Virus record (IMG/VR): IMGVR_UViG_3300028384_000668
Location: 1-43,763 of that record
Direction: 5' to 3' (one strand)
Origin: a virus
Length of the DNA: 43,763 nt
Position numbers and translations under genes: made by a program. Shown here in pieces: positions 1 to 43,763 of this stretch; position 1 is the stretch's first letter; each line of letters opens with the position of its first letter. The notes below the pieces were generated by a model. That model did not search any database and had not been told where the DNA came from. It worked only from the letters and a program-made list of their open reading frames with translations.

Positions 1-1
1 G

Positions 2-34
2 AGAACTGCACAGTTTCTAAAGAAAAGAAGCTAA
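2..34 (+). other. Possible C-terminal end of an upstream gene
   Basis: The second + frame is open from the window edge and reads a short basic tail (RTAQFLKKRS) before TAA at 32-34. It could be the end of a gene that starts outside the window. Only ten residues are visible, so this is weak. Confidence 0.25.
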
Positions 35-52
35 GGAATTATTTGTGTTTGT

Positions 53-60
53 GATAAATA
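53..60 (+). promoter_or_regulatory. T4-type late promoter (GATAAATA)
   Basis: GATAAATA lies 33 nt upstream of the adhesin start at 94. T4-like phages use TATAAATA and close variants as the -10 element recognised by the gp55 late sigma factor. Similar octamers stand before two other tail genes in this window (39713-39720 and 41259-41266), which supports the call. Confidence 0.6.
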
Positions 61-93
61 CAATAACAAGATCATTCCAGGAGTGAAGTACAG

Positions 94-1449
94 ATGGCAT
101 TACAATTAAGACGCGGAACGGACGCCGAGAGGCAGGGCATTACACCTAAAGAAGGTGAGCTTATCTATGCGACTGACACAAATAGACTATGGGTAGGCGG
201 TAAAATTTCGCCTAATCAAAGTTTAGAACAAGGCGGAATTTTAGTATCAGGTTCGTTAGTTAACGATACTAATCCAACACTAGCAGAAAACTTAAACCTA
301 AACGGTAACGATATTACAGGTAACGGTAATATTAACATTAACGGTACTATCACAGCAACTGGTACTGTTAACTTAGGGGACGGTGTTGAAGATAATGTAG
401 TTGTAGGCGGTCAAATTGGTAGTTCACTTATTCCTGGAACAAACAACTCATATGACCTAGGTGCAAGCGCAAGCGCCTGGAGAACTATTTACACTTCTAC
501 TATCGATGCTGCAACTAGTGTTAACGCAGGTGATGTATACATTAAAGGCAATATTAGTAAAGATGATAGTACTATTATCTACGACGGCGATACAGGCGCA
601 CTAGCAGTTACTTCTGTTACTACAACTGGAAACATTACGGCACCTTCTGCAGATATAGCTGCAATTACCGGTAATTTAACCGGTAGTGTATTTGGTGACG
701 ATAGTACAGTAATTGTAGACGGTGTTAATAACACTCTTCATACAGATAGACTATCTATCGAAGGCGACAGACTCTTAGGTAATCGAGCAGTTAGTGCATA
801 TGATCCTATCTACGACGGTCTAGAAGATGTTGTAATTATTGGTAGCCGAGAAGATCCTGGCGCACTATTAATTGAAGGTGAAGGTAATCCACTGACAGTA
901 CAAGGCGAAGCAGACCCATCTATCGGTGCTTCTATTGTTATTCAAGCATCAAGACTTACAGGTTCAACAAGAGACGCTGTCGAAAATGGTGACTTCTTAG
1001 GTCAGTACGTTATTTCAGGCTACAATGGCACTGAGATGAAAAAGTCAGCAATTATATCATCAGTTCTTGAAACTGCAATTAGTGGTGGGAACTTTGGTGC
1101 TAAGTTAAAAGTAGATGTATTAAACCAAGACGGGCTGTATCGAGAATTTGCATTTAATTCAAATGGTACATTTAATGCAGGTCTCGGTATTACACTTTAC
1201 ACTGCTAGTAATGCAGAATTAAGTGCATTTGGTAATGTAGAAAGCACCCTCGGTTATGCAGCAGACAGAAACACTATAGTAGTTAACGATGGTTCAGGAT
1301 TTAGAACTATAACAACTAGTGTTGATGTTCCTAGCGGACCTACTGCAACAGGTAAAGCAGGTCAAGTATCAGGTGATGCTAACTATATGTATTTCTGTCA
1401 TAGCGATGATCAATGGATACGTGTAGCCAAAGACGGTACTTGGACTTAA
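94..1449 (+). CDS. Tail fibre / receptor-binding adhesin with Mtd-like N-terminus
   Basis: This is a 451-residue virion protein, most likely a tail fibre or adhesin contacting the host surface. Residues 1-35 (RRGTDAER, then GELIYATDTNRLWVG) match the short N-terminal motif of major-tropism-determinant-type phage fibres, which anchors the protein in the tail. The centre is Gly/Asn/Thr/Asp-rich with repeated NGTIT, TGNIT and LTGSVFGD stretches, as in beta-helical fibres, and includes a YDLGASASAWRTIY segment like the LGSxxxxW motif of other fibres. The C-terminus ends in a compact FCHSDDQWIRV motif. A late promoter stands at 53-60. It is followed on the same strand by oxygenase-like genes. The structural role is well supported; the receptor is unknown. 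Confidence 0.85.
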   Translation: MALQLRRGTDAERQGITPKEGELIYATDTNRLWVGGKISPNQSLEQGGILVSGSLVNDTNPTLAENLNLNGNDITGNGNININGTITATGTVNLGDGVEDNVVVGGQIGSSLIPGTNNSYDLGASASAWRTIYTSTIDAATSVNAGDVYIKGNISKDDSTIIYDGDTGALAVTSVTTTGNITAPSADIAAITGNLTGSVFGDDSTVIVDGVNNTLHTDRLSIEGDRLLGNRAVSAYDPIYDGLEDVVIIGSREDPGALLIEGEGNPLTVQGEADPSIGASIVIQASRLTGSTRDAVENGDFLGQYVISGYNGTEMKKSAIISSVLETAISGGNFGAKLKVDVLNQDGLYREFAFNSNGTFNAGLGITLYTASNAELSAFGNVESTLGYAADRNTIVVNDGSGFRTITTSVDVPSGPTATGKAGQVSGDANYMYFCHSDDQWIRVAKDGTWT

Positions 1450-1458
1450 CCACCATCA

Positions 1459-1465
1459 CTAAATA
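1459..1465 (+). promoter_or_regulatory. Possible late-promoter variant (CTAAATA)
   Basis: CTAAATA lies in the 44-nt gap between the adhesin stop and the hydroxylase start at 1494. It resembles the T4-type late motif but differs at the start of the consensus. A good ribosome-binding site, GGAGG at 1479-1483, follows. Confidence 0.35.
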
Positions 1466-1493
1466 GTATAGCACTTATGGAGGATGCTGTACT

Positions 1494-2267
1494 ATGAATC
1501 ATAAACCCTTAGAAGAAATTTACCAAATGAAGAAAATCTGGCGTGGGGACGAAATTCCTGTCGCTAGTTATCTAATGAGCTTTCAAGATGCATTACGTAA
1601 AGAATTCCTCGACGGTTTTGATTCTTTGGAAGAAGCCTGTAAAAAGTATACTACTGACAATTTAGATCTGCGTATGTTTGGTGTTGGACTAGATGAAACA
1701 ATACAAGGTGTTGAAATTAAAAATCTAGAAACAGGCGAATGGGAGAGAGATTTTACAGGTTGGAAAAGTATTCAATTTAAATACGGTCGACACGACGAAA
1801 TGATTGATTTCGAATTCCAAAGAAGCGATAACGATAGAATTGCTAAGAAATATCCTACAGCACACAACCTAGTAAAAGAATACGGCGAGTATTGTCCTAT
1901 TGCTAATTACAGTATTCTTGCACCTAACACTATTTTACATAGGCATAGTGGCCCGGAAAACAGAGATGGCAAATATATTCGAATTCATATTCCATTAATT
2001 ATACCCAAAGGTGATGTATTTTTAGAAGCTAGTGGTGAAGAAGTTACTTGGGATAATATTTGGGGATTTAATAACCAACACACTCATAGTGCATATAATA
2101 TGACCGACGAATGGCGTGTAATTTTTATGATCGACTTAGACATGGCACACATTGGAATGGAGCCTCAGGCAGCATTTGATCCTAGTATTGATTTAGCCGG
2201 TAACGGCGTTCACTTCAATAGAGACTTTTATAAAAAATTAAGCGAAAAATATGGGAGCAAATTTTAA
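1494..2267 (+). CDS. Aspartyl/asparaginyl beta-hydroxylase-like oxygenase
   Basis: A 257-residue protein whose C-terminal half fits the Asp/Asn beta-hydroxylase (AspH) type of the 2-oxoglutarate/Fe(II) oxygenases, enzymes that hydroxylate amino-acid side chains in proteins. Visible elements, in order: HRHSGPEN (first iron His), RIHIPLIIP (the conserved strand), GFNNQHTHSAYN (second iron His) and EWRVIFMIDLD (the Arg that binds 2-oxoglutarate). AspH proteins use two His without the usual carboxylate, and this gene follows that pattern. The N-terminal 120 residues are unassigned. GGAGG precedes the ATG by 10 nt. The stop overlaps the next gene by one base, so the two are probably translated together. 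The substrate is not evident. Confidence 0.85.
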   Translation: MNHKPLEEIYQMKKIWRGDEIPVASYLMSFQDALRKEFLDGFDSLEEACKKYTTDNLDLRMFGVGLDETIQGVEIKNLETGEWERDFTGWKSIQFKYGRHDEMIDFEFQRSDNDRIAKKYPTAHNLVKEYGEYCPIANYSILAPNTILHRHSGPENRDGKYIRIHIPLIIPKGDVFLEASGEEVTWDNIWGFNNQHTHSAYNMTDEWRVIFMIDLDMAHIGMEPQAAFDPSIDLAGNGVHFNRDFYKKLSEKYGSKF

Positions 2268-3085
2268 TGGAATATATACCTTCAGAAAATGCATTGAATG
2301 TAAGAAAAAATGAAGAACAAGACTCGTCTAAACTAGTAGAACATCTTTCAACTCAAAGGAAATTTCAGCTAGAGCATTATTTTAAAAATGATCCGCGAAT
2401 GTTTGAAATTGAAAAAAAGTATGGCAAGTATCTAATGGTGCCTCTTGCAATTCCTAAATTTGAGCTTGAAGATCCTGATCATTTTGTTGACTGGTACTTT
2501 AAATATGCTATACGTCCAGTAAAACAAAAAGGTGATTACGTAGCTCCTGATAAAGGGTTTTCACCATTTTACTCTGTAGACTTAATACAAGAAGTAGGGG
2601 ACGACTGGAATCTTAATATGCAAACTGACAACTTCAAACAAGAATTTCCTAAACTTTGGGATCAGTTTCACGAAACACTTCCTGTACAAAAAATTCTAAC
2701 TCTAAACTTATGGTCAAGTGTATGGGATTTTAACGAGCATAGAGACAGTGCAGAAATGTGGGATTGTCCTAATTCATTTAGAATTCCTTTGTATGATGAA
2801 AATCCATCTAATACTTTATTTGTTATGGACAATCCTACTGTAGATTACAAAGTAGAAGAAACACATTTTTTACCTACCTTAGAAGATACTAATACATTTA
2901 TGTGGAATAATTTACGATGTATGCACGGTAGTAGAAAAACCGAAGAACATAAAAAGATTATGGCTGTAGTAATTGCATTGATAGATCCAGATAAGTATGA
3001 CACTCTTATGTCAGCAAGTGTTGAAAAATACAAAGACTATGTATTAGAAAGCAAATACCAAATTACGGACTATGTAAATGTTTAA
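2267..3085 (+). CDS. Putative 2OG-Fe(II) oxygenase-like protein
   Basis: A 272-residue protein with a plausible double-stranded beta-helix iron site: FNEHRDSAEMW supplies an HxD pair, and RCMHGSRKTEEHKK supplies a distal His followed by basic residues that could hold 2-oxoglutarate. Between them lie strand-like segments (SFRIPLYDE, NTLFVMDNP). It is not close to the AspH-like genes and no exact family is recognised. It overlaps the next gene by 8 nt (ATGTTTAA), suggesting translational coupling. The reaction is unknown; the oxygenase assignment rests on the metal motif and on neighbours of the same class. Confidence 0.55.
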   Translation: MEYIPSENALNVRKNEEQDSSKLVEHLSTQRKFQLEHYFKNDPRMFEIEKKYGKYLMVPLAIPKFELEDPDHFVDWYFKYAIRPVKQKGDYVAPDKGFSPFYSVDLIQEVGDDWNLNMQTDNFKQEFPKLWDQFHETLPVQKILTLNLWSSVWDFNEHRDSAEMWDCPNSFRIPLYDENPSNTLFVMDNPTVDYKVEETHFLPTLEDTNTFMWNNLRCMHGSRKTEEHKKIMAVVIALIDPDKYDTLMSASVEKYKDYVLESKYQITDYVNV

Positions 3086-3680
3086 TTTTTTTAAAAAAAA
3101 AGAAAAGGTAGAAAATACTTTTCATAGATTTTTAGATATACCTATTGATCCTGAGATCGATCTATTCAAACGTGACGATTATGAAACATTGCTGTATAGA
3201 CACGTAACAGTCGATCGCGATGAAGTTAATCCTAAATTAATAGAATGGTTTGAAAATATAGGAATCAAGTTTCATTTATTTGAAGCATTTTATACTCCAC
3301 CTTACGGCGGCAAAATACCTGTACACACCGACACAACTGAAATTTGTGACGTTGCAAAAGTTAATTGGACTTATGGTGCACCAGGAAGTAAGCTAATTTG
3401 GTGGAAAGCAAAAGATGAAAAATATATAGATAAGTTCCATACTGAATTTGGTAATGAATATTTGACAGCAGAACAAAAGAATTGCAAAAGAGTTTTCGAA
3501 GCTGAAATTAAAAAACCAAGTCTTGTTAACATAGGACAATTTCACAGCACATATAATCCAACAGCTGAAGGTAGATGGACATTAAGTTTACCTTTGGTTA
3601 CTTTAGACGATACTAGACGATTAACTTGGAACGAAGCTGTAGACCTTTTACAGGATTATTTTGACGATGAGCAATACTAG
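3078..3680 (+). CDS. 2OG-Fe(II) oxygenase-like protein, paralog A
   Basis: A 200-residue protein starting MFNFFKKK. It has an HTD metal motif (GKIPVHTDTTE), the strand KLIWWKAKD, a distal His in QFHSTYNP and a candidate 2OG Arg in GRWTLSLPL. This layout matches small phage 2OG-oxygenase-like proteins. It is clearly paralogous to the gene at 4279-4863, which shares MFNxFKKK, EAFYTPP, SKLIWW, HSTYNP and GRWTL. The start region carries a run of T followed by nine A, a possible polymerase-slippage site. It overlaps the following SGNH fragment by 14 nt. The substrate is unknown. Confidence 0.7.
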   Translation: MFNFFKKKEKVENTFHRFLDIPIDPEIDLFKRDDYETLLYRHVTVDRDEVNPKLIEWFENIGIKFHLFEAFYTPPYGGKIPVHTDTTEICDVAKVNWTYGAPGSKLIWWKAKDEKYIDKFHTEFGNEYLTAEQKNCKRVFEAEIKKPSLVNIGQFHSTYNPTAEGRWTLSLPLVTLDDTRRLTWNEAVDLLQDYFDDEQY

Positions 3681-4286
3681 CGTAATTATAGGTATTGGTG
3701 ATAGTTGGACCCAAGGCGAAGGGGGATATCCTAAACACATTTGGAAAGAAAACAATGGCAGAATGTGGAAGCCATTATACGAATCAAAGCATCTTATACT
3801 GACAGATTTGACTTATTTGCATCGTATTGGAAAACAGATCATTATCAATTTACAACGCTGTGGCCATTTTTAAATCACAAAGAAGAACATAAATTTTACG
3901 GTGAAAAATTATACAGTGAAGAATCAGCAGCAGTAGAGACAGCGTGTTCTATTTTAGAAGCTCAAACATTTGCCAAGGCAAATAATTTTGACTTTATATT
4001 TGCAAATGGTTTTGAAATAAGAGGTGAAGAATACTTAAATAGGATGTGTCCAAATGTATCGCAAAAAATAGATTGGAGCAGATGCGTTCATACACACACA
4101 GATTATGACTGCTTTGCAAGGCTTTTTGCACGTAAAGATAACTTATGCAATGACGACTACGAATCAGTAGCTAAATTTTATCCTGCCATGGATTGGCCTG
4201 CTACTTACATGACTAATGATATGCATCCTACAATCGAAGGTTATAAATTAATAGCAAGTGAAATAAAAAGGATTTTTAATGTTTAA
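3667..4286 (+). pseudogene. Broken SGNH-hydrolase-like gene (internal deletion and frameshift)
   Basis: Two frames together look like one SGNH/GDSL-type hydrolase. The first, from ATG 3667 to a stop at 3873, begins with the nucleophile block GIGDSWTQGEGGYP. The second, readable from about 3785 to 4286, continues with RFDLF, WKTDHYQFTTLWP and ends with the catalytic block NDMHPTIEGYKLIA. The switch between frames falls near 3785-3805. The joined product would have only about 206 residues, and the segment that normally carries the central Gly and Asn blocks is missing, so an internal deletion plus frameshift is the simplest explanation. Such enzymes often remove or add acyl groups on glycans. 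An assembly error remains possible. The last bases overlap the next gene through ATGTTTAA. Confidence 0.75.
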
Positions 4287-4863
4287 TTTGTTTAAGAAAA
4301 AACCTTATGTTCATCAATATTTAGACCTTCCTGTTATGCCAGAAATAAACTTATTTGATTTATTTCCTGAAAATCCTAATGAGTTAAACCACGTAGAAGT
4401 CGATCCTAATACAATGCTCAACAAAGAATTTGTAGACTTCATAGAAAACATTCCAGGCCTTAGAGTAGATTTCTGGGAAGCGTTTTATACTCCGCCCGGT
4501 GGACGTATTTGGATTCACTCAGACCAAGATCACTTTACAGACATTGCTAGATTAAACATTACTTGGGGTCCTGAAGATAGTAAACTAATTTGGTGGGAAC
4601 CTAAAAAAGGAATAGAGTTAGAACCAATTACAACAACATTTGGTGTAAATTACTTACGTGCTGAACCAGAAGAGTGTAATGAAATACATAGTGCAGTTAT
4701 AAACAAACCTAGCATTGTACAAACTGGTATTTTGCACAGCACATATAATCCTGGGCCTACTGGAAGATGGACTCTTGCATTACCGCTTGCAGAGAGATCA
4801 AGTCCAAAATATGTTAGTTTTGAATTAGCAGTTGCAATGTTTGCTGATTACCTTTCAAAATAA
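4279..4863 (+). CDS. 2OG-Fe(II) oxygenase-like protein, paralog B
   Basis: A 194-residue paralog of the gene at 3078-3680. It starts MFNLFKKK and keeps every marker: EAFYTPPGG, the HSD metal pair (RIWIHSDQDH), SKLIWWEPKK, the distal His in LHSTYNP and GRWTLALPL with the candidate 2OG Arg. The ATGTTTAA overlap with the upstream gene is the same as the one before paralog A, which suggests that the segment was duplicated with its junction. It ends convergently, overlapping the opposite-strand methyltransferase by 16 nt. The reaction is unknown. Confidence 0.7.
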   Translation: MFNLFKKKPYVHQYLDLPVMPEINLFDLFPENPNELNHVEVDPNTMLNKEFVDFIENIPGLRVDFWEAFYTPPGGRIWIHSDQDHFTDIARLNITWGPEDSKLIWWEPKKGIELEPITTTFGVNYLRAEPEECNEIHSAVINKPSIVQTGILHSTYNPGPTGRWTLALPLAERSSPKYVSFELAVAMFADYLSK

Positions 4864-5531
4864 TAAAACATAAACCCACCCCATTTGCCTCTAAATAGAC
4901 TAACAAAGTCTGTAGCAAATCCTAGTATACTAGGAGTATGGTGTACTAATTTAAATTCTCTAAAGTAACCCAATGCCTGTTTATGTGTAAAACTAAGTTC
5001 AAATGGAATTTTCATTTGATCTAGTTCAAATTCTTTTGTAATAAATTTAGGATATACTTTGCGCTGAATCCATTTGCCGTACTTATTATACAAACCAACC
5101 ATTAAGTATTTTTTACTTAGAGATTTGACCTTTTTAACTGCTGTTTCAAATTCTGGCATATGATGTATAGAACCATTACATAATACTAAATCATATGTTT
5201 CGTTAAACTCAGCAGTTAAGAAGTTTGTTTTACGCCATTTAATGTTTTTATTGCCTACTTCTTTAGCAATTTTTTTACCATGGTCGATAGCATCACTAAA
5301 ATCAATCGCAACAATTTGTATGTTAGGAAAGTTATGTGCAATTATATTTGTAATAAATCCTGTTCCACAGCCAACATCAAGAACTGTTTTGATATCGTGT
5401 GTTTCAAAGAAACGAAGATACCTTTCATAAATCAAATAGTCTCCGTGATCTGTTACTTCTTCAGCAGAGTACTTACCTGGAAATTTAACAGAGCTATAGA
5501 AGTCTTTGATTTCTTTTTCTTTAGGAGTCAT
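4848..5531 (-). CDS. Class I SAM-dependent methyltransferase
   Basis: A 227-residue Rossmann-fold methyltransferase. Motif I, LDVGCGTGFI, is at about residues 51-60; an acidic strand end follows (IVAIDFSD); motif IV-like NGSIHHMPEFE is near the middle. These bind S-adenosylmethionine. The acceptor cannot be told; HHMPE resembles small-molecule or glycan methyltransferases rather than DNA methylases, which carry a D/NPPY motif that is absent here. It overlaps the TauD-like gene upstream by 4 nt, so it is the last gene of the operon that begins at 9436. Confidence 0.85.
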   Translation of the reverse strand: MTPKEKEIKDFYSSVKFPGKYSAEEVTDHGDYLIYERYLRFFETHDIKTVLDVGCGTGFITNIIAHNFPNIQIVAIDFSDAIDHGKKIAKEVGNKNIKWRKTNFLTAEFNETYDLVLCNGSIHHMPEFETAVKKVKSLSKKYLMVGLYNKYGKWIQRKVYPKFITKEFELDQMKIPFELSFTHKQALGYFREFKLVHHTPSILGFATDFVSLFRGKWGGFMFYYFER

Positions 5532-6604
5532 AGCAAGTCCTTAAACTTAAACGGTGGTTTGATAAATCCTGTTTTTTCAAGTTGCATAATCTTACGCAGT
5601 AATTTTCTGTGCTTTTGTGCATATTCTTCTTGCAAAAACGGCTCATAAAATTTGTCTAACAAGTTATCATATGTGTGTTCAATTCTATAAATTTTTCTAT
5701 CGTTAGTTTGTCCTACACGACGATGTAGAGTAATACTATTATCAAATGTTACAAAATCACCATCTTGTTCATACCAGTGATCGTATGTATACTTTTCACT
5801 AAACAGTTCAGTAGCAATAGCGTCAAATATTTTTTGACTCTCTTTTTCTGTAGCACCTTGAATACTGTGCATTGTCGGAGGCGAAAAATGTAATCCTTTA
5901 ATGCCCCCCGGACTTTGTATTACCATAGGCACTGGTGTAAAATCTTCTGGACACATTTTAAATTTAAGCACTGCTTCTTCACTAGGCCTAAACGGAGGAT
6001 CAACATCTGCACTATCGTATTTGTGCAATATAATCATATCATTTAATTCTGATCTAAAACTTTCTGATACGCTTTCGTAGTAGTCTGCGGTGCTTACAAA
6101 GCCCGTAGCAGTGCCTACAACGTTCTCTGCTGCTAGTAAGCTAACAGCGTGTTCAAATACATAGTTACCGCTACTGTGCATATGCCAGTCAAGCTCTTGA
6201 CCTCCGTATAAACCGTATTCTCCGTTTTCATCTATTGACGAACTAAAAAAGTTAACACTTTTACCGTTATCTGTTTGAATGCTTGCTTTGTAAAGTATGT
6301 CTAAAATGTCTTTGTCTACGTCTTCAACGAATGGCAAGTCTGCGTGTACTGCTAGTTGGAACGTATCCCAATCTAAATTATATTTCTCAAGTAAAGAATA
6401 TTTAAGACCCCAAAACTCAGGACCCCATTTGTGTATTAAATTAGAAAATGTATTAACATTGCAATTACTACCTCGAACAACTGTAACTAAGTTTTCTAAA
6501 TGTAATTTGCCTATTTCACGCCATTCTTCGTTTGAAATATTATTAACATCTAGATCATCAATAATAATGCCATAATTGCCAACTGGAAACTTTGTTATCT
6601 TCAT
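5528..6604 (-). CDS. TauD/TfdA-like oxygenase with HxH in place of HxD
   Basis: A 358-residue protein with the layout of TauD/TfdA-type 2OG oxygenases: an N-terminal domain, a proximal metal motif at residues 141-143, and the C-terminal GDFVTFDNSITLHRR (distal His 294) followed by Arg 303/307 that would hold 2-oxoglutarate. The proximal motif reads WHMHS, so the usual Asp is replaced by His 143 (CAC; one base from GAC). HxA/HxG variants are known in halogenating members, but HxH would give three His at the metal or no iron at all. It overlaps genes on both sides by 4 nt. It could be an oxygenase of unusual chemistry or a non-catalytic relative. Confidence 0.75.
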   Translation of the reverse strand: MKITKFPVGNYGIIIDDLDVNNISNEEWREIGKLHLENLVTVVRGSNCNVNTFSNLIHKWGPEFWGLKYSLLEKYNLDWDTFQLAVHADLPFVEDVDKDILDILYKASIQTDNGKSVNFFSSSIDENGEYGLYGGQELDWHMHSSGNYVFEHAVSLLAAENVVGTATGFVSTADYYESVSESFRSELNDMIILHKYDSADVDPPFRPSEEAVLKFKMCPEDFTPVPMVIQSPGGIKGLHFSPPTMHSIQGATEKESQKIFDAIATELFSEKYTYDHWYEQDGDFVTFDNSITLHRRVGQTNDRKIYRIEHTYDNLLDKFYEPFLQEEYAQKHRKLLRKIMQLEKTGFIKPPFKFKDLL

Positions 6605-8532
6605 ATTCCGATAACCTTTCCTCTTAAAAACTCTGTTCGAGTATAAGTATGCATTTGAGTTGTTAAAAAGTCTACTAGATTTGTAATTGTATCATTCTTG
6701 AAAGGACTAATAACATCATTATTAAAACTTACATATTTGAACTTTTTAAACTCTGATGTGTAACGCTTTTCTGCTGTAATAAACAAGTCGCTTTCTCTAT
6801 CTATCTCAGCAGCAGTAAGATACGGAAACTCATCTAATAGCCATTTTTTAATATCGTCTCTACAATCATTATAATCATAAAATAATTTAAGCATAAAAGA
6901 AGTTTCCATAGGTGCTACTACCTCACCAAATTTAATTGAAAGATTGTTTGCACTCTCATTATCGTCATCATAATACTCTGCAAATCTAGCATCAATCTTT
7001 TGAATGTGATCTTGTAAAGATGATCCAGGATTTTTTCTTAGAAAGTTTCTATAGAATAATTTGATAAATTCGCCGTAACCAATATTAGATTTTTTGAATA
7101 TTTTTTGTAATACCTTTCTAAGTAGTCCTGTGGTCCAAAATGCTCTTTGAGCACTAAATGCTATCCACATCTCTTTATATTCGTCTTTAGTGTAACTAAA
7201 ACTTTCTACAACTACTTCACTTTTTCTAAGTGTAATGTTGTTAGGTTGCATATTGTTATACTTTTTAACTGTTTTAATACCGTACTTTTCTCTAAATTCT
7301 CTACTGTAACTAGGAGTTTCTGGAAGCATATGCCAGTTATACAAACAAATATCCATATCGTGACTTGCATAAACGTCCATTTCGTGATACCATCTATCAG
7401 GTGTTATACCAGGAAGTCCACTTATGCATTCAGCATATGTACTAAATCCGTAATTATGTTTTAGATGATTTGCAAGATAAATGTGCTTTTCAAACGAGAT
7501 GTCACTACGAGAAATATTTTTTAAGACATCTTGATGTATGCTTTGTATACTTGCTTTATAACTTAAATCCCAAGTTAAATTATACTGTGCGTCAATATCA
7601 AGTATCTTTTTAATATATTCTGTATGCTTATCAGTTTTTGCAAAGCCTCCAAAATAAACATGAAAAAATGCAGGGTTTTCTAATTTTCTATCTGCCATAT
7701 ATTGGATAATTTCAATATCTCTTTCTTTAAGTATGCCAAAATTAGCATCACATAAGAAAATATATGCACAGCCTGCTTCTTCTAATACATCAATATCTGT
7801 TTTAACATGTTCTATAGACTTTTGTTTAACTTTCGCAGCAATGCCGCCGCCCCAATCGCAAAATGCACAACTGTAAGGACATCCTCTTGTTGTTTCTAAC
7901 TTACCATTAACTACATTACTAACCGGATGTGTAAATTCTCTTACTTCGTTTGCACATTCTAATAATGTTTCTCTTTGCATTTTGTAAGGGCTATAGTCCC
8001 AAAAGAATTGTGACTTATTTCCACGTTTTTTACTTTTATGATAAAAACCTCTACTTTTAGCAGGGTATACAACTTCGGTAACTGTGTCCCAATCAATACT
8101 GTTATCGTCGTTAATATTGTCTAATAAATCTGCAAAAGTTATCTCACCATATTCGCCGCCGTCAAGACTTGCATCTAAAAATGGATATTGCTTAAACCAG
8201 TCCATTTCGTGTTTGAAATATTGTTGAGGGCCGCCGCTAATAACTATGCAATTTGGAAATGTTTCTTTAACCCATTTTGCTATTTTTAGACATTGTACAT
8301 CGTTCCAAATGTACATACTAATACCAAATACATCAGGTTGTACTTTTAATAAATGTTCTTTAATTTTATCATCGTCAAATTGATAATTTATCCGTGGATG
8401 TATCCATTCCCATTTATCAGGATGTTTGCCTTTTAGCTCGTAATAGCTTTTTGCACTAGCCCATAAAAGCGGCAAATATACAGCCGACGAAGAATCCGGG
8501 TTATAAATTACAATTTTCTTTTTTTGAGTCAT
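6601..8532 (-). CDS. B12-binding-domain-type radical SAM enzyme
   Basis: A 643-residue radical SAM enzyme. Residues 1-140 resemble the Rossmann-like cobalamin-binding domain (IVIYNPDSS at the start, PDVFGISMYIW, IVISGGPQQY). The cobalamin-ligating DxHxxG motif is not seen, as in several relatives that bind B12 without it or have lost it. The [4Fe-4S] motif RGCPYSCAFCDWG is at about residue 217, followed by a TIM-barrel pattern (FLCDANFGI, SIQSIHQDVLKNISR, ECISGLPG). The last 230 residues are a helical C-terminal domain of unknown role. B12 radical SAM enzymes often methylate unreactive carbons or cyclise rings. Its start overlaps the 34-residue ORF upstream by ATGA. Confidence 0.85.
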   Translation of the reverse strand: MTQKKKIVIYNPDSSSAVYLPLLWASAKSYYELKGKHPDKWEWIHPRINYQFDDDKIKEHLLKVQPDVFGISMYIWNDVQCLKIAKWVKETFPNCIVISGGPQQYFKHEMDWFKQYPFLDASLDGGEYGEITFADLLDNINDDNSIDWDTVTEVVYPAKSRGFYHKSKKRGNKSQFFWDYSPYKMQRETLLECANEVREFTHPVSNVVNGKLETTRGCPYSCAFCDWGGGIAAKVKQKSIEHVKTDIDVLEEAGCAYIFLCDANFGILKERDIEIIQYMADRKLENPAFFHVYFGGFAKTDKHTEYIKKILDIDAQYNLTWDLSYKASIQSIHQDVLKNISRSDISFEKHIYLANHLKHNYGFSTYAECISGLPGITPDRWYHEMDVYASHDMDICLYNWHMLPETPSYSREFREKYGIKTVKKYNNMQPNNITLRKSEVVVESFSYTKDEYKEMWIAFSAQRAFWTTGLLRKVLQKIFKKSNIGYGEFIKLFYRNFLRKNPGSSLQDHIQKIDARFAEYYDDDNESANNLSIKFGEVVAPMETSFMLKLFYDYNDCRDDIKKWLLDEFPYLTAAEIDRESDLFITAEKRYTSEFKKFKYVSFNNDVISPFKNDTITNLVDFLTTQMHTYTRTEFLRGKVIGI

Positions 8533-8633
8533 CGGTAGATATGCGGAGATCTTTTTGATAGTTCTTTAATTTTTTTACGATACTTAAATCTAATATAAAC
8601 CGATCTAATTCTTTCATACAAGTTTCTTATCAT
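8529..8633 (-). CDS. Small basic protein, 34 residues
   Basis: The 97-nt space between the SGNH gene and the radical SAM gene is filled by one short frame starting MIRNLYERIRSVY and ending KRSPHIYR. Its ATG overlaps the stop of the upstream gene (ATGA at 8633-8630) and its TGA overlaps the start of the downstream gene (ATGA at 8532-8529). Perfect coupling on both sides argues that it is translated. About a third of the residues are Arg or Lys, and the sequence looks like one amphipathic helix. There is no signal peptide and no leader-core layout of a RiPP precursor. Function unknown. Confidence 0.6.
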   Translation of the reverse strand: MIRNLYERIRSVYIRFKYRKKIKELSKRSPHIYR

Positions 8634-9436
8634 CTTAACCTCTTTGCTAGTTCATTGGCAAGAAATTCGTGTGCCTCTTTTGTATAATGATATCTAGGTA
8701 ACATATAATTTTCAAACGGCATAATAGCCTTTATTGGATTTTCTAAAATATCATAATCTTTTACTCTATTTACAAAATGATTTCCAATTCTATTCATAAA
8801 CTGTGGTTCTTTATCGTTGATAAAATTTCCCTGTTTATCTATATCTGAATGTTCCCAATCTGCCCATTGAATAAGATTTCTATCTGGCCAAAGGATGTGT
8901 ACTTCAATACCTTTGGCTGTAAGATAATCTGCTGCATAATACAGAGCAATATGATCTTGTAAAGACTCAAAAGAATCATCAGCAAACTCAAAATAATTCT
9001 CTTTAAGCAAATTATTTTGTCTTAGTGTTAGTCTTTCGTCTTCTCCAGCAAGTGGATGAATTACAAAACTGCCTACAGTTTTTTTATTGCCATCTTCTTT
9101 ATATTTTATAAAAACACGGTTATGTGTTGTAAATTGTAAAATTACTACTGTGTCAGTGTAAGAATCTTCTGGAAAATAGGTAAATGCTCTAGCAGCAATT
9201 TCTTTATTAGAAATACCTTCGATACCTCGATTTTCGTAATCCCAACCTAGAAGTTTTGCAGTAATCATAGGAAAAGAGTTTTCTATATTATATTTTGCAA
9301 CTTTGCTATCATCAAAACGGTCACGAGCAATCCTAGCCTCTTTAAATGTCATCGAGGCGTAATTTGGTACAAACTTTTCTTCATAAAGCTCATTTCCTGC
9401 TGTGACACTACAGCCAAAAAAGTAAAGTTTTTTCAT
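8630..9436 (-). CDS. SGNH-hydrolase-like protein
   Basis: A 268-residue protein with SGNH-type blocks: YFFGCSVTAG at residues 4-13 (nucleophile Ser in GxS), NRGIEGISN (Gly block), TTHNRVF (Asn block) and PRYHYTKEAHEFLANEL (catalytic His block; the Asp normally three residues before the His is replaced by Arg/Tyr). Members act as esterases or acetyl-transfer partners on glycans and lipids. It has no signal peptide, so it would act in the cytoplasm. It is the first gene of a left-reading operon with a sigma-70 promoter at 9491-9463 and AAAGGA upstream of the ATG. Confidence 0.7.
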   Translation of the reverse strand: MKKLYFFGCSVTAGNELYEEKFVPNYASMTFKEARIARDRFDDSKVAKYNIENSFPMITAKLLGWDYENRGIEGISNKEIAARAFTYFPEDSYTDTVVILQFTTHNRVFIKYKEDGNKKTVGSFVIHPLAGEDERLTLRQNNLLKENYFEFADDSFESLQDHIALYYAADYLTAKGIEVHILWPDRNLIQWADWEHSDIDKQGNFINDKEPQFMNRIGNHFVNRVKDYDILENPIKAIMPFENYMLPRYHYTKEAHEFLANELAKRLR

Positions 9437-9462
9437 AAGTTTTCCTTTTGATTAATAACTAT

Positions 9463-9491
9463 ATTATACAGCCAGTATTTGTTGATTGCAA
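9463..9491 (-). promoter_or_regulatory. Sigma-70-type promoter for the SGNH/radical SAM operon
   Basis: Reading left, TTGCAA (9491-9486), a 17-bp spacer and a perfect TATAAT (9468-9463) precede the SGNH gene at 9436. The leader would be about 20 nt and contains AAAGGA. This fits an early phage promoter read by host RNA polymerase. Confidence 0.75.
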
Positions 9492-9493
9492 GA

Positions 9494-9501
9494 TATTTAT
9501 C
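9494..9501 (-). promoter_or_regulatory. Possible late promoter (GATAAATA)
   Basis: GATAAATA reading left sits just upstream of the sigma-70 promoter, 57 nt before the SGNH gene. The operon may be expressed both early and late. Chance occurrence in AT-rich sequence cannot be excluded. Confidence 0.4.
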
Positions 9502-9512
9502 ACTAAGTAATT

Positions 9513-9520
9513 TATAAATT
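9513..9520 (+). promoter_or_regulatory. Weak late-like element before the adenylating enzyme
   Basis: TATAAATT lies 18 nt upstream of the + strand start at 9538 and is one base from the T4 late consensus. The short spacing makes this tentative. No good -35/-10 pair was found for this gene. Confidence 0.25.
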
Positions 9521-9537
9521 AATCATTCTGGTGAACT

Positions 9538-10212
9538 ATGAATATTACACTTTTTACTAGCGGTAGTACAGACAGTCCAAAACAAGTTACACATTCTTGG
9601 GATAATATTAGACACTATGCTACCAAAAGCGTCAGCGAAATTGGCCTAACTTCAAAAGATACTGTACTAGATGTATTTCCAGCAAACACCATTGCTCACT
9701 ACACAATTACAGCGTTTCCTGCATATTTAAGCGGCGCACAGTACGTTTGTAGCAGTTTTACGCCATATGACTATATAAGGACGTTTAAGCGTGTACAACC
9801 ATCGTATATTAGCTTACTACCTCGTCATTTAGAAGTGTTACAAAAAACAAAAGGCTTTTATGATTTAGATATGAGTTGTGTAAGATATATGGTTACAGGA
9901 AGTAGTAACATCACACAAGAGTTTATTGATGCTTTTAAAGATCGTGGTGTTCAACTTGTAGCAAATTGGTACGGTATGACAGAATTTCCGCCGCCTGTAA
10001 TGATTGGTTATGACACACCGCATTTTGATATTAATACTATTAATCAACGGGACCATCACGTAATGTTTATGCCAGCTGAAGGGTATAGTGGCAACTTGCA
10101 CCAATGTTATATCAACGGAGTTGCAACAGGTGACTTGTTTCAAATGGATCCTGTAAGATTTGTTAAGAGAATAGATACTGCAAATGGACGTACTTGGAAG
10201 AACAATTTTTGA
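9538..10212 (+). CDS. Miniature adenylate-forming (ANL superfamily) enzyme
   Basis: A 224-residue protein carrying the core motifs of acyl/aryl-CoA ligases and NRPS adenylation domains: FTSGSTDSPKQV at residues 6-17 (ATP phosphate loop), NWYGMTEFPPP at 143-153 (adenine/substrate loop), VATGDL at 195-200 and a terminal KRID near 210, like the hinge. Family members have about 500 residues; here the first 150-170 before the phosphate loop and the mobile C-terminal domain with its catalytic Lys are absent. It could still form an acyl- or aminoacyl-adenylate, or work with a partner. It overlaps the next gene by 29 nt on the same strand, so that product is the likely partner. The substrate is unknown. 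Confidence 0.75.
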   Translation: MNITLFTSGSTDSPKQVTHSWDNIRHYATKSVSEIGLTSKDTVLDVFPANTIAHYTITAFPAYLSGAQYVCSSFTPYDYIRTFKRVQPSYISLLPRHLEVLQKTKGFYDLDMSCVRYMVTGSSNITQEFIDAFKDRGVQLVANWYGMTEFPPPVMIGYDTPHFDINTINQRDHHVMFMPAEGYSGNLHQCYINGVATGDLFQMDPVRFVKRIDTANGRTWKNNF

Positions 10213-10780
10213 TAACAGCAATCGATCTGTTGTAAAACTTGATAATAACGACACTGCGTTAGTTGAAAAATTTTGCAAGCAATGTGCTACATTAAACTTT
10301 CAAAACAACAAAAATCTAGAAAAAATGAAATGGGATTGGGGCTTAAAAAACGGTGGCTGGTTTGCTGCTATTTCAGATAATAAGATCTACTCTTTAGCAG
10401 GATATCATAAATTAGATACAGATAATTCGTATAGAGTTTTATTTAGGGGTGCGCAATTACCCGGTTATGGATCTAAAAAGATATCAAAAAATATCTTTAG
10501 TATAATGGTACATTGGACTTATTTACTAAACGAACAAGTAAAAGATATTTTAGTTCAAGATCATAGTGCTAAAATTTATATAAGCACTAATGTTGATAAA
10601 AATAACGATGCTCCTAGCAGTTATAAATTATCATCAACTATGGCGCCGTTACTTGTTAAACAAAATTTATTGAGTTTAGAACAAGAAAACGTAGAACTAT
10701 ATTATACAAAGCAAAATCTTTGGCGTCTAAATGTTGACGAATATTTTAAACGTCGAAAAGAATTCCTAATCAATCTCTAA
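10184..10780 (+). CDS. Unknown protein, possibly GNAT-like acyltransferase
   Basis: A 198-residue protein with alternating strands and helices (GGWFAAISDNKIYSLAGYHKL, YRVLFRGAQLPGYG, then ELYYTKQNLWRLN near the end) reminiscent of the GNAT acyltransferase fold. A clear acetyl-CoA loop (R/QxxGxG/A) was not found, so the class is uncertain. It starts inside the last 29 nt of the adenylating enzyme, so the two are co-translated, and a model in which one activates and the other transfers an acyl group is reasonable but unproven. It ends convergently with the halogenase gene, overlapping by 15 nt. Confidence 0.4.
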   Translation: MDVLGRTIFDNSNRSVVKLDNNDTALVEKFCKQCATLNFQNNKNLEKMKWDWGLKNGGWFAAISDNKIYSLAGYHKLDTDNSYRVLFRGAQLPGYGSKKISKNIFSIMVHWTYLLNEQVKDILVQDHSAKIYISTNVDKNNDAPSSYKLSSTMAPLLVKQNLLSLEQENVELYYTKQNLWRLNVDEYFKRRKEFLINL

Positions 10781-11962
10781 TGGAATTCCTCTGACATCTG
10801 CCATTAGTTTATAATTATACTCAGTAAATACGTTATCATTAAAACTGATGTGTTTAGGTTTAATTACATCTACTTTAGGAATAGTTTGCCAATATTCGGT
10901 ATGATTTAATTTACTAGTACTAAACTGATGAGAAACAAATTCCGATACGTGAGAATATAATCTATTCCATAATCTATTAAACTTCTTAGATCCTTTTGGA
11001 TCATCAAGGAGTCTTGTAAAAACTTTTAAAGGACCATATACTAGGTATAGACCAGTTGCTTCTAAAGGTTCTAAGAAACCGCAACTTAGGCCAAAAGAAA
11101 TAACATTTCCGCTCCACGGTTCTGTATTATATTTGTTATCAATATCTACAACAAATACTTTGTCTTTGTTTAGTCCAGGAGTTGTCGAGATAAATTCTTT
11201 TTTAGCATCTTCTATAGATATCATATCTTTGTTAAATGCATAACCGTTGCCTGTTCTATGCTGCAAACTAACTCGCCATTTCCAACCGTAATCCATTGCC
11301 CAAGTTTCTGTATAAGGTAACGGTTTTTCGTTATCTGCATATGATCCAGGACCACACACTGCACAATTATTAATTAATGCCGGATGATTTTTATATGTTG
11401 CTGGCAATTTACCTCTAAGCAAAGATTTAAATCCTGTACAATCAATAAACATATCAGCAGTATAAGTTGCATTATTGCCTACAATGTTTTTAATATTACC
11501 GTCTTGTGTGTTAACTTCTATAATATCGTCTGTAATATGTATTACACCGTTTGGTATTGCAGATTTTTCCTTTATTAAGAAACCTAATTTAGTTGCATCT
11601 AAATGGTATCCGTATCTCCATTTGTCAGCAGGCATTGCATATTCTTCCATCCATTTGTCTTGTTGCGGAATATCTTTGTCATTGTAACAAAAGCGATGTG
11701 TCCAAGTTTCGCCGTCGCCGTTCCAATTATAATGTTTAATAGCATACTTTCTTACAGCACTGCATTCTTTGTAAACATCGTCTTGGTGTATTCCTAATTC
11801 ATCAAGAAATGTTGGCATACTAGCAAATGTACTTTCGCCAACACCAATAATTGGAACATTCTTGCTTTCAATTAATGTTATCTTATGTTTTGTAAATTTA
11901 GACAAATATGCTGCTGCCATCCATCCAGCACTGCCGCCACCTACAATTATAATTTTTTTCAC
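10766..11962 (-). CDS. Flavin-dependent halogenase (tryptophan-halogenase family)
   Basis: From the GTG at 11962 this is a 398-residue flavoprotein. VGGGSAGWMAAAYL (residues 7-20) binds FAD. Lys 72 in the segment KECSAVRKYAIK aligns with the catalytic Lys of PrnA-type halogenases. GWKWRVSLQ (226-234) is the WxWxIP-type motif that separates halogenases from monooxygenases, here with Val-Ser for Ile-Pro. LEPLEATG (297-304) contains the catalytic Glu. Typical tryptophan halogenases have about 510-540 residues; the C-terminal part is short here. A viral member, VirX1 of a cyanophage, is known to halogenate varied aromatics, favouring iodide. GTG is preferred to the TTG at 11983 because GGAGA sits 8 nt before it and GTGA overlaps the upstream stop. 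Confidence 0.88.
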   Translation of the reverse strand: MKKIIIVGGGSAGWMAAAYLSKFTKHKITLIESKNVPIIGVGESTFASMPTFLDELGIHQDDVYKECSAVRKYAIKHYNWNGDGETWTHRFCYNDKDIPQQDKWMEEYAMPADKWRYGYHLDATKLGFLIKEKSAIPNGVIHITDDIIEVNTQDGNIKNIVGNNATYTADMFIDCTGFKSLLRGKLPATYKNHPALINNCAVCGPGSYADNEKPLPYTETWAMDYGWKWRVSLQHRTGNGYAFNKDMISIEDAKKEFISTTPGLNKDKVFVVDIDNKYNTEPWSGNVISFGLSCGFLEPLEATGLYLVYGPLKVFTRLLDDPKGSKKFNRLWNRLYSHVSEFVSHQFSTSKLNHTEYWQTIPKVDVIKPKHISFNDNVFTEYNYKLMADVRGIPLEID

Positions 11963-12621
11963 GCTAGATTCTCCAATATCCAATCAACGTTTGCCGGATG
12001 TGTAATTATATGTGCTCGCTCAGTATTACCTTTATTGTGCGTACAATGAGTAATGCTAGTATTTATTAGGTATGCTTTTCCAACTTTGAAATTATACGGA
12101 GTATCTCCCCAGTAAAACATAGCATCGTCATTAGTAACAATAGGTATGTGTATTCTAAATAAATGTGTTGTTCCGTCAATATGCGGATCTATTCTCGATT
12201 CTGGATCATGTATGCTTATACGAGACCAAGATAAAAAATCTTCTCCATATGTATCGTATAAGTCTTTAAAATAACCAAATTTATATTTTTCCATTACTTT
12301 CATTTTAGTACCAAATACATTTTGTTCGTCTTTGGTTTCTGGGTACAAGTCAGTCCTAGCAGCATATCGCGGAGGAATAGGTATATCCTTTTCTACCGGC
12401 CAGCTTATTCCAAAGCTATGTAACCCACCAATTAGATTTGATTGTAAGGAATTTGGTTTAATATATTCTGTTTTTAAAGGATTAAATCTTAAATGTTCCA
12501 TTGTTTTTAAAACATCAGAATACCATTTAGTAAGTCTGTCAACATCTATAGGCATTTTTAATTCAATAAAGTGCCAATCATTGTTTTCTTCTAATTCTTT
12601 TTGAGTTTTATGATATGCCAT
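11959..12621 (-). CDS. AspH-family 2OG hydroxylase
   Basis: A 220-residue protein with the AspH/proline-hydroxylase-like core: RIDPHIDGTTH (HxD metal pair), FRIHIPIVTNDD (conserved strand), FKVGKAYLINTSITHCTHNKG (distal His) and ERAHIITH (2OG Arg). Two other genes just upstream (13012-13602 and 13559-14209) share this core and the same length, so they form a divergent paralog set. It overlaps the phosphatase gene upstream by 14 nt and the halogenase downstream by 4 nt (GTGA). The target is probably a peptide or amino-acid side chain, by family; the sequence does not identify it. Confidence 0.85.
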   Translation of the reverse strand: MAYHKTQKELEENNDWHFIELKMPIDVDRLTKWYSDVLKTMEHLRFNPLKTEYIKPNSLQSNLIGGLHSFGISWPVEKDIPIPPRYAARTDLYPETKDEQNVFGTKMKVMEKYKFGYFKDLYDTYGEDFLSWSRISIHDPESRIDPHIDGTTHLFRIHIPIVTNDDAMFYWGDTPYNFKVGKAYLINTSITHCTHNKGNTERAHIITHPANVDWILENLA

Positions 12622-13015
12622 CTATTTCCCTTTTTATTAAATCATATACTAGTTTATTACCTTTTCTAGTATTTTTTGTATTACTAATAGCTGCGGCCAT
12701 TGCAGCACTTCTAGATACACCGTGTACACAATGTATATTTAAAACATAATTATCAGGCAAATCTTTAATAAAGTCTACCACTTGTTTTGCTTGATCTACT
12801 GTAAATGCCTTTGCATAACGTAGCCCATAACTGTGAGGCAATTTAGTTTTGATACAGTTCTTTTCTACATCATCAAATATTAAAGTAAGAACATTATCTG
12901 CTTTTTTAAATATTGGAGTACCTTTTGGCCCTCCTGTAGGCAAAATAGAAATGTAGTATTCGTCAGGACGGTAACCGTATTTAATTATTTCGTCTCGTGA
13001 AAATACATTAATCAT
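12608..13015 (-). CDS. Tyrosine/dual-specificity protein phosphatase
   Basis: A 135-residue phosphatase. The signature HCVHGVSRSAA places the nucleophile at Cys 96 and the phosphate-binding Arg at 102 (CX5R). Upstream, LIFDD (46-50) may supply the general acid, and the helix after the loop (SAAMAAAISN) fits the fold. Enzymes of this kind dephosphorylate proteins, and some act on phosphoinositides or other small phosphates. It lies between two AspH-type hydroxylase genes and overlaps both. A kinase-like protein is encoded at 17414-17869, so a phosphorylation cycle is conceivable but not shown. Confidence 0.8.
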   Translation of the reverse strand: MINVFSRDEIIKYGYRPDEYYISILPTGGPKGTPIFKKADNVLTLIFDDVEKNCIKTKLPHSYGLRYAKAFTVDQAKQVVDFIKDLPDNYVLNIHCVHGVSRSAAMAAAISNTKNTRKGNKLVYDLIKREIDGIS

Positions 13016-13602
13016 AATTCTATATCAGCAGGAACTTTAAAAAATAAATGTGTTCTGATATTGCTGCCTTCATTACTAGTACTGTGCGGAACTGTTGTAT
13101 TAACAAGATATGCTTTGCCTGCCTCTAATACAAATTTTACATCGTCAAAAATAAAATAACTGTTGTCTGTAGTTAAAAGAGGAATATGTACTTTGAGCCA
13201 TGTGTCTGTATCTGTATGTGTTCTAATTCTAGTGCCTGGAGGGTGTGCTGCTATACTCATTTGTCTAGCATAAGGAAATTGATCTAATACCCACTTTGCA
13301 AAGCCAAATATTAAAGGAGTATTGCGATAAACATCACTTCCGTTTTTATGAATATTGTACGGAGGACAAGGTTGATTTAAATCTTCTAAGTTGCTTTGTA
13401 AACCCCAGCCATATACACCTTTGATATTATCTTGTAGTTCTGCATCCTTAACAGAATCTAATTCAGTATCTGCATTCCAACGCAGATGTGCATACTCAGA
13501 TTCAAGTGTGTTTAAATATTCAAGAGCGTATTTTAAATTAAGCCCTATGTCTAATTCTTTAACTAAAAAGTCTCTGTACATCTTCAGTCCAAACTTTTCC
13601 AT
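13012..13602 (-). CDS. AspH-family 2OG hydroxylase
   Basis: A 196-residue member of the local AspH paralog set: TRIRTHTDTDTW (HxD metal pair), LKVHIPLLTTD, LEAGKAYLVNTTVPHSTSNEG (distal His) and NIRTHLFFKVP (2OG Arg). It is closest to the next gene upstream (13559-14209), sharing GxAYLVNTTVPHS. Its start lies 44 nt inside that gene, and its end overlaps the phosphatase by 4 nt. The first 100 residues are variable between the paralogs, which suggests different substrates. Confidence 0.85.
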   Translation of the reverse strand: MEKFGLKMYRDFLVKELDIGLNLKYALEYLNTLESEYAHLRWNADTELDSVKDAELQDNIKGVYGWGLQSNLEDLNQPCPPYNIHKNGSDVYRNTPLIFGFAKWVLDQFPYARQMSIAAHPPGTRIRTHTDTDTWLKVHIPLLTTDNSYFIFDDVKFVLEAGKAYLVNTTVPHSTSNEGSNIRTHLFFKVPADIEL

Positions 13603-14209
13603 ATAAATGTATTCTATTAGCAGTACCTTTATTTTCTACACTATGCGGCACTGTTGTATTAACTAAGTAAGCCCATCCGGGCTCCATATGATATTCTTCT
13701 CCATCAATAATCCAATTACTATCTTTATTTGTATAGATAGGAATATGTACTCTAATTTTGTCAGGACTATCTTGATGCGTGATTAACTTTGTACCAGGAG
13801 TATGAATTGTTACTAACCATTTTTTGCTACGTATAGGCAATCCTTGTACAATGTCTAGTGCATAGCCATTAAAGCATTTTCGCGGATTCAGTTCGTCGTT
13901 ATCGTTGTCTCTATATTCTTCTTTTGCACAACCTTGTTCAAACGGCTTTGGGCCTGATTCGTCACTATTCCAACATAATGTATAATATGCTGCATCGTCT
14001 GGAAAATAATGTCCTGTCTTTGCTTCTGGATCAACAATAGGAAATTTCCACACATGATGATTTTCTCCTATTATAAACTTCCAGTCATTATACTCACGTT
14101 CTAAATTATAATACCAAAACTGTAGTTTGTCAACATCAACAGGAAACCATTTTTTAACTTTCCATCCTAGATCAACTTGTTCGTGTTTTTCGATATATCT
14201 TTTCATCAT
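13559..14209 (-). CDS. AspH-family 2OG hydroxylase
   Basis: A 216-residue member of the same set: TKLITHQDSPDK (HxD metal pair), IRVHIPIYTNKD, MEPGWAYLVNTTVPHSVENKG (distal His) and NRIHLYGKV (2OG Arg). The N-terminal region, with FPVDVDKLQFWYYNLE, matches the equivalent part of the gene at 11959-12621 (MPIDVDRLTKWYSDVL), so the proteins align over their whole length. It overlaps the large unknown gene upstream by 4 nt. Confidence 0.85.
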   Translation of the reverse strand: MMKRYIEKHEQVDLGWKVKKWFPVDVDKLQFWYYNLEREYNDWKFIIGENHHVWKFPIVDPEAKTGHYFPDDAAYYTLCWNSDESGPKPFEQGCAKEEYRDNDNDELNPRKCFNGYALDIVQGLPIRSKKWLVTIHTPGTKLITHQDSPDKIRVHIPIYTNKDSNWIIDGEEYHMEPGWAYLVNTTVPHSVENKGTANRIHLYGKVWTEDVQRLFS

Positions 14210-15678
14210 AACTTTTCATATATTGTTTTAAATCTTGGATGTGTTTCTGCTACACCTTTGCGTATCCTAACTTCTAAATCATTTGCAAGATAATCCTGTC
14301 CATACAATACTAAATCACTAGGTAATAACTTTTCAAACTCTAAATACTTCTGCTCTATGTCATTAATATTTACATTCCAATGCAGCATCATTGTAGGCCA
14401 AATATTTGTAGTCCACAAAACTTTTGTGCCCGTTTGTTTGTTTATTTCATCTATTAATTTTTTAGGTTCGTTAACTAAATCAATAACAAAAAAGTTATGT
14501 TTTAGTTTACTGTATCTATCCCATAGTTCTTTAAATGCTTCTTCACTGCCAAATTCTTTTTGTATTTCTTGTTTCCAAAATTCTTCGTAGTTACCTCTAT
14601 AAGTACTAGAAAAATTATATTCTAAGTCGTGTTCTAGCAGCCATTTATGAAAGTCAACACCGTCCCAAGTTTCTAATAAATGCTTTTTAAAATTCAAACT
14701 TGAATCGCACCAGTCATAGTAGTTTACAATAGTATTTTCGTGAAAGCCGTTGTTTTCTAGCAACATCATTGTCTTAAATCCTGCTGCGGCTGAAAATATA
14801 CTATCAACAGGTGCAGATGCCCTAACTCCTTCGCCGCTTAGACGTTCTGTGTTATACGCATACACGCGGTCTTTTTCAATGTACTCTTGATATGCTAGTT
14901 TGCGTAGCCAAGCTCGTTGTGTGTAATTTTCAATGCTATCTAGTAATTCTTCGTCTTGTAGGTTTTTCCAAGCACGTTCAAGTTTGTCAGGATCTTCATA
15001 CGGATATAAAAACGCTTTACACTCACGCATTTCGTTGTCAAAATTATCTATTTTAATACCGTGTTCACAAGCAAGTGCTAACCAGTTTGATCCATCTTCA
15101 ACTACTGACCATTGTTGTGTTCCGTCAGCACCTTTGATCCACGCAGGTGTATAATCTGCGCTAAGTGTTTCGTTGCTTAGTTCAAAGTTAGGATATGTTT
15201 GTTTTCTATCCCAAAAGAATCCTTGTTCTAAAAACTCTGGTGATCCTAAACGTTGCCAAGTTTCTAAATTTACAATTAGCATTTGTCTGTGCAAGCCCGG
15301 ATATCTATCCTTTCTTGCCATAATGTGTCCCATTACAAAAAAGTTTGGATTTTGTTTGTAATAGTTTACAGTCTTACGAATAATTTTATATAACTTTGGA
15401 GCCATTAATCCTTGTGCAGCAATAATACAAACTTTATCACCGGCGTCTACACTAGCTTGTAGTAAACTGCTAATTTTATGATTAAATCCTCTGTAGGAAC
15501 ACTGATCTTGTTTTACACTTTGATTAAGCATCCAATAGGTCATATCAAAGCAGCGTTTCCTAACAAAATGATTAGGGATATCTCTGCTTATATCTAACAT
15601 ACCTACGCCAATAGGAACATTGATATCTTTAATATCAAAGTAGCGTTCGCCTTCTGTTATACTATTATGATCCCTCAT
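14206..15678 (-). CDS. Large unknown two-part protein (490 residues)
   Basis: I do not recognise the family. The first half has Rossmann-like stretches (KVCIIAAQGLMAPKLYKII, FVMGHIMARKDRYPG, QMLIVNLETWQRLG) that could be a nucleotide- or sugar-binding domain. The second half (from about residue 270) contains PVDSIFSAAAGFKTMMLLENNG, VNYYDWCDSSLNFKKHLLETWDG and a His/Trp-rich NIWPTMMLHWNVN. There is no signal peptide or membrane segment. It sits between AspH-type genes with 1-4 nt spacing, so it belongs to the same operon. It might be the scaffold or the transferase on which the hydroxylases act, but this is speculation. Confidence 0.8.
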   Translation of the reverse strand: MRDHNSITEGERYFDIKDINVPIGVGMLDISRDIPNHFVRKRCFDMTYWMLNQSVKQDQCSYRGFNHKISSLLQASVDAGDKVCIIAAQGLMAPKLYKIIRKTVNYYKQNPNFFVMGHIMARKDRYPGLHRQMLIVNLETWQRLGSPEFLEQGFFWDRKQTYPNFELSNETLSADYTPAWIKGADGTQQWSVVEDGSNWLALACEHGIKIDNFDNEMRECKAFLYPYEDPDKLERAWKNLQDEELLDSIENYTQRAWLRKLAYQEYIEKDRVYAYNTERLSGEGVRASAPVDSIFSAAAGFKTMMLLENNGFHENTIVNYYDWCDSSLNFKKHLLETWDGVDFHKWLLEHDLEYNFSSTYRGNYEEFWKQEIQKEFGSEEAFKELWDRYSKLKHNFFVIDLVNEPKKLIDEINKQTGTKVLWTTNIWPTMMLHWNVNINDIEQKYLEFEKLLPSDLVLYGQDYLANDLEVRIRKGVAETHPRFKTIYEKL

Positions 15679-15679
15679 A

Positions 15680-16387
15680 CTAATTCCTATTTGTATAATA
15701 ACTGCTTCTTAATACATAGAAAAAGTCACGCAATCGTCTACCAATTTCATAATGAATAATCATATGTATTCTTGGTTTGTTGCTGCGGTTAATAACAGCG
15801 TGTTTGTTACTAATATCCATTAAGAAAGCACTGCCTTCGTCTTTAAACGGCACACGACCAAAACCGTCCATTACCATTTCGCAACCTTCTGGCATATTAA
15901 GACTAATATTGCAAACACTTAAACGTTTTTGATCACTAGGACGATCTTGATGAGGCAAAATGTATCCGCCTGGTTCTAGTAACATAAAGCGCACACGATT
16001 TAAATATTCAGCAGGCCAAACATCTGTTAGAAACTTTTTAGTTATAGGACATTCGTCTGCTACCCAAGTCCAATCTAGTTGCTCAAGTGTTGCATTACGA
16101 TCTTCGCCATACTGTTCTAAACTTTGTGTATCTTCATTAAGTCCGTGCAGTGTTAGACTCTTCCAACCACTACCAGTTGAATCCTCTCTATGGCTATGAA
16201 ATCTGTCAATCAGTGCTTCTGCTTCTGCATACATTTCTTTCCAAGGCTGATCGTCTAACGCACTCAAATGAAACCAAGGCCAGCCAGACTCTGTCACTGT
16301 CCATTTAGGGTCAAACATATCAGGATATTTGATTTGAAAACTTTCAGGATTATTTTTTAGATAATCTTCTAACTCAATAGGAAACAC
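15680..16387 (-). CDS. 2OG-Fe(II) hydroxylase, AspH-like
   Basis: A 235-residue protein with YILPHQDRPSD (HxD metal pair), RLSVCNISLNMPEGCEMV, GSAFLMDISNKHAVINRS (distal His) and KPRIHMIIHYEIG (2OG Arg). It is more distant from the three genes downstream than they are from each other. It starts with GTG at 16387, with AGAGGT shortly upstream, and opens the left-reading operon that ends with the halogenase. The 62-nt gap to the divergent gene at 16450 must hold both promoters. Confidence 0.82.
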   Translation of the reverse strand: MFPIELEDYLKNNPESFQIKYPDMFDPKWTVTESGWPWFHLSALDDQPWKEMYAEAEALIDRFHSHREDSTGSGWKSLTLHGLNEDTQSLEQYGEDRNATLEQLDWTWVADECPITKKFLTDVWPAEYLNRVRFMLLEPGGYILPHQDRPSDQKRLSVCNISLNMPEGCEMVMDGFGRVPFKDEGSAFLMDISNKHAVINRSNKPRIHMIIHYEIGRRLRDFFYVLRSSYYTNRN

Positions 16388-16403
16388 TTACTACCTCTTT
16401 TTA

Positions 16404-16412
16404 TGCTATATA
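16404..16412 (+). promoter_or_regulatory. Possible extended -10 promoter
   Basis: TGCTATATA in the divergent 62-nt gap matches an extended -10 (TGnTATAAT-like) and would start transcription near 16419, giving a 30-nt leader with AAGGA at 16433-16437. No -35 match was found. No convincing promoter was found for the opposite direction. Confidence 0.35.
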
Positions 16413-16449
16413 TTGTAGTTATCACACATTTTAAGGATTCTTGTTAGTA

Positions 16450-17427
16450 ATGAACTGTCAGTTTTTAGAGCATCAAGTCTGTGTAAGAGCAGACGGACAG
16501 TATAGACTGTGTTGTGTTAGTCTAGAGTCTAACAACGAAGAAAACATCAGAACACACACTCCTGAAGATTGGCTAAACAGTACCACACACAAAGATGCTG
16601 TAAAAAAATTTACACAAGGAGTTTGGCCTGATGCTTGCAAAACCTGTGCTAACAGAGAAGCACAAGGATTGCCTAGCAAACGAACACAAGCAGACTTAGG
16701 TCCAGGTATTAGCCATTTAGATATACGTTTTGGAAACAGTTGTAATTTAAAATGTATTAGCTGCTGGGAACAATCAAGCAGCAGCATTGCAGAAGAAGCA
16801 ATCGAAATGCAAAAGCAAGGTATTATTCCTGTCAACAACGTACTAGAAGTTCCTAATTTTAATTGGGCTAGTGAAAAAGCAGTAGAACAATTAATTAAGT
16901 ATCCACTAAAAGAAGTGTATCTAACAGGTGGCGAACCTATGATGGTTAAACATTTGCCTATGCTGTTAGAACGTTTAGATAGCAGTGTAGCTATAAGATT
17001 TAATACCAACGGCACAATTTACAATCCTAAACTAGAAAAACTACTAAAACGTTTTGGTGTTGTTAATATGGCCGTTAGCATTGATGCTATCGGCAAACGT
17101 GCAGAATATATTAGATATGGCAGTAATTGGAATACTATTGAGACAAACTTTAACAAATATAAAGAGTATTGCAGAGTAAGCGTTACACCTACTGTAAGTG
17201 TATTAAACCAACCGTATATGGACGAAGTACACGATTGGGCAGATCACAACGATGTTGATGTTTATTTGAATTATTTAGAAAATCCTGAATACTTAAATGT
17301 TAACAAAGCACAAGACTCTGAGCAACGAAAAAAGTTTGTAGATGTTATCACAAGACTTGACAGTTTTAGAAATGTTAGTATAAAGGACTACTTGCCAGAA
17401 GTAGCAGCAGCATATGGAATTAGTTAA
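16450..17427 (+). CDS. Radical SAM protein with N-terminal twitch-type cluster region
   Basis: A 325-residue radical SAM enzyme. The N-terminus has a small Cys-rich module (CQFLEHQVCVRADGQYRLCC, later DACKTCANREAQG) that in this type forms an auxiliary iron-sulfur cluster ahead of the core. The core motif NSCNLKCISC is at about residue 98, followed by LTGGEPMM (SAM binding) and SIDAIG. Members are often peptide- or sugar-modifying enzymes; the substrate here is unknown. I chose ATG 16450 because AAGGA lies 12 nt before it; a TTG at 16441 is too close. It starts the right-reading operon with the kinase-like and propeller genes. Confidence 0.88.
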   Translation: MNCQFLEHQVCVRADGQYRLCCVSLESNNEENIRTHTPEDWLNSTTHKDAVKKFTQGVWPDACKTCANREAQGLPSKRTQADLGPGISHLDIRFGNSCNLKCISCWEQSSSSIAEEAIEMQKQGIIPVNNVLEVPNFNWASEKAVEQLIKYPLKEVYLTGGEPMMVKHLPMLLERLDSSVAIRFNTNGTIYNPKLEKLLKRFGVVNMAVSIDAIGKRAEYIRYGSNWNTIETNFNKYKEYCRVSVTPTVSVLNQPYMDEVHDWADHNDVDVYLNYLENPEYLNVNKAQDSEQRKKFVDVITRLDSFRNVSIKDYLPEVAAAYGIS

Positions 17428-17869
17428 AGAAAACATAGAAAAAGCAAGAGAAGTATATAAAACAGATACTTCATATATCAAACACTGGCACGGCAAAGAC
17501 TTTGTGTGGTTGCTTGCACACATCAAGCGACTAGAGCGTGTTAGACCTAAATACATTATAAACTACGGCTCCGGCGATGGATTTATGTGGGCAGAGTTTG
17601 CAAAACTAAAAGGCACACCTGCTAGTGAGTTTGAACATACGCCGGAGTTTATAAAACGCATTACCGAATATTGTGTTAACAACTATAAAGAAACTTATCC
17701 GTATGCACACGGTGACTGGGTACTAAGCAATATAATTATAGATGGCGATAATATAGAAATGTGTGACTGGGATAACGTAGACAAGTATCCCAAAGAAGAA
17801 GTATTAGAAAAGATGAGAAGCGATTTAAAATCAGCGTTTGGAGATAAGTTTGACACCACAAGCATTTAG
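17414..17869 (+). CDS. Miniature APH/choline-kinase-like protein
   Basis: A 151-residue protein holding the catalytic half of aminoglycoside-phosphotransferase-type kinases: YAHGDWVLSNIIID (residues 97-110; Asp 101 as catalytic base, Asn 106 for Mg) and IEMCDWDNV (114-122; Asp 118 as the DFG-like Asp). Normal members have 250-350 residues; the ATP-clamping N-lobe with its Lys is absent. It could be a partner-dependent kinase, a pseudokinase or a minimal sugar/choline kinase. It overlaps the radical SAM gene by 14 nt and the propeller gene by 20 nt, so its expression is tied to theirs. Confidence 0.65.
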   Translation: MELVKENIEKAREVYKTDTSYIKHWHGKDFVWLLAHIKRLERVRPKYIINYGSGDGFMWAEFAKLKGTPASEFEHTPEFIKRITEYCVNNYKETYPYAHGDWVLSNIIIDGDNIEMCDWDNVDKYPKEEVLEKMRSDLKSAFGDKFDTTSI

Positions 17870-19070
17870 TTACCCCACTGTAGGACCTAACGGATTAATT
17901 TATGTTCCGCCTTATGGACTAAACGAAAGTTTAGACTATATGTTAGTTGTCGATCCTAGCACACACGCTATTGAAAAAATTAAACTAGATGTAGACGAGT
18001 CCACAGAAAAGTGGCAACGTGGTATTGTAGTAGGCAGTAAAATATATTGGCTACCTTATAACGAGAAAAATATTCTAGTATTAGACACTAAAGATAATAG
18101 TATACAATATATCGAAGTTCCTATAGACGGACAGGGCAAATATATTCAAGGTCACGTTTACAAAAACAAAATATATGCATTACCTTACGGTGAACACACT
18201 CCATACAGTTATGCATTAATATTAGATACAGATGCAAACTGGGTTAAGCAAATTGAATTAAAAATTTTACTAGACGACGAAAAGAAATGGCATCAAACAC
18301 AACTAGTAGGTAATACAATTTATGGGTTACCTAGAGGAGAAAGTCTAGATAAACATTTTAATTATGCTATTGAATTTGATTGTGATATGGAAACATATGC
18401 GTTAACTGACTTGTCTAATCACTGGACAGAATATGATGCGAACAAATATTGCAATAAAAAATTTACAACTATGGCAAAAGTAGGTGATAGGCTTTGGGCG
18501 CCACCGTACAGCGAGTATGACGATTTTGACTTGTTAGCAAAGTACGACAATGGTTGGGCATTTGAACATACAGGTATAAAAGCCACCAGTCGAAAATATT
18601 ATTCGCACACTGTTGCAAGTAATAATAAAATTTATTTTCCTCCGGCAGGACACGAAGAAGACTGGAGTGAAATGTTAGTTGTTGACACAAACAACGATAC
18701 GTGGTATACAAAAGACTTAGGTATTGGCAAAGAAAGTAAAAAGTACTTTGCCGGTGCTGAAAGCAGTCAAGGTAAAATATACTACATTCCAAGAGGAGGA
18801 TGTGTTTGTGAGCCAGAAGAAACTTGGAAGAGTCAAGGCGACTTAGCGGAAATACTTGTAGTTGACACAGCAGACGATTCTTGTTATACTATAGATGTTA
18901 GTGAGCACTTTACTGACAACACTACTATTGAAAAATACAATCAATGTGTTATTATCAATGATGTTATCTATGCGTTTCCATACGGCGAGAGCAATAGTTT
19001 TCAAACTGTGTTAATTTTTGATACTGTTAAAGAAAAAGTTATTACAACTATAGACTTAAATGAAATATAA
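17850..19070 (+). CDS. Eight-repeat beta-propeller-like protein, copy 1
   Basis: A roughly 406-residue protein made of about eight repeats of 45-50 residues, each with a core like IYxxPYGE: LIYVPPYG, KIYWLPYN, KIYALPYGE, TIYGLPRGE, RLWAPPYSE, KIYFPPAG, KIYYIPRGG, VIYAFPYGE. Between cores lies a second strand of the type LVVDTxxD. This pattern fits a beta-propeller. There is no signal peptide. TTG at 17850 is preferred as start because GGAG precedes it by 6 nt; a TTG at 17838 is also possible. Propellers bind proteins or sugars or act as scaffolds. The downstream gene is a paralog. Confidence 0.75.
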   Translation: MTPQAFSYPTVGPNGLIYVPPYGLNESLDYMLVVDPSTHAIEKIKLDVDESTEKWQRGIVVGSKIYWLPYNEKNILVLDTKDNSIQYIEVPIDGQGKYIQGHVYKNKIYALPYGEHTPYSYALILDTDANWVKQIELKILLDDEKKWHQTQLVGNTIYGLPRGESLDKHFNYAIEFDCDMETYALTDLSNHWTEYDANKYCNKKFTTMAKVGDRLWAPPYSEYDDFDLLAKYDNGWAFEHTGIKATSRKYYSHTVASNNKIYFPPAGHEEDWSEMLVVDTNNDTWYTKDLGIGKESKKYFAGAESSQGKIYYIPRGGCVCEPEETWKSQGDLAEILVVDTADDSCYTIDVSEHFTDNTTIEKYNQCVIINDVIYAFPYGESNSFQTVLIFDTVKEKVITTIDLNEI

Positions 19071-20202
19071 AGCATTCGAAGATTGGTATAGAGAAGCAGA
19101 GATCAAACATTTGTTGTTGCAAGATGTCAACGGCGAATTAGTGTCACCGCCGTTTGCTACAGAATTGTGCAAAGACTATTCTACATTTAAATTTATAGGC
19201 AAAGAAGATATAAAACTGTCTTTGCCAGAATGTACAAGCAAAACAAATACCTGTGAAGTAATTAACGAAAGTATATGGATGATTCCATATGGCATATACG
19301 ACGACTTTAATTTTGTTGTTCAAATTTATGACGGTGCTGTTATGTACCACAGATTACCGTTTGAAGGCAAAGGACAATTTTATAATTTAGCATCTAACGG
19401 AGTTGAAGGATTTAGTTTTCCGCTAGGCTACGAAGATACTAACGTAGGGCTGCACATCAAAAACAGTAATATCGTTACCTACAAATTGCCTACACAAGGT
19501 AAAAAACTTCATATGGGAACAGTGTATTGCAACGGAAGTTTTTGGAGTATGCCCAGAGGCGATGAACCAGGATACAATACACTGTTAGAGTTTGATGGTA
19601 CACAAATAGTTGCTCACACGATAGACGGCATTAACAATTCAATTACTCGCAAGTATACAGACATTATTATTAAGGGCAATAAACTATATGCACTGCCGTT
19701 TGGCGAAACTGCCGGATTAAACGAAATTATAGAATTTGACACAGACACTAAAACTTATAAATTACATACTATTAACGGATGTGATTTTGCTAAAAAGTAT
19801 AATGTAGGCGTACTAGTTGGAGATAATATTGTAGCACTTCCCTACGGTGAAGATTATAATGACGATAGTAATTGGGGACTTGTATTTGATACAGTAACCA
19901 AACAAAGTCGTCAATTTGACATTGGTTTAAAATTTGGTGGCAAATATAGATTTAGATCAGGTATAGAATACAAAGGCTCTGCATACTTTTTTCCATCAGG
20001 AACGCCTACTTGCCCTGTACTAAAAATATCAGCGCAAGGAACAATCGAAGCTGAGTTATATATGGAAGAATGGTTGTTAGGGCGACCTATTATACATCAA
20101 GACCGCCTATGTGTCTTAGGTTACAATTTAAGATCTAAAGAACACAACGTCTTTATGTACGACAAGGATCTAACTCTCCTTGCGCAAATAGATATCACTT
20201 AG
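19060..20202 (+). CDS. Eight-repeat beta-propeller-like protein, copy 2
   Basis: A 380-residue paralog of the previous gene. Repeat cores are more divergent: ELVSPPFAT, SIWMIPYGI, GFSFPLGYE, SFWSMPRGD, KLYALPFGE, NIVALPYGE, SAYFFPSGT and RLCVLGYN, with second strands such as IIEFDTDT and GLVFDTVT. It overlaps copy 1 by 11 nt and ends convergently, overlapping the radical SAM gene at 20170-21072 by 33 nt. The divergence of the cores suggests an old duplication with separate binding faces. Function unknown. Confidence 0.72.
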   Translation: MKYKAFEDWYREAEIKHLLLQDVNGELVSPPFATELCKDYSTFKFIGKEDIKLSLPECTSKTNTCEVINESIWMIPYGIYDDFNFVVQIYDGAVMYHRLPFEGKGQFYNLASNGVEGFSFPLGYEDTNVGLHIKNSNIVTYKLPTQGKKLHMGTVYCNGSFWSMPRGDEPGYNTLLEFDGTQIVAHTIDGINNSITRKYTDIIIKGNKLYALPFGETAGLNEIIEFDTDTKTYKLHTINGCDFAKKYNVGVLVGDNIVALPYGEDYNDDSNWGLVFDTVTKQSRQFDIGLKFGGKYRFRSGIEYKGSAYFFPSGTPTCPVLKISAQGTIEAELYMEEWLLGRPIIHQDRLCVLGYNLRSKEHNVFMYDKDLTLLAQIDIT

Positions 20203-21072
20203 ACAAGCACAAGTAGTTTTTCCGCACACAATAGGTGCTGTCGGTAAACTGTAGTCTTTAATATTTCCTAGTTTTCCGCCTTGCTCACATTCAGCTCGAT
20301 AAACGTCTCCATACATATCAATTTTAATCATATGTAAGCCTGCCCAGCAAGTCCAACCCAAATGACTGTTTAGTTCTTTAACGATTAAATCATTTGCTGT
20401 TACTATAACATCGTCTAGCATAATTTCTCCGCGATGCAGTTTGTTATCGTCTAACTTTCTAAAATAAGGCCAGTTGTTTAATGTGTCTTGTTGTTCTTGT
20501 GTATATGCACTCACTTTGTTAGTAACGTGATCTACACTTGTTTTGTCTACAACTACCTTTGGCCATATTGCAAGGGCGTCTGTAAGCGCATATAAGCGCC
20601 GTGCAACGTTTGTTTGTTCTTTAAAGCATTCTGGTACCATCATTAAATTAAGAGCTACAGGACATTGTATAGCGTTTGCTACAGCAGCAATATGCTCTAT
20701 ATCTGCATATTTAGGATGGTAACTGATTATAATACCATCACTCCATTGACTTATTTCTTTGTAGTATTCTACACTTTGACTACCGTTTGTAAGGAAACTA
20801 AACGAATGTCCTTGCTGTTTAACTGTTTTTGCAAACTCTGTAAAATGTTTCCAGTAGGTAGGTTCGCCGCCTGTAATTCTGTAACAAATTTCCTTGTCAG
20901 GCAAATTAAAAGATTTTACAAAGTCAAGTACATCGTTTACATCAGGCCAGCCACTAGAACCGTCGTGCAAAAAACTAGGACAATAGTCACAACGGTAGTT
21001 GCACTTGTTACTTAATGTCCAGCTAACAAGAAACCAATTTTCTTTCTGTGCATCTTGATACGTTAACTTCAT
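20170..21072 (-). CDS. Radical SAM enzyme with Cys-rich C-terminus (type A)
   Basis: A 300-residue radical SAM enzyme with the core motif NKCNYRCDYC near residue 24, YRITGGEPTYW and FLTNGSQS. The C-terminus has a Cys set in SPASM-like order: GWTCWAGLHMIKID, YRAECEQGGKLGNI, then VCGKTTCACLSDI, which should bind one or more extra iron-sulfur clusters. The genes at 23011-24012 and 27719-28702 share this ending. Enzymes with such clusters typically act on peptides or on enzyme-bound substrates. It overlaps the 2OG oxygenase gene upstream by 4 nt and is the last gene of the long left-reading cluster. Confidence 0.88.
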   Translation of the reverse strand: MKLTYQDAQKENWFLVSWTLSNKCNYRCDYCPSFLHDGSSGWPDVNDVLDFVKSFNLPDKEICYRITGGEPTYWKHFTEFAKTVKQQGHSFSFLTNGSQSVEYYKEISQWSDGIIISYHPKYADIEHIAAVANAIQCPVALNLMMVPECFKEQTNVARRLYALTDALAIWPKVVVDKTSVDHVTNKVSAYTQEQQDTLNNWPYFRKLDDNKLHRGEIMLDDVIVTANDLIVKELNSHLGWTCWAGLHMIKIDMYGDVYRAECEQGGKLGNIKDYSLPTAPIVCGKTTCACLSDIYLRKES

Positions 21073-21725
21073 TCTGCCATTGTGTTTTGTAGTATAAGAT
21101 TTTGTGTGCGTTCATTTAGTTTTACTGTTAAGATTAATGCATAAAGATCGTTACTAAAACTAAACATACTATGATCCAACTGAAAATTTGTAAAGTACAC
21201 ATATCCTGCTTCTGGATACATTGGTCTTCCGTCTATCATTTGTACATAGTTTTCAGGACTGCAATTACCGAATACAGTCAATAATCTAAAATATTCTGGA
21301 CTTACTCCGTGAAAGTCTCTGTGTGGTGGGAAGAATCCTCCTTGGTCCACACGCAACAAATGAACACGCCCAATGTCAGGAGCAAATATGTCTACAAGTT
21401 TTGCAAGCTCAGGAATCTTATGATATACTTCTGTAGGCGTGTTAAAGTTTTCTTCTTTCATTTCAACATCGTGATACTTTTGCATATATCCAAAACTGTT
21501 TAGATGATAGTTGTCTAGTACATCACCGGTATGACTAGTTACTGGCAACCCCCAGCGATTGTTGTGCGCATCTTTTTTAACATTATAAGGACACCAATTG
21601 TCTTTAAACTGTTCTAATTGTTGTTGAACTGCAAAGTGATCTATTTGCCATTTTAGTTTAACTTGATCACCTAAGTTAACAAGACTTTGCCAACGCAATC
21701 CTCTTTCAATTTCTTCTGGGGTCAT
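21069..21725 (-). CDS. 2OG oxygenase-like protein, AspH-like fold
   Basis: A 218-residue protein with GFFPPHRDFHG (HxD metal pair), FRLLTVFGNCS, YPEAGYVYFTNFQLDHSMFSFSND (distal His) and ALILTVKLN. The Arg that usually holds 2-oxoglutarate after the distal His is not obvious; only a Lys is present in that strand. It may bind a different co-substrate or use an Arg elsewhere. It lies between two radical SAM genes, overlapping both by 4 nt, so it probably acts in the same pathway. Confidence 0.7.
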   Translation of the reverse strand: MTPEEIERGLRWQSLVNLGDQVKLKWQIDHFAVQQQLEQFKDNWCPYNVKKDAHNNRWGLPVTSHTGDVLDNYHLNSFGYMQKYHDVEMKEENFNTPTEVYHKIPELAKLVDIFAPDIGRVHLLRVDQGGFFPPHRDFHGVSPEYFRLLTVFGNCSPENYVQMIDGRPMYPEAGYVYFTNFQLDHSMFSFSNDLYALILTVKLNERTQNLILQNTMAE

Positions 21726-23014
21726 ATATTCCTCAATTCTTCAAACGTGTTTCTAAAGTTTAAGTTTCTTGTTTTATCGCAAATATCTAAGTATTGTACT
21801 GCGGCTGGTAACTTGTGTGACCAGTCCTCACTGTTCATATAGTCTACAATACCTAACCATCGATCCTTGCCATACGGATTTGTTTTAAACTCTTGCGTAT
21901 TATACGTGTTTGCAAACGTACTTATTGATTTAGATACTTGCTGCTTGACATCTCTGGGCAGCACTCGAATGTTTAAATAGCTAGGAAAATAAACCAAATG
22001 TAAACCTATTACACCTGCACCATAAGGTGCTTGATTTATTTTTTTAAAGTTTTGACTTAGTTTCCATTCTGCTAATTCAACTAGACTACCTACATTTAAT
22101 GCTTGTACTGCACACGCCATATTAACTGTAACATTATCGTCTGTATTATCTAACTTGTGCATATTAGATACTAAACTGTTCCAAACACTAGGATAACGAA
22201 TATAGTCGTTTTTTGCACCAACAGCATCTATACTAAAATTAAATTTAACTTCTTTAAAATGTTTCCAAAGCAGTAATAATCTATCACTAACGTCTGTACC
22301 ATTAGAATTATAGCGTAGTATACAATCTTTTGCATATCCTTCTGCAACCATAAATTCAAGAATTGAATAATGCTCAGGTATCATTAACGGTTCGCCGCCA
22401 GCAAAGTATAACTCTTTAATATACTTTGCTTGTGACTTCATACTATCTAAGAAACTACTTTTCTTATACCAAGTATAATCAAAACTAGGATCCCAGCCTT
22501 GATCTTGTTTTAAATCGTCTGTATATTTAGGATACTGTAGTTTCCAATCTTTGATCCAACTTGAACTATCGTGCGGACTACACATAATACATTTTAGATT
22601 ACACATATTTCCTAAGCGCAAGTCAAAGTACGGAATGTCAACTGGAAGATAACCGTTAGAGTCTGTTGTTGATACAATACTGTCTAAGTCAACACGCTGT
22701 TGCCAAACTTCTGTTTCCCAGTTGCGTTTACTTTTGATACCCCGAGCCTCTTCTGCAAAACATTTGCGACAACTTGCAGGAACAATGCCATTTAGCATTT
22801 GCAATCGTGTGTTACGCATATGCTCGCTATTCCACACTTCTTCTATTGTGTGTTCACGCAAATTCATATTAACACCGTCCTGCTTTACAAGTCCTGCTTC
22901 TTTGTCATCGGTTACGCCTGCACCACTAGCATTAGCAGTACAGCAAACTCGTACATCACCATTAGGGCGAGTTGCTAAATGTATCCAAGGTAGAGGACAA
23001 AACGTTTCGTTCAT
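21722..23014 (-). CDS. Twitch-domain radical SAM protein
   Basis: A 430-residue enzyme of the N-terminal-twitch radical SAM type. The twitch region is textbook: ETFCPLPWIHLATRPNGDVRVCC, then VPASCRKCFAEEARGIKSKR. The core motif NMCNLKCIMC is at about residue 137, then YFAGGEPLMI and FSIDAVGAKNDYIR. The C-terminal 100 residues carry no further Cys-rich module apart from a lone DICD. The gene has a good ribosome-binding site (AAAGGAAAAGG) and overlaps the neighbour upstream by 4 nt. It forms a pair with the type A radical SAM gene at 23011-24012. Confidence 0.9.
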   Translation of the reverse strand: MNETFCPLPWIHLATRPNGDVRVCCTANASGAGVTDDKEAGLVKQDGVNMNLREHTIEEVWNSEHMRNTRLQMLNGIVPASCRKCFAEEARGIKSKRNWETEVWQQRVDLDSIVSTTDSNGYLPVDIPYFDLRLGNMCNLKCIMCSPHDSSSWIKDWKLQYPKYTDDLKQDQGWDPSFDYTWYKKSSFLDSMKSQAKYIKELYFAGGEPLMIPEHYSILEFMVAEGYAKDCILRYNSNGTDVSDRLLLLWKHFKEVKFNFSIDAVGAKNDYIRYPSVWNSLVSNMHKLDNTDDNVTVNMACAVQALNVGSLVELAEWKLSQNFKKINQAPYGAGVIGLHLVYFPSYLNIRVLPRDVKQQVSKSISTFANTYNTQEFKTNPYGKDRWLGIVDYMNSEDWSHKLPAAVQYLDICDKTRNLNFRNTFEELRNI

Positions 23015-24012
23015 ACCTTTTCCTTTGTTAATCTAATATCAGTTGCACAGACGCAATATGTTCTTGGGCATATTGTAGGCCTAATAGTTTCTTTAGTAAA
23101 TTTTTCTTTTAACGATGTATCATATATATTAAAAGGAACATCTCTGTCAAATAAATTTCTTGCTCCGCAAGCACCTTGGATGCTTCCATCTCTTTCTACT
23201 GCTAAACGATCTATACCTAAATTACACTTCCATCCTTCAAAATGTTGCCAATTATTTTCAAATGTCTGAAAAGTATTATAATTTATTATTTGATTATTTT
23301 CAAGCGTAGTTTTTACGTTCGGAGCAGTACTAGGAACAGTGCCTAAATCTTTTTGCTTCTGTATCCACTCAACGGGCGGTTGCTTTTTAATTTTACCTTT
23401 CATAAACTTCTTTTGTTCACTATTAAAAAATTGCATTTCGCCATTTGTTAATACAGGCCTAACTTTGAGCAACCAAGGAGTTTCGTGAGATTGCATTATA
23501 TTAACAATGTCTACACATCTTTCCCAATTCAAAGGATCCATTAAAACTGTTCCATTAATTAAAACATTTGTGTTTTTATAAATCCAGTCCATTACTTCTA
23601 TAGTATGATGAGGGTCAACTTTTTCGTTATGTATGCTTATTCCAATATCATCAAAGTATTCTGCATATTGTTTCCACCAACGTAGTGTACGTGTTCCGTT
23701 TGTACTTAACGATACTTTACAATTATAGTTGTCATGAAAGTATTTTGCAAATTCTCCAAGATCAGGCCATAATGTAGGTTCGCCTCCCGTAATGTGTATT
23801 CTTACTTTTTCTTTATTGTAATGTGTTCTATATAGATCTATTAAGTATCCTAAATTATCTTTTACTACATTTAAGTCTTTTGGAAATCTATACTTTCCGT
23901 CGTTACAGCCGTCAAAACAATAGTGACACTTAAAGTTACAAGTGGTACCTACAACATAACCTATATGTAGAAAATTTGTCGCATCGTGGTTTACAATTTT
24001 AATCGGTTGCAT
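23011..24012 (-). CDS. Radical SAM enzyme with Cys-rich C-terminus (type A)
   Basis: A 333-residue radical SAM enzyme with TTCNFKCHYC near residue 25, IHITGGEPTLW, SLSTNGTRT and SIHNEKVDPHH. The C-terminal Cys set is GWKCNLGIDRLAVERDG, GACGARNLF and ICPRTYCVCATDI, parallel to the paralog at 20170-21072. The His-rich segment after SIHNEK is also seen in related phage proteins of this type, by layout. It overlaps the unknown gene upstream by 14 nt. Confidence 0.88.
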   Translation of the reverse strand: MQPIKIVNHDATNFLHIGYVVGTTCNFKCHYCFDGCNDGKYRFPKDLNVVKDNLGYLIDLYRTHYNKEKVRIHITGGEPTLWPDLGEFAKYFHDNYNCKVSLSTNGTRTLRWWKQYAEYFDDIGISIHNEKVDPHHTIEVMDWIYKNTNVLINGTVLMDPLNWERCVDIVNIMQSHETPWLLKVRPVLTNGEMQFFNSEQKKFMKGKIKKQPPVEWIQKQKDLGTVPSTAPNVKTTLENNQIINYNTFQTFENNWQHFEGWKCNLGIDRLAVERDGSIQGACGARNLFDRDVPFNIYDTSLKEKFTKETIRPTICPRTYCVCATDIRLTKEKV

Positions 24013-24892
24013 TTATCATCCTAGATTTTTTAAAATACTCTGTAGTATTATTCATATCAATATCAACTATATTAACTTCTATTATGTTTTTATACCGACA
24101 TAACATTTTAGTCCATTCTGACCTAGTCGGAACATAAAATCCTTTCCATTCATCAGGCATAATTAATCTTCCTACTAGTAAATATCCAATTGCCATATCG
24201 GGCTGTATAGATTTTTTTGGAAACTTTTTATTAAACCATTGAACAAATTTATTTAATCTAAAAAACGGTGTAGGACTAGGAGGTCTAAACAACATATATC
24301 CAGACGGTGATATTCTAGTTTCAGGCTGCAATTGTCCATCAGTAACTGCATCTATGTCGTTATCTGATTGTATTTCTAACCAATGTTTTCCTTTATATGT
24401 ATAATTCATACATAAATCGCCGTACTCTCTGTCAGCTTTAAAAAATAAAAAATCCTCTTGTGTTAATGGTATATTATTATCTGTTTCAAATCTAAAATAT
24501 GCATTTACTCTTGGTTCAACACTTTCTTGTTGGACTTTGTATTGCTCATAAGCATGAATACGATCGTTAATAACTCTCCACAATTCACAGTCTACAGGTG
24601 CAGAACTTCTATGCAATTCATTTAAATCTGCTTCATTTTTAATTTCTTGAATGTCTAAATTATATTGTTTGTTTATACCTGTAATACATAAATTAATATC
24701 GTCAATTAGGCGCTGTTCATCTTGTGTTTCTATATTAAAACTAGTATCACTATATAAAGGAATTTGATTAGACTTAGCATCTTTTATTAGATTATAAAAA
24801 GTCTGCGCTGCATTCCATTCATAGATCATATAAAAAAGACTTATAGATTTATTGCCATCACTAAAAACTATTTCTATTCCTGGTTTTATCAT
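23999..24892 (-). CDS. Unknown protein (297 residues)
   Basis: I do not recognise a family. The sequence is acidic, without signal peptide or membrane segment. Distinct segments are NELHRSSAPVDCELWRVINDRIHAYE, RVNAYFRFETD, RISPSGYMLFRPPSPTPFFR and MAIGYLLVGRLIMPDEWKGF. The mixture of strands and helices suggests one folded domain of about 250 residues. It sits between a methyltransferase and a radical SAM gene with 4- and 14-nt overlaps. It could be a substrate, chaperone or scaffold for them; nothing in the sequence decides this. Confidence 0.75.
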   Translation of the reverse strand: MIKPGIEIVFSDGNKSISLFYMIYEWNAAQTFYNLIKDAKSNQIPLYSDTSFNIETQDEQRLIDDINLCITGINKQYNLDIQEIKNEADLNELHRSSAPVDCELWRVINDRIHAYEQYKVQQESVEPRVNAYFRFETDNNIPLTQEDFLFFKADREYGDLCMNYTYKGKHWLEIQSDNDIDAVTDGQLQPETRISPSGYMLFRPPSPTPFFRLNKFVQWFNKKFPKKSIQPDMAIGYLLVGRLIMPDEWKGFYVPTRSEWTKMLCRYKNIIEVNIVDIDMNNTTEYFKKSRMINATD

Positions 24893-25488
24893 TTCTTTTT
24901 ACCTATCAACATATAGCGTTCATACTTAGGTGTATCCATTGACCCTCTAAAGAAAGGCTTTATGCCGCTCATTTTTGTAAAGTCATTTAAATCGATTGAA
25001 CAGCGTATATGTTCTTCGTGCTCAAAGTAATTATTGCTTTGTAGTACAAAAACTGCATCGTTAGGTTGTAAAGCTAACCATTTGTTGTATTGTTCTTGTG
25101 TAATGTGTTCGCAACTAGTATTAATAACAACGTCAGCATTTTCGTAGTGGTATACCATGTCTGATGTTTTTGCACTAAACTTACCTAGCATTTCTTGACG
25201 CTTGTTTACTGTACGTGCTATTTCTTCGCAAGACGGATCTATGTCAATACTTGTAATATGTTCAATATTAATTTTGCTGTTGAATAGTATACTAGATAGC
25301 ACACCGTTCCAGCCTCCATAGATTACAATATTTAAAGGATGTACAGGAACAAAGCCGCCAAGTGTTTCTGCAATCCAAGTTTTACTACGAACTTGTCCTT
25401 TCCAAAAACTCTCTAGTGTGCGATATCTATCATCACTGTTTCGTATAGCATCCATCCAAAATAAGACGTCTTCGATATCAACTTTCAT
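24889..25488 (-). CDS. SAM-dependent methyltransferase-like protein
   Basis: A roughly 199-residue Rossmann-fold protein: NIVIYGGWNGVLSSILF corresponds to motif I, with YGGWNG in place of the classical GxGxG, followed by HITSIDIDPSCEEIAR (acidic strand end that binds the ribose of SAM) and DVVINTSCEHI, similar to motif IV. It therefore looks like a class I methyltransferase with an unusual glycine loop. ATG 25488 is chosen because GAGG sits 6 nt before it; a TTG at 25500 is less likely. It overlaps the radical SAM gene upstream by 11 nt. The acceptor is unknown. Confidence 0.7.
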   Translation of the reverse strand: MKVDIEDVLFWMDAIRNSDDRYRTLESFWKGQVRSKTWIAETLGGFVPVHPLNIVIYGGWNGVLSSILFNSKINIEHITSIDIDPSCEEIARTVNKRQEMLGKFSAKTSDMVYHYENADVVINTSCEHITQEQYNKWLALQPNDAVFVLQSNNYFEHEEHIRCSIDLNDFTKMSGIKPFFRGSMDTPKYERYMLIGKKK

Positions 25489-26452
25489 ACTGGGCCTCAA
25501 ATTTTTTAAAACTGCCGCACTGCTTAGAACATTCTTTTAATGGATTACAACTCCAAGTATTTTTAATACTGGTAAAATAGTTGCTGTCAAAGATTTCTTC
25601 TAATGTGTTATTATTTAAATTAGGTGTATCTCCTATTCTAGTTTTAATATCCACTCTGCTAGGATTATGCGGAGGAATAAACTGCAAATCTGTCCAACAA
25701 CAAGGTGTAACATTACCGTTAGCACCTATATACATACTTCCTTCGTTTACTGCTTTACAACTAATTGTTTTAGAAGTTGTGTTTATTTTAGATTTATGTT
25801 GTAAGCTCTTTTCAGTAGGAAACAGCTCGTCTACTTGTAATCCGTCTTTGTCAATAACTATAAGACTTTCTTCTTTAAAACGACTTGTATTCTTATGATG
25901 AAATTCTCGAAAGCCTAATTCTGTGCTTAATTCTCTACATTCTTCAACTTGATGTTTGTTATGATCAAATACTAGCATATCCCAAATTGCATATCCACCG
26001 CTGTTTATAAATGCTTTTGCGTTTGAAATAATTTTATGCCAATCAGTATTAATACGATATCTGCTGTGTGTATTTGCTAATCCGTCAATGCCAAATCTAA
26101 CAACAACATTTAAATCAGCAAGTCGTGACCAAAATGAGCTATCTCTAGCACTTCCGTTTGTATTCATACTCAGGTCTATTGTAGGATTATGGAATCTTAA
26201 ATATGCAAATATTTCTAGTGTATCACGTGCAATAATAGGATCGCCATAGTTTCCACACATGTACAATTTTTTTAATTGCTTAACAAAGTTTGGACTAAAC
26301 CAACGTTGGAAATCTCCGTATGTTACTTCATTTAGTTCTAAAAATGGACTCATAGGTCCGCCTTGCATATTTCTAGCACACATAGGACAAGACGCTTGGC
26401 ACTTACTAGTAATTTCCAAATGTATATCTTTTATGTCTCTATACTTGTACAT
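25478..26452 (-). CDS. Radical SAM/SPASM-type enzyme
   Basis: A 324-residue radical SAM enzyme with TSKCQASCPMC near residue 17 and LYMCGNYGDP in place of GGEP, then LSMNTNGSARD and RFGIDGL. The C-terminal part has an ISCKAVNEGSMYIGANGNVTPCCW segment and then CNPLKECSKQCGSF, matching a SPASM-type auxiliary cluster region. This GNYGDP subgroup is common in MoaA-like sugar- or peptide-modifying enzymes. It overlaps the twitch-type gene upstream by 14 nt. Confidence 0.88.
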   Translation of the reverse strand: MYKYRDIKDIHLEITSKCQASCPMCARNMQGGPMSPFLELNEVTYGDFQRWFSPNFVKQLKKLYMCGNYGDPIIARDTLEIFAYLRFHNPTIDLSMNTNGSARDSSFWSRLADLNVVVRFGIDGLANTHSRYRINTDWHKIISNAKAFINSGGYAIWDMLVFDHNKHQVEECRELSTELGFREFHHKNTSRFKEESLIVIDKDGLQVDELFPTEKSLQHKSKINTTSKTISCKAVNEGSMYIGANGNVTPCCWTDLQFIPPHNPSRVDIKTRIGDTPNLNNNTLEEIFDSNYFTSIKNTWSCNPLKECSKQCGSFKKFEAQYES

Positions 26453-27731
26453 TAGACTCGTCCTTACAATACTTAAACCATTCCTGCATCTCTGGAAATA
26501 TTTCTTCTACATTTAGATTTCTACGTTCTTTCATTCTTTGATGAAAAGCACAAAAATTTATAAGTTCTTGTTTAGTATGATTGCCAAAACTATTTTTAAT
26601 AGATTCTAAATGATCTGTATAATACGTCCATTCGGGTGCATTTTCAGATATCCATTTGTTTGTATCATCAATGTAACTAGAAAAGTCTTTTGTTAAAATC
26701 CACGGAGAAAGATATGTTGGACTAGAAACACTAGTTCTTATTAATTCTACGCTAGTTTTGTTTTTATCAGAAGTTTCTTTTATATACTGCAACAAGTTTT
26801 TAGTACTAGTAATACTTAGAGCAGAATGTGTGATACTAAATCTATAGCGAATATTTGGAAATTTATTCATTATTACATTTAAATTATTTGCAAATCTTTC
26901 CCATTTTAAGTTAGATCTTATGTACTCGGCACGTTCTTTATATCCTTCAATGCTAAAATCAATTTGTACAGAAACGTACTTTTGTAGCTTTGGAATTATT
27001 TCTAGCCACTTGTCTAAATAAAGTTTAGGAGTATGACCGTTAGTAATGATTATTAGCGCAGGTTTAACATTAAACCTACTAGGCTTCTTTTCTAATAGTT
27101 TAATAAGTCTTTCAAAAAAATCATATACTTTTGGCTGTAATAGTGGCTCGCCGCCCATTATATAGTATTGTAATAAATGCTCTACTGCATCTTCTTCTAG
27201 CCATTTCCAAAAAGTTTCTTCTAAGCCTGCGGGTGCTTTTGGCCTAGGAATATAATTTGCATCGTATTTTTTATTTTCTAAGTCCCATTGCGAACTAAAA
27301 CTACTAGAACAATATACACATTTTAAATCGCACGATGTACTAAAAACTATTTCTAACTGTGTAGGCATAACCCCATCGCCGCCAAACCTTTCACGATGCA
27401 TGTTATAAAAAGGTTCTGGTAATCTACAACTTCGTATACCTTTGCTTTCGCTACGCCAACACGAATTACATTCTTCGTGTTTTATATTGTTTATTTTTTC
27501 GTTGCGTCTTTCTTTTTCGTAAGGATGATTCATAAAAATATCCTTACCGTACTTTAAAATATCGTCTTCTGTAATATACCTATGCGGAACATTATGACAC
27601 ATTTTTACAATACCTTCTTCTAGGTTTACAAACTGATGTATCCATTTCATTGCACACATAGCATTTCCGTCTAGTTCTTTTTCTAGTTTAGGAAATGTTT
27701 TCATATAATCGTGTAATTCTATTTTTTGCAT
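26439..27731 (-). CDS. Twitch-domain radical SAM protein
   Basis: A 430-residue twitch-type enzyme. The N-terminal module reads AMCAMKWIHQFVNLEEGIVKMCHN and later HEECNSCWRSESKGIRSCR. The core motif TSCDLKCVYCSSSFSSQW is at about residue 135, then YIMGGEPLLQ and SVQIDFSIEGY. A Cys to His change in the first module (MCHN instead of VCC) is seen, which may alter cluster binding. It overlaps the type A radical SAM gene upstream by 13 nt and forms a pair with it. Confidence 0.88.
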   Translation of the reverse strand: MQKIELHDYMKTFPKLEKELDGNAMCAMKWIHQFVNLEEGIVKMCHNVPHRYITEDDILKYGKDIFMNHPYEKERRNEKINNIKHEECNSCWRSESKGIRSCRLPEPFYNMHRERFGGDGVMPTQLEIVFSTSCDLKCVYCSSSFSSQWDLENKKYDANYIPRPKAPAGLEETFWKWLEEDAVEHLLQYYIMGGEPLLQPKVYDFFERLIKLLEKKPSRFNVKPALIIITNGHTPKLYLDKWLEIIPKLQKYVSVQIDFSIEGYKERAEYIRSNLKWERFANNLNVIMNKFPNIRYRFSITHSALSITSTKNLLQYIKETSDKNKTSVELIRTSVSSPTYLSPWILTKDFSSYIDDTNKWISENAPEWTYYTDHLESIKNSFGNHTKQELINFCAFHQRMKERRNLNVEEIFPEMQEWFKYCKDESNVQV

Positions 27732-28702
27732 TTAGGTAACTTACTATCTGCTGAACTAACACAAGTAGGAGTTACACACTTGCGTGGTTCTTTAAATATT
27801 TCAAATCCTTCAGATAATGTGCCCAAAGGTTCTTCGTGACAACTGTAACTGCGTTTTACTTCGTTTTCACGTATAACTATTCCTTGGTAGCCTGCATTAC
27901 AAGTCCATCCTTGAAATTTATTAAATCCAAACGCATTAAAACGTTCTGCTTGATCTAATTCGTACTCTCGTCCGTCTTTGTCATAGAGTGCAATTTGTGC
28001 AACTTTTTCTCCGTTGGTGTGTTGTGGGAATCCTGTTTGCATTCGGTGTATCTGTTCTTCAGTATATCCAGGTACCACGTAGGAGGCGGTAGGATCAGAT
28101 TGTGGTTTGAGAGTGACATTAATACCTCTGGAGGCAAATCGTTCACAACGTTCGTAAAGTTCGTCAAACATTTCTGGCACCATAACTTGGTTAATCGTAA
28201 CAAACGTATCATCATTCATTAATTGAAGACATTTATCTCCAAACTCCTGTTCTTTTGCAAACTCTGCATGATAACTTGCTGTTATACTTCTGCGTTGCAG
28301 AGTTTTAGTTGTTTCTAACCATCTACTCCACCATTTACTTCCTGGACTTAGATTAGTGGTCATATGTATACTTTGGTACTCGGGTACTGTATCACTACAG
28401 TAATGCTCTATGAGCTCCCCAAAGTATTTATAGGCAGTAGGTTCGCCACCACTAAAGCTGAAGTGGAAGTTATTAAATCCATTTTCTCTTGCTTGCATTT
28501 TTATTTCAGTAAGAGAGCGTTTGTATATTTCTAAGTCTTGATGATCAGGTGTACTTGATCTAGCATACGGCCAACAGTAACTACAATTATAGTTACAAAA
28601 TCTCGCAAGAATCCAAGACACTGTAAATAAGTCAGTATCTAACAGTGTTTTTTGTCCAAAACGTGTTATATCATTCCACGGTATGTCGTTGAAATTGTTC
28701 AT
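27719..28702 (-). CDS. Radical SAM enzyme with Cys-rich C-terminus (type A)
   Basis: A roughly 327-residue radical SAM enzyme with RFCNYNCSYCWPY near residue 30, FSFSGGEPTAYK and HMTTNLSPGSKW. The C-terminal Cys set is GWTCNAGYQGIVIREN, SYSCHEEPLGTL, RKCVTPTCVSSAD and a terminal KCKK. It follows the two paralogs but has lost the last CxC Cys (CVSSAD instead of CACLSD). ATG 28702 is preferred to TTG 28714; either way the start lies 32-44 nt inside the glycosyltransferase-like gene upstream. Confidence 0.87.
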   Translation of the reverse strand: MNNFNDIPWNDITRFGQKTLLDTDLFTVSWILARFCNYNCSYCWPYARSSTPDHQDLEIYKRSLTEIKMQARENGFNNFHFSFSGGEPTAYKYFGELIEHYCSDTVPEYQSIHMTTNLSPGSKWWSRWLETTKTLQRRSITASYHAEFAKEQEFGDKCLQLMNDDTFVTINQVMVPEMFDELYERCERFASRGINVTLKPQSDPTASYVVPGYTEEQIHRMQTGFPQHTNGEKVAQIALYDKDGREYELDQAERFNAFGFNKFQGWTCNAGYQGIVIRENEVKRSYSCHEEPLGTLSEGFEIFKEPRKCVTPTCVSSADSKLPKCKK

Positions 28703-29708
28703 ACAACCAATCAAAATCGTTAATTAAATTTAGCTTATCTGGGCTATTGCGATTATCATAACCGAAGTCACGGCCACTGCAAGCACCGCTAACAGCATAT
28801 CTTCCGTAAGTTGTGTGTAGTCCTTCCTCGCACCAAACTTTAAGTCTTTGTTCTGTTTCATTATCTACTTGTCCTCGTATCGTTTTACTTGCTAATTTAC
28901 AGCATTCTCTAAAAGCACTTTTCCATACATTGAACGGATCTGTATCAAACCTATTAATATTACTAACCGAATCCATTGATTTAAATTGTGTACTAATGCT
29001 AGTAGTCATGTCAGTAGAGTTAACATCAACATTAATTGTTAATGTTCTAGGAAGTAACTTAATTCCGCCATTACCGTATTCTAAGTTGTTTATAGGGTTT
29101 TTGCTTTTCCATACATGTACAGTCTTTTTACTATAAGAGTCAAACGCAGGAATGTAATAATCAAATTTAAAATCATCAACAACTTCGGCATCGGCATCAA
29201 CTACCCAAAACATATCCGAGTCGCATAACTTTGCTGCTTCAACGTGCGCTTGATGTATTCCTTTTACTCCGTGTACACGTTTAGCTCTGGGAAAACGTTT
29301 TATTAATTTAGCATAATTATTATCTGCATTAGATTCGTTATAACTAATGAACACAATATCATACGGAATCGGAGTTGATGCTACAATATCTACTTCTTTT
29401 TTGTTAGTAAAAAATCTATAGTTAAGTTCTCTATTAGATATTTCAATACGTTTTGGAAATAAACAAACTCCGTCAAACTCTTTATTATTTTTAAAAATAT
29501 GAACATAGTCTTTGCTGTATTCGTCTGGTTTATAACTAAAATCAAAACTATCGTCAATATCTAGATCGTCCCAGACTACCCAAAAGAATTTTGTAAAGCA
29601 CATCAACTTAGCAGCATTAAAGTCTGCTGCTAGTTTTGCTGTAGGAAATTTTTCTTTTAGTTTATTAAATTGATTACCTTTAGAACCAATAAAGACAATA
29701 TCATACAT
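28671..29708 (-). CDS. Glycosyltransferase-like protein with internal duplication
   Basis: A 345-residue protein built from two similar units. The second (from about residue 115) has YDIVFISYNES, RVHGVKGIHQAH, FWVVDADAEV (a DxD motif that binds metal and nucleotide-sugar in GT-A enzymes) and NNLEYGNGGIKLLPR. The first is a shorter copy with YDIVFIGSKG, FWVVWDDLDIDD and GVCLFPK, lacking the HG segment. The second unit matches the protein at 35125-36021. Donor and acceptor are unknown. A consensus sigma-70 promoter ends only 6 nt before its ATG, so the message is predicted to be leaderless. Confidence 0.72.
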   Translation of the reverse strand: MYDIVFIGSKGNQFNKLKEKFPTAKLAADFNAAKLMCFTKFFWVVWDDLDIDDSFDFSYKPDEYSKDYVHIFKNNKEFDGVCLFPKRIEISNRELNYRFFTNKKEVDIVASTPIPYDIVFISYNESNADNNYAKLIKRFPRAKRVHGVKGIHQAHVEAAKLCDSDMFWVVDADAEVVDDFKFDYYIPAFDSYSKKTVHVWKSKNPINNLEYGNGGIKLLPRTLTINVDVNSTDMTTSISTQFKSMDSVSNINRFDTDPFNVWKSAFRECCKLASKTIRGQVDNETEQRLKVWCEEGLHTTYGRYAVSGACSGRDFGYDNRNSPDKLNLINDFDWLYEQFQRHTVE

Positions 29709-29714
29709 TTTATA

Positions 29715-29743
29715 ATTATATTACCTTTTTTGTGATTTGTCAA
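29715..29743 (-). promoter_or_regulatory. Consensus sigma-70 promoter, predicted leaderless message
   Basis: Reading left, TTGACA (29743-29738), exactly 17 bp, then TATAAT (29720-29715): a perfect match to the bacterial consensus. The sequence continues TATAAA and then the ATG at 29708, so transcription should begin at or next to the start codon. It overlaps the stop region of the upstream gene at 29740 and would give a second input of transcription to the downstream half of the cluster. Confidence 0.88.
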
Positions 29744-30717
29744 CCATAATCTTTTAAGCTAAAGTTTGTACCTAGCATATGATAAGGTGTTGCATCTTTG
29801 TCGTTTGACCAAATAAGAACTTCTGGATCGTCGTAAAGAAAATCACAATTTTTACAATACTCAATACTATCAAAATCTTGTAACTCGTGTGCCTTACGAA
29901 GTTTGTTATATTCGTCGCCAAACCAAATTTCTTCTATGGTTTGATTTTGTACATGACCTAATACACTTAGACTTTCGTTCGGAGGACCCATTGTTTGACA
30001 ACAAGGCGTAACTGCACCTTTTAACCCGCCATTTCCTCCACTACGAATTGTAATTTCGGGGGCAAAAGGTCTGCCGCAAGATCTACGCTGAACAGGATCA
30101 CGTAAATATAAAGGTTGGTAATTACCGCTCCAATTATGCATTTTCCATATGTATCCAATTGACCCTGTTGGTCCTATAAAGTTGTTTCTATACTGATCTA
30201 CTTCATATTCAACTTGATTGTTGTCAAGTATTAGATGGTAGCTACTTATTACACAATCACTATCTGTTTGTTTGATATATTCTTTTGCCTTGATAATATT
30301 TGTTTTTAGTAGTTCGAAGTTATCTTCACTCATCCATTCTTTATACTTTTCTCTGTTATATCCTATACAACTAAAGCGAGCAAAACTAAGTCCTGCGTCA
30401 ATACATTCTTGCATAAAGTGTCCACTGAAAAAACTACCATTACTATACATAAAGCTAGGAAATCCTCGCTTAGTACATTCTTCAATATACTTAGGCAAAT
30501 CTTTAGCCATAGTAGGTTCGCCCGAACCTTCTAAGTTAATAACAGGCTTGCCTGGTAACTGATCTAATATGTTAATAAACATATCCATTGGCATCTTACG
30601 TGTCCATTCCTTACCTCTTCCGGTAGTCTGTGGACACATTTGACATTTGTAATTACAGCCGCCAAACACTTCTACAACTGCACGTTCTAAATTAGGTACA
30701 CTCAATTTTAACTCCAT
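29740..30717 (-). CDS. Radical SAM/SPASM-type enzyme
   Basis: A roughly 325-residue radical SAM enzyme with GGCNYKCQMCPQTTGRG near residue 21, INLEGSGEPTMA (GSGEP variant), FMYSNGSFF and ARFSCIGYN. The C-terminal SPASM-like module includes RRSCGRPFAPEITIRSGG, VTPCCQTMGPP and EYCKNCDFLYDDP. This layout is common in peptide-modifying and sugar-modifying radical SAM enzymes. The ATG at 30717 is preferred to TTG at 30735. It starts inside the last 26 nt of the upstream gene. Confidence 0.88.
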   Translation of the reverse strand: MELKLSVPNLERAVVEVFGGCNYKCQMCPQTTGRGKEWTRKMPMDMFINILDQLPGKPVINLEGSGEPTMAKDLPKYIEECTKRGFPSFMYSNGSFFSGHFMQECIDAGLSFARFSCIGYNREKYKEWMSEDNFELLKTNIIKAKEYIKQTDSDCVISSYHLILDNNQVEYEVDQYRNNFIGPTGSIGYIWKMHNWSGNYQPLYLRDPVQRRSCGRPFAPEITIRSGGNGGLKGAVTPCCQTMGPPNESLSVLGHVQNQTIEEIWFGDEYNKLRKAHELQDFDSIEYCKNCDFLYDDPEVLIWSNDKDATPYHMLGTNFSLKDYG

Positions 30718-31528
30718 AATCGTTAAATGTTTCAAAGTTAGGCAACAATAAAAATGCTCTAATAATATTATCTTGATCGTTGGGATCTTCTAATGTTACT
30801 TTTCTATAATTTCTAGTATTCTTAGGTAAATTATAATTTACTGTTTTAGGATCAAAATTAGTAAACTCTATGTGAGTACTTTTATAAAAGTTTTTAACAG
30901 TTTCAATATATCCGTTAATGCCTATAGCTGATGACTTTAAACTTTTTTGATCAAAGTGAACATGCGGAATGAGAGATCCGTGGTCAGCAGTTACAAACAA
31001 GCAAATATCTTCATTATCTAAAAAATAACTTCTTAAATGATTATAATCTTTAAAGACTTTCTCAAATAATGTATCTTTACCTCCAGTATTAAAGGCTAAA
31101 AATTCTGCATGATCGTTTTTTGTAAACAATCTTAATACAGTTTGACGGGTGCCACCTGGGTGTATCTGCCATTTACTAATTTCAGGATTCCAGTGAATTC
31201 CCATTAAATTTTTAAATCCTTTATTTAAATATATGCTAGTTAACCAAACAGCTTTAGTATAATTTTCAATTTCAAATTGATACTGTTTATACTTTGAGTC
31301 AGAATAGTTCGAGAATGTATCGTCGGTAATTGTTTTACTATATAACCCTTTAGAAAAATACTTAAAAACGGATTGTAAAAAAGTATCACTGGTTGGCATA
31401 AAGTCTATAGTAGTTAAACGAATATTTACAATTCCTAAGTTTTCGTTAGGATGTTTATACTTGAAGAATAACTTTTCATGAGAATTAGATCTAGGCAATG
31501 TTTTATAAATCATATGGTCATGCGACAT
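30692..31528 (-). CDS. Unknown protein (278 residues)
   Basis: No family recognised. Notable segments are GIVNIRLTTIDFMP, MGIHWNPEISKWQIHPGGTRQTVLRLF, ICLFVTADHGSLIPHVHFD and VKIECT at the end. WQIHPGGTR and DHGSLIPHVHFD bring several His/Asp together and could form a metal or phosphate site, but this is a guess. No signal peptide or membrane helix is seen. It lies between an SGNH-type gene and a radical SAM gene in the long cluster; AAGGAA precedes its ATG. Confidence 0.75.
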   Translation of the reverse strand: MSHDHMIYKTLPRSNSHEKLFFKYKHPNENLGIVNIRLTTIDFMPTSDTFLQSVFKYFSKGLYSKTITDDTFSNYSDSKYKQYQFEIENYTKAVWLTSIYLNKGFKNLMGIHWNPEISKWQIHPGGTRQTVLRLFTKNDHAEFLAFNTGGKDTLFEKVFKDYNHLRSYFLDNEDICLFVTADHGSLIPHVHFDQKSLKSSAIGINGYIETVKNFYKSTHIEFTNFDPKTVNYNLPKNTRNYRKVTLEDPNDQDNIIRAFLLLPNFETFNDYGVKIECT

Positions 31529-31529
31529 G

Positions 31530-32309
31530 TTATTTAATATTCCTTGTTATTAACTCATTAGCTAACCATCGATGACTGTCTAATCCGGGATGATATCCGT
31601 CTCTACCAGGAGCAAAATCAGTCTTCCATGATATAGGATTATCAACTATATTATTAATTAAGTTATAAGTATCTTTATCCCATGTACCCCAGTGTATTTT
31701 TATACCTTTACTTTCTGCTGCCGACTTTGCCCATTCTATGTAGTCTGCTATTTGAGATACTAGTACAGTATCTGTGTTTATACTCCAAATTTGAGTGGCT
31801 CTTTTTTTATCTCCTCTTTTAATATTAGGATGATGATTTACAAGCACATAGTCATTACTTGCTTCGTCCGGTAATAATACTCTATGTATAGTAGGTAACA
31901 TTATTACTGCTTCACTAACAGGATGCTGATTAATAAAAGTACAAAAAAGTTTAATAATATTTGGAATACTTCCACCCGGAACACCTAAGTTTGGAACATT
32001 GCTTATTTTTAAACTTTTTTCTAAAAAGTTTGCATATGTATACTTTGCCCCTACGCCAAATGTAAAGCTGCATCCAAACACAGCTGGAGTTTTTTCAAAC
32101 GTCCATTCTACACCCCTAAATCCATAAGAGTTAATAGAGTATTGCCACGGCTCTTTATCGTAAAATTTTTCTTTATCAATAAAATAAGGAGCAGTATACG
32201 CTGTTCCAACTGTATTTTTCTTTTTTGACTCGTAATAGACAGATTCGTTGTATGATGCTATTTGTTTTAAAGAAACTTTTGACGGTATTAGCTGATTAAT
32301 GTCAGGCAT
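31530..32309 (-). CDS. SGNH-hydrolase-like protein
   Basis: A 259-residue protein whose last 190 residues carry SGNH blocks: TPAVFGCSFTFGVGAKY (nucleophile Ser in GCSFTFG), NLGVPGGSIPN (Gly block), LPTIHRVL (position of the Asn block) and DGYHPGLDSHRWLANEL (Asp/His block). The N-terminal 65 residues include YSINSYGFRG, a motif frequently found ahead of SGNH domains in phage and exopolysaccharide proteins. Likely an esterase or O-acetyl-handling enzyme acting on a glycan. It has no signal peptide, and GGAT precedes the ATG. Confidence 0.82.
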   Translation of the reverse strand: MPDINQLIPSKVSLKQIASYNESVYYESKKKNTVGTAYTAPYFIDKEKFYDKEPWQYSINSYGFRGVEWTFEKTPAVFGCSFTFGVGAKYTYANFLEKSLKISNVPNLGVPGGSIPNIIKLFCTFINQHPVSEAVIMLPTIHRVLLPDEASNDYVLVNHHPNIKRGDKKRATQIWSINTDTVLVSQIADYIEWAKSAAESKGIKIHWGTWDKDTYNLINNIVDNPISWKTDFAPGRDGYHPGLDSHRWLANELITRNIK

Positions 32310-32310
32310 A

Positions 32311-33762
32311 TTAATCCTCGTAAGTTGCTAACGGAATATCTATATTTTTGTTATCAGGATTTAACACCCAGCCTTCTTTCTCTGCAAGTTCCATAATACT
32401 TACATCTGTATTCGGAATGCTTTCTACCCAATCTGTAAGAATCTTTGGAAACACATTTAGGCTTTTGTTTCTGCGTACATCATACTGTGCGTAAAATGTT
32501 TTAAAATCTCGCCACAGTGTAACAGGATTGCTTGTACGTCTATGCGGAGCATCTACAGTAACAAGATAATCTAACAATCTTTCAATACTTGCTTTTTCAA
32601 ATTCGTGCCAGCCTTTGTCGTCTTTACGTGATTGCCACCATGTATTCAAATTATTATAACAATAATCTTTAATGTGATTAGGTAATGCTAATGGGCTCTG
32701 AAAACTTGGGAAGCGTAGCAAGTTTAAACTTACTGTAGGTGTTCTACTTTGTGTAAGTTCTTTTAGTTTGTATACTTCGTCAAGGAAGTCTGTAATACTA
32801 AACAAACAAAGGCTGTTAATTGTCATCATGATGTGTACACCTTTGTAGTTTGCTTCAGTAAGAATGCGTTTGATGTTGGTTAGCCATTGCTCGTAATCTA
32901 GTCCGTCACGAATATACTCTGCTTGCGCTCCTGTTGCTTCACAACTTGTGTACAATTCAAAGTGTTTGATGTTCTGTGTTTTAGCAATTAGTTTGTCAAC
33001 AATGTCTTTTTTAGCAATTAGATTGCTGTTAATAGCAAAACGCATATCACTGTCCTGTGCTTCAAACCAATCAAACAGTTTCCAGGTGTTTCCGCTCATT
33101 AAAGGTTCACCGCCTGTAATACGTAATTCTTCTAAACTTTCGCTTAGTCCATTATCCCACCATTTCCAAAAGGCTTGAATGTAAGGATTGTCTTCGTCAT
33201 TCTTATACGGCTGTGTCCAGGAACCGTCCTGCTTAAACGCACCTGCACCGTCACTTACAAGATTAGTGTACTCTCCATTATTTTTAATATCTTTAGCCCA
33301 AGTAGTACTAAAACTTGCATTACAATATGAGCAAGCAAGATTACAAGTGCGATCAAATGCAATTTCAAATGTTTTAAGGTTAACACTTTTATTGTGATCC
33401 ATTTCGTATGCACGTTGTAATTCTTCGTCTGTGTAGATGATACTCTTAAAAGTTCTATCGCTTACAGCATCTTTGCCCATGTCTTCCATCTTCCAACAAT
33501 ACTCGCATTCACGAGGACGTTCGCCGTTCTGCATCATACGGCGCATTTCTTTTTTATGAGCTGTATTATGAATTGCCGATGGATCTGCTTCAACTTCTAC
33601 TAATGGAATTTGATGTGCAGGAGGGTGATGACAACTTGTAGTTGTTCCGCTGCCTAACCAAGTAGTAGCATTGTACCACTTTGCTCCACAGAAACTTTTA
33701 CTTTTGCTGTCTAGTACTCTGTCTCGATACTGCTGTAATGTTTCGTCAGTCTTCTTTGGCAT
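32311..33762 (-). CDS. Twitch-domain radical SAM protein, paralog 1
   Basis: A 483-residue twitch-type enzyme with the N-terminal module SFCGAKWYNATTWLGSGTTTSCHHPPAHQIP and later RECEYCWKMEDMGKDAVSDR. The core motif RTCNLACSYC is at about residue 138, then LRITGGEPLMS and a long C-terminal region with LNLLRFPSFQSPL. It is a tandem paralog of the next gene upstream (33746-35128), sharing SCHHP, CSYCWKxEDxGKD, YCxxxFSxxW and RDGLxYxQW. The CHHP in place of a CC pair may provide His ligands to the auxiliary cluster. Confidence 0.9.
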   Translation of the reverse strand: MPKKTDETLQQYRDRVLDSKSKSFCGAKWYNATTWLGSGTTTSCHHPPAHQIPLVEVEADPSAIHNTAHKKEMRRMMQNGERPRECEYCWKMEDMGKDAVSDRTFKSIIYTDEELQRAYEMDHNKSVNLKTFEIAFDRTCNLACSYCNASFSTTWAKDIKNNGEYTNLVSDGAGAFKQDGSWTQPYKNDEDNPYIQAFWKWWDNGLSESLEELRITGGEPLMSGNTWKLFDWFEAQDSDMRFAINSNLIAKKDIVDKLIAKTQNIKHFELYTSCEATGAQAEYIRDGLDYEQWLTNIKRILTEANYKGVHIMMTINSLCLFSITDFLDEVYKLKELTQSRTPTVSLNLLRFPSFQSPLALPNHIKDYCYNNLNTWWQSRKDDKGWHEFEKASIERLLDYLVTVDAPHRRTSNPVTLWRDFKTFYAQYDVRRNKSLNVFPKILTDWVESIPNTDVSIMELAEKEGWVLNPDNKNIDIPLATYED

Positions 33763-35128
33763 TCCATTCCTCTAATAAATCTTTAAACTCCGGAAAAGTT
33801 TCCGTAAAATTTTTATTTCTTCTTTTATCGTATGCTTGTATGTATCGTACAAAGTCTTGTCTATGTTCCACTGCTGGCTCAGTTGTACGTAAGTAATCAC
33901 AGAATCGTTGTATTTGATTAAATTCTTCTAAATAAATCCTAGCATATTTTTCTTTACGATAATATTTTAGCCAGCTCTCGCATAATTTTTCTATTGTAGC
34001 TGCTATTACAGTTCTAATATCTTTATCTAGCAATGTACATTGTAAATGTGGCGGCCAATGCATGATATTAATACTTAGTGGAATCCTATTGTGTTCAAAT
34101 GTGTTATTATAGTCTTTGCGCAATTCCATAACTAGTTCTATAAAATCTGTAAAACTAGGCAAACTTAAAATGTTTATAGTTGTCATAATAGCAACATTAG
34201 AATCGGTTTCTTCTAGAAGTCTACGGACGTTATATATCCATTGTTTATAATTTAATCCGTCTCTTGCATATTCTGATTGACTACCTGTACTTTCTAGACT
34301 AGTATATACATCTACTTTAACACCTACTTGTGCAAGAGCATTAATTTTTTCTATCAATTTGTCTATTAGTTTATTTTCTACACACCCATTTGTATTGATT
34401 GCTACATCTAAGTCTTTACGTGGGTTTTCAATTAAGTAATCTAAAAGTTTCCATGTATCTTTTGACATCGTAGGTTCGCCGCCTGTGATGCGTAATACTT
34501 TTAATTTTTGAAGAGCATCAGGAAACCATTTCCAAAATGCTTCTACATACGGATTGTGTTCTCTATTTAGATAGGGCATTTTACCTGTCTTTTCTAAATA
34601 GTCTAAATGATGGGCGCCGTGATTAGTAGGATAAGGTCCATTCTGTTTTACATCTTCCATCCATTTAGAGCTAATCTCAGGTGAACAATATGCACACGCA
34701 AAGTTACAAGCATTACTAAATGATACTTCTAAATAACTAGGATATACATTTTCTCCCGGATCACTATATGCTATTTCTTCAAATCTGTCCCAAGCCCATG
34801 TGTCTGCTGTTTTATAATGACGATCACTAAAATAATCTTTACCTAGATCTTCAATCTTCCAGCAGTAACTACATTCACTAGGACGTTCGCCTGTAAGCAT
34901 CTTTAAACGCTGTTCTTTTTTATACTGACTATTGTGCAATGCAGCAGGATCTTCCTTAATTTCTGCTAAAGGAATTTTATGCGGAGCAGGATGGTGACAA
35001 CTATGATTATACCCATTCTGAAGCATAAGCGTAGTTTGCAACCATTTGGCTGTGCAGAAACTACAACTAACGTTGTTTATTGATTCACGCTTTTCTTCTA
35101 ATAGTTTTATACGCTGTTCGTTGCTCAT
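33746..35128 (-). CDS. Twitch-domain radical SAM protein, paralog 2
   Basis: A 460-residue tandem paralog of the previous gene. The N-terminal module reads SCSFCTAKWLQTTLMLQNGYNHSCHHP and SECSYCWKIEDLGKDYFSDR; the core motif NACNFACAYCSPEISSKW is near residue 140; LRITGGEPTMSKDTW follows. The shared C-terminal part contains INIMHWPPHLQ, the counterpart of LNLLRFPSF in the neighbour. The pair may act in sequence on one substrate or form a heterodimer. It overlaps both neighbours (17 nt and 4 nt). Confidence 0.9.
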   Translation of the reverse strand: MSNEQRIKLLEEKRESINNVSCSFCTAKWLQTTLMLQNGYNHSCHHPAPHKIPLAEIKEDPAALHNSQYKKEQRLKMLTGERPSECSYCWKIEDLGKDYFSDRHYKTADTWAWDRFEEIAYSDPGENVYPSYLEVSFSNACNFACAYCSPEISSKWMEDVKQNGPYPTNHGAHHLDYLEKTGKMPYLNREHNPYVEAFWKWFPDALQKLKVLRITGGEPTMSKDTWKLLDYLIENPRKDLDVAINTNGCVENKLIDKLIEKINALAQVGVKVDVYTSLESTGSQSEYARDGLNYKQWIYNVRRLLEETDSNVAIMTTINILSLPSFTDFIELVMELRKDYNNTFEHNRIPLSINIMHWPPHLQCTLLDKDIRTVIAATIEKLCESWLKYYRKEKYARIYLEEFNQIQRFCDYLRTTEPAVEHRQDFVRYIQAYDKRRNKNFTETFPEFKDLLEEWNAKED

Positions 35129-36021
35129 TTAGCTTTTCTTATAACTCTAGGAGAATTATTGTAAAGTGCTTTAAAAAACTTGCTGCCTTCTGCATCAAGC
35201 TCGGCAATTTCAATACCTAACTCTGACCGTAATAGGTCCCCTTGACCTTCGATTGCTCCAAGTAAGTCTTCTTCGTCTAAAATGTCTTTGGCATCCCACT
35301 GTGTGTTTAGCCATTTAAAGTCGCGTACTTCTGCATAATTCCAGTCTGTAAGCATAGTTTTGATAAGACCTTCTCTTGCACCGTGTATGCTCCATAATCC
35401 ATTTTCAACGTCGGCACCTACAGTACACCAAACACGCAATCGATCAAAGTTTTGCCACCAAGTTTTGCGAATATCTTCTACTTTTGTACCCTGATCTAAA
35501 GCCATTTTGACGCCTTCACGAAAACCCGCCCTCCAAGCCTGCCAAGGTGTCGCATTAGTATAAGAAACGCTGTAGTTCTCGTTAAACTGATAATACTTGT
35601 CGTCAAAACAGAATTCAACTTTTCCTCTTTCATCGCCGTCCTCACTTGCTTCGTGTGTTTTCATATTGTGAACAAATTTACGTGTCCACATTTTTAGTCC
35701 GCCGTTACCGTACATAAGTCCGTTAACGTGTACTTTGCCACACCAACTAAAAACATGCTCAGGTGTTAGTCCCAATTCTTCATAATCAACTTCTACATTT
35801 AAAAATTCTTGGTTGATAATATTATCAGCATCGACAGTGATAAAATATTCAGTCTCACTTAGATCTGCACAAGCCTTATGTGCTGCATCACTACCTTCTA
35901 CTCCGTGTACTCGTTTAGCCCAAGGAACTTTACTACATAAGTCTGCATAGTTTTTTTCTGCATTGGGTTCGTCATAGGATAAGAAAATAATGTCTTGATC
36001 AACTATTTTAATTTTGCTCAT
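35125..36021 (-). CDS. Glycosyltransferase-like protein (DxD motif)
   Basis: A 298-residue relative of the second unit of the protein at 28671-29708: QDIIFLSYDEPNAEKNYA, RVHGVEGSDAAH, YFITVDADNII (DxD) and GLMYGNGGLKMWTRK. A further conserved tail, TPWQAWRAGFREGVKMAL and NFDRLRVWCTVGADVENGLWSIHGAREG, is shared as well. The pattern suggests a GT-A type sugar transferase, although the family has no confirmed reaction that I know of. The last 50 residues are a helical extension absent from the relative. Confidence 0.7.
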   Translation of the reverse strand: MSKIKIVDQDIIFLSYDEPNAEKNYADLCSKVPWAKRVHGVEGSDAAHKACADLSETEYFITVDADNIINQEFLNVEVDYEELGLTPEHVFSWCGKVHVNGLMYGNGGLKMWTRKFVHNMKTHEASEDGDERGKVEFCFDDKYYQFNENYSVSYTNATPWQAWRAGFREGVKMALDQGTKVEDIRKTWWQNFDRLRVWCTVGADVENGLWSIHGAREGLIKTMLTDWNYAEVRDFKWLNTQWDAKDILDEEDLLGAIEGQGDLLRSELGIEIAELDAEGSKFFKALYNNSPRVIRKAK

Positions 36022-36589
36022 CTAAAATCCTTGTTAACTGGTAAGTATCGAACTTTCTAGCAGTGTAAACACTTACTGGAATGTTTGTTGTTTCAAAAGG
36101 CATATCAAAAGGTACTACACAATAATTATCAGCAACAGTCTGGCCTATGTGTACAGAAAGAGTCTTGTAAAGAATATTAGGATCGCCTTTTTTAGTTACA
36201 CTAAACAAAAAACTAGCATTTAAGTTAATTCCTTTACGTTTAATGTTTTCTTTTAAAGATTTACCTAATGTAATTTTCCAACAAGTGTTTGGTATATCTT
36301 GTATTACTTGAACATCTGCATCGTCGATAACATCTTCTGGTAATTCATAAATTGAATCATTAACAGTAAATGCATCTAGTGCAAATTCATATTTAGATTT
36401 AAGTTCTAGCTCTTTATTTTTTGGGTTATAGTGTACATGATAATTTGACATATCCTCAGTGCCGTTAATCAAGTTCATTACATCTGATAAAGGTAGTTGA
36501 ATATAACTATCAGTATCGTCTACTACATTTGAAATACTTTGTATTTCGCCCGTATCTTTGTTAAAAATTATATATGCTACTTTTGACAT
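36008..36589 (-). CDS. Unknown protein (193 residues)
   Basis: No family recognised. It begins MSKVAYIIFNKDTGEIQSISN, with a strand-rich first part, then KYEFALDAFTVNDSIYELPEDV and a second strand-rich part (WKITLGKSLKENIKRKG, ILYKTLSVHIGQTVADN). The N-terminal pattern (xxYIxxNxxTGEIxxI) is frequent in small phage proteins attached to virions or carrying peptide-like arms. It lies between two glycosyltransferase-like genes, overlapping both by 13-14 nt. Function unknown. Confidence 0.72.
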   Translation of the reverse strand: MSKVAYIIFNKDTGEIQSISNVVDDTDSYIQLPLSDVMNLINGTEDMSNYHVHYNPKNKELELKSKYEFALDAFTVNDSIYELPEDVIDDADVQVIQDIPNTCWKITLGKSLKENIKRKGINLNASFLFSVTKKGDPNILYKTLSVHIGQTVADNYCVVPFDMPFETTNIPVSVYTARKFDTYQLTRILDEQN

Positions 36590-37410
36590 TGTTCGTACTT
36601 CTTAATAATATTATCTGTGACAAAACTATTTTCTGTATAGTGAAAGATAGTGTCTTGTAAATGATTACCTACTTTTAGTGTTACATCATCGGCTACATAA
36701 GTACCTACTCTGTCTTGCCAACTACTAGTTTGATTCCACCAATCTTGTATTGCAGGCTTCATATGTACAATCATCGGCAAATCTAGTTTGTTATTTGTAA
36801 ACTGCGTGTCAATATCCATAATTTTTGCAGCAATAGCACAAGTAATGTCCATACTAGGCATTTTAGGATAATATTCTTTGCAGAAATTGCCATAAAATAA
36901 TTCCCAGTTATTACAAATAAGCTCTACCCAAGTATAGTATTCTTTACAAAAGTCACATTTTTTAAAGTAATGTAAAGTATTATATACACTAGGAAGATTA
37001 TTTGCAACAAATGCCTTTCTATAAAAATTATTAGTAACTAATTCTTTTCTATACGTAAAGACTCTTGATGGATAATACAGATTATAATTACTCATTAGAC
37101 TCCAAAAAGAGTCTAAATCTTGTTGCACTAATACATCACTATCTAAAACAATAGTTTCTTCATATGGTGTGGCGTGATACAACTTCCATCGGTGTTCTGT
37201 TTGAAATCTACTGTCTGTTTCTTTATACCACGGTATATCAATAACTTTATCAAACACCGATTTATATATATCAGGTAATACATTGTTAGTTACTATACTT
37301 ACAGGATATTCATTGTCAGATGCACGAATACTTAAAGCACATAGATATGCTTGCTTTACGTAATCTTTACCCGAAGCGTAAATTAAAAAACCTCTATTTG
37401 GTAATTTCAT
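36577..37410 (-). CDS. Glycosyltransferase-like protein, GT8-like
   Basis: A 277-residue protein with RGFLIYASGKDYVKQAYLCALSIRAS at the start (nucleotide-sugar entry strand), then VSIVTNN, TIVLDSDVLVQQDLDSFW (DxD motif) and MDITCAIAAKIM, in the order of GT-A enzymes that resemble family 8. The paralog at 37394-38284 shares YxKQAYxxA and ETxVLDSDV. The two are adjacent and overlap by 17 nt. Probably transfers a sugar to a glycan or to a protein; donor and acceptor are not evident. Confidence 0.75.
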   Translation of the reverse strand: MKLPNRGFLIYASGKDYVKQAYLCALSIRASDNEYPVSIVTNNVLPDIYKSVFDKVIDIPWYKETDSRFQTEHRWKLYHATPYEETIVLDSDVLVQQDLDSFWSLMSNYNLYYPSRVFTYRKELVTNNFYRKAFVANNLPSVYNTLHYFKKCDFCKEYYTWVELICNNWELFYGNFCKEYYPKMPSMDITCAIAAKIMDIDTQFTNNKLDLPMIVHMKPAIQDWWNQTSSWQDRVGTYVADDVTLKVGNHLQDTIFHYTENSFVTDNIIKKYEQCQK

Positions 37411-38284
37411 CTATACACCTATTTAAACTAAACTTGTTCATAACGTGAACATTTGCATTTTTAATACGCAACGGCATGTATTCGCCTTTATAACCTTCTT
37501 TTTCTAATAACAAAAGCATACTGTCGTCATCTAAACTCCATAATATACTTTTATCTGTAGTATAATACAATACACCGGGCATTGGCTTTGCAAAATCTCC
37601 AGTAGAATATCCGTTCATAATGTGTATTGCAATACTAAAACTGTAATCATTCCTATAATAAGGTGTATTGATCTGAAAAATGTTTGTATAATGTTGCCAA
37701 TTTTCTTGTATATGCTTTAGTAAATCAAAAAAGATCTTGTTTGCTGTACTTTTTCTAAAGAACACACAAGTTGCCCAGTAAAAATCTACACTAGTATCAC
37801 TAATCCTATCAAATACGTTTGCACGGTCTACGTTTGCAATATCATATGAAGTCTTATATATTAAGAAATTGTGTTTTTGCTCGAAGCACTGTTTTAAAGT
37901 ATCATTGTATATTACAACATCGCTATCTAAAACTAATGTTTCGTCATATGGAGTAATGTCATATGCAAGTGTTCTCGTTTCGTTTTTAAATTGAAGTTTC
38001 TTTTCAACTAACGAACCATCGTTATATGTTCTAATATCGTGTTTTTCGTGGTTAGATTTAGTAGTATTAACAGACAGTTCTTCATCTTTCCACACAATAC
38101 TAATAATGTTGTCAAACACATCCTGTGCATCAGGGTACTCTGATAACAGGTACTCTGTACTATCAGTTACAATAGTAGTAGGTAGATCTAAAAACTGTTT
38201 TGCTCGTTGTGCTAAGAAGTATGCTTGTTTACAATAATCTATTTGTGCGTTATTACGAGCAAAGACTAATACACCTTTACTCAT
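37394..38284 (-). CDS. Glycosyltransferase-like protein, GT8-like
   Basis: A 296-residue paralog of the preceding entry: GVLVFARNNAQIDYCKQAYFLAQRAK, TTIVTDS, PYDETLVLDSDVVIYND (DxD) and YRNDYSFSIAIHIMNG. The region VDFYWATCVFFRKS between them corresponds to the acceptor side of the fold. It overlaps the 117-residue gene upstream by 8 nt and is the second gene after the consensus promoter at 38681-38653. Confidence 0.75.
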   Translation of the reverse strand: MSKGVLVFARNNAQIDYCKQAYFLAQRAKQFLDLPTTIVTDSTEYLLSEYPDAQDVFDNIISIVWKDEELSVNTTKSNHEKHDIRTYNDGSLVEKKLQFKNETRTLAYDITPYDETLVLDSDVVIYNDTLKQCFEQKHNFLIYKTSYDIANVDRANVFDRISDTSVDFYWATCVFFRKSTANKIFFDLLKHIQENWQHYTNIFQINTPYYRNDYSFSIAIHIMNGYSTGDFAKPMPGVLYYTTDKSILWSLDDDSMLLLLEKEGYKGEYMPLRIKNANVHVMNKFSLNRCIDEITK

Positions 38285-38630
38285 ACTCTACAAGTTTCTC
38301 TACACTTCTATTTTTACGTAGTTTTTCGTATTCTGCGTGATATTCGTTTGCGGCGGCAAAATAAGTATCAGTAAGTTCTGTTAAGAAGTCTTCAACATCT
38401 GCTACCATAATAGGAGTTTCGTTGTCATCAACAAACACAACATTCTGTGTGTTTTGTGCGTCTACAAGCATTTTAGAAAAAGTGATAAGTTCTTTAGTTA
38501 CAGTAAACTGGCCGCCGCCATAGTAATACATTGCCTGTTCGCGAAATCGTTCTTTTAGTACACGCTTTTGATTGTTTAACGTGACCATATAGTTAGAAAA
38601 GTCTAGTGCTTTTTGTAATCTTTCATCCAT
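38277..38630 (-). CDS. Unknown helical protein (117 residues)
   Basis: A short, mostly helical protein beginning MDERLQKALDFSNYMVTLNNQKRVLKER, with a central Gly-rich YYGGGQF and an acidic VFVDDNETPIMVADVEDFL, ending in a charged helix. It resembles conserved small proteins of T4-like marine phages by size and layout, but I cannot name a function. It is the first gene after the consensus sigma-70 promoter, with AGAGG 7-10 nt before the ATG, and it opens the long left-reading cluster. Confidence 0.75.
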   Translation of the reverse strand: MDERLQKALDFSNYMVTLNNQKRVLKERFREQAMYYYGGGQFTVTKELITFSKMLVDAQNTQNVVFVDDNETPIMVADVEDFLTELTDTYFAAANEYHAEYEKLRKNRSVEKLVEYE

Positions 38631-38652
38631 AAGATACCTCTAATTTTAGTAT

Positions 38653-38681
38653 AGTATATACTATAAGTATCAAGATGTCAA
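38653..38681 (-). promoter_or_regulatory. Near-consensus sigma-70 promoter of the long cluster
   Basis: Reading left, TTGACA (38681-38676), 17 bp, TATACT (38658-38653). The start point would be near 38646, giving a 15-nt leader with AGAGG before the ATG at 38630. It is the only strong promoter seen between the tail genes and the tailoring cluster, so it should drive the glycosyltransferase and radical SAM genes separately from the late structural genes. Confidence 0.85.
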
Positions 38682-38684
38682 GTA

Positions 38685-39683
38685 TTATTGTAGCGTAGTT
38701 GGCACTGTAACTGAAGGATTGTCTACTGACACATTAGTGCCTGTGGCTCTACGTGTTTGGAAAGTTACTGTAATATCAAGATTAATATCTTCATCAACTG
38801 CTGGGCCAGGTGCAGGAGCAGCATTTTGCTGGTCACCTGCGTCGTTATCTTCAAATGTTACTCTAAACTGTATTGTACTAGCGTCCGATGCTCTTACTTC
38901 AACTCTGTATCTATTTTCAGCATATACCGCAGCAGTACCTTCTTTTTCCATAATAGTTTGGTAGCTACTTGTAATACTATCATTTCCAATCGAAGTAAGT
39001 GTAACACCGTTTGTTGAGCCAGTAATTGTTGAATAATTGTATCCTAGTTGAACTTGACCCGGGTTTGAAATAATTGTTGACCAGTCAGTATCTTTTGTAG
39101 TACTGCCGTTAGCACCTGCTGAACTAACTCTTAATTCGCCTCCTGAATTAAAAAAGTGTCGCCTTGCGTTAGCATTTGTAAATTGTGCTTGAAATACACA
39201 GCTAATTGTACCATTCCACGCACTAGTTCTCGAGTCTGTGGCAATATTTGCAATAGTAGACTCACCTGCGTCAACATCAAAACGGTTAGTTTCAATTTCG
39301 TCCATTTTAGCAAGATAGTCGTTAAAGCCACCGTCGTTTACGCTATTGTCAATAGTATAAGTATTGTTAGATGCAAATGTTACACCGTCTCCTGTAACAT
39401 CTGCGCCGATAACATCACCTTCTGCAATAGTAGCAAGAGGAATATTTTCGCCAGTCTGGTGTACCCAACATTTATTCATGTCAGATTTTAAATCAACCAT
39501 TTGTGTATGTGTTACTGTATCGCCGTCACCTGCTCCTGGAGAACTAGGAGCACTAACTTGGGAACTAGAAACTGCTTGTCCGTAGCCAAAGTCTCCTGAA
39601 CCTGTTCCTAGTACTTGTTCAAGTCTACTCTGCAAACCATTAAATTGGGCTGCTGTAATATTATCGCCTACGTTAACTGCCAT
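38685..39683 (-). CDS. Virion structural protein
   Basis: A 332-residue protein starting MAVNVGDNITAAQFNGLQSRLEQVLG, with a small-residue-rich linker (SSSQVSAPSSPGAGDG) and then strand-rich sequence ending in a Thr/Val repeat (SVDNPSVTVPTTLQ). The composition (Ser, Thr, Asn, Gly) and the late promoter at 39713-39720 fit a tail or baseplate component. In T4-like marine phages similar proteins sit next to tail fibres. The exact location in the virion is unknown. Confidence 0.72.
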   Translation of the reverse strand: MAVNVGDNITAAQFNGLQSRLEQVLGTGSGDFGYGQAVSSSQVSAPSSPGAGDGDTVTHTQMVDLKSDMNKCWVHQTGENIPLATIAEGDVIGADVTGDGVTFASNNTYTIDNSVNDGGFNDYLAKMDEIETNRFDVDAGESTIANIATDSRTSAWNGTISCVFQAQFTNANARRHFFNSGGELRVSSAGANGSTTKDTDWSTIISNPGQVQLGYNYSTITGSTNGVTLTSIGNDSITSSYQTIMEKEGTAAVYAENRYRVEVRASDASTIQFRVTFEDNDAGDQQNAAPAPGPAVDEDINLDITVTFQTRRATGTNVSVDNPSVTVPTTLQ

Positions 39684-39712
39684 TATCTTTTATCCTCATT
39701 ATGTACGTATAT

Positions 39713-39720
39713 TATTTATA
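39713..39720 (-). promoter_or_regulatory. T4-type late promoter (TATAAATA)
   Basis: A perfect TATAAATA reading left, 30 nt before the structural gene start at 39683. It overlaps the last bases of the upstream fibre gene. Confidence 0.8.
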
Positions 39721-41233
39721 CCTTAAGTACACACTCTACTAATTTTTCTTCTGTTTCTTGATTTGATTCTAATGCAATGCCTACTATTGATCCACCGTTA
39801 ATTGCTGTGCTTGCACAACCGTCTTTGTCAACGTATACAGCTTGTCCTTTTGACACAGCGCCTAATACACGTACTGGAACACGCCCTTTAAGTGCAATAG
39901 CTTGACCGTCTAAATCTTCATTCATAATAAGTGCAGGCTCAGTTGAAACAACGCCCATTGCAATGTCTCCAACATCAGCTGCTTCTACTTCGTGTCCTTC
40001 GTGATCGCAAACTGCAACTACTGTACCAGGAATTAAATCTCCCGGGGTGGTGTACTTTTCTGCTAAGTCAGCAAATCTAGCCGTTAGTGCAGTACCACGG
40101 AACAAGTTTGCACGAATGTCTCCACTTGCATCACGAACTGCTACTGTGTTAGCTGTTGTTGCAGTGTCACCTGCACGACTATTTCCGTTTACAACTAGTG
40201 CAGATGCTTTTTCCGATGTTCCAATATAATTTGCAGCATATACACGATTAAATCTAGCATTATCGGCACCTAAATCAACAGTTGATAAAGTTACACCATC
40301 TGCTGTAAATCCTGGCTCAAAAGAGTTAGATTTGACTGTAAACGAGCCCGGAGTATCTGATGGTCTGTTTGTATCTGCTGTGTTTAGTGTTACTGCTTTA
40401 ATTGTAATTTTAGTAGCTGTATTTTGTAGTACAGCTTCGTTGTCATTTTCGATAAAACAACGTAAATCGTTCGAATCACCTAGTGCATAACCTGCATCAG
40501 CAAATTCTACTAAGTTAGTAAATGCTGTTGGTGATCCCGGTGCTGAAGTAACATACGCACTTGCATCAATACCGTTAAGTTTTTTAGCGTTTGACGCTGT
40601 ACCCCAAACAATATGATCTGTAGAAGTAACACCATTAGTTGATGCAATCGTATTAATAAGAGTAATACCTTTCTTAATAACATCAAATCCCGGAATTCTG
40701 TTTTCAGCGTCACTACTATCAATAGTAAATTCATCGTTTGAAATAATATGTACAACAGTGTCATTAACAACGGAAACAATTACAGAATGGTTAACAGCTT
40801 GTGTATCACGCACAGTACGTGATTGCATTTGGGTTACACCGTCGCCAGCGTCTTGTGGACCAACTAGAACAAAGTCCGATCCGTTGTATGCATATAATTG
40901 TTCGTTATTTGTGTCCCACCAAAAGTCACCTTCTGTAAGACCTGATGGTGCAGTAGCAAGTACTTCTGCGCCGCCTGTTGTGCGCCACTTAGTACCGTCA
41001 TAAAATTTTAGTTTGCTTGCGCTTGAATCAAACCAAATTTGACCACTAATAGCTTTAGGCGGTGCTGTTGACCCTGCAAAGTTTTCTAGCAAGTAAACAA
41101 AATTTTCGTTTTGAATTTCGCCGTACCCTGCATAGTTTTTACCAACCAACTTAATGTCAGTTGTTTGATCTAGTGTACCGTCCTCAACTACTGTTAAGAC
41201 TGTTCTGTTGTATCTGTCGATAGTATATGCCAT
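39716..41233 (-). CDS. Tail fibre-like protein with C-terminal processing-type domain
   Basis: A 505-residue fibre. Residues 1-180 match the N-terminus of the next gene upstream: TDIKLVGKNYAGYGEIQNENFVYLLENFAGS, SGQIWFDSSASKLKFYDG, LVGPQDAG. The middle contains fibre repeats (NTADTNRPSDTPGSF, TTANTVAVRDASGDIRANLF). The C-terminal 120 residues (RFADLAEKYTTPG, GTVVAVCDHEGHEV, MGVVSTEPALIMN, KGRVPVRVLGAVSKGQAVYV) form a domain common at the ends of phage fibres and resembling self-cleaving chaperone-type domains; cleavage is not shown. A late promoter lies at 41259-41266. Confidence 0.85.
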   Translation of the reverse strand: MAYTIDRYNRTVLTVVEDGTLDQTTDIKLVGKNYAGYGEIQNENFVYLLENFAGSTAPPKAISGQIWFDSSASKLKFYDGTKWRTTGGAEVLATAPSGLTEGDFWWDTNNEQLYAYNGSDFVLVGPQDAGDGVTQMQSRTVRDTQAVNHSVIVSVVNDTVVHIISNDEFTIDSSDAENRIPGFDVIKKGITLINTIASTNGVTSTDHIVWGTASNAKKLNGIDASAYVTSAPGSPTAFTNLVEFADAGYALGDSNDLRCFIENDNEAVLQNTATKITIKAVTLNTADTNRPSDTPGSFTVKSNSFEPGFTADGVTLSTVDLGADNARFNRVYAANYIGTSEKASALVVNGNSRAGDTATTANTVAVRDASGDIRANLFRGTALTARFADLAEKYTTPGDLIPGTVVAVCDHEGHEVEAADVGDIAMGVVSTEPALIMNEDLDGQAIALKGRVPVRVLGAVSKGQAVYVDKDGCASTAINGGSIVGIALESNQETEEKLVECVLKV

Positions 41234-41258
41234 CTGTGTTAACCCCTGTTATATGTAA

Positions 41259-41266
41259 TATTTATC
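41259..41266 (-). promoter_or_regulatory. T4-type late promoter (GATAAATA)
   Basis: GATAAATA reading left, 25 nt before the fibre gene start at 41233, in the 46-nt gap between two fibre genes. Confidence 0.7.
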
Positions 41267-41279
41267 CGGTTTTCAAATA

Positions 41280-43136
41280 TTACGCTGTTCCTACCCAAGA
41301 CCACGCTCCTCCAGATACTTCAAACGTCATTGTTTGTCTAGATGGTGTTAAGTTTGCACTAGCATTAACAGGACTAAAGTTAACGTCTTGCACAACAGAT
41401 TGTGCCGTCGAATCGTCTGTTAATACTGACAAGTAGCTTTTGCTCATTGCTGATTGAACATCAATACCTGTCACTGTAACACCTGTATAAGAAGTACAGT
41501 GTATTCTTGCTTGTGTTCCGTTTTCTTTTTCTGATGCAGGATATAGTGTTTCTAAGATATCTTTAACATCATCATATGGATTGCCTGCACTCGGTGTGTT
41601 GAGTCCTGTTGTATCTAACATAAACACCACTGGCTCACTGTCAATTTGTGTATCTACGTAATTTTTAGTAGCAGCATCTTGTGCCGCTGCTGGATCTAAA
41701 ACATCTGTAATCTTAACGTCCGAAACACTAATATCGCCTGATGCATCGATAGTTAATCCTGTAACGCTTGTACTGATAGTATTGCCGTCTAATTGAATAT
41801 TATCAACTTGTAAATTTACTAATGTTCCAACTTCTGCTAGGCCTAGTGCAGTAGTTACGCCTGTTCCTAAAGCAGTAGAACTTAGGACAGATGTATCGTC
41901 GATCTTAAACTCATTGCCTGTAGTTAGATTCCAGTGCAAGTTTGCATCAAAGCTACTATTAGCATCGTCAAATAATATACTCTTGTCGCCATCTGACGAC
42001 TTTAGTATAATTCCACCGCCGTCAATATCAGAGTCTGCACCAATTGGACCTTCTCCCTGTCCTAATTCAATGCTTCTATCCTCTACTGAAATGTTCGTAA
42101 CATTAACATATGTTGCATCACCGTTGACACGCAAGTCTCCGTCAATCACTGCATCACCAGTGGCGTGGAAGTCTCCCGATAAGTCTAAAGTATACTGCGG
42201 TTCGTCAATAAATAAACCAATTCTATTAGCACTTCCGTCAATCTTTAATGCATTTGAAAAACTGTTTCCTGATCTTGTTCTAAGTGCAATATCAGTACCA
42301 CTTTGTTGTGTTTCTAGTGTAGTTGTAGTTCCTACAATTTTAAGAGTCACATACTCAGTATCAGCAATACCAACGCTTAAACCTGCACTATTTTTAATCC
42401 TAATACTACCTGTAGTTTCGCCGTTGGCGCCTGTAGGAAGGAAGTCTGCTGACGTAAACGCTGTTCCGTCTGGATCAATAAGTGACAATGCTTCTTGCGA
42501 GGTACCTCTGTAGATAAAGTTTGTATCAACTAAGTTAAAGCCTTGTCTATAAAGTTGTCTTCTTGGAATAACAATATCATCTGCGTCATCTGGGAAACCC
42601 GGAATCTTATTATCGCCTGCTAGTCTAAATTCTTCTTTTGCAATAACACCAAATAATGTGCCGCCAATCCATATTTTAAGCACAACACGTTCACGTGCTG
42701 AAATATCAATTACCGATGCAACTTCAAACCCTGTTTGTCCTTGTCCTGCATCGTAGTCTGGTCCTACTAGTACTAAGTCAGTACCGTCAAAGAAATACAT
42801 CTTGTTATTTTCATTGTCAATCCAAATATCACCAGCAACCATATTCGGTCTAGTGTTACTTACAATCGGACCGCCTGCTGTTCTAAATGTATTTCCGTCA
42901 TATAATTTTAATCGTGCTTCGCCTGTATCGTACCATAACTGTCCTGTTAACGGTTTGCCAGGTGTTGCTGTGCCAGCAAAGTTTTCCACCATTTTAATAA
43001 AGTTTTCGTTGATAAACTCGCCAAATCCTCTGTAGTTTTTACCTACTAGAGTAATATCTGTAGTAGTTGTATCAATAATACCGTCTGCTAATTCTACTAG
43101 TAGCTCGCCATCGGATTTGTTTAATTTATAACTCAT
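41280..43136 (-). CDS. Long tail fibre-like protein
   Basis: A 618-residue fibre with the shared N-terminal domain: TDITLVGKNYRGFGEFINENFIKMVENFAGT, TGQLWYDTGEARLKLYDG, LVGPDYDAG. The middle has repeated strand units (GDFHATGDAVIDGDLRVNGDATYV) and a motif (AAAQDAATKNYVD) found in many phage fibres. The final 140 residues (FMLDTTGLNTPSAG to SGGAWSWVGTA) form a separate domain not present in the paralog, probably the host- or glycan-contacting tip. It starts 4 nt from the collar gene and shares its transcription. Confidence 0.85.
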   Translation of the reverse strand: MSYKLNKSDGELLVELADGIIDTTTTDITLVGKNYRGFGEFINENFIKMVENFAGTATPGKPLTGQLWYDTGEARLKLYDGNTFRTAGGPIVSNTRPNMVAGDIWIDNENNKMYFFDGTDLVLVGPDYDAGQGQTGFEVASVIDISARERVVLKIWIGGTLFGVIAKEEFRLAGDNKIPGFPDDADDIVIPRRQLYRQGFNLVDTNFIYRGTSQEALSLIDPDGTAFTSADFLPTGANGETTGSIRIKNSAGLSVGIADTEYVTLKIVGTTTTLETQQSGTDIALRTRSGNSFSNALKIDGSANRIGLFIDEPQYTLDLSGDFHATGDAVIDGDLRVNGDATYVNVTNISVEDRSIELGQGEGPIGADSDIDGGGIILKSSDGDKSILFDDANSSFDANLHWNLTTGNEFKIDDTSVLSSTALGTGVTTALGLAEVGTLVNLQVDNIQLDGNTISTSVTGLTIDASGDISVSDVKITDVLDPAAAQDAATKNYVDTQIDSEPVVFMLDTTGLNTPSAGNPYDDVKDILETLYPASEKENGTQARIHCTSYTGVTVTGIDVQSAMSKSYLSVLTDDSTAQSVVQDVNFSPVNASANLTPSRQTMTFEVSGGAWSWVGTA

Positions 43137-43139
43137 TTA

Positions 43140-43763
43140 TTATGTCCTACCTGTATAGATAATGTAGTTCAGTGTCAACGTTGGATTCATAATGTTTAAC
43201 GGAATACCTAGTTCTTCAGCATCAGTTAAAATACCACCACTGTTTGGAAGTGCTTGGCCGTTGCCACTTGCATTAGGTGCATCATAAACAATAGCTTCGT
43301 TATCATTTGGAGTACCACTAATATCTCTAATTCCGTAGTATTGATCTCCACTATCGCCTCTCATATCGTGTTTGTGTTCTGGCAAGTTGTCAACAGCAAT
43401 GTCTTCTGTTTCAGAACCGCCGACTTGGCCTACACCGCTTGCATAATCCGCTGTAACTACTCCAGCTGCATCGCCGCCCATGTTATCAGCACCCAAAGGC
43501 ATTCTACCTCTCAAATCAGGTACTTTAAAAAATCCTGCTGTTACGCTAGTACGAGCACCAAATGCATATCCGATAGTTTCAAACAAAATTCCATATTCTG
43601 AAATTCTTACTTCTTGTCCGTTACACAATAACCAAGCCTGCGGAATAGTTGTTCCTGCATAAGGCATAACTACGCCCGGCGGGTTAACTGGCACAGCATC
43701 TAACAAATTACGTCTTGAAATTTTATAAAGGCCTGTGTTACCTGATGTTCTGTTAATTAATAA
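43140..43763 (-). CDS. Tail collar-domain protein, partial at the window edge
   Basis: The frame is open through the right edge, with 19 further codons (including SGNTGLYKISRRNLLDAV) before the first internal start, so the gene begins outside the window. The visible part is a phage tail collar domain: PPGVVMPYAGTTIPQAWLLCNGQEV, LFETIGYAFG, FFKVPDLRGRMPLGADNMGG and VDNLPEHKHDMRGD, with NPTLTLNYIIYTGR at the end. Proteins of this type are short tail fibre or baseplate parts with a receptor-binding role. Confidence 0.9.
   Translation of the reverse strand, partial: LLINRTSGNTGLYKISRRNLLDAVPVNPPGVVMPYAGTTIPQAWLLCNGQEVRISEYGILFETIGYAFGARTSVTAGFFKVPDLRGRMPLGADNMGGDAAGVVTADYASGVGQVGGSETEDIAVDNLPEHKHDMRGDSGDQYYGIRDISGTPNDNEAIVYDAPNASGNGQALPNSGGILTDAEELGIPLNIMNPTLTLNYIIYTGRT

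Follow-up and report, generated by a model that had tools for sequence, protein, structure and literature searches.

A fibre-linked island of glycosyltransferase and radical SAM genes in a family of large uncultured phages, read as a probable glycan-tailoring system

The host recognition clusters of pelagimyophages are hypervariable structural regions with a mean size of 44.6 kb, situated after a baseplate gene and bounded by the baseplate gene VrlC and the neck gene gp14, and they contain fibres, glycosyltransferases (GTs) and, in some genomes, radical SAM (rSAM) cassettes (PMC7029224). A cluster of halogenase, 2OG oxygenase and carbamoyltransferase genes was reported in 2021 in jumbo cyanophages such as S-SSM6a (PMC7824862), and the available description of TARA_ERS488813_N000010, a marine T4-like environmental genome of 183 kb published in 2017, gives 12 rSAM genes (PMC5332604). 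In mycobacteriophages, glycans have been reported on capsid and tail tube proteins (Freeman 2023, as cited in PMC12619734). Virion glycosylation is thus an established principle. To our knowledge, no rSAM or oxygenase chemistry has been associated with it in mycobacteriophages, and we know of no phage using rSAM enzymes, which as far as we know catalyze reactions beyond the reach of other enzymes, in bulk on its own virions.

The window analyzed here is the whole stretch of 43,763 nucleotides (positions 1 to 43,763 of the IMG/VR record IMGVR_UViG_3300028384_000668), in which a block of tailoring genes extends from 1494 to 38284. We read this block as a fibre-linked glycan-tailoring island. The nearest published system is the pelagimyophage host recognition cluster, of which the island is an extreme form. 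The clusters of pelagimyophages and cyanomyophages are of similar size, hypervariable and composed of fibres and GTs, whereas the island is dominated by rSAM genes (11-16) and has a fixed core of GT and twitch-domain rSAM genes joined to the fibre gene run. The baseplate/fibre sides are alike in kind but the far side, as seen in the relative G001, consists of the g01-type adhesin followed by an ATPase and a DNA polymerase and not of the gp14 neck gene. Like the S-SSM6a-type cluster, the island combines a halogenase with several 2OG enzymes; in contrast, no carbamoyltransferase was found in the window by Pfam, and the rSAM and GT core dominates. In G001, a carbamoyltransferase adjoins a halogenase outside the island. 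The rSAM load is similar to that of TARA_ERS488813_N000010, compared by description only, which the available part of the source presents as Fe-S metabolism, without island or fibre linkage (PMC5332604). As PMC7029224, PMC7824862 and the available part of PMC5332604 report related clusters or rSAM loads, the initial annotation went too far in calling the system undescribed. The features of the window are the following.

94..1449, + strand: g01, Mtd_N-type adhesin (PF18454 above cut-off), left border, facing the island
1494..4863, + strand: g02-g06, 2OG oxygenases (g02 PF05118; g03, g04 and g06 weaker) and the frame-broken SGNH gene g05
4848..8532, - strand: methyltransferase g07, TauD-type 2OG oxygenase g08, and g09, an rSAM with a weak B12-binding N-terminus
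8630..10780, mixed strands: g10 (-), SGNH-like by eye; g11 (+), AMP-binding fragment; g12 (+)
10766..11983, - strand: g13, flavin-dependent tryptophan halogenase family (PF04820, E=2e-79)
11959..16387, - strand: PF05118 hydroxylases g14, g16, g17 and g19; phosphatase-like g15 (CX5R); g18
16441..20202, + strand: twitch rSAM g20, kinase-like g21 (weak), propeller-like repeat proteins g22-g23
20170..31528, - strand: variable rSAM half, with rSAMs g24, g26, g27, g30, g31, g32 and g34, 2OG g25, methyltransferase-like g29, tandem GT g33, and g28 and g35 without assignment
31530..32309, - strand: g36, SGNH-like by eye, without Pfam match, with homologues in relatives
32311..33762, - strand: g37, core twitch rSAM (NF033640, 300 bits)
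33746..35128, - strand: g38, core twitch rSAM (NF033640, 343 bits)
35125..36021, - strand: g39, core GT-A/GT2 glycosyltransferase with an invariant DAD (AF2 and Foldseek)
36008..36589, - strand: g40, conserved gene without assigned function, between the GTs
36577..38284, - strand: g41 and g42, paralogous GT-like proteins (weak PF11051), kept in ~50 loci
38277..38630, - strand: g43, 117-aa linker gene between fibre and GT
38685..39683, - strand: g44, fibre-type protein and candidate substrate, with a homologue on a Bdellovibrionales chromosome
39713..39720, - strand: TATAAATA, T4-late-promoter-like, ~30 nt upstream of g44 and just after g45
39716..43763, - strand: g45, g46 and g47, tail fibre/collar genes, right border; the module runs on beyond the window

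The left border coincides with the start of the record, g01 being its first gene, and the block lies, as proposed, between this adhesin and a fibre/baseplate module. Intergenic gaps in the island do not exceed ~100 nt (coding fraction ~1.0), and the 24 genes g24 to g47 share a strand, their gaps never exceeding 54 nt. In agreement with the initial annotation, the block yielded no gene for replication, nucleotide metabolism or the head; RNA families and tRNAs were not found in the window. The island contains no flippase, polymerase, lipid-linked GT, exporter or NRPS/PKS. Membrane-span prediction gave no multi-span protein among the 41 island proteins, and neither the GtrA flippase nor the multi-span GtrC of Gtr-type serotype-converting glucosylation systems is present.

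The 11 announced rSAM genes were all recovered at the expected positions: PF04055 matched 11/11, ten over the curated cut-off and g37 just under it, and the CxxxCxxC motif is intact in each. The ten other than g09 were scanned with the twitch-domain rSAM model NF033640 at its curated cut-off of 170 bits, which was exceeded by g20 (233 bits), g26 (409), g31 (230), g37 (300) and g38 (343), the five others scoring below. In g37, which has 137 relatives in viral contigs, the auxiliary-cluster cysteines 24/43/85/88 and the CxxxCxxC at 139-146 are invariant. Its AF2 model (pLDDT 85) gave weak structural matches to anSME and CteB, and a PDB sequence search returned weak matches only (SkfB, MoaA); the fold is about equally poorly like peptide- and sugar-acting rSAMs and so favours neither type of substrate. 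Fe-S supply was rejected as the cause of the rSAM load, an A-type carrier being present in only 1/8 phage records of the set.

Six of the ten 2OG-like proteins exceeded a Pfam cut-off (PF05118 in g02, g14, g16, g17 and g19; TauD in g08) and g25 joined the PF05118 profile at 94% by HHalign, but g04+g06 reached only 68% against this profile, which is weak, and the assignment of g03 has an HxD...H motif as its sole basis. The halogenase g13 has ~30% identity to cyanophage and pelagiphage halogenases. Among the two methyltransferases, the Pfam match is strong for g07 and weak for g29; the adenylating enzyme g11 does match AMP-binding, over a 224-aa fragment of the domain; the phosphatase g15 and kinase-like g21 both remain below threshold. 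The breakage of the SGNH gene g05 is real, its GDSW and DxxH motifs lying in different frames, whereas g10 and g36 were assigned by eye and have no Pfam match. The relatives G004 and G005 also have homologues of g11 and g12, and g18 recurs beside g19 in phages and Bdellovibrionota.

Across uncultured contigs, the order fibre g44 - g43 - GT g42 - g41 - g40 - GT g39 - rSAM g38 - g37 is kept. The AF2 model of g39 (pLDDT 88) has a GT-A/GT2 fold with Foldseek matches to SunS, ThuS and TarP, and both aspartates of its DxD motif (D63-A-D65) are invariant in 23 sequences. Of the other GT-like proteins proposed, g33 is a homologue of g39, and g41 and g42 have weak Pfam GT matches. The g43 and g42 genes abut or overlap in 51/51 loci (gap -11 to 0 nt), which is weak evidence because gene overlaps are common in T4-like phages. 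The site TATAAATA ahead of g44 and just after g45 was found in 33/47 loci, and it is the only such site of the window to recur in relatives. As a general signal, T4 late promoters were rejected, since the window has fewer copies of the motif than chance predicts (2 against 8.9 expected).

The window belongs to a family of large uncultured phages in which a 35-45 kb block of GTs and radical-chemistry enzymes shares a gene run with the tail fibres. The right flank carries collar/fibre genes, a 5,149-aa virion structural protein, a gp6-type wedge, a gp25-type protein and a hub/lysozyme. The phage is best explained as a T4-superfamily jumbo-type myovirus, and by baseplate and capsid the lineage is of the RaK2/Atu_ph07/Phosso type. 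In G001, G002 and G005, the three relatives with both ends visible, both borders are identical in kind, with g01 homologues facing inwards at the far one. All five long relatives checked carry 11-16 rSAM matches within 40 kb, a recurrence that excludes chance. In 59 loci the sequence upstream of g37 extends for at least 7 kb; 48 of these show fibre homologues and 53 show the GTs. These genes therefore form one physically linked system that keeps its place beside the fibres, and are not scattered singly at unrelated sites. The single pathway that had been suggested stands as this linked system, but not as an even set of 11 rSAM and 10 2OG enzymes: 119 island proteins from three relatives include 38 rSAM against 4 PF05118 matches. 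The left half (g02-g19) is very different from one relative to another, with 2OG, halogenase and AMP-binding genes present in some and absent in others; this half is variable cargo around a conserved GT and twitch-rSAM core. The cultured jumbo phages Atu_ph07 and Phosso have a wedge - giant protein - fibre - rSAM arrangement at this position, and in Atu_ph07 a JmjC/cupin oxygenase separates the fibre from the rSAM. In the Sinorhizobium phage Phosso (host S. meliloti), ORF292 is the fibre, ORF289 has a CHxS tail, and ORF290 and ORF284 are rSAMs. In S-RIM44, the giant tail fibre gene is immediately followed by halogenase and 2OG genes.

Counterparts were found on Bdellovibrionota chromosomes, where g26, g30 and g32, with the methyltransferase g29 and GT g33/g39, recur among glycosyltransferases. 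Each genome has 22-33 twitch rSAM matches, largely in a ~30 kb array. Unlike the island, these arrays are chromosomal, have more membrane proteins (predicted span in 37/168 neighbouring genes) and GT2 genes nearby, and include a fibre-type gene in one genome only. The scan was run with g26 relatives as query, and MAG contigs L155-L159 and those of G267 and G261 were left out as probable binned phage contigs on account of their rSAM arrays or g45-type fibres. One Bdellovibrionales chromosome (G013) keeps the order g44 - g43 - g42 - g41 - g40-sized gene - g39 - rSAM, without g45/g46 alongside, in a single genome and at a contig end. This locus adjoins pheS-pheT and its tetranucleotide usage is host-like (r ~0.82 with its own contig against 0.24 with the window). 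The g44 profile had no comparable match elsewhere among 291 genomes drawn from the phylum, and the g42 homologue of G013, used as GT query, no other match among 241 sampled genomes of that phylum. Recent capture from a Bdellovibrionota host was rejected: in the trees, long branches separate the phage from the bacterial sequences and more than one transfer is needed, and tetranucleotide usage differs between phage and bacterial islands.

The island probably adds an unusual chemical group, either to the fibres of the phage itself or to the surface of its host; the fibres are somewhat likelier. Our leading, still tentative, reading is that it acts on fibres through a GT and twitch-rSAM core and varied accessory enzymes. 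As the fibre and enzyme genes form one closely packed co-directional run (g47 to g24), they are probably expressed jointly, at a late stage of infection. The cytosolic glycosyltransferases g42, g41 and g39 would build or attach a sugar, and the twitch rSAMs g38 and g37 would then rework this sugar or the site to which it is attached. A set of accessory enzymes of rSAM, 2OG, methyl-, halogen- and acyl-type, different from phage to phage, may vary the group. The most likely acceptor would be a fibre protein such as g44, cytosolic until assembly, and the modification could alter fibre binding or shield the fibre. In favour of this reading are the conserved gene order and borders, the T4-late-like site, the lack of multi-span proteins, the Bdellovibrionales locus, the GT2 surroundings of the shared rSAMs in Bdellovibrionota and the arrangement in Atu_ph07 and Phosso. 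Several points count against fibre decoration: g38-g37 is kept without adjoining fibre genes in G004, G009 and L074-L079, envelope glycolipids are also substrates of PF05118 enzymes and GTs, and the GTs of the LPS core work without a membrane span.

Remodelling of the infected host's surface glycan (LPS or O-chain), blocking superinfection or aiding progeny release, is possible but on balance doubtful. It is the published reading for GT-rich islands beside fibres (PMC7029224; PMC7824862), and is in agreement with the rSAM/GT-like patch near a PagP-annotated gene in Vibrio phage K566 and with the GT2-rich Bdellovibrionota neighbourhoods of the shared rSAMs. The island however lacks flippase, polymerase and lipid-linked GT, the fibre linkage is kept on a bacterial chromosome, where sister-phage superinfection gives no obvious reason for it, and both the T4-late-like site and the fibre gene run suggest that expression is late, at a stage where exclusion is less important. 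The variability of the g02-g19 half, together with trees of g26, g30 and g32 that require more than one phage-bacterium transfer, would suit a hotspot whose cassettes were acquired independently and act on several unrelated substrates, the GT-rSAM core alone being one pathway; fixed borders and core order, the joint movement of g26/g30/g32/g29 in phages and bacteria and the joint recurrence of g18 with g19 make this unlikely.

Production of a diffusible secondary metabolite or RiPP appears improbable. The mix of rSAM/SPASM enzymes, halogenase, hydroxylases and AMP-binding fragment does resemble natural-product clusters, and g37 has its weak structural matches to anSME and CteB, but exporter and NRPS/PKS are absent, the adenylation domain is a fragment, and the tight packing means that any dedicated precursor gene would have to lie within the called frames. 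A virion protein might still serve as the peptide substrate. DNA modification is a known activity of viral GTs and 2OG enzymes, yet hypermodification of phage DNA or nucleotides is scarcely credible for an island that lacks nucleotide-metabolism genes, lies with fibres and has the same set on bacterial chromosomes among GT2 genes.

Fibre decoration, if true, would make fibre specificity in such phages partly chemical and not readable from protein sequence alone. A broader and rather unlikely extension is that GTs and twitch rSAMs put a non-standard sugar or cross-linked group on tail fibres and, by the same pathway, on fibre-like adhesins of predatory Bdellovibrionota, so that phage receptor binding and prey recognition would share a chemical code. 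This widespread conserved island, in which GTs and twitch rSAMs are tied to a fibre gene, offers a concrete candidate for what NF033640 enzymes act on, and its core is a testable unit of ~8 genes with cultured relatives. The fibre proteins of the clade have few cysteines and no obvious shared peptide tag, which also counts against their decoration; in the cultured relatives, a tag-bearing protein stands at the corresponding place. Phage proteins with an invariant CHxSCHxSCHxSR[G/S]RR tail were observed beside rSAM genes.

The parent record of the window is linear and 66,696 bases long, the window being its bases 1-43,763. The enzyme island consists of 42 called genes (g02-g43) and lies between an adhesin gene and fibre genes:

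94-1449, plus strand: g01, Mtd_N adhesin, left border of the island
38,685 onward, minus strand: g44-g47, fibre/collar set, right border of the island
Right of the window: collar protein, 5,149-aa virion structural protein, gp6-type wedge, gp25-type protein and hub/lysozyme

The island is tightly packed, with a coding fraction of about 1.0 and a largest gap of 101 nt, and a single-strand run of 24 genes, fibre genes included, has no gap above 54 nt. The initial annotation had counted 11 radical SAM (rSAM) genes, and all 11 carry a radical SAM domain with an intact CxxxCxxC motif. Of its ten 2OG/Fe(II) oxygenase-like (2OG) genes, five matched PF05118, one matched TauD and g25 was recognized by profile comparison; the assignment is weaker for g03, g04 and g06. 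A clear flavin halogenase is encoded by g13. The SGNH-type gene g05 (window 3660-4286) is split by a frameshift which places its GDSW and DxxH motifs in different frames. The g22 and g23 products (window 17838-20202) contain repeats in which 'LPYGE'-type motifs recur, and g22 gives a weak kelch/propeller match. The ORF directly beyond the window (about 43,750-44,680 of the record, L009:754-1680) reads X residues, which indicates a run of N within the record's fibre module.

Five of the 11 rSAM proteins (g20, g26, g31, g37 and g38) belong to the NF033640 family, whose members carry an auxiliary Fe-S 'twitch' domain ahead of the rSAM domain. In an alignment of 28 sequences (g37, 25 of its relatives and the paralogues g38 and g26), the auxiliary cysteines C24, C43, C85 and C88 were invariant, as was CxxxCxxC. 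By fold, g39 is a GT-A glycosyltransferase (GT) of which g33 is a homologue, and g41 and g42 gave weak GT matches.

A scan with g37 yielded 137 relatives, of which 80, 68-90% identical, were retained. When the window proteins were mapped onto these loci, the order g47-g46-g45-g44-g43-g42-g41-g40-g39-g38-g37 was found, followed by varying rSAM, GT and methyltransferase genes. All loci were found via g37 and are mutually related, so they are not independent samples. The position beside fibre genes, from which the initial annotation had suggested modification of tail proteins or the host surface, is kept: where 7 kb or more of sequence lies ahead of g37 (59 loci), fibre homologues are present in 48, g39 in 53 and g41 or g42 in 53. 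In 51/51 loci, the stop codon of the small linker gene g43 directly adjoins or overlaps the start of g42. A T4-late-like TATAAATA was found upstream of g44 in 33/47 loci. In the window, TATAAATA is under-represented (2 observed, 8.9 expected), one occurrence being the recurrent site ahead of g44. In five long relatives, 13/13, 14/16, 16/16, 12/12 and 11/11 rSAM matches fell inside 40 kb. Three long viral relatives, G001, G002 and G005, have a g01-type adhesin at the far border, facing inward as in the window, and their islands measure about 37, 45 and 36 kb, respectively.

The gp6-type wedge is 35-37% identical to those of SCTP-2, Atu_ph07 and Phosso and 33-34% to those of RaK2/GAP32-type jumbo phages. 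The capsid protein of G001 (200.8 kb) shares 71% identity with its Phosso counterpart, and the G001 portal, terminase and DNA polymerase are T4-type. These similarities place the window's phage in a T4-superfamily myovirus lineage with no close cultured member. Among 50,697 phage records, the best identity for g37 and g38 was about 24%, and g39 had no match.

The 119 island proteins of G001, G002 and G005 include 38 rSAM proteins versus 4 PF05118, 1 TauD, 1 other 2OG, 1 halogenase and 1 AMP-binding protein. Judged from this gene content, the constant part of the island is its fibre-joined GT-twitch rSAM end, and the window's oxygenase half is cargo that varies. In other islands, relatives of g08, g11, g12, g13, g18, g19 and g25 are present in the half next to the adhesin. 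Outside its island, at 52.9-58.2 kb (L102), G001 has a carbamoyltransferase-like gene and two genes of halogenase type, a set similar to the halogenase cluster of cyanophages.

The closest cellular relatives of g26 are found in Bdellovibrionota (43-47% identical), on contigs of up to 937 kb. Among 18 such loci, whose neighbourhood is rich in GT2 genes, g30-type and g32-type rSAMs each occur in 15, g33/g39-type GTs in 9 and g29-type genes in 8. In each of three Bdellovibrionota genomes, NF033640 has 22-33 matches, which lie largely within a single array about 30 kb long. Arrays of this length in G014, G015 and G016 (L217-L222) hold roughly 9-15 twitch rSAMs, accompanied in G014 by g18- and g19-type genes. 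In the Bdellovibrionales MAG G013 (contig 21, 139,884 bases; 127-139.9 kb, L224-L225), a phage-type order lies downstream of pheS and pheT: g26, g33, g32, g44, g43, g42, g41, a g40-sized gene, g39 and more rSAMs. Identity to the window's proteins is 29% for its fibre-type protein (compared with g44, E=1e-20) and 33% for its g43 counterpart. In tetranucleotide usage, the island part resembles the remainder of the contig (correlation 0.81-0.83) more than the window (0.24), an argument against a mis-assembled phage contig. Since 291 genomes sampled from the phylum and searched with a g44 profile held nothing comparable at any other place, only two marginal partial matches, G013 is a single case, located at a contig end.

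The island enzymes may decorate the fibre protein in the cytosol, a reading which we favour tentatively. It is suggested by the gene run shared with the fibre, the T4-late-like site before g44 and the lack of export or flippase genes: no such machinery was found in the window's island, and two relatives have one multi-span protein each. PMC7029224 reads such islands as altering host O-chains, which counts against fibre decoration; alteration of the host surface by the enzymes seems somewhat less likely to us. In the bacterial G013, the fibre stays with the enzymes where superinfection exclusion offers no obvious reason. The closest published object is the 'host recognition cluster' of pelagimyophages (mean 44.6 kb), with fibres, GTs and radical SAM cassettes (PMC7029224), and the island appears to work like it. 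However, G001 lacks on its far side the gp14 neck gene, a defining feature of that cluster, and the island is therefore not filed under it. A T4-like genome carrying 12 rSAM genes (PMC5332604, in the available part of that source) and a cyanophage halogenase cluster (PMC7824862) were published without the fibre-GT-twitch core. This core appears new within the open-licence literature covered, and islands joining fibre, GT and rSAM genes were already known.

In the cultured rhizobial jumbo phages Atu_ph07 and Phosso, which have the same layout, rSAM genes follow the fibre, with a JmjC/cupin oxygenase in between in Atu_ph07. Their rSAM patch includes a protein with the C-terminal sequence CHxSCHxSCHxSRSRR, a tail absent from the window's clade:

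L130:21119-22009: Atu_ph07 gp170, CHxS-tail protein
L132:15415-16335: Phosso ORF289, CHxS-tail protein
L244-L323: other CHxS-tail proteins

A scan recovered at least 120 stretches, in which an invariant 16-residue tail, CHxSCHxSCHxSR[G/S]RR, ends phage proteins of about 106-310 aa with two large unrelated body families. Among the matches listed, the tail is exactly C-terminal in 95/95, and a same-strand CxxxCxxC ORF lies within 4 kb in 84/95 (17/17 where flanks allow). PF04055 matches occurred in 12/12 tail-bearing contigs tested, mostly 3-5 each. The tail, of which no earlier report was found in the open-licence literature, looks like a RiPP-type peptide substrate of rSAM enzymes carried on phage proteins. 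In Vibrio phage K566 (161-178 kb, L216), several twitch-like rSAM genes occur with GT-like ORFs, and a gene annotated as PagP lies about 9 kb away.
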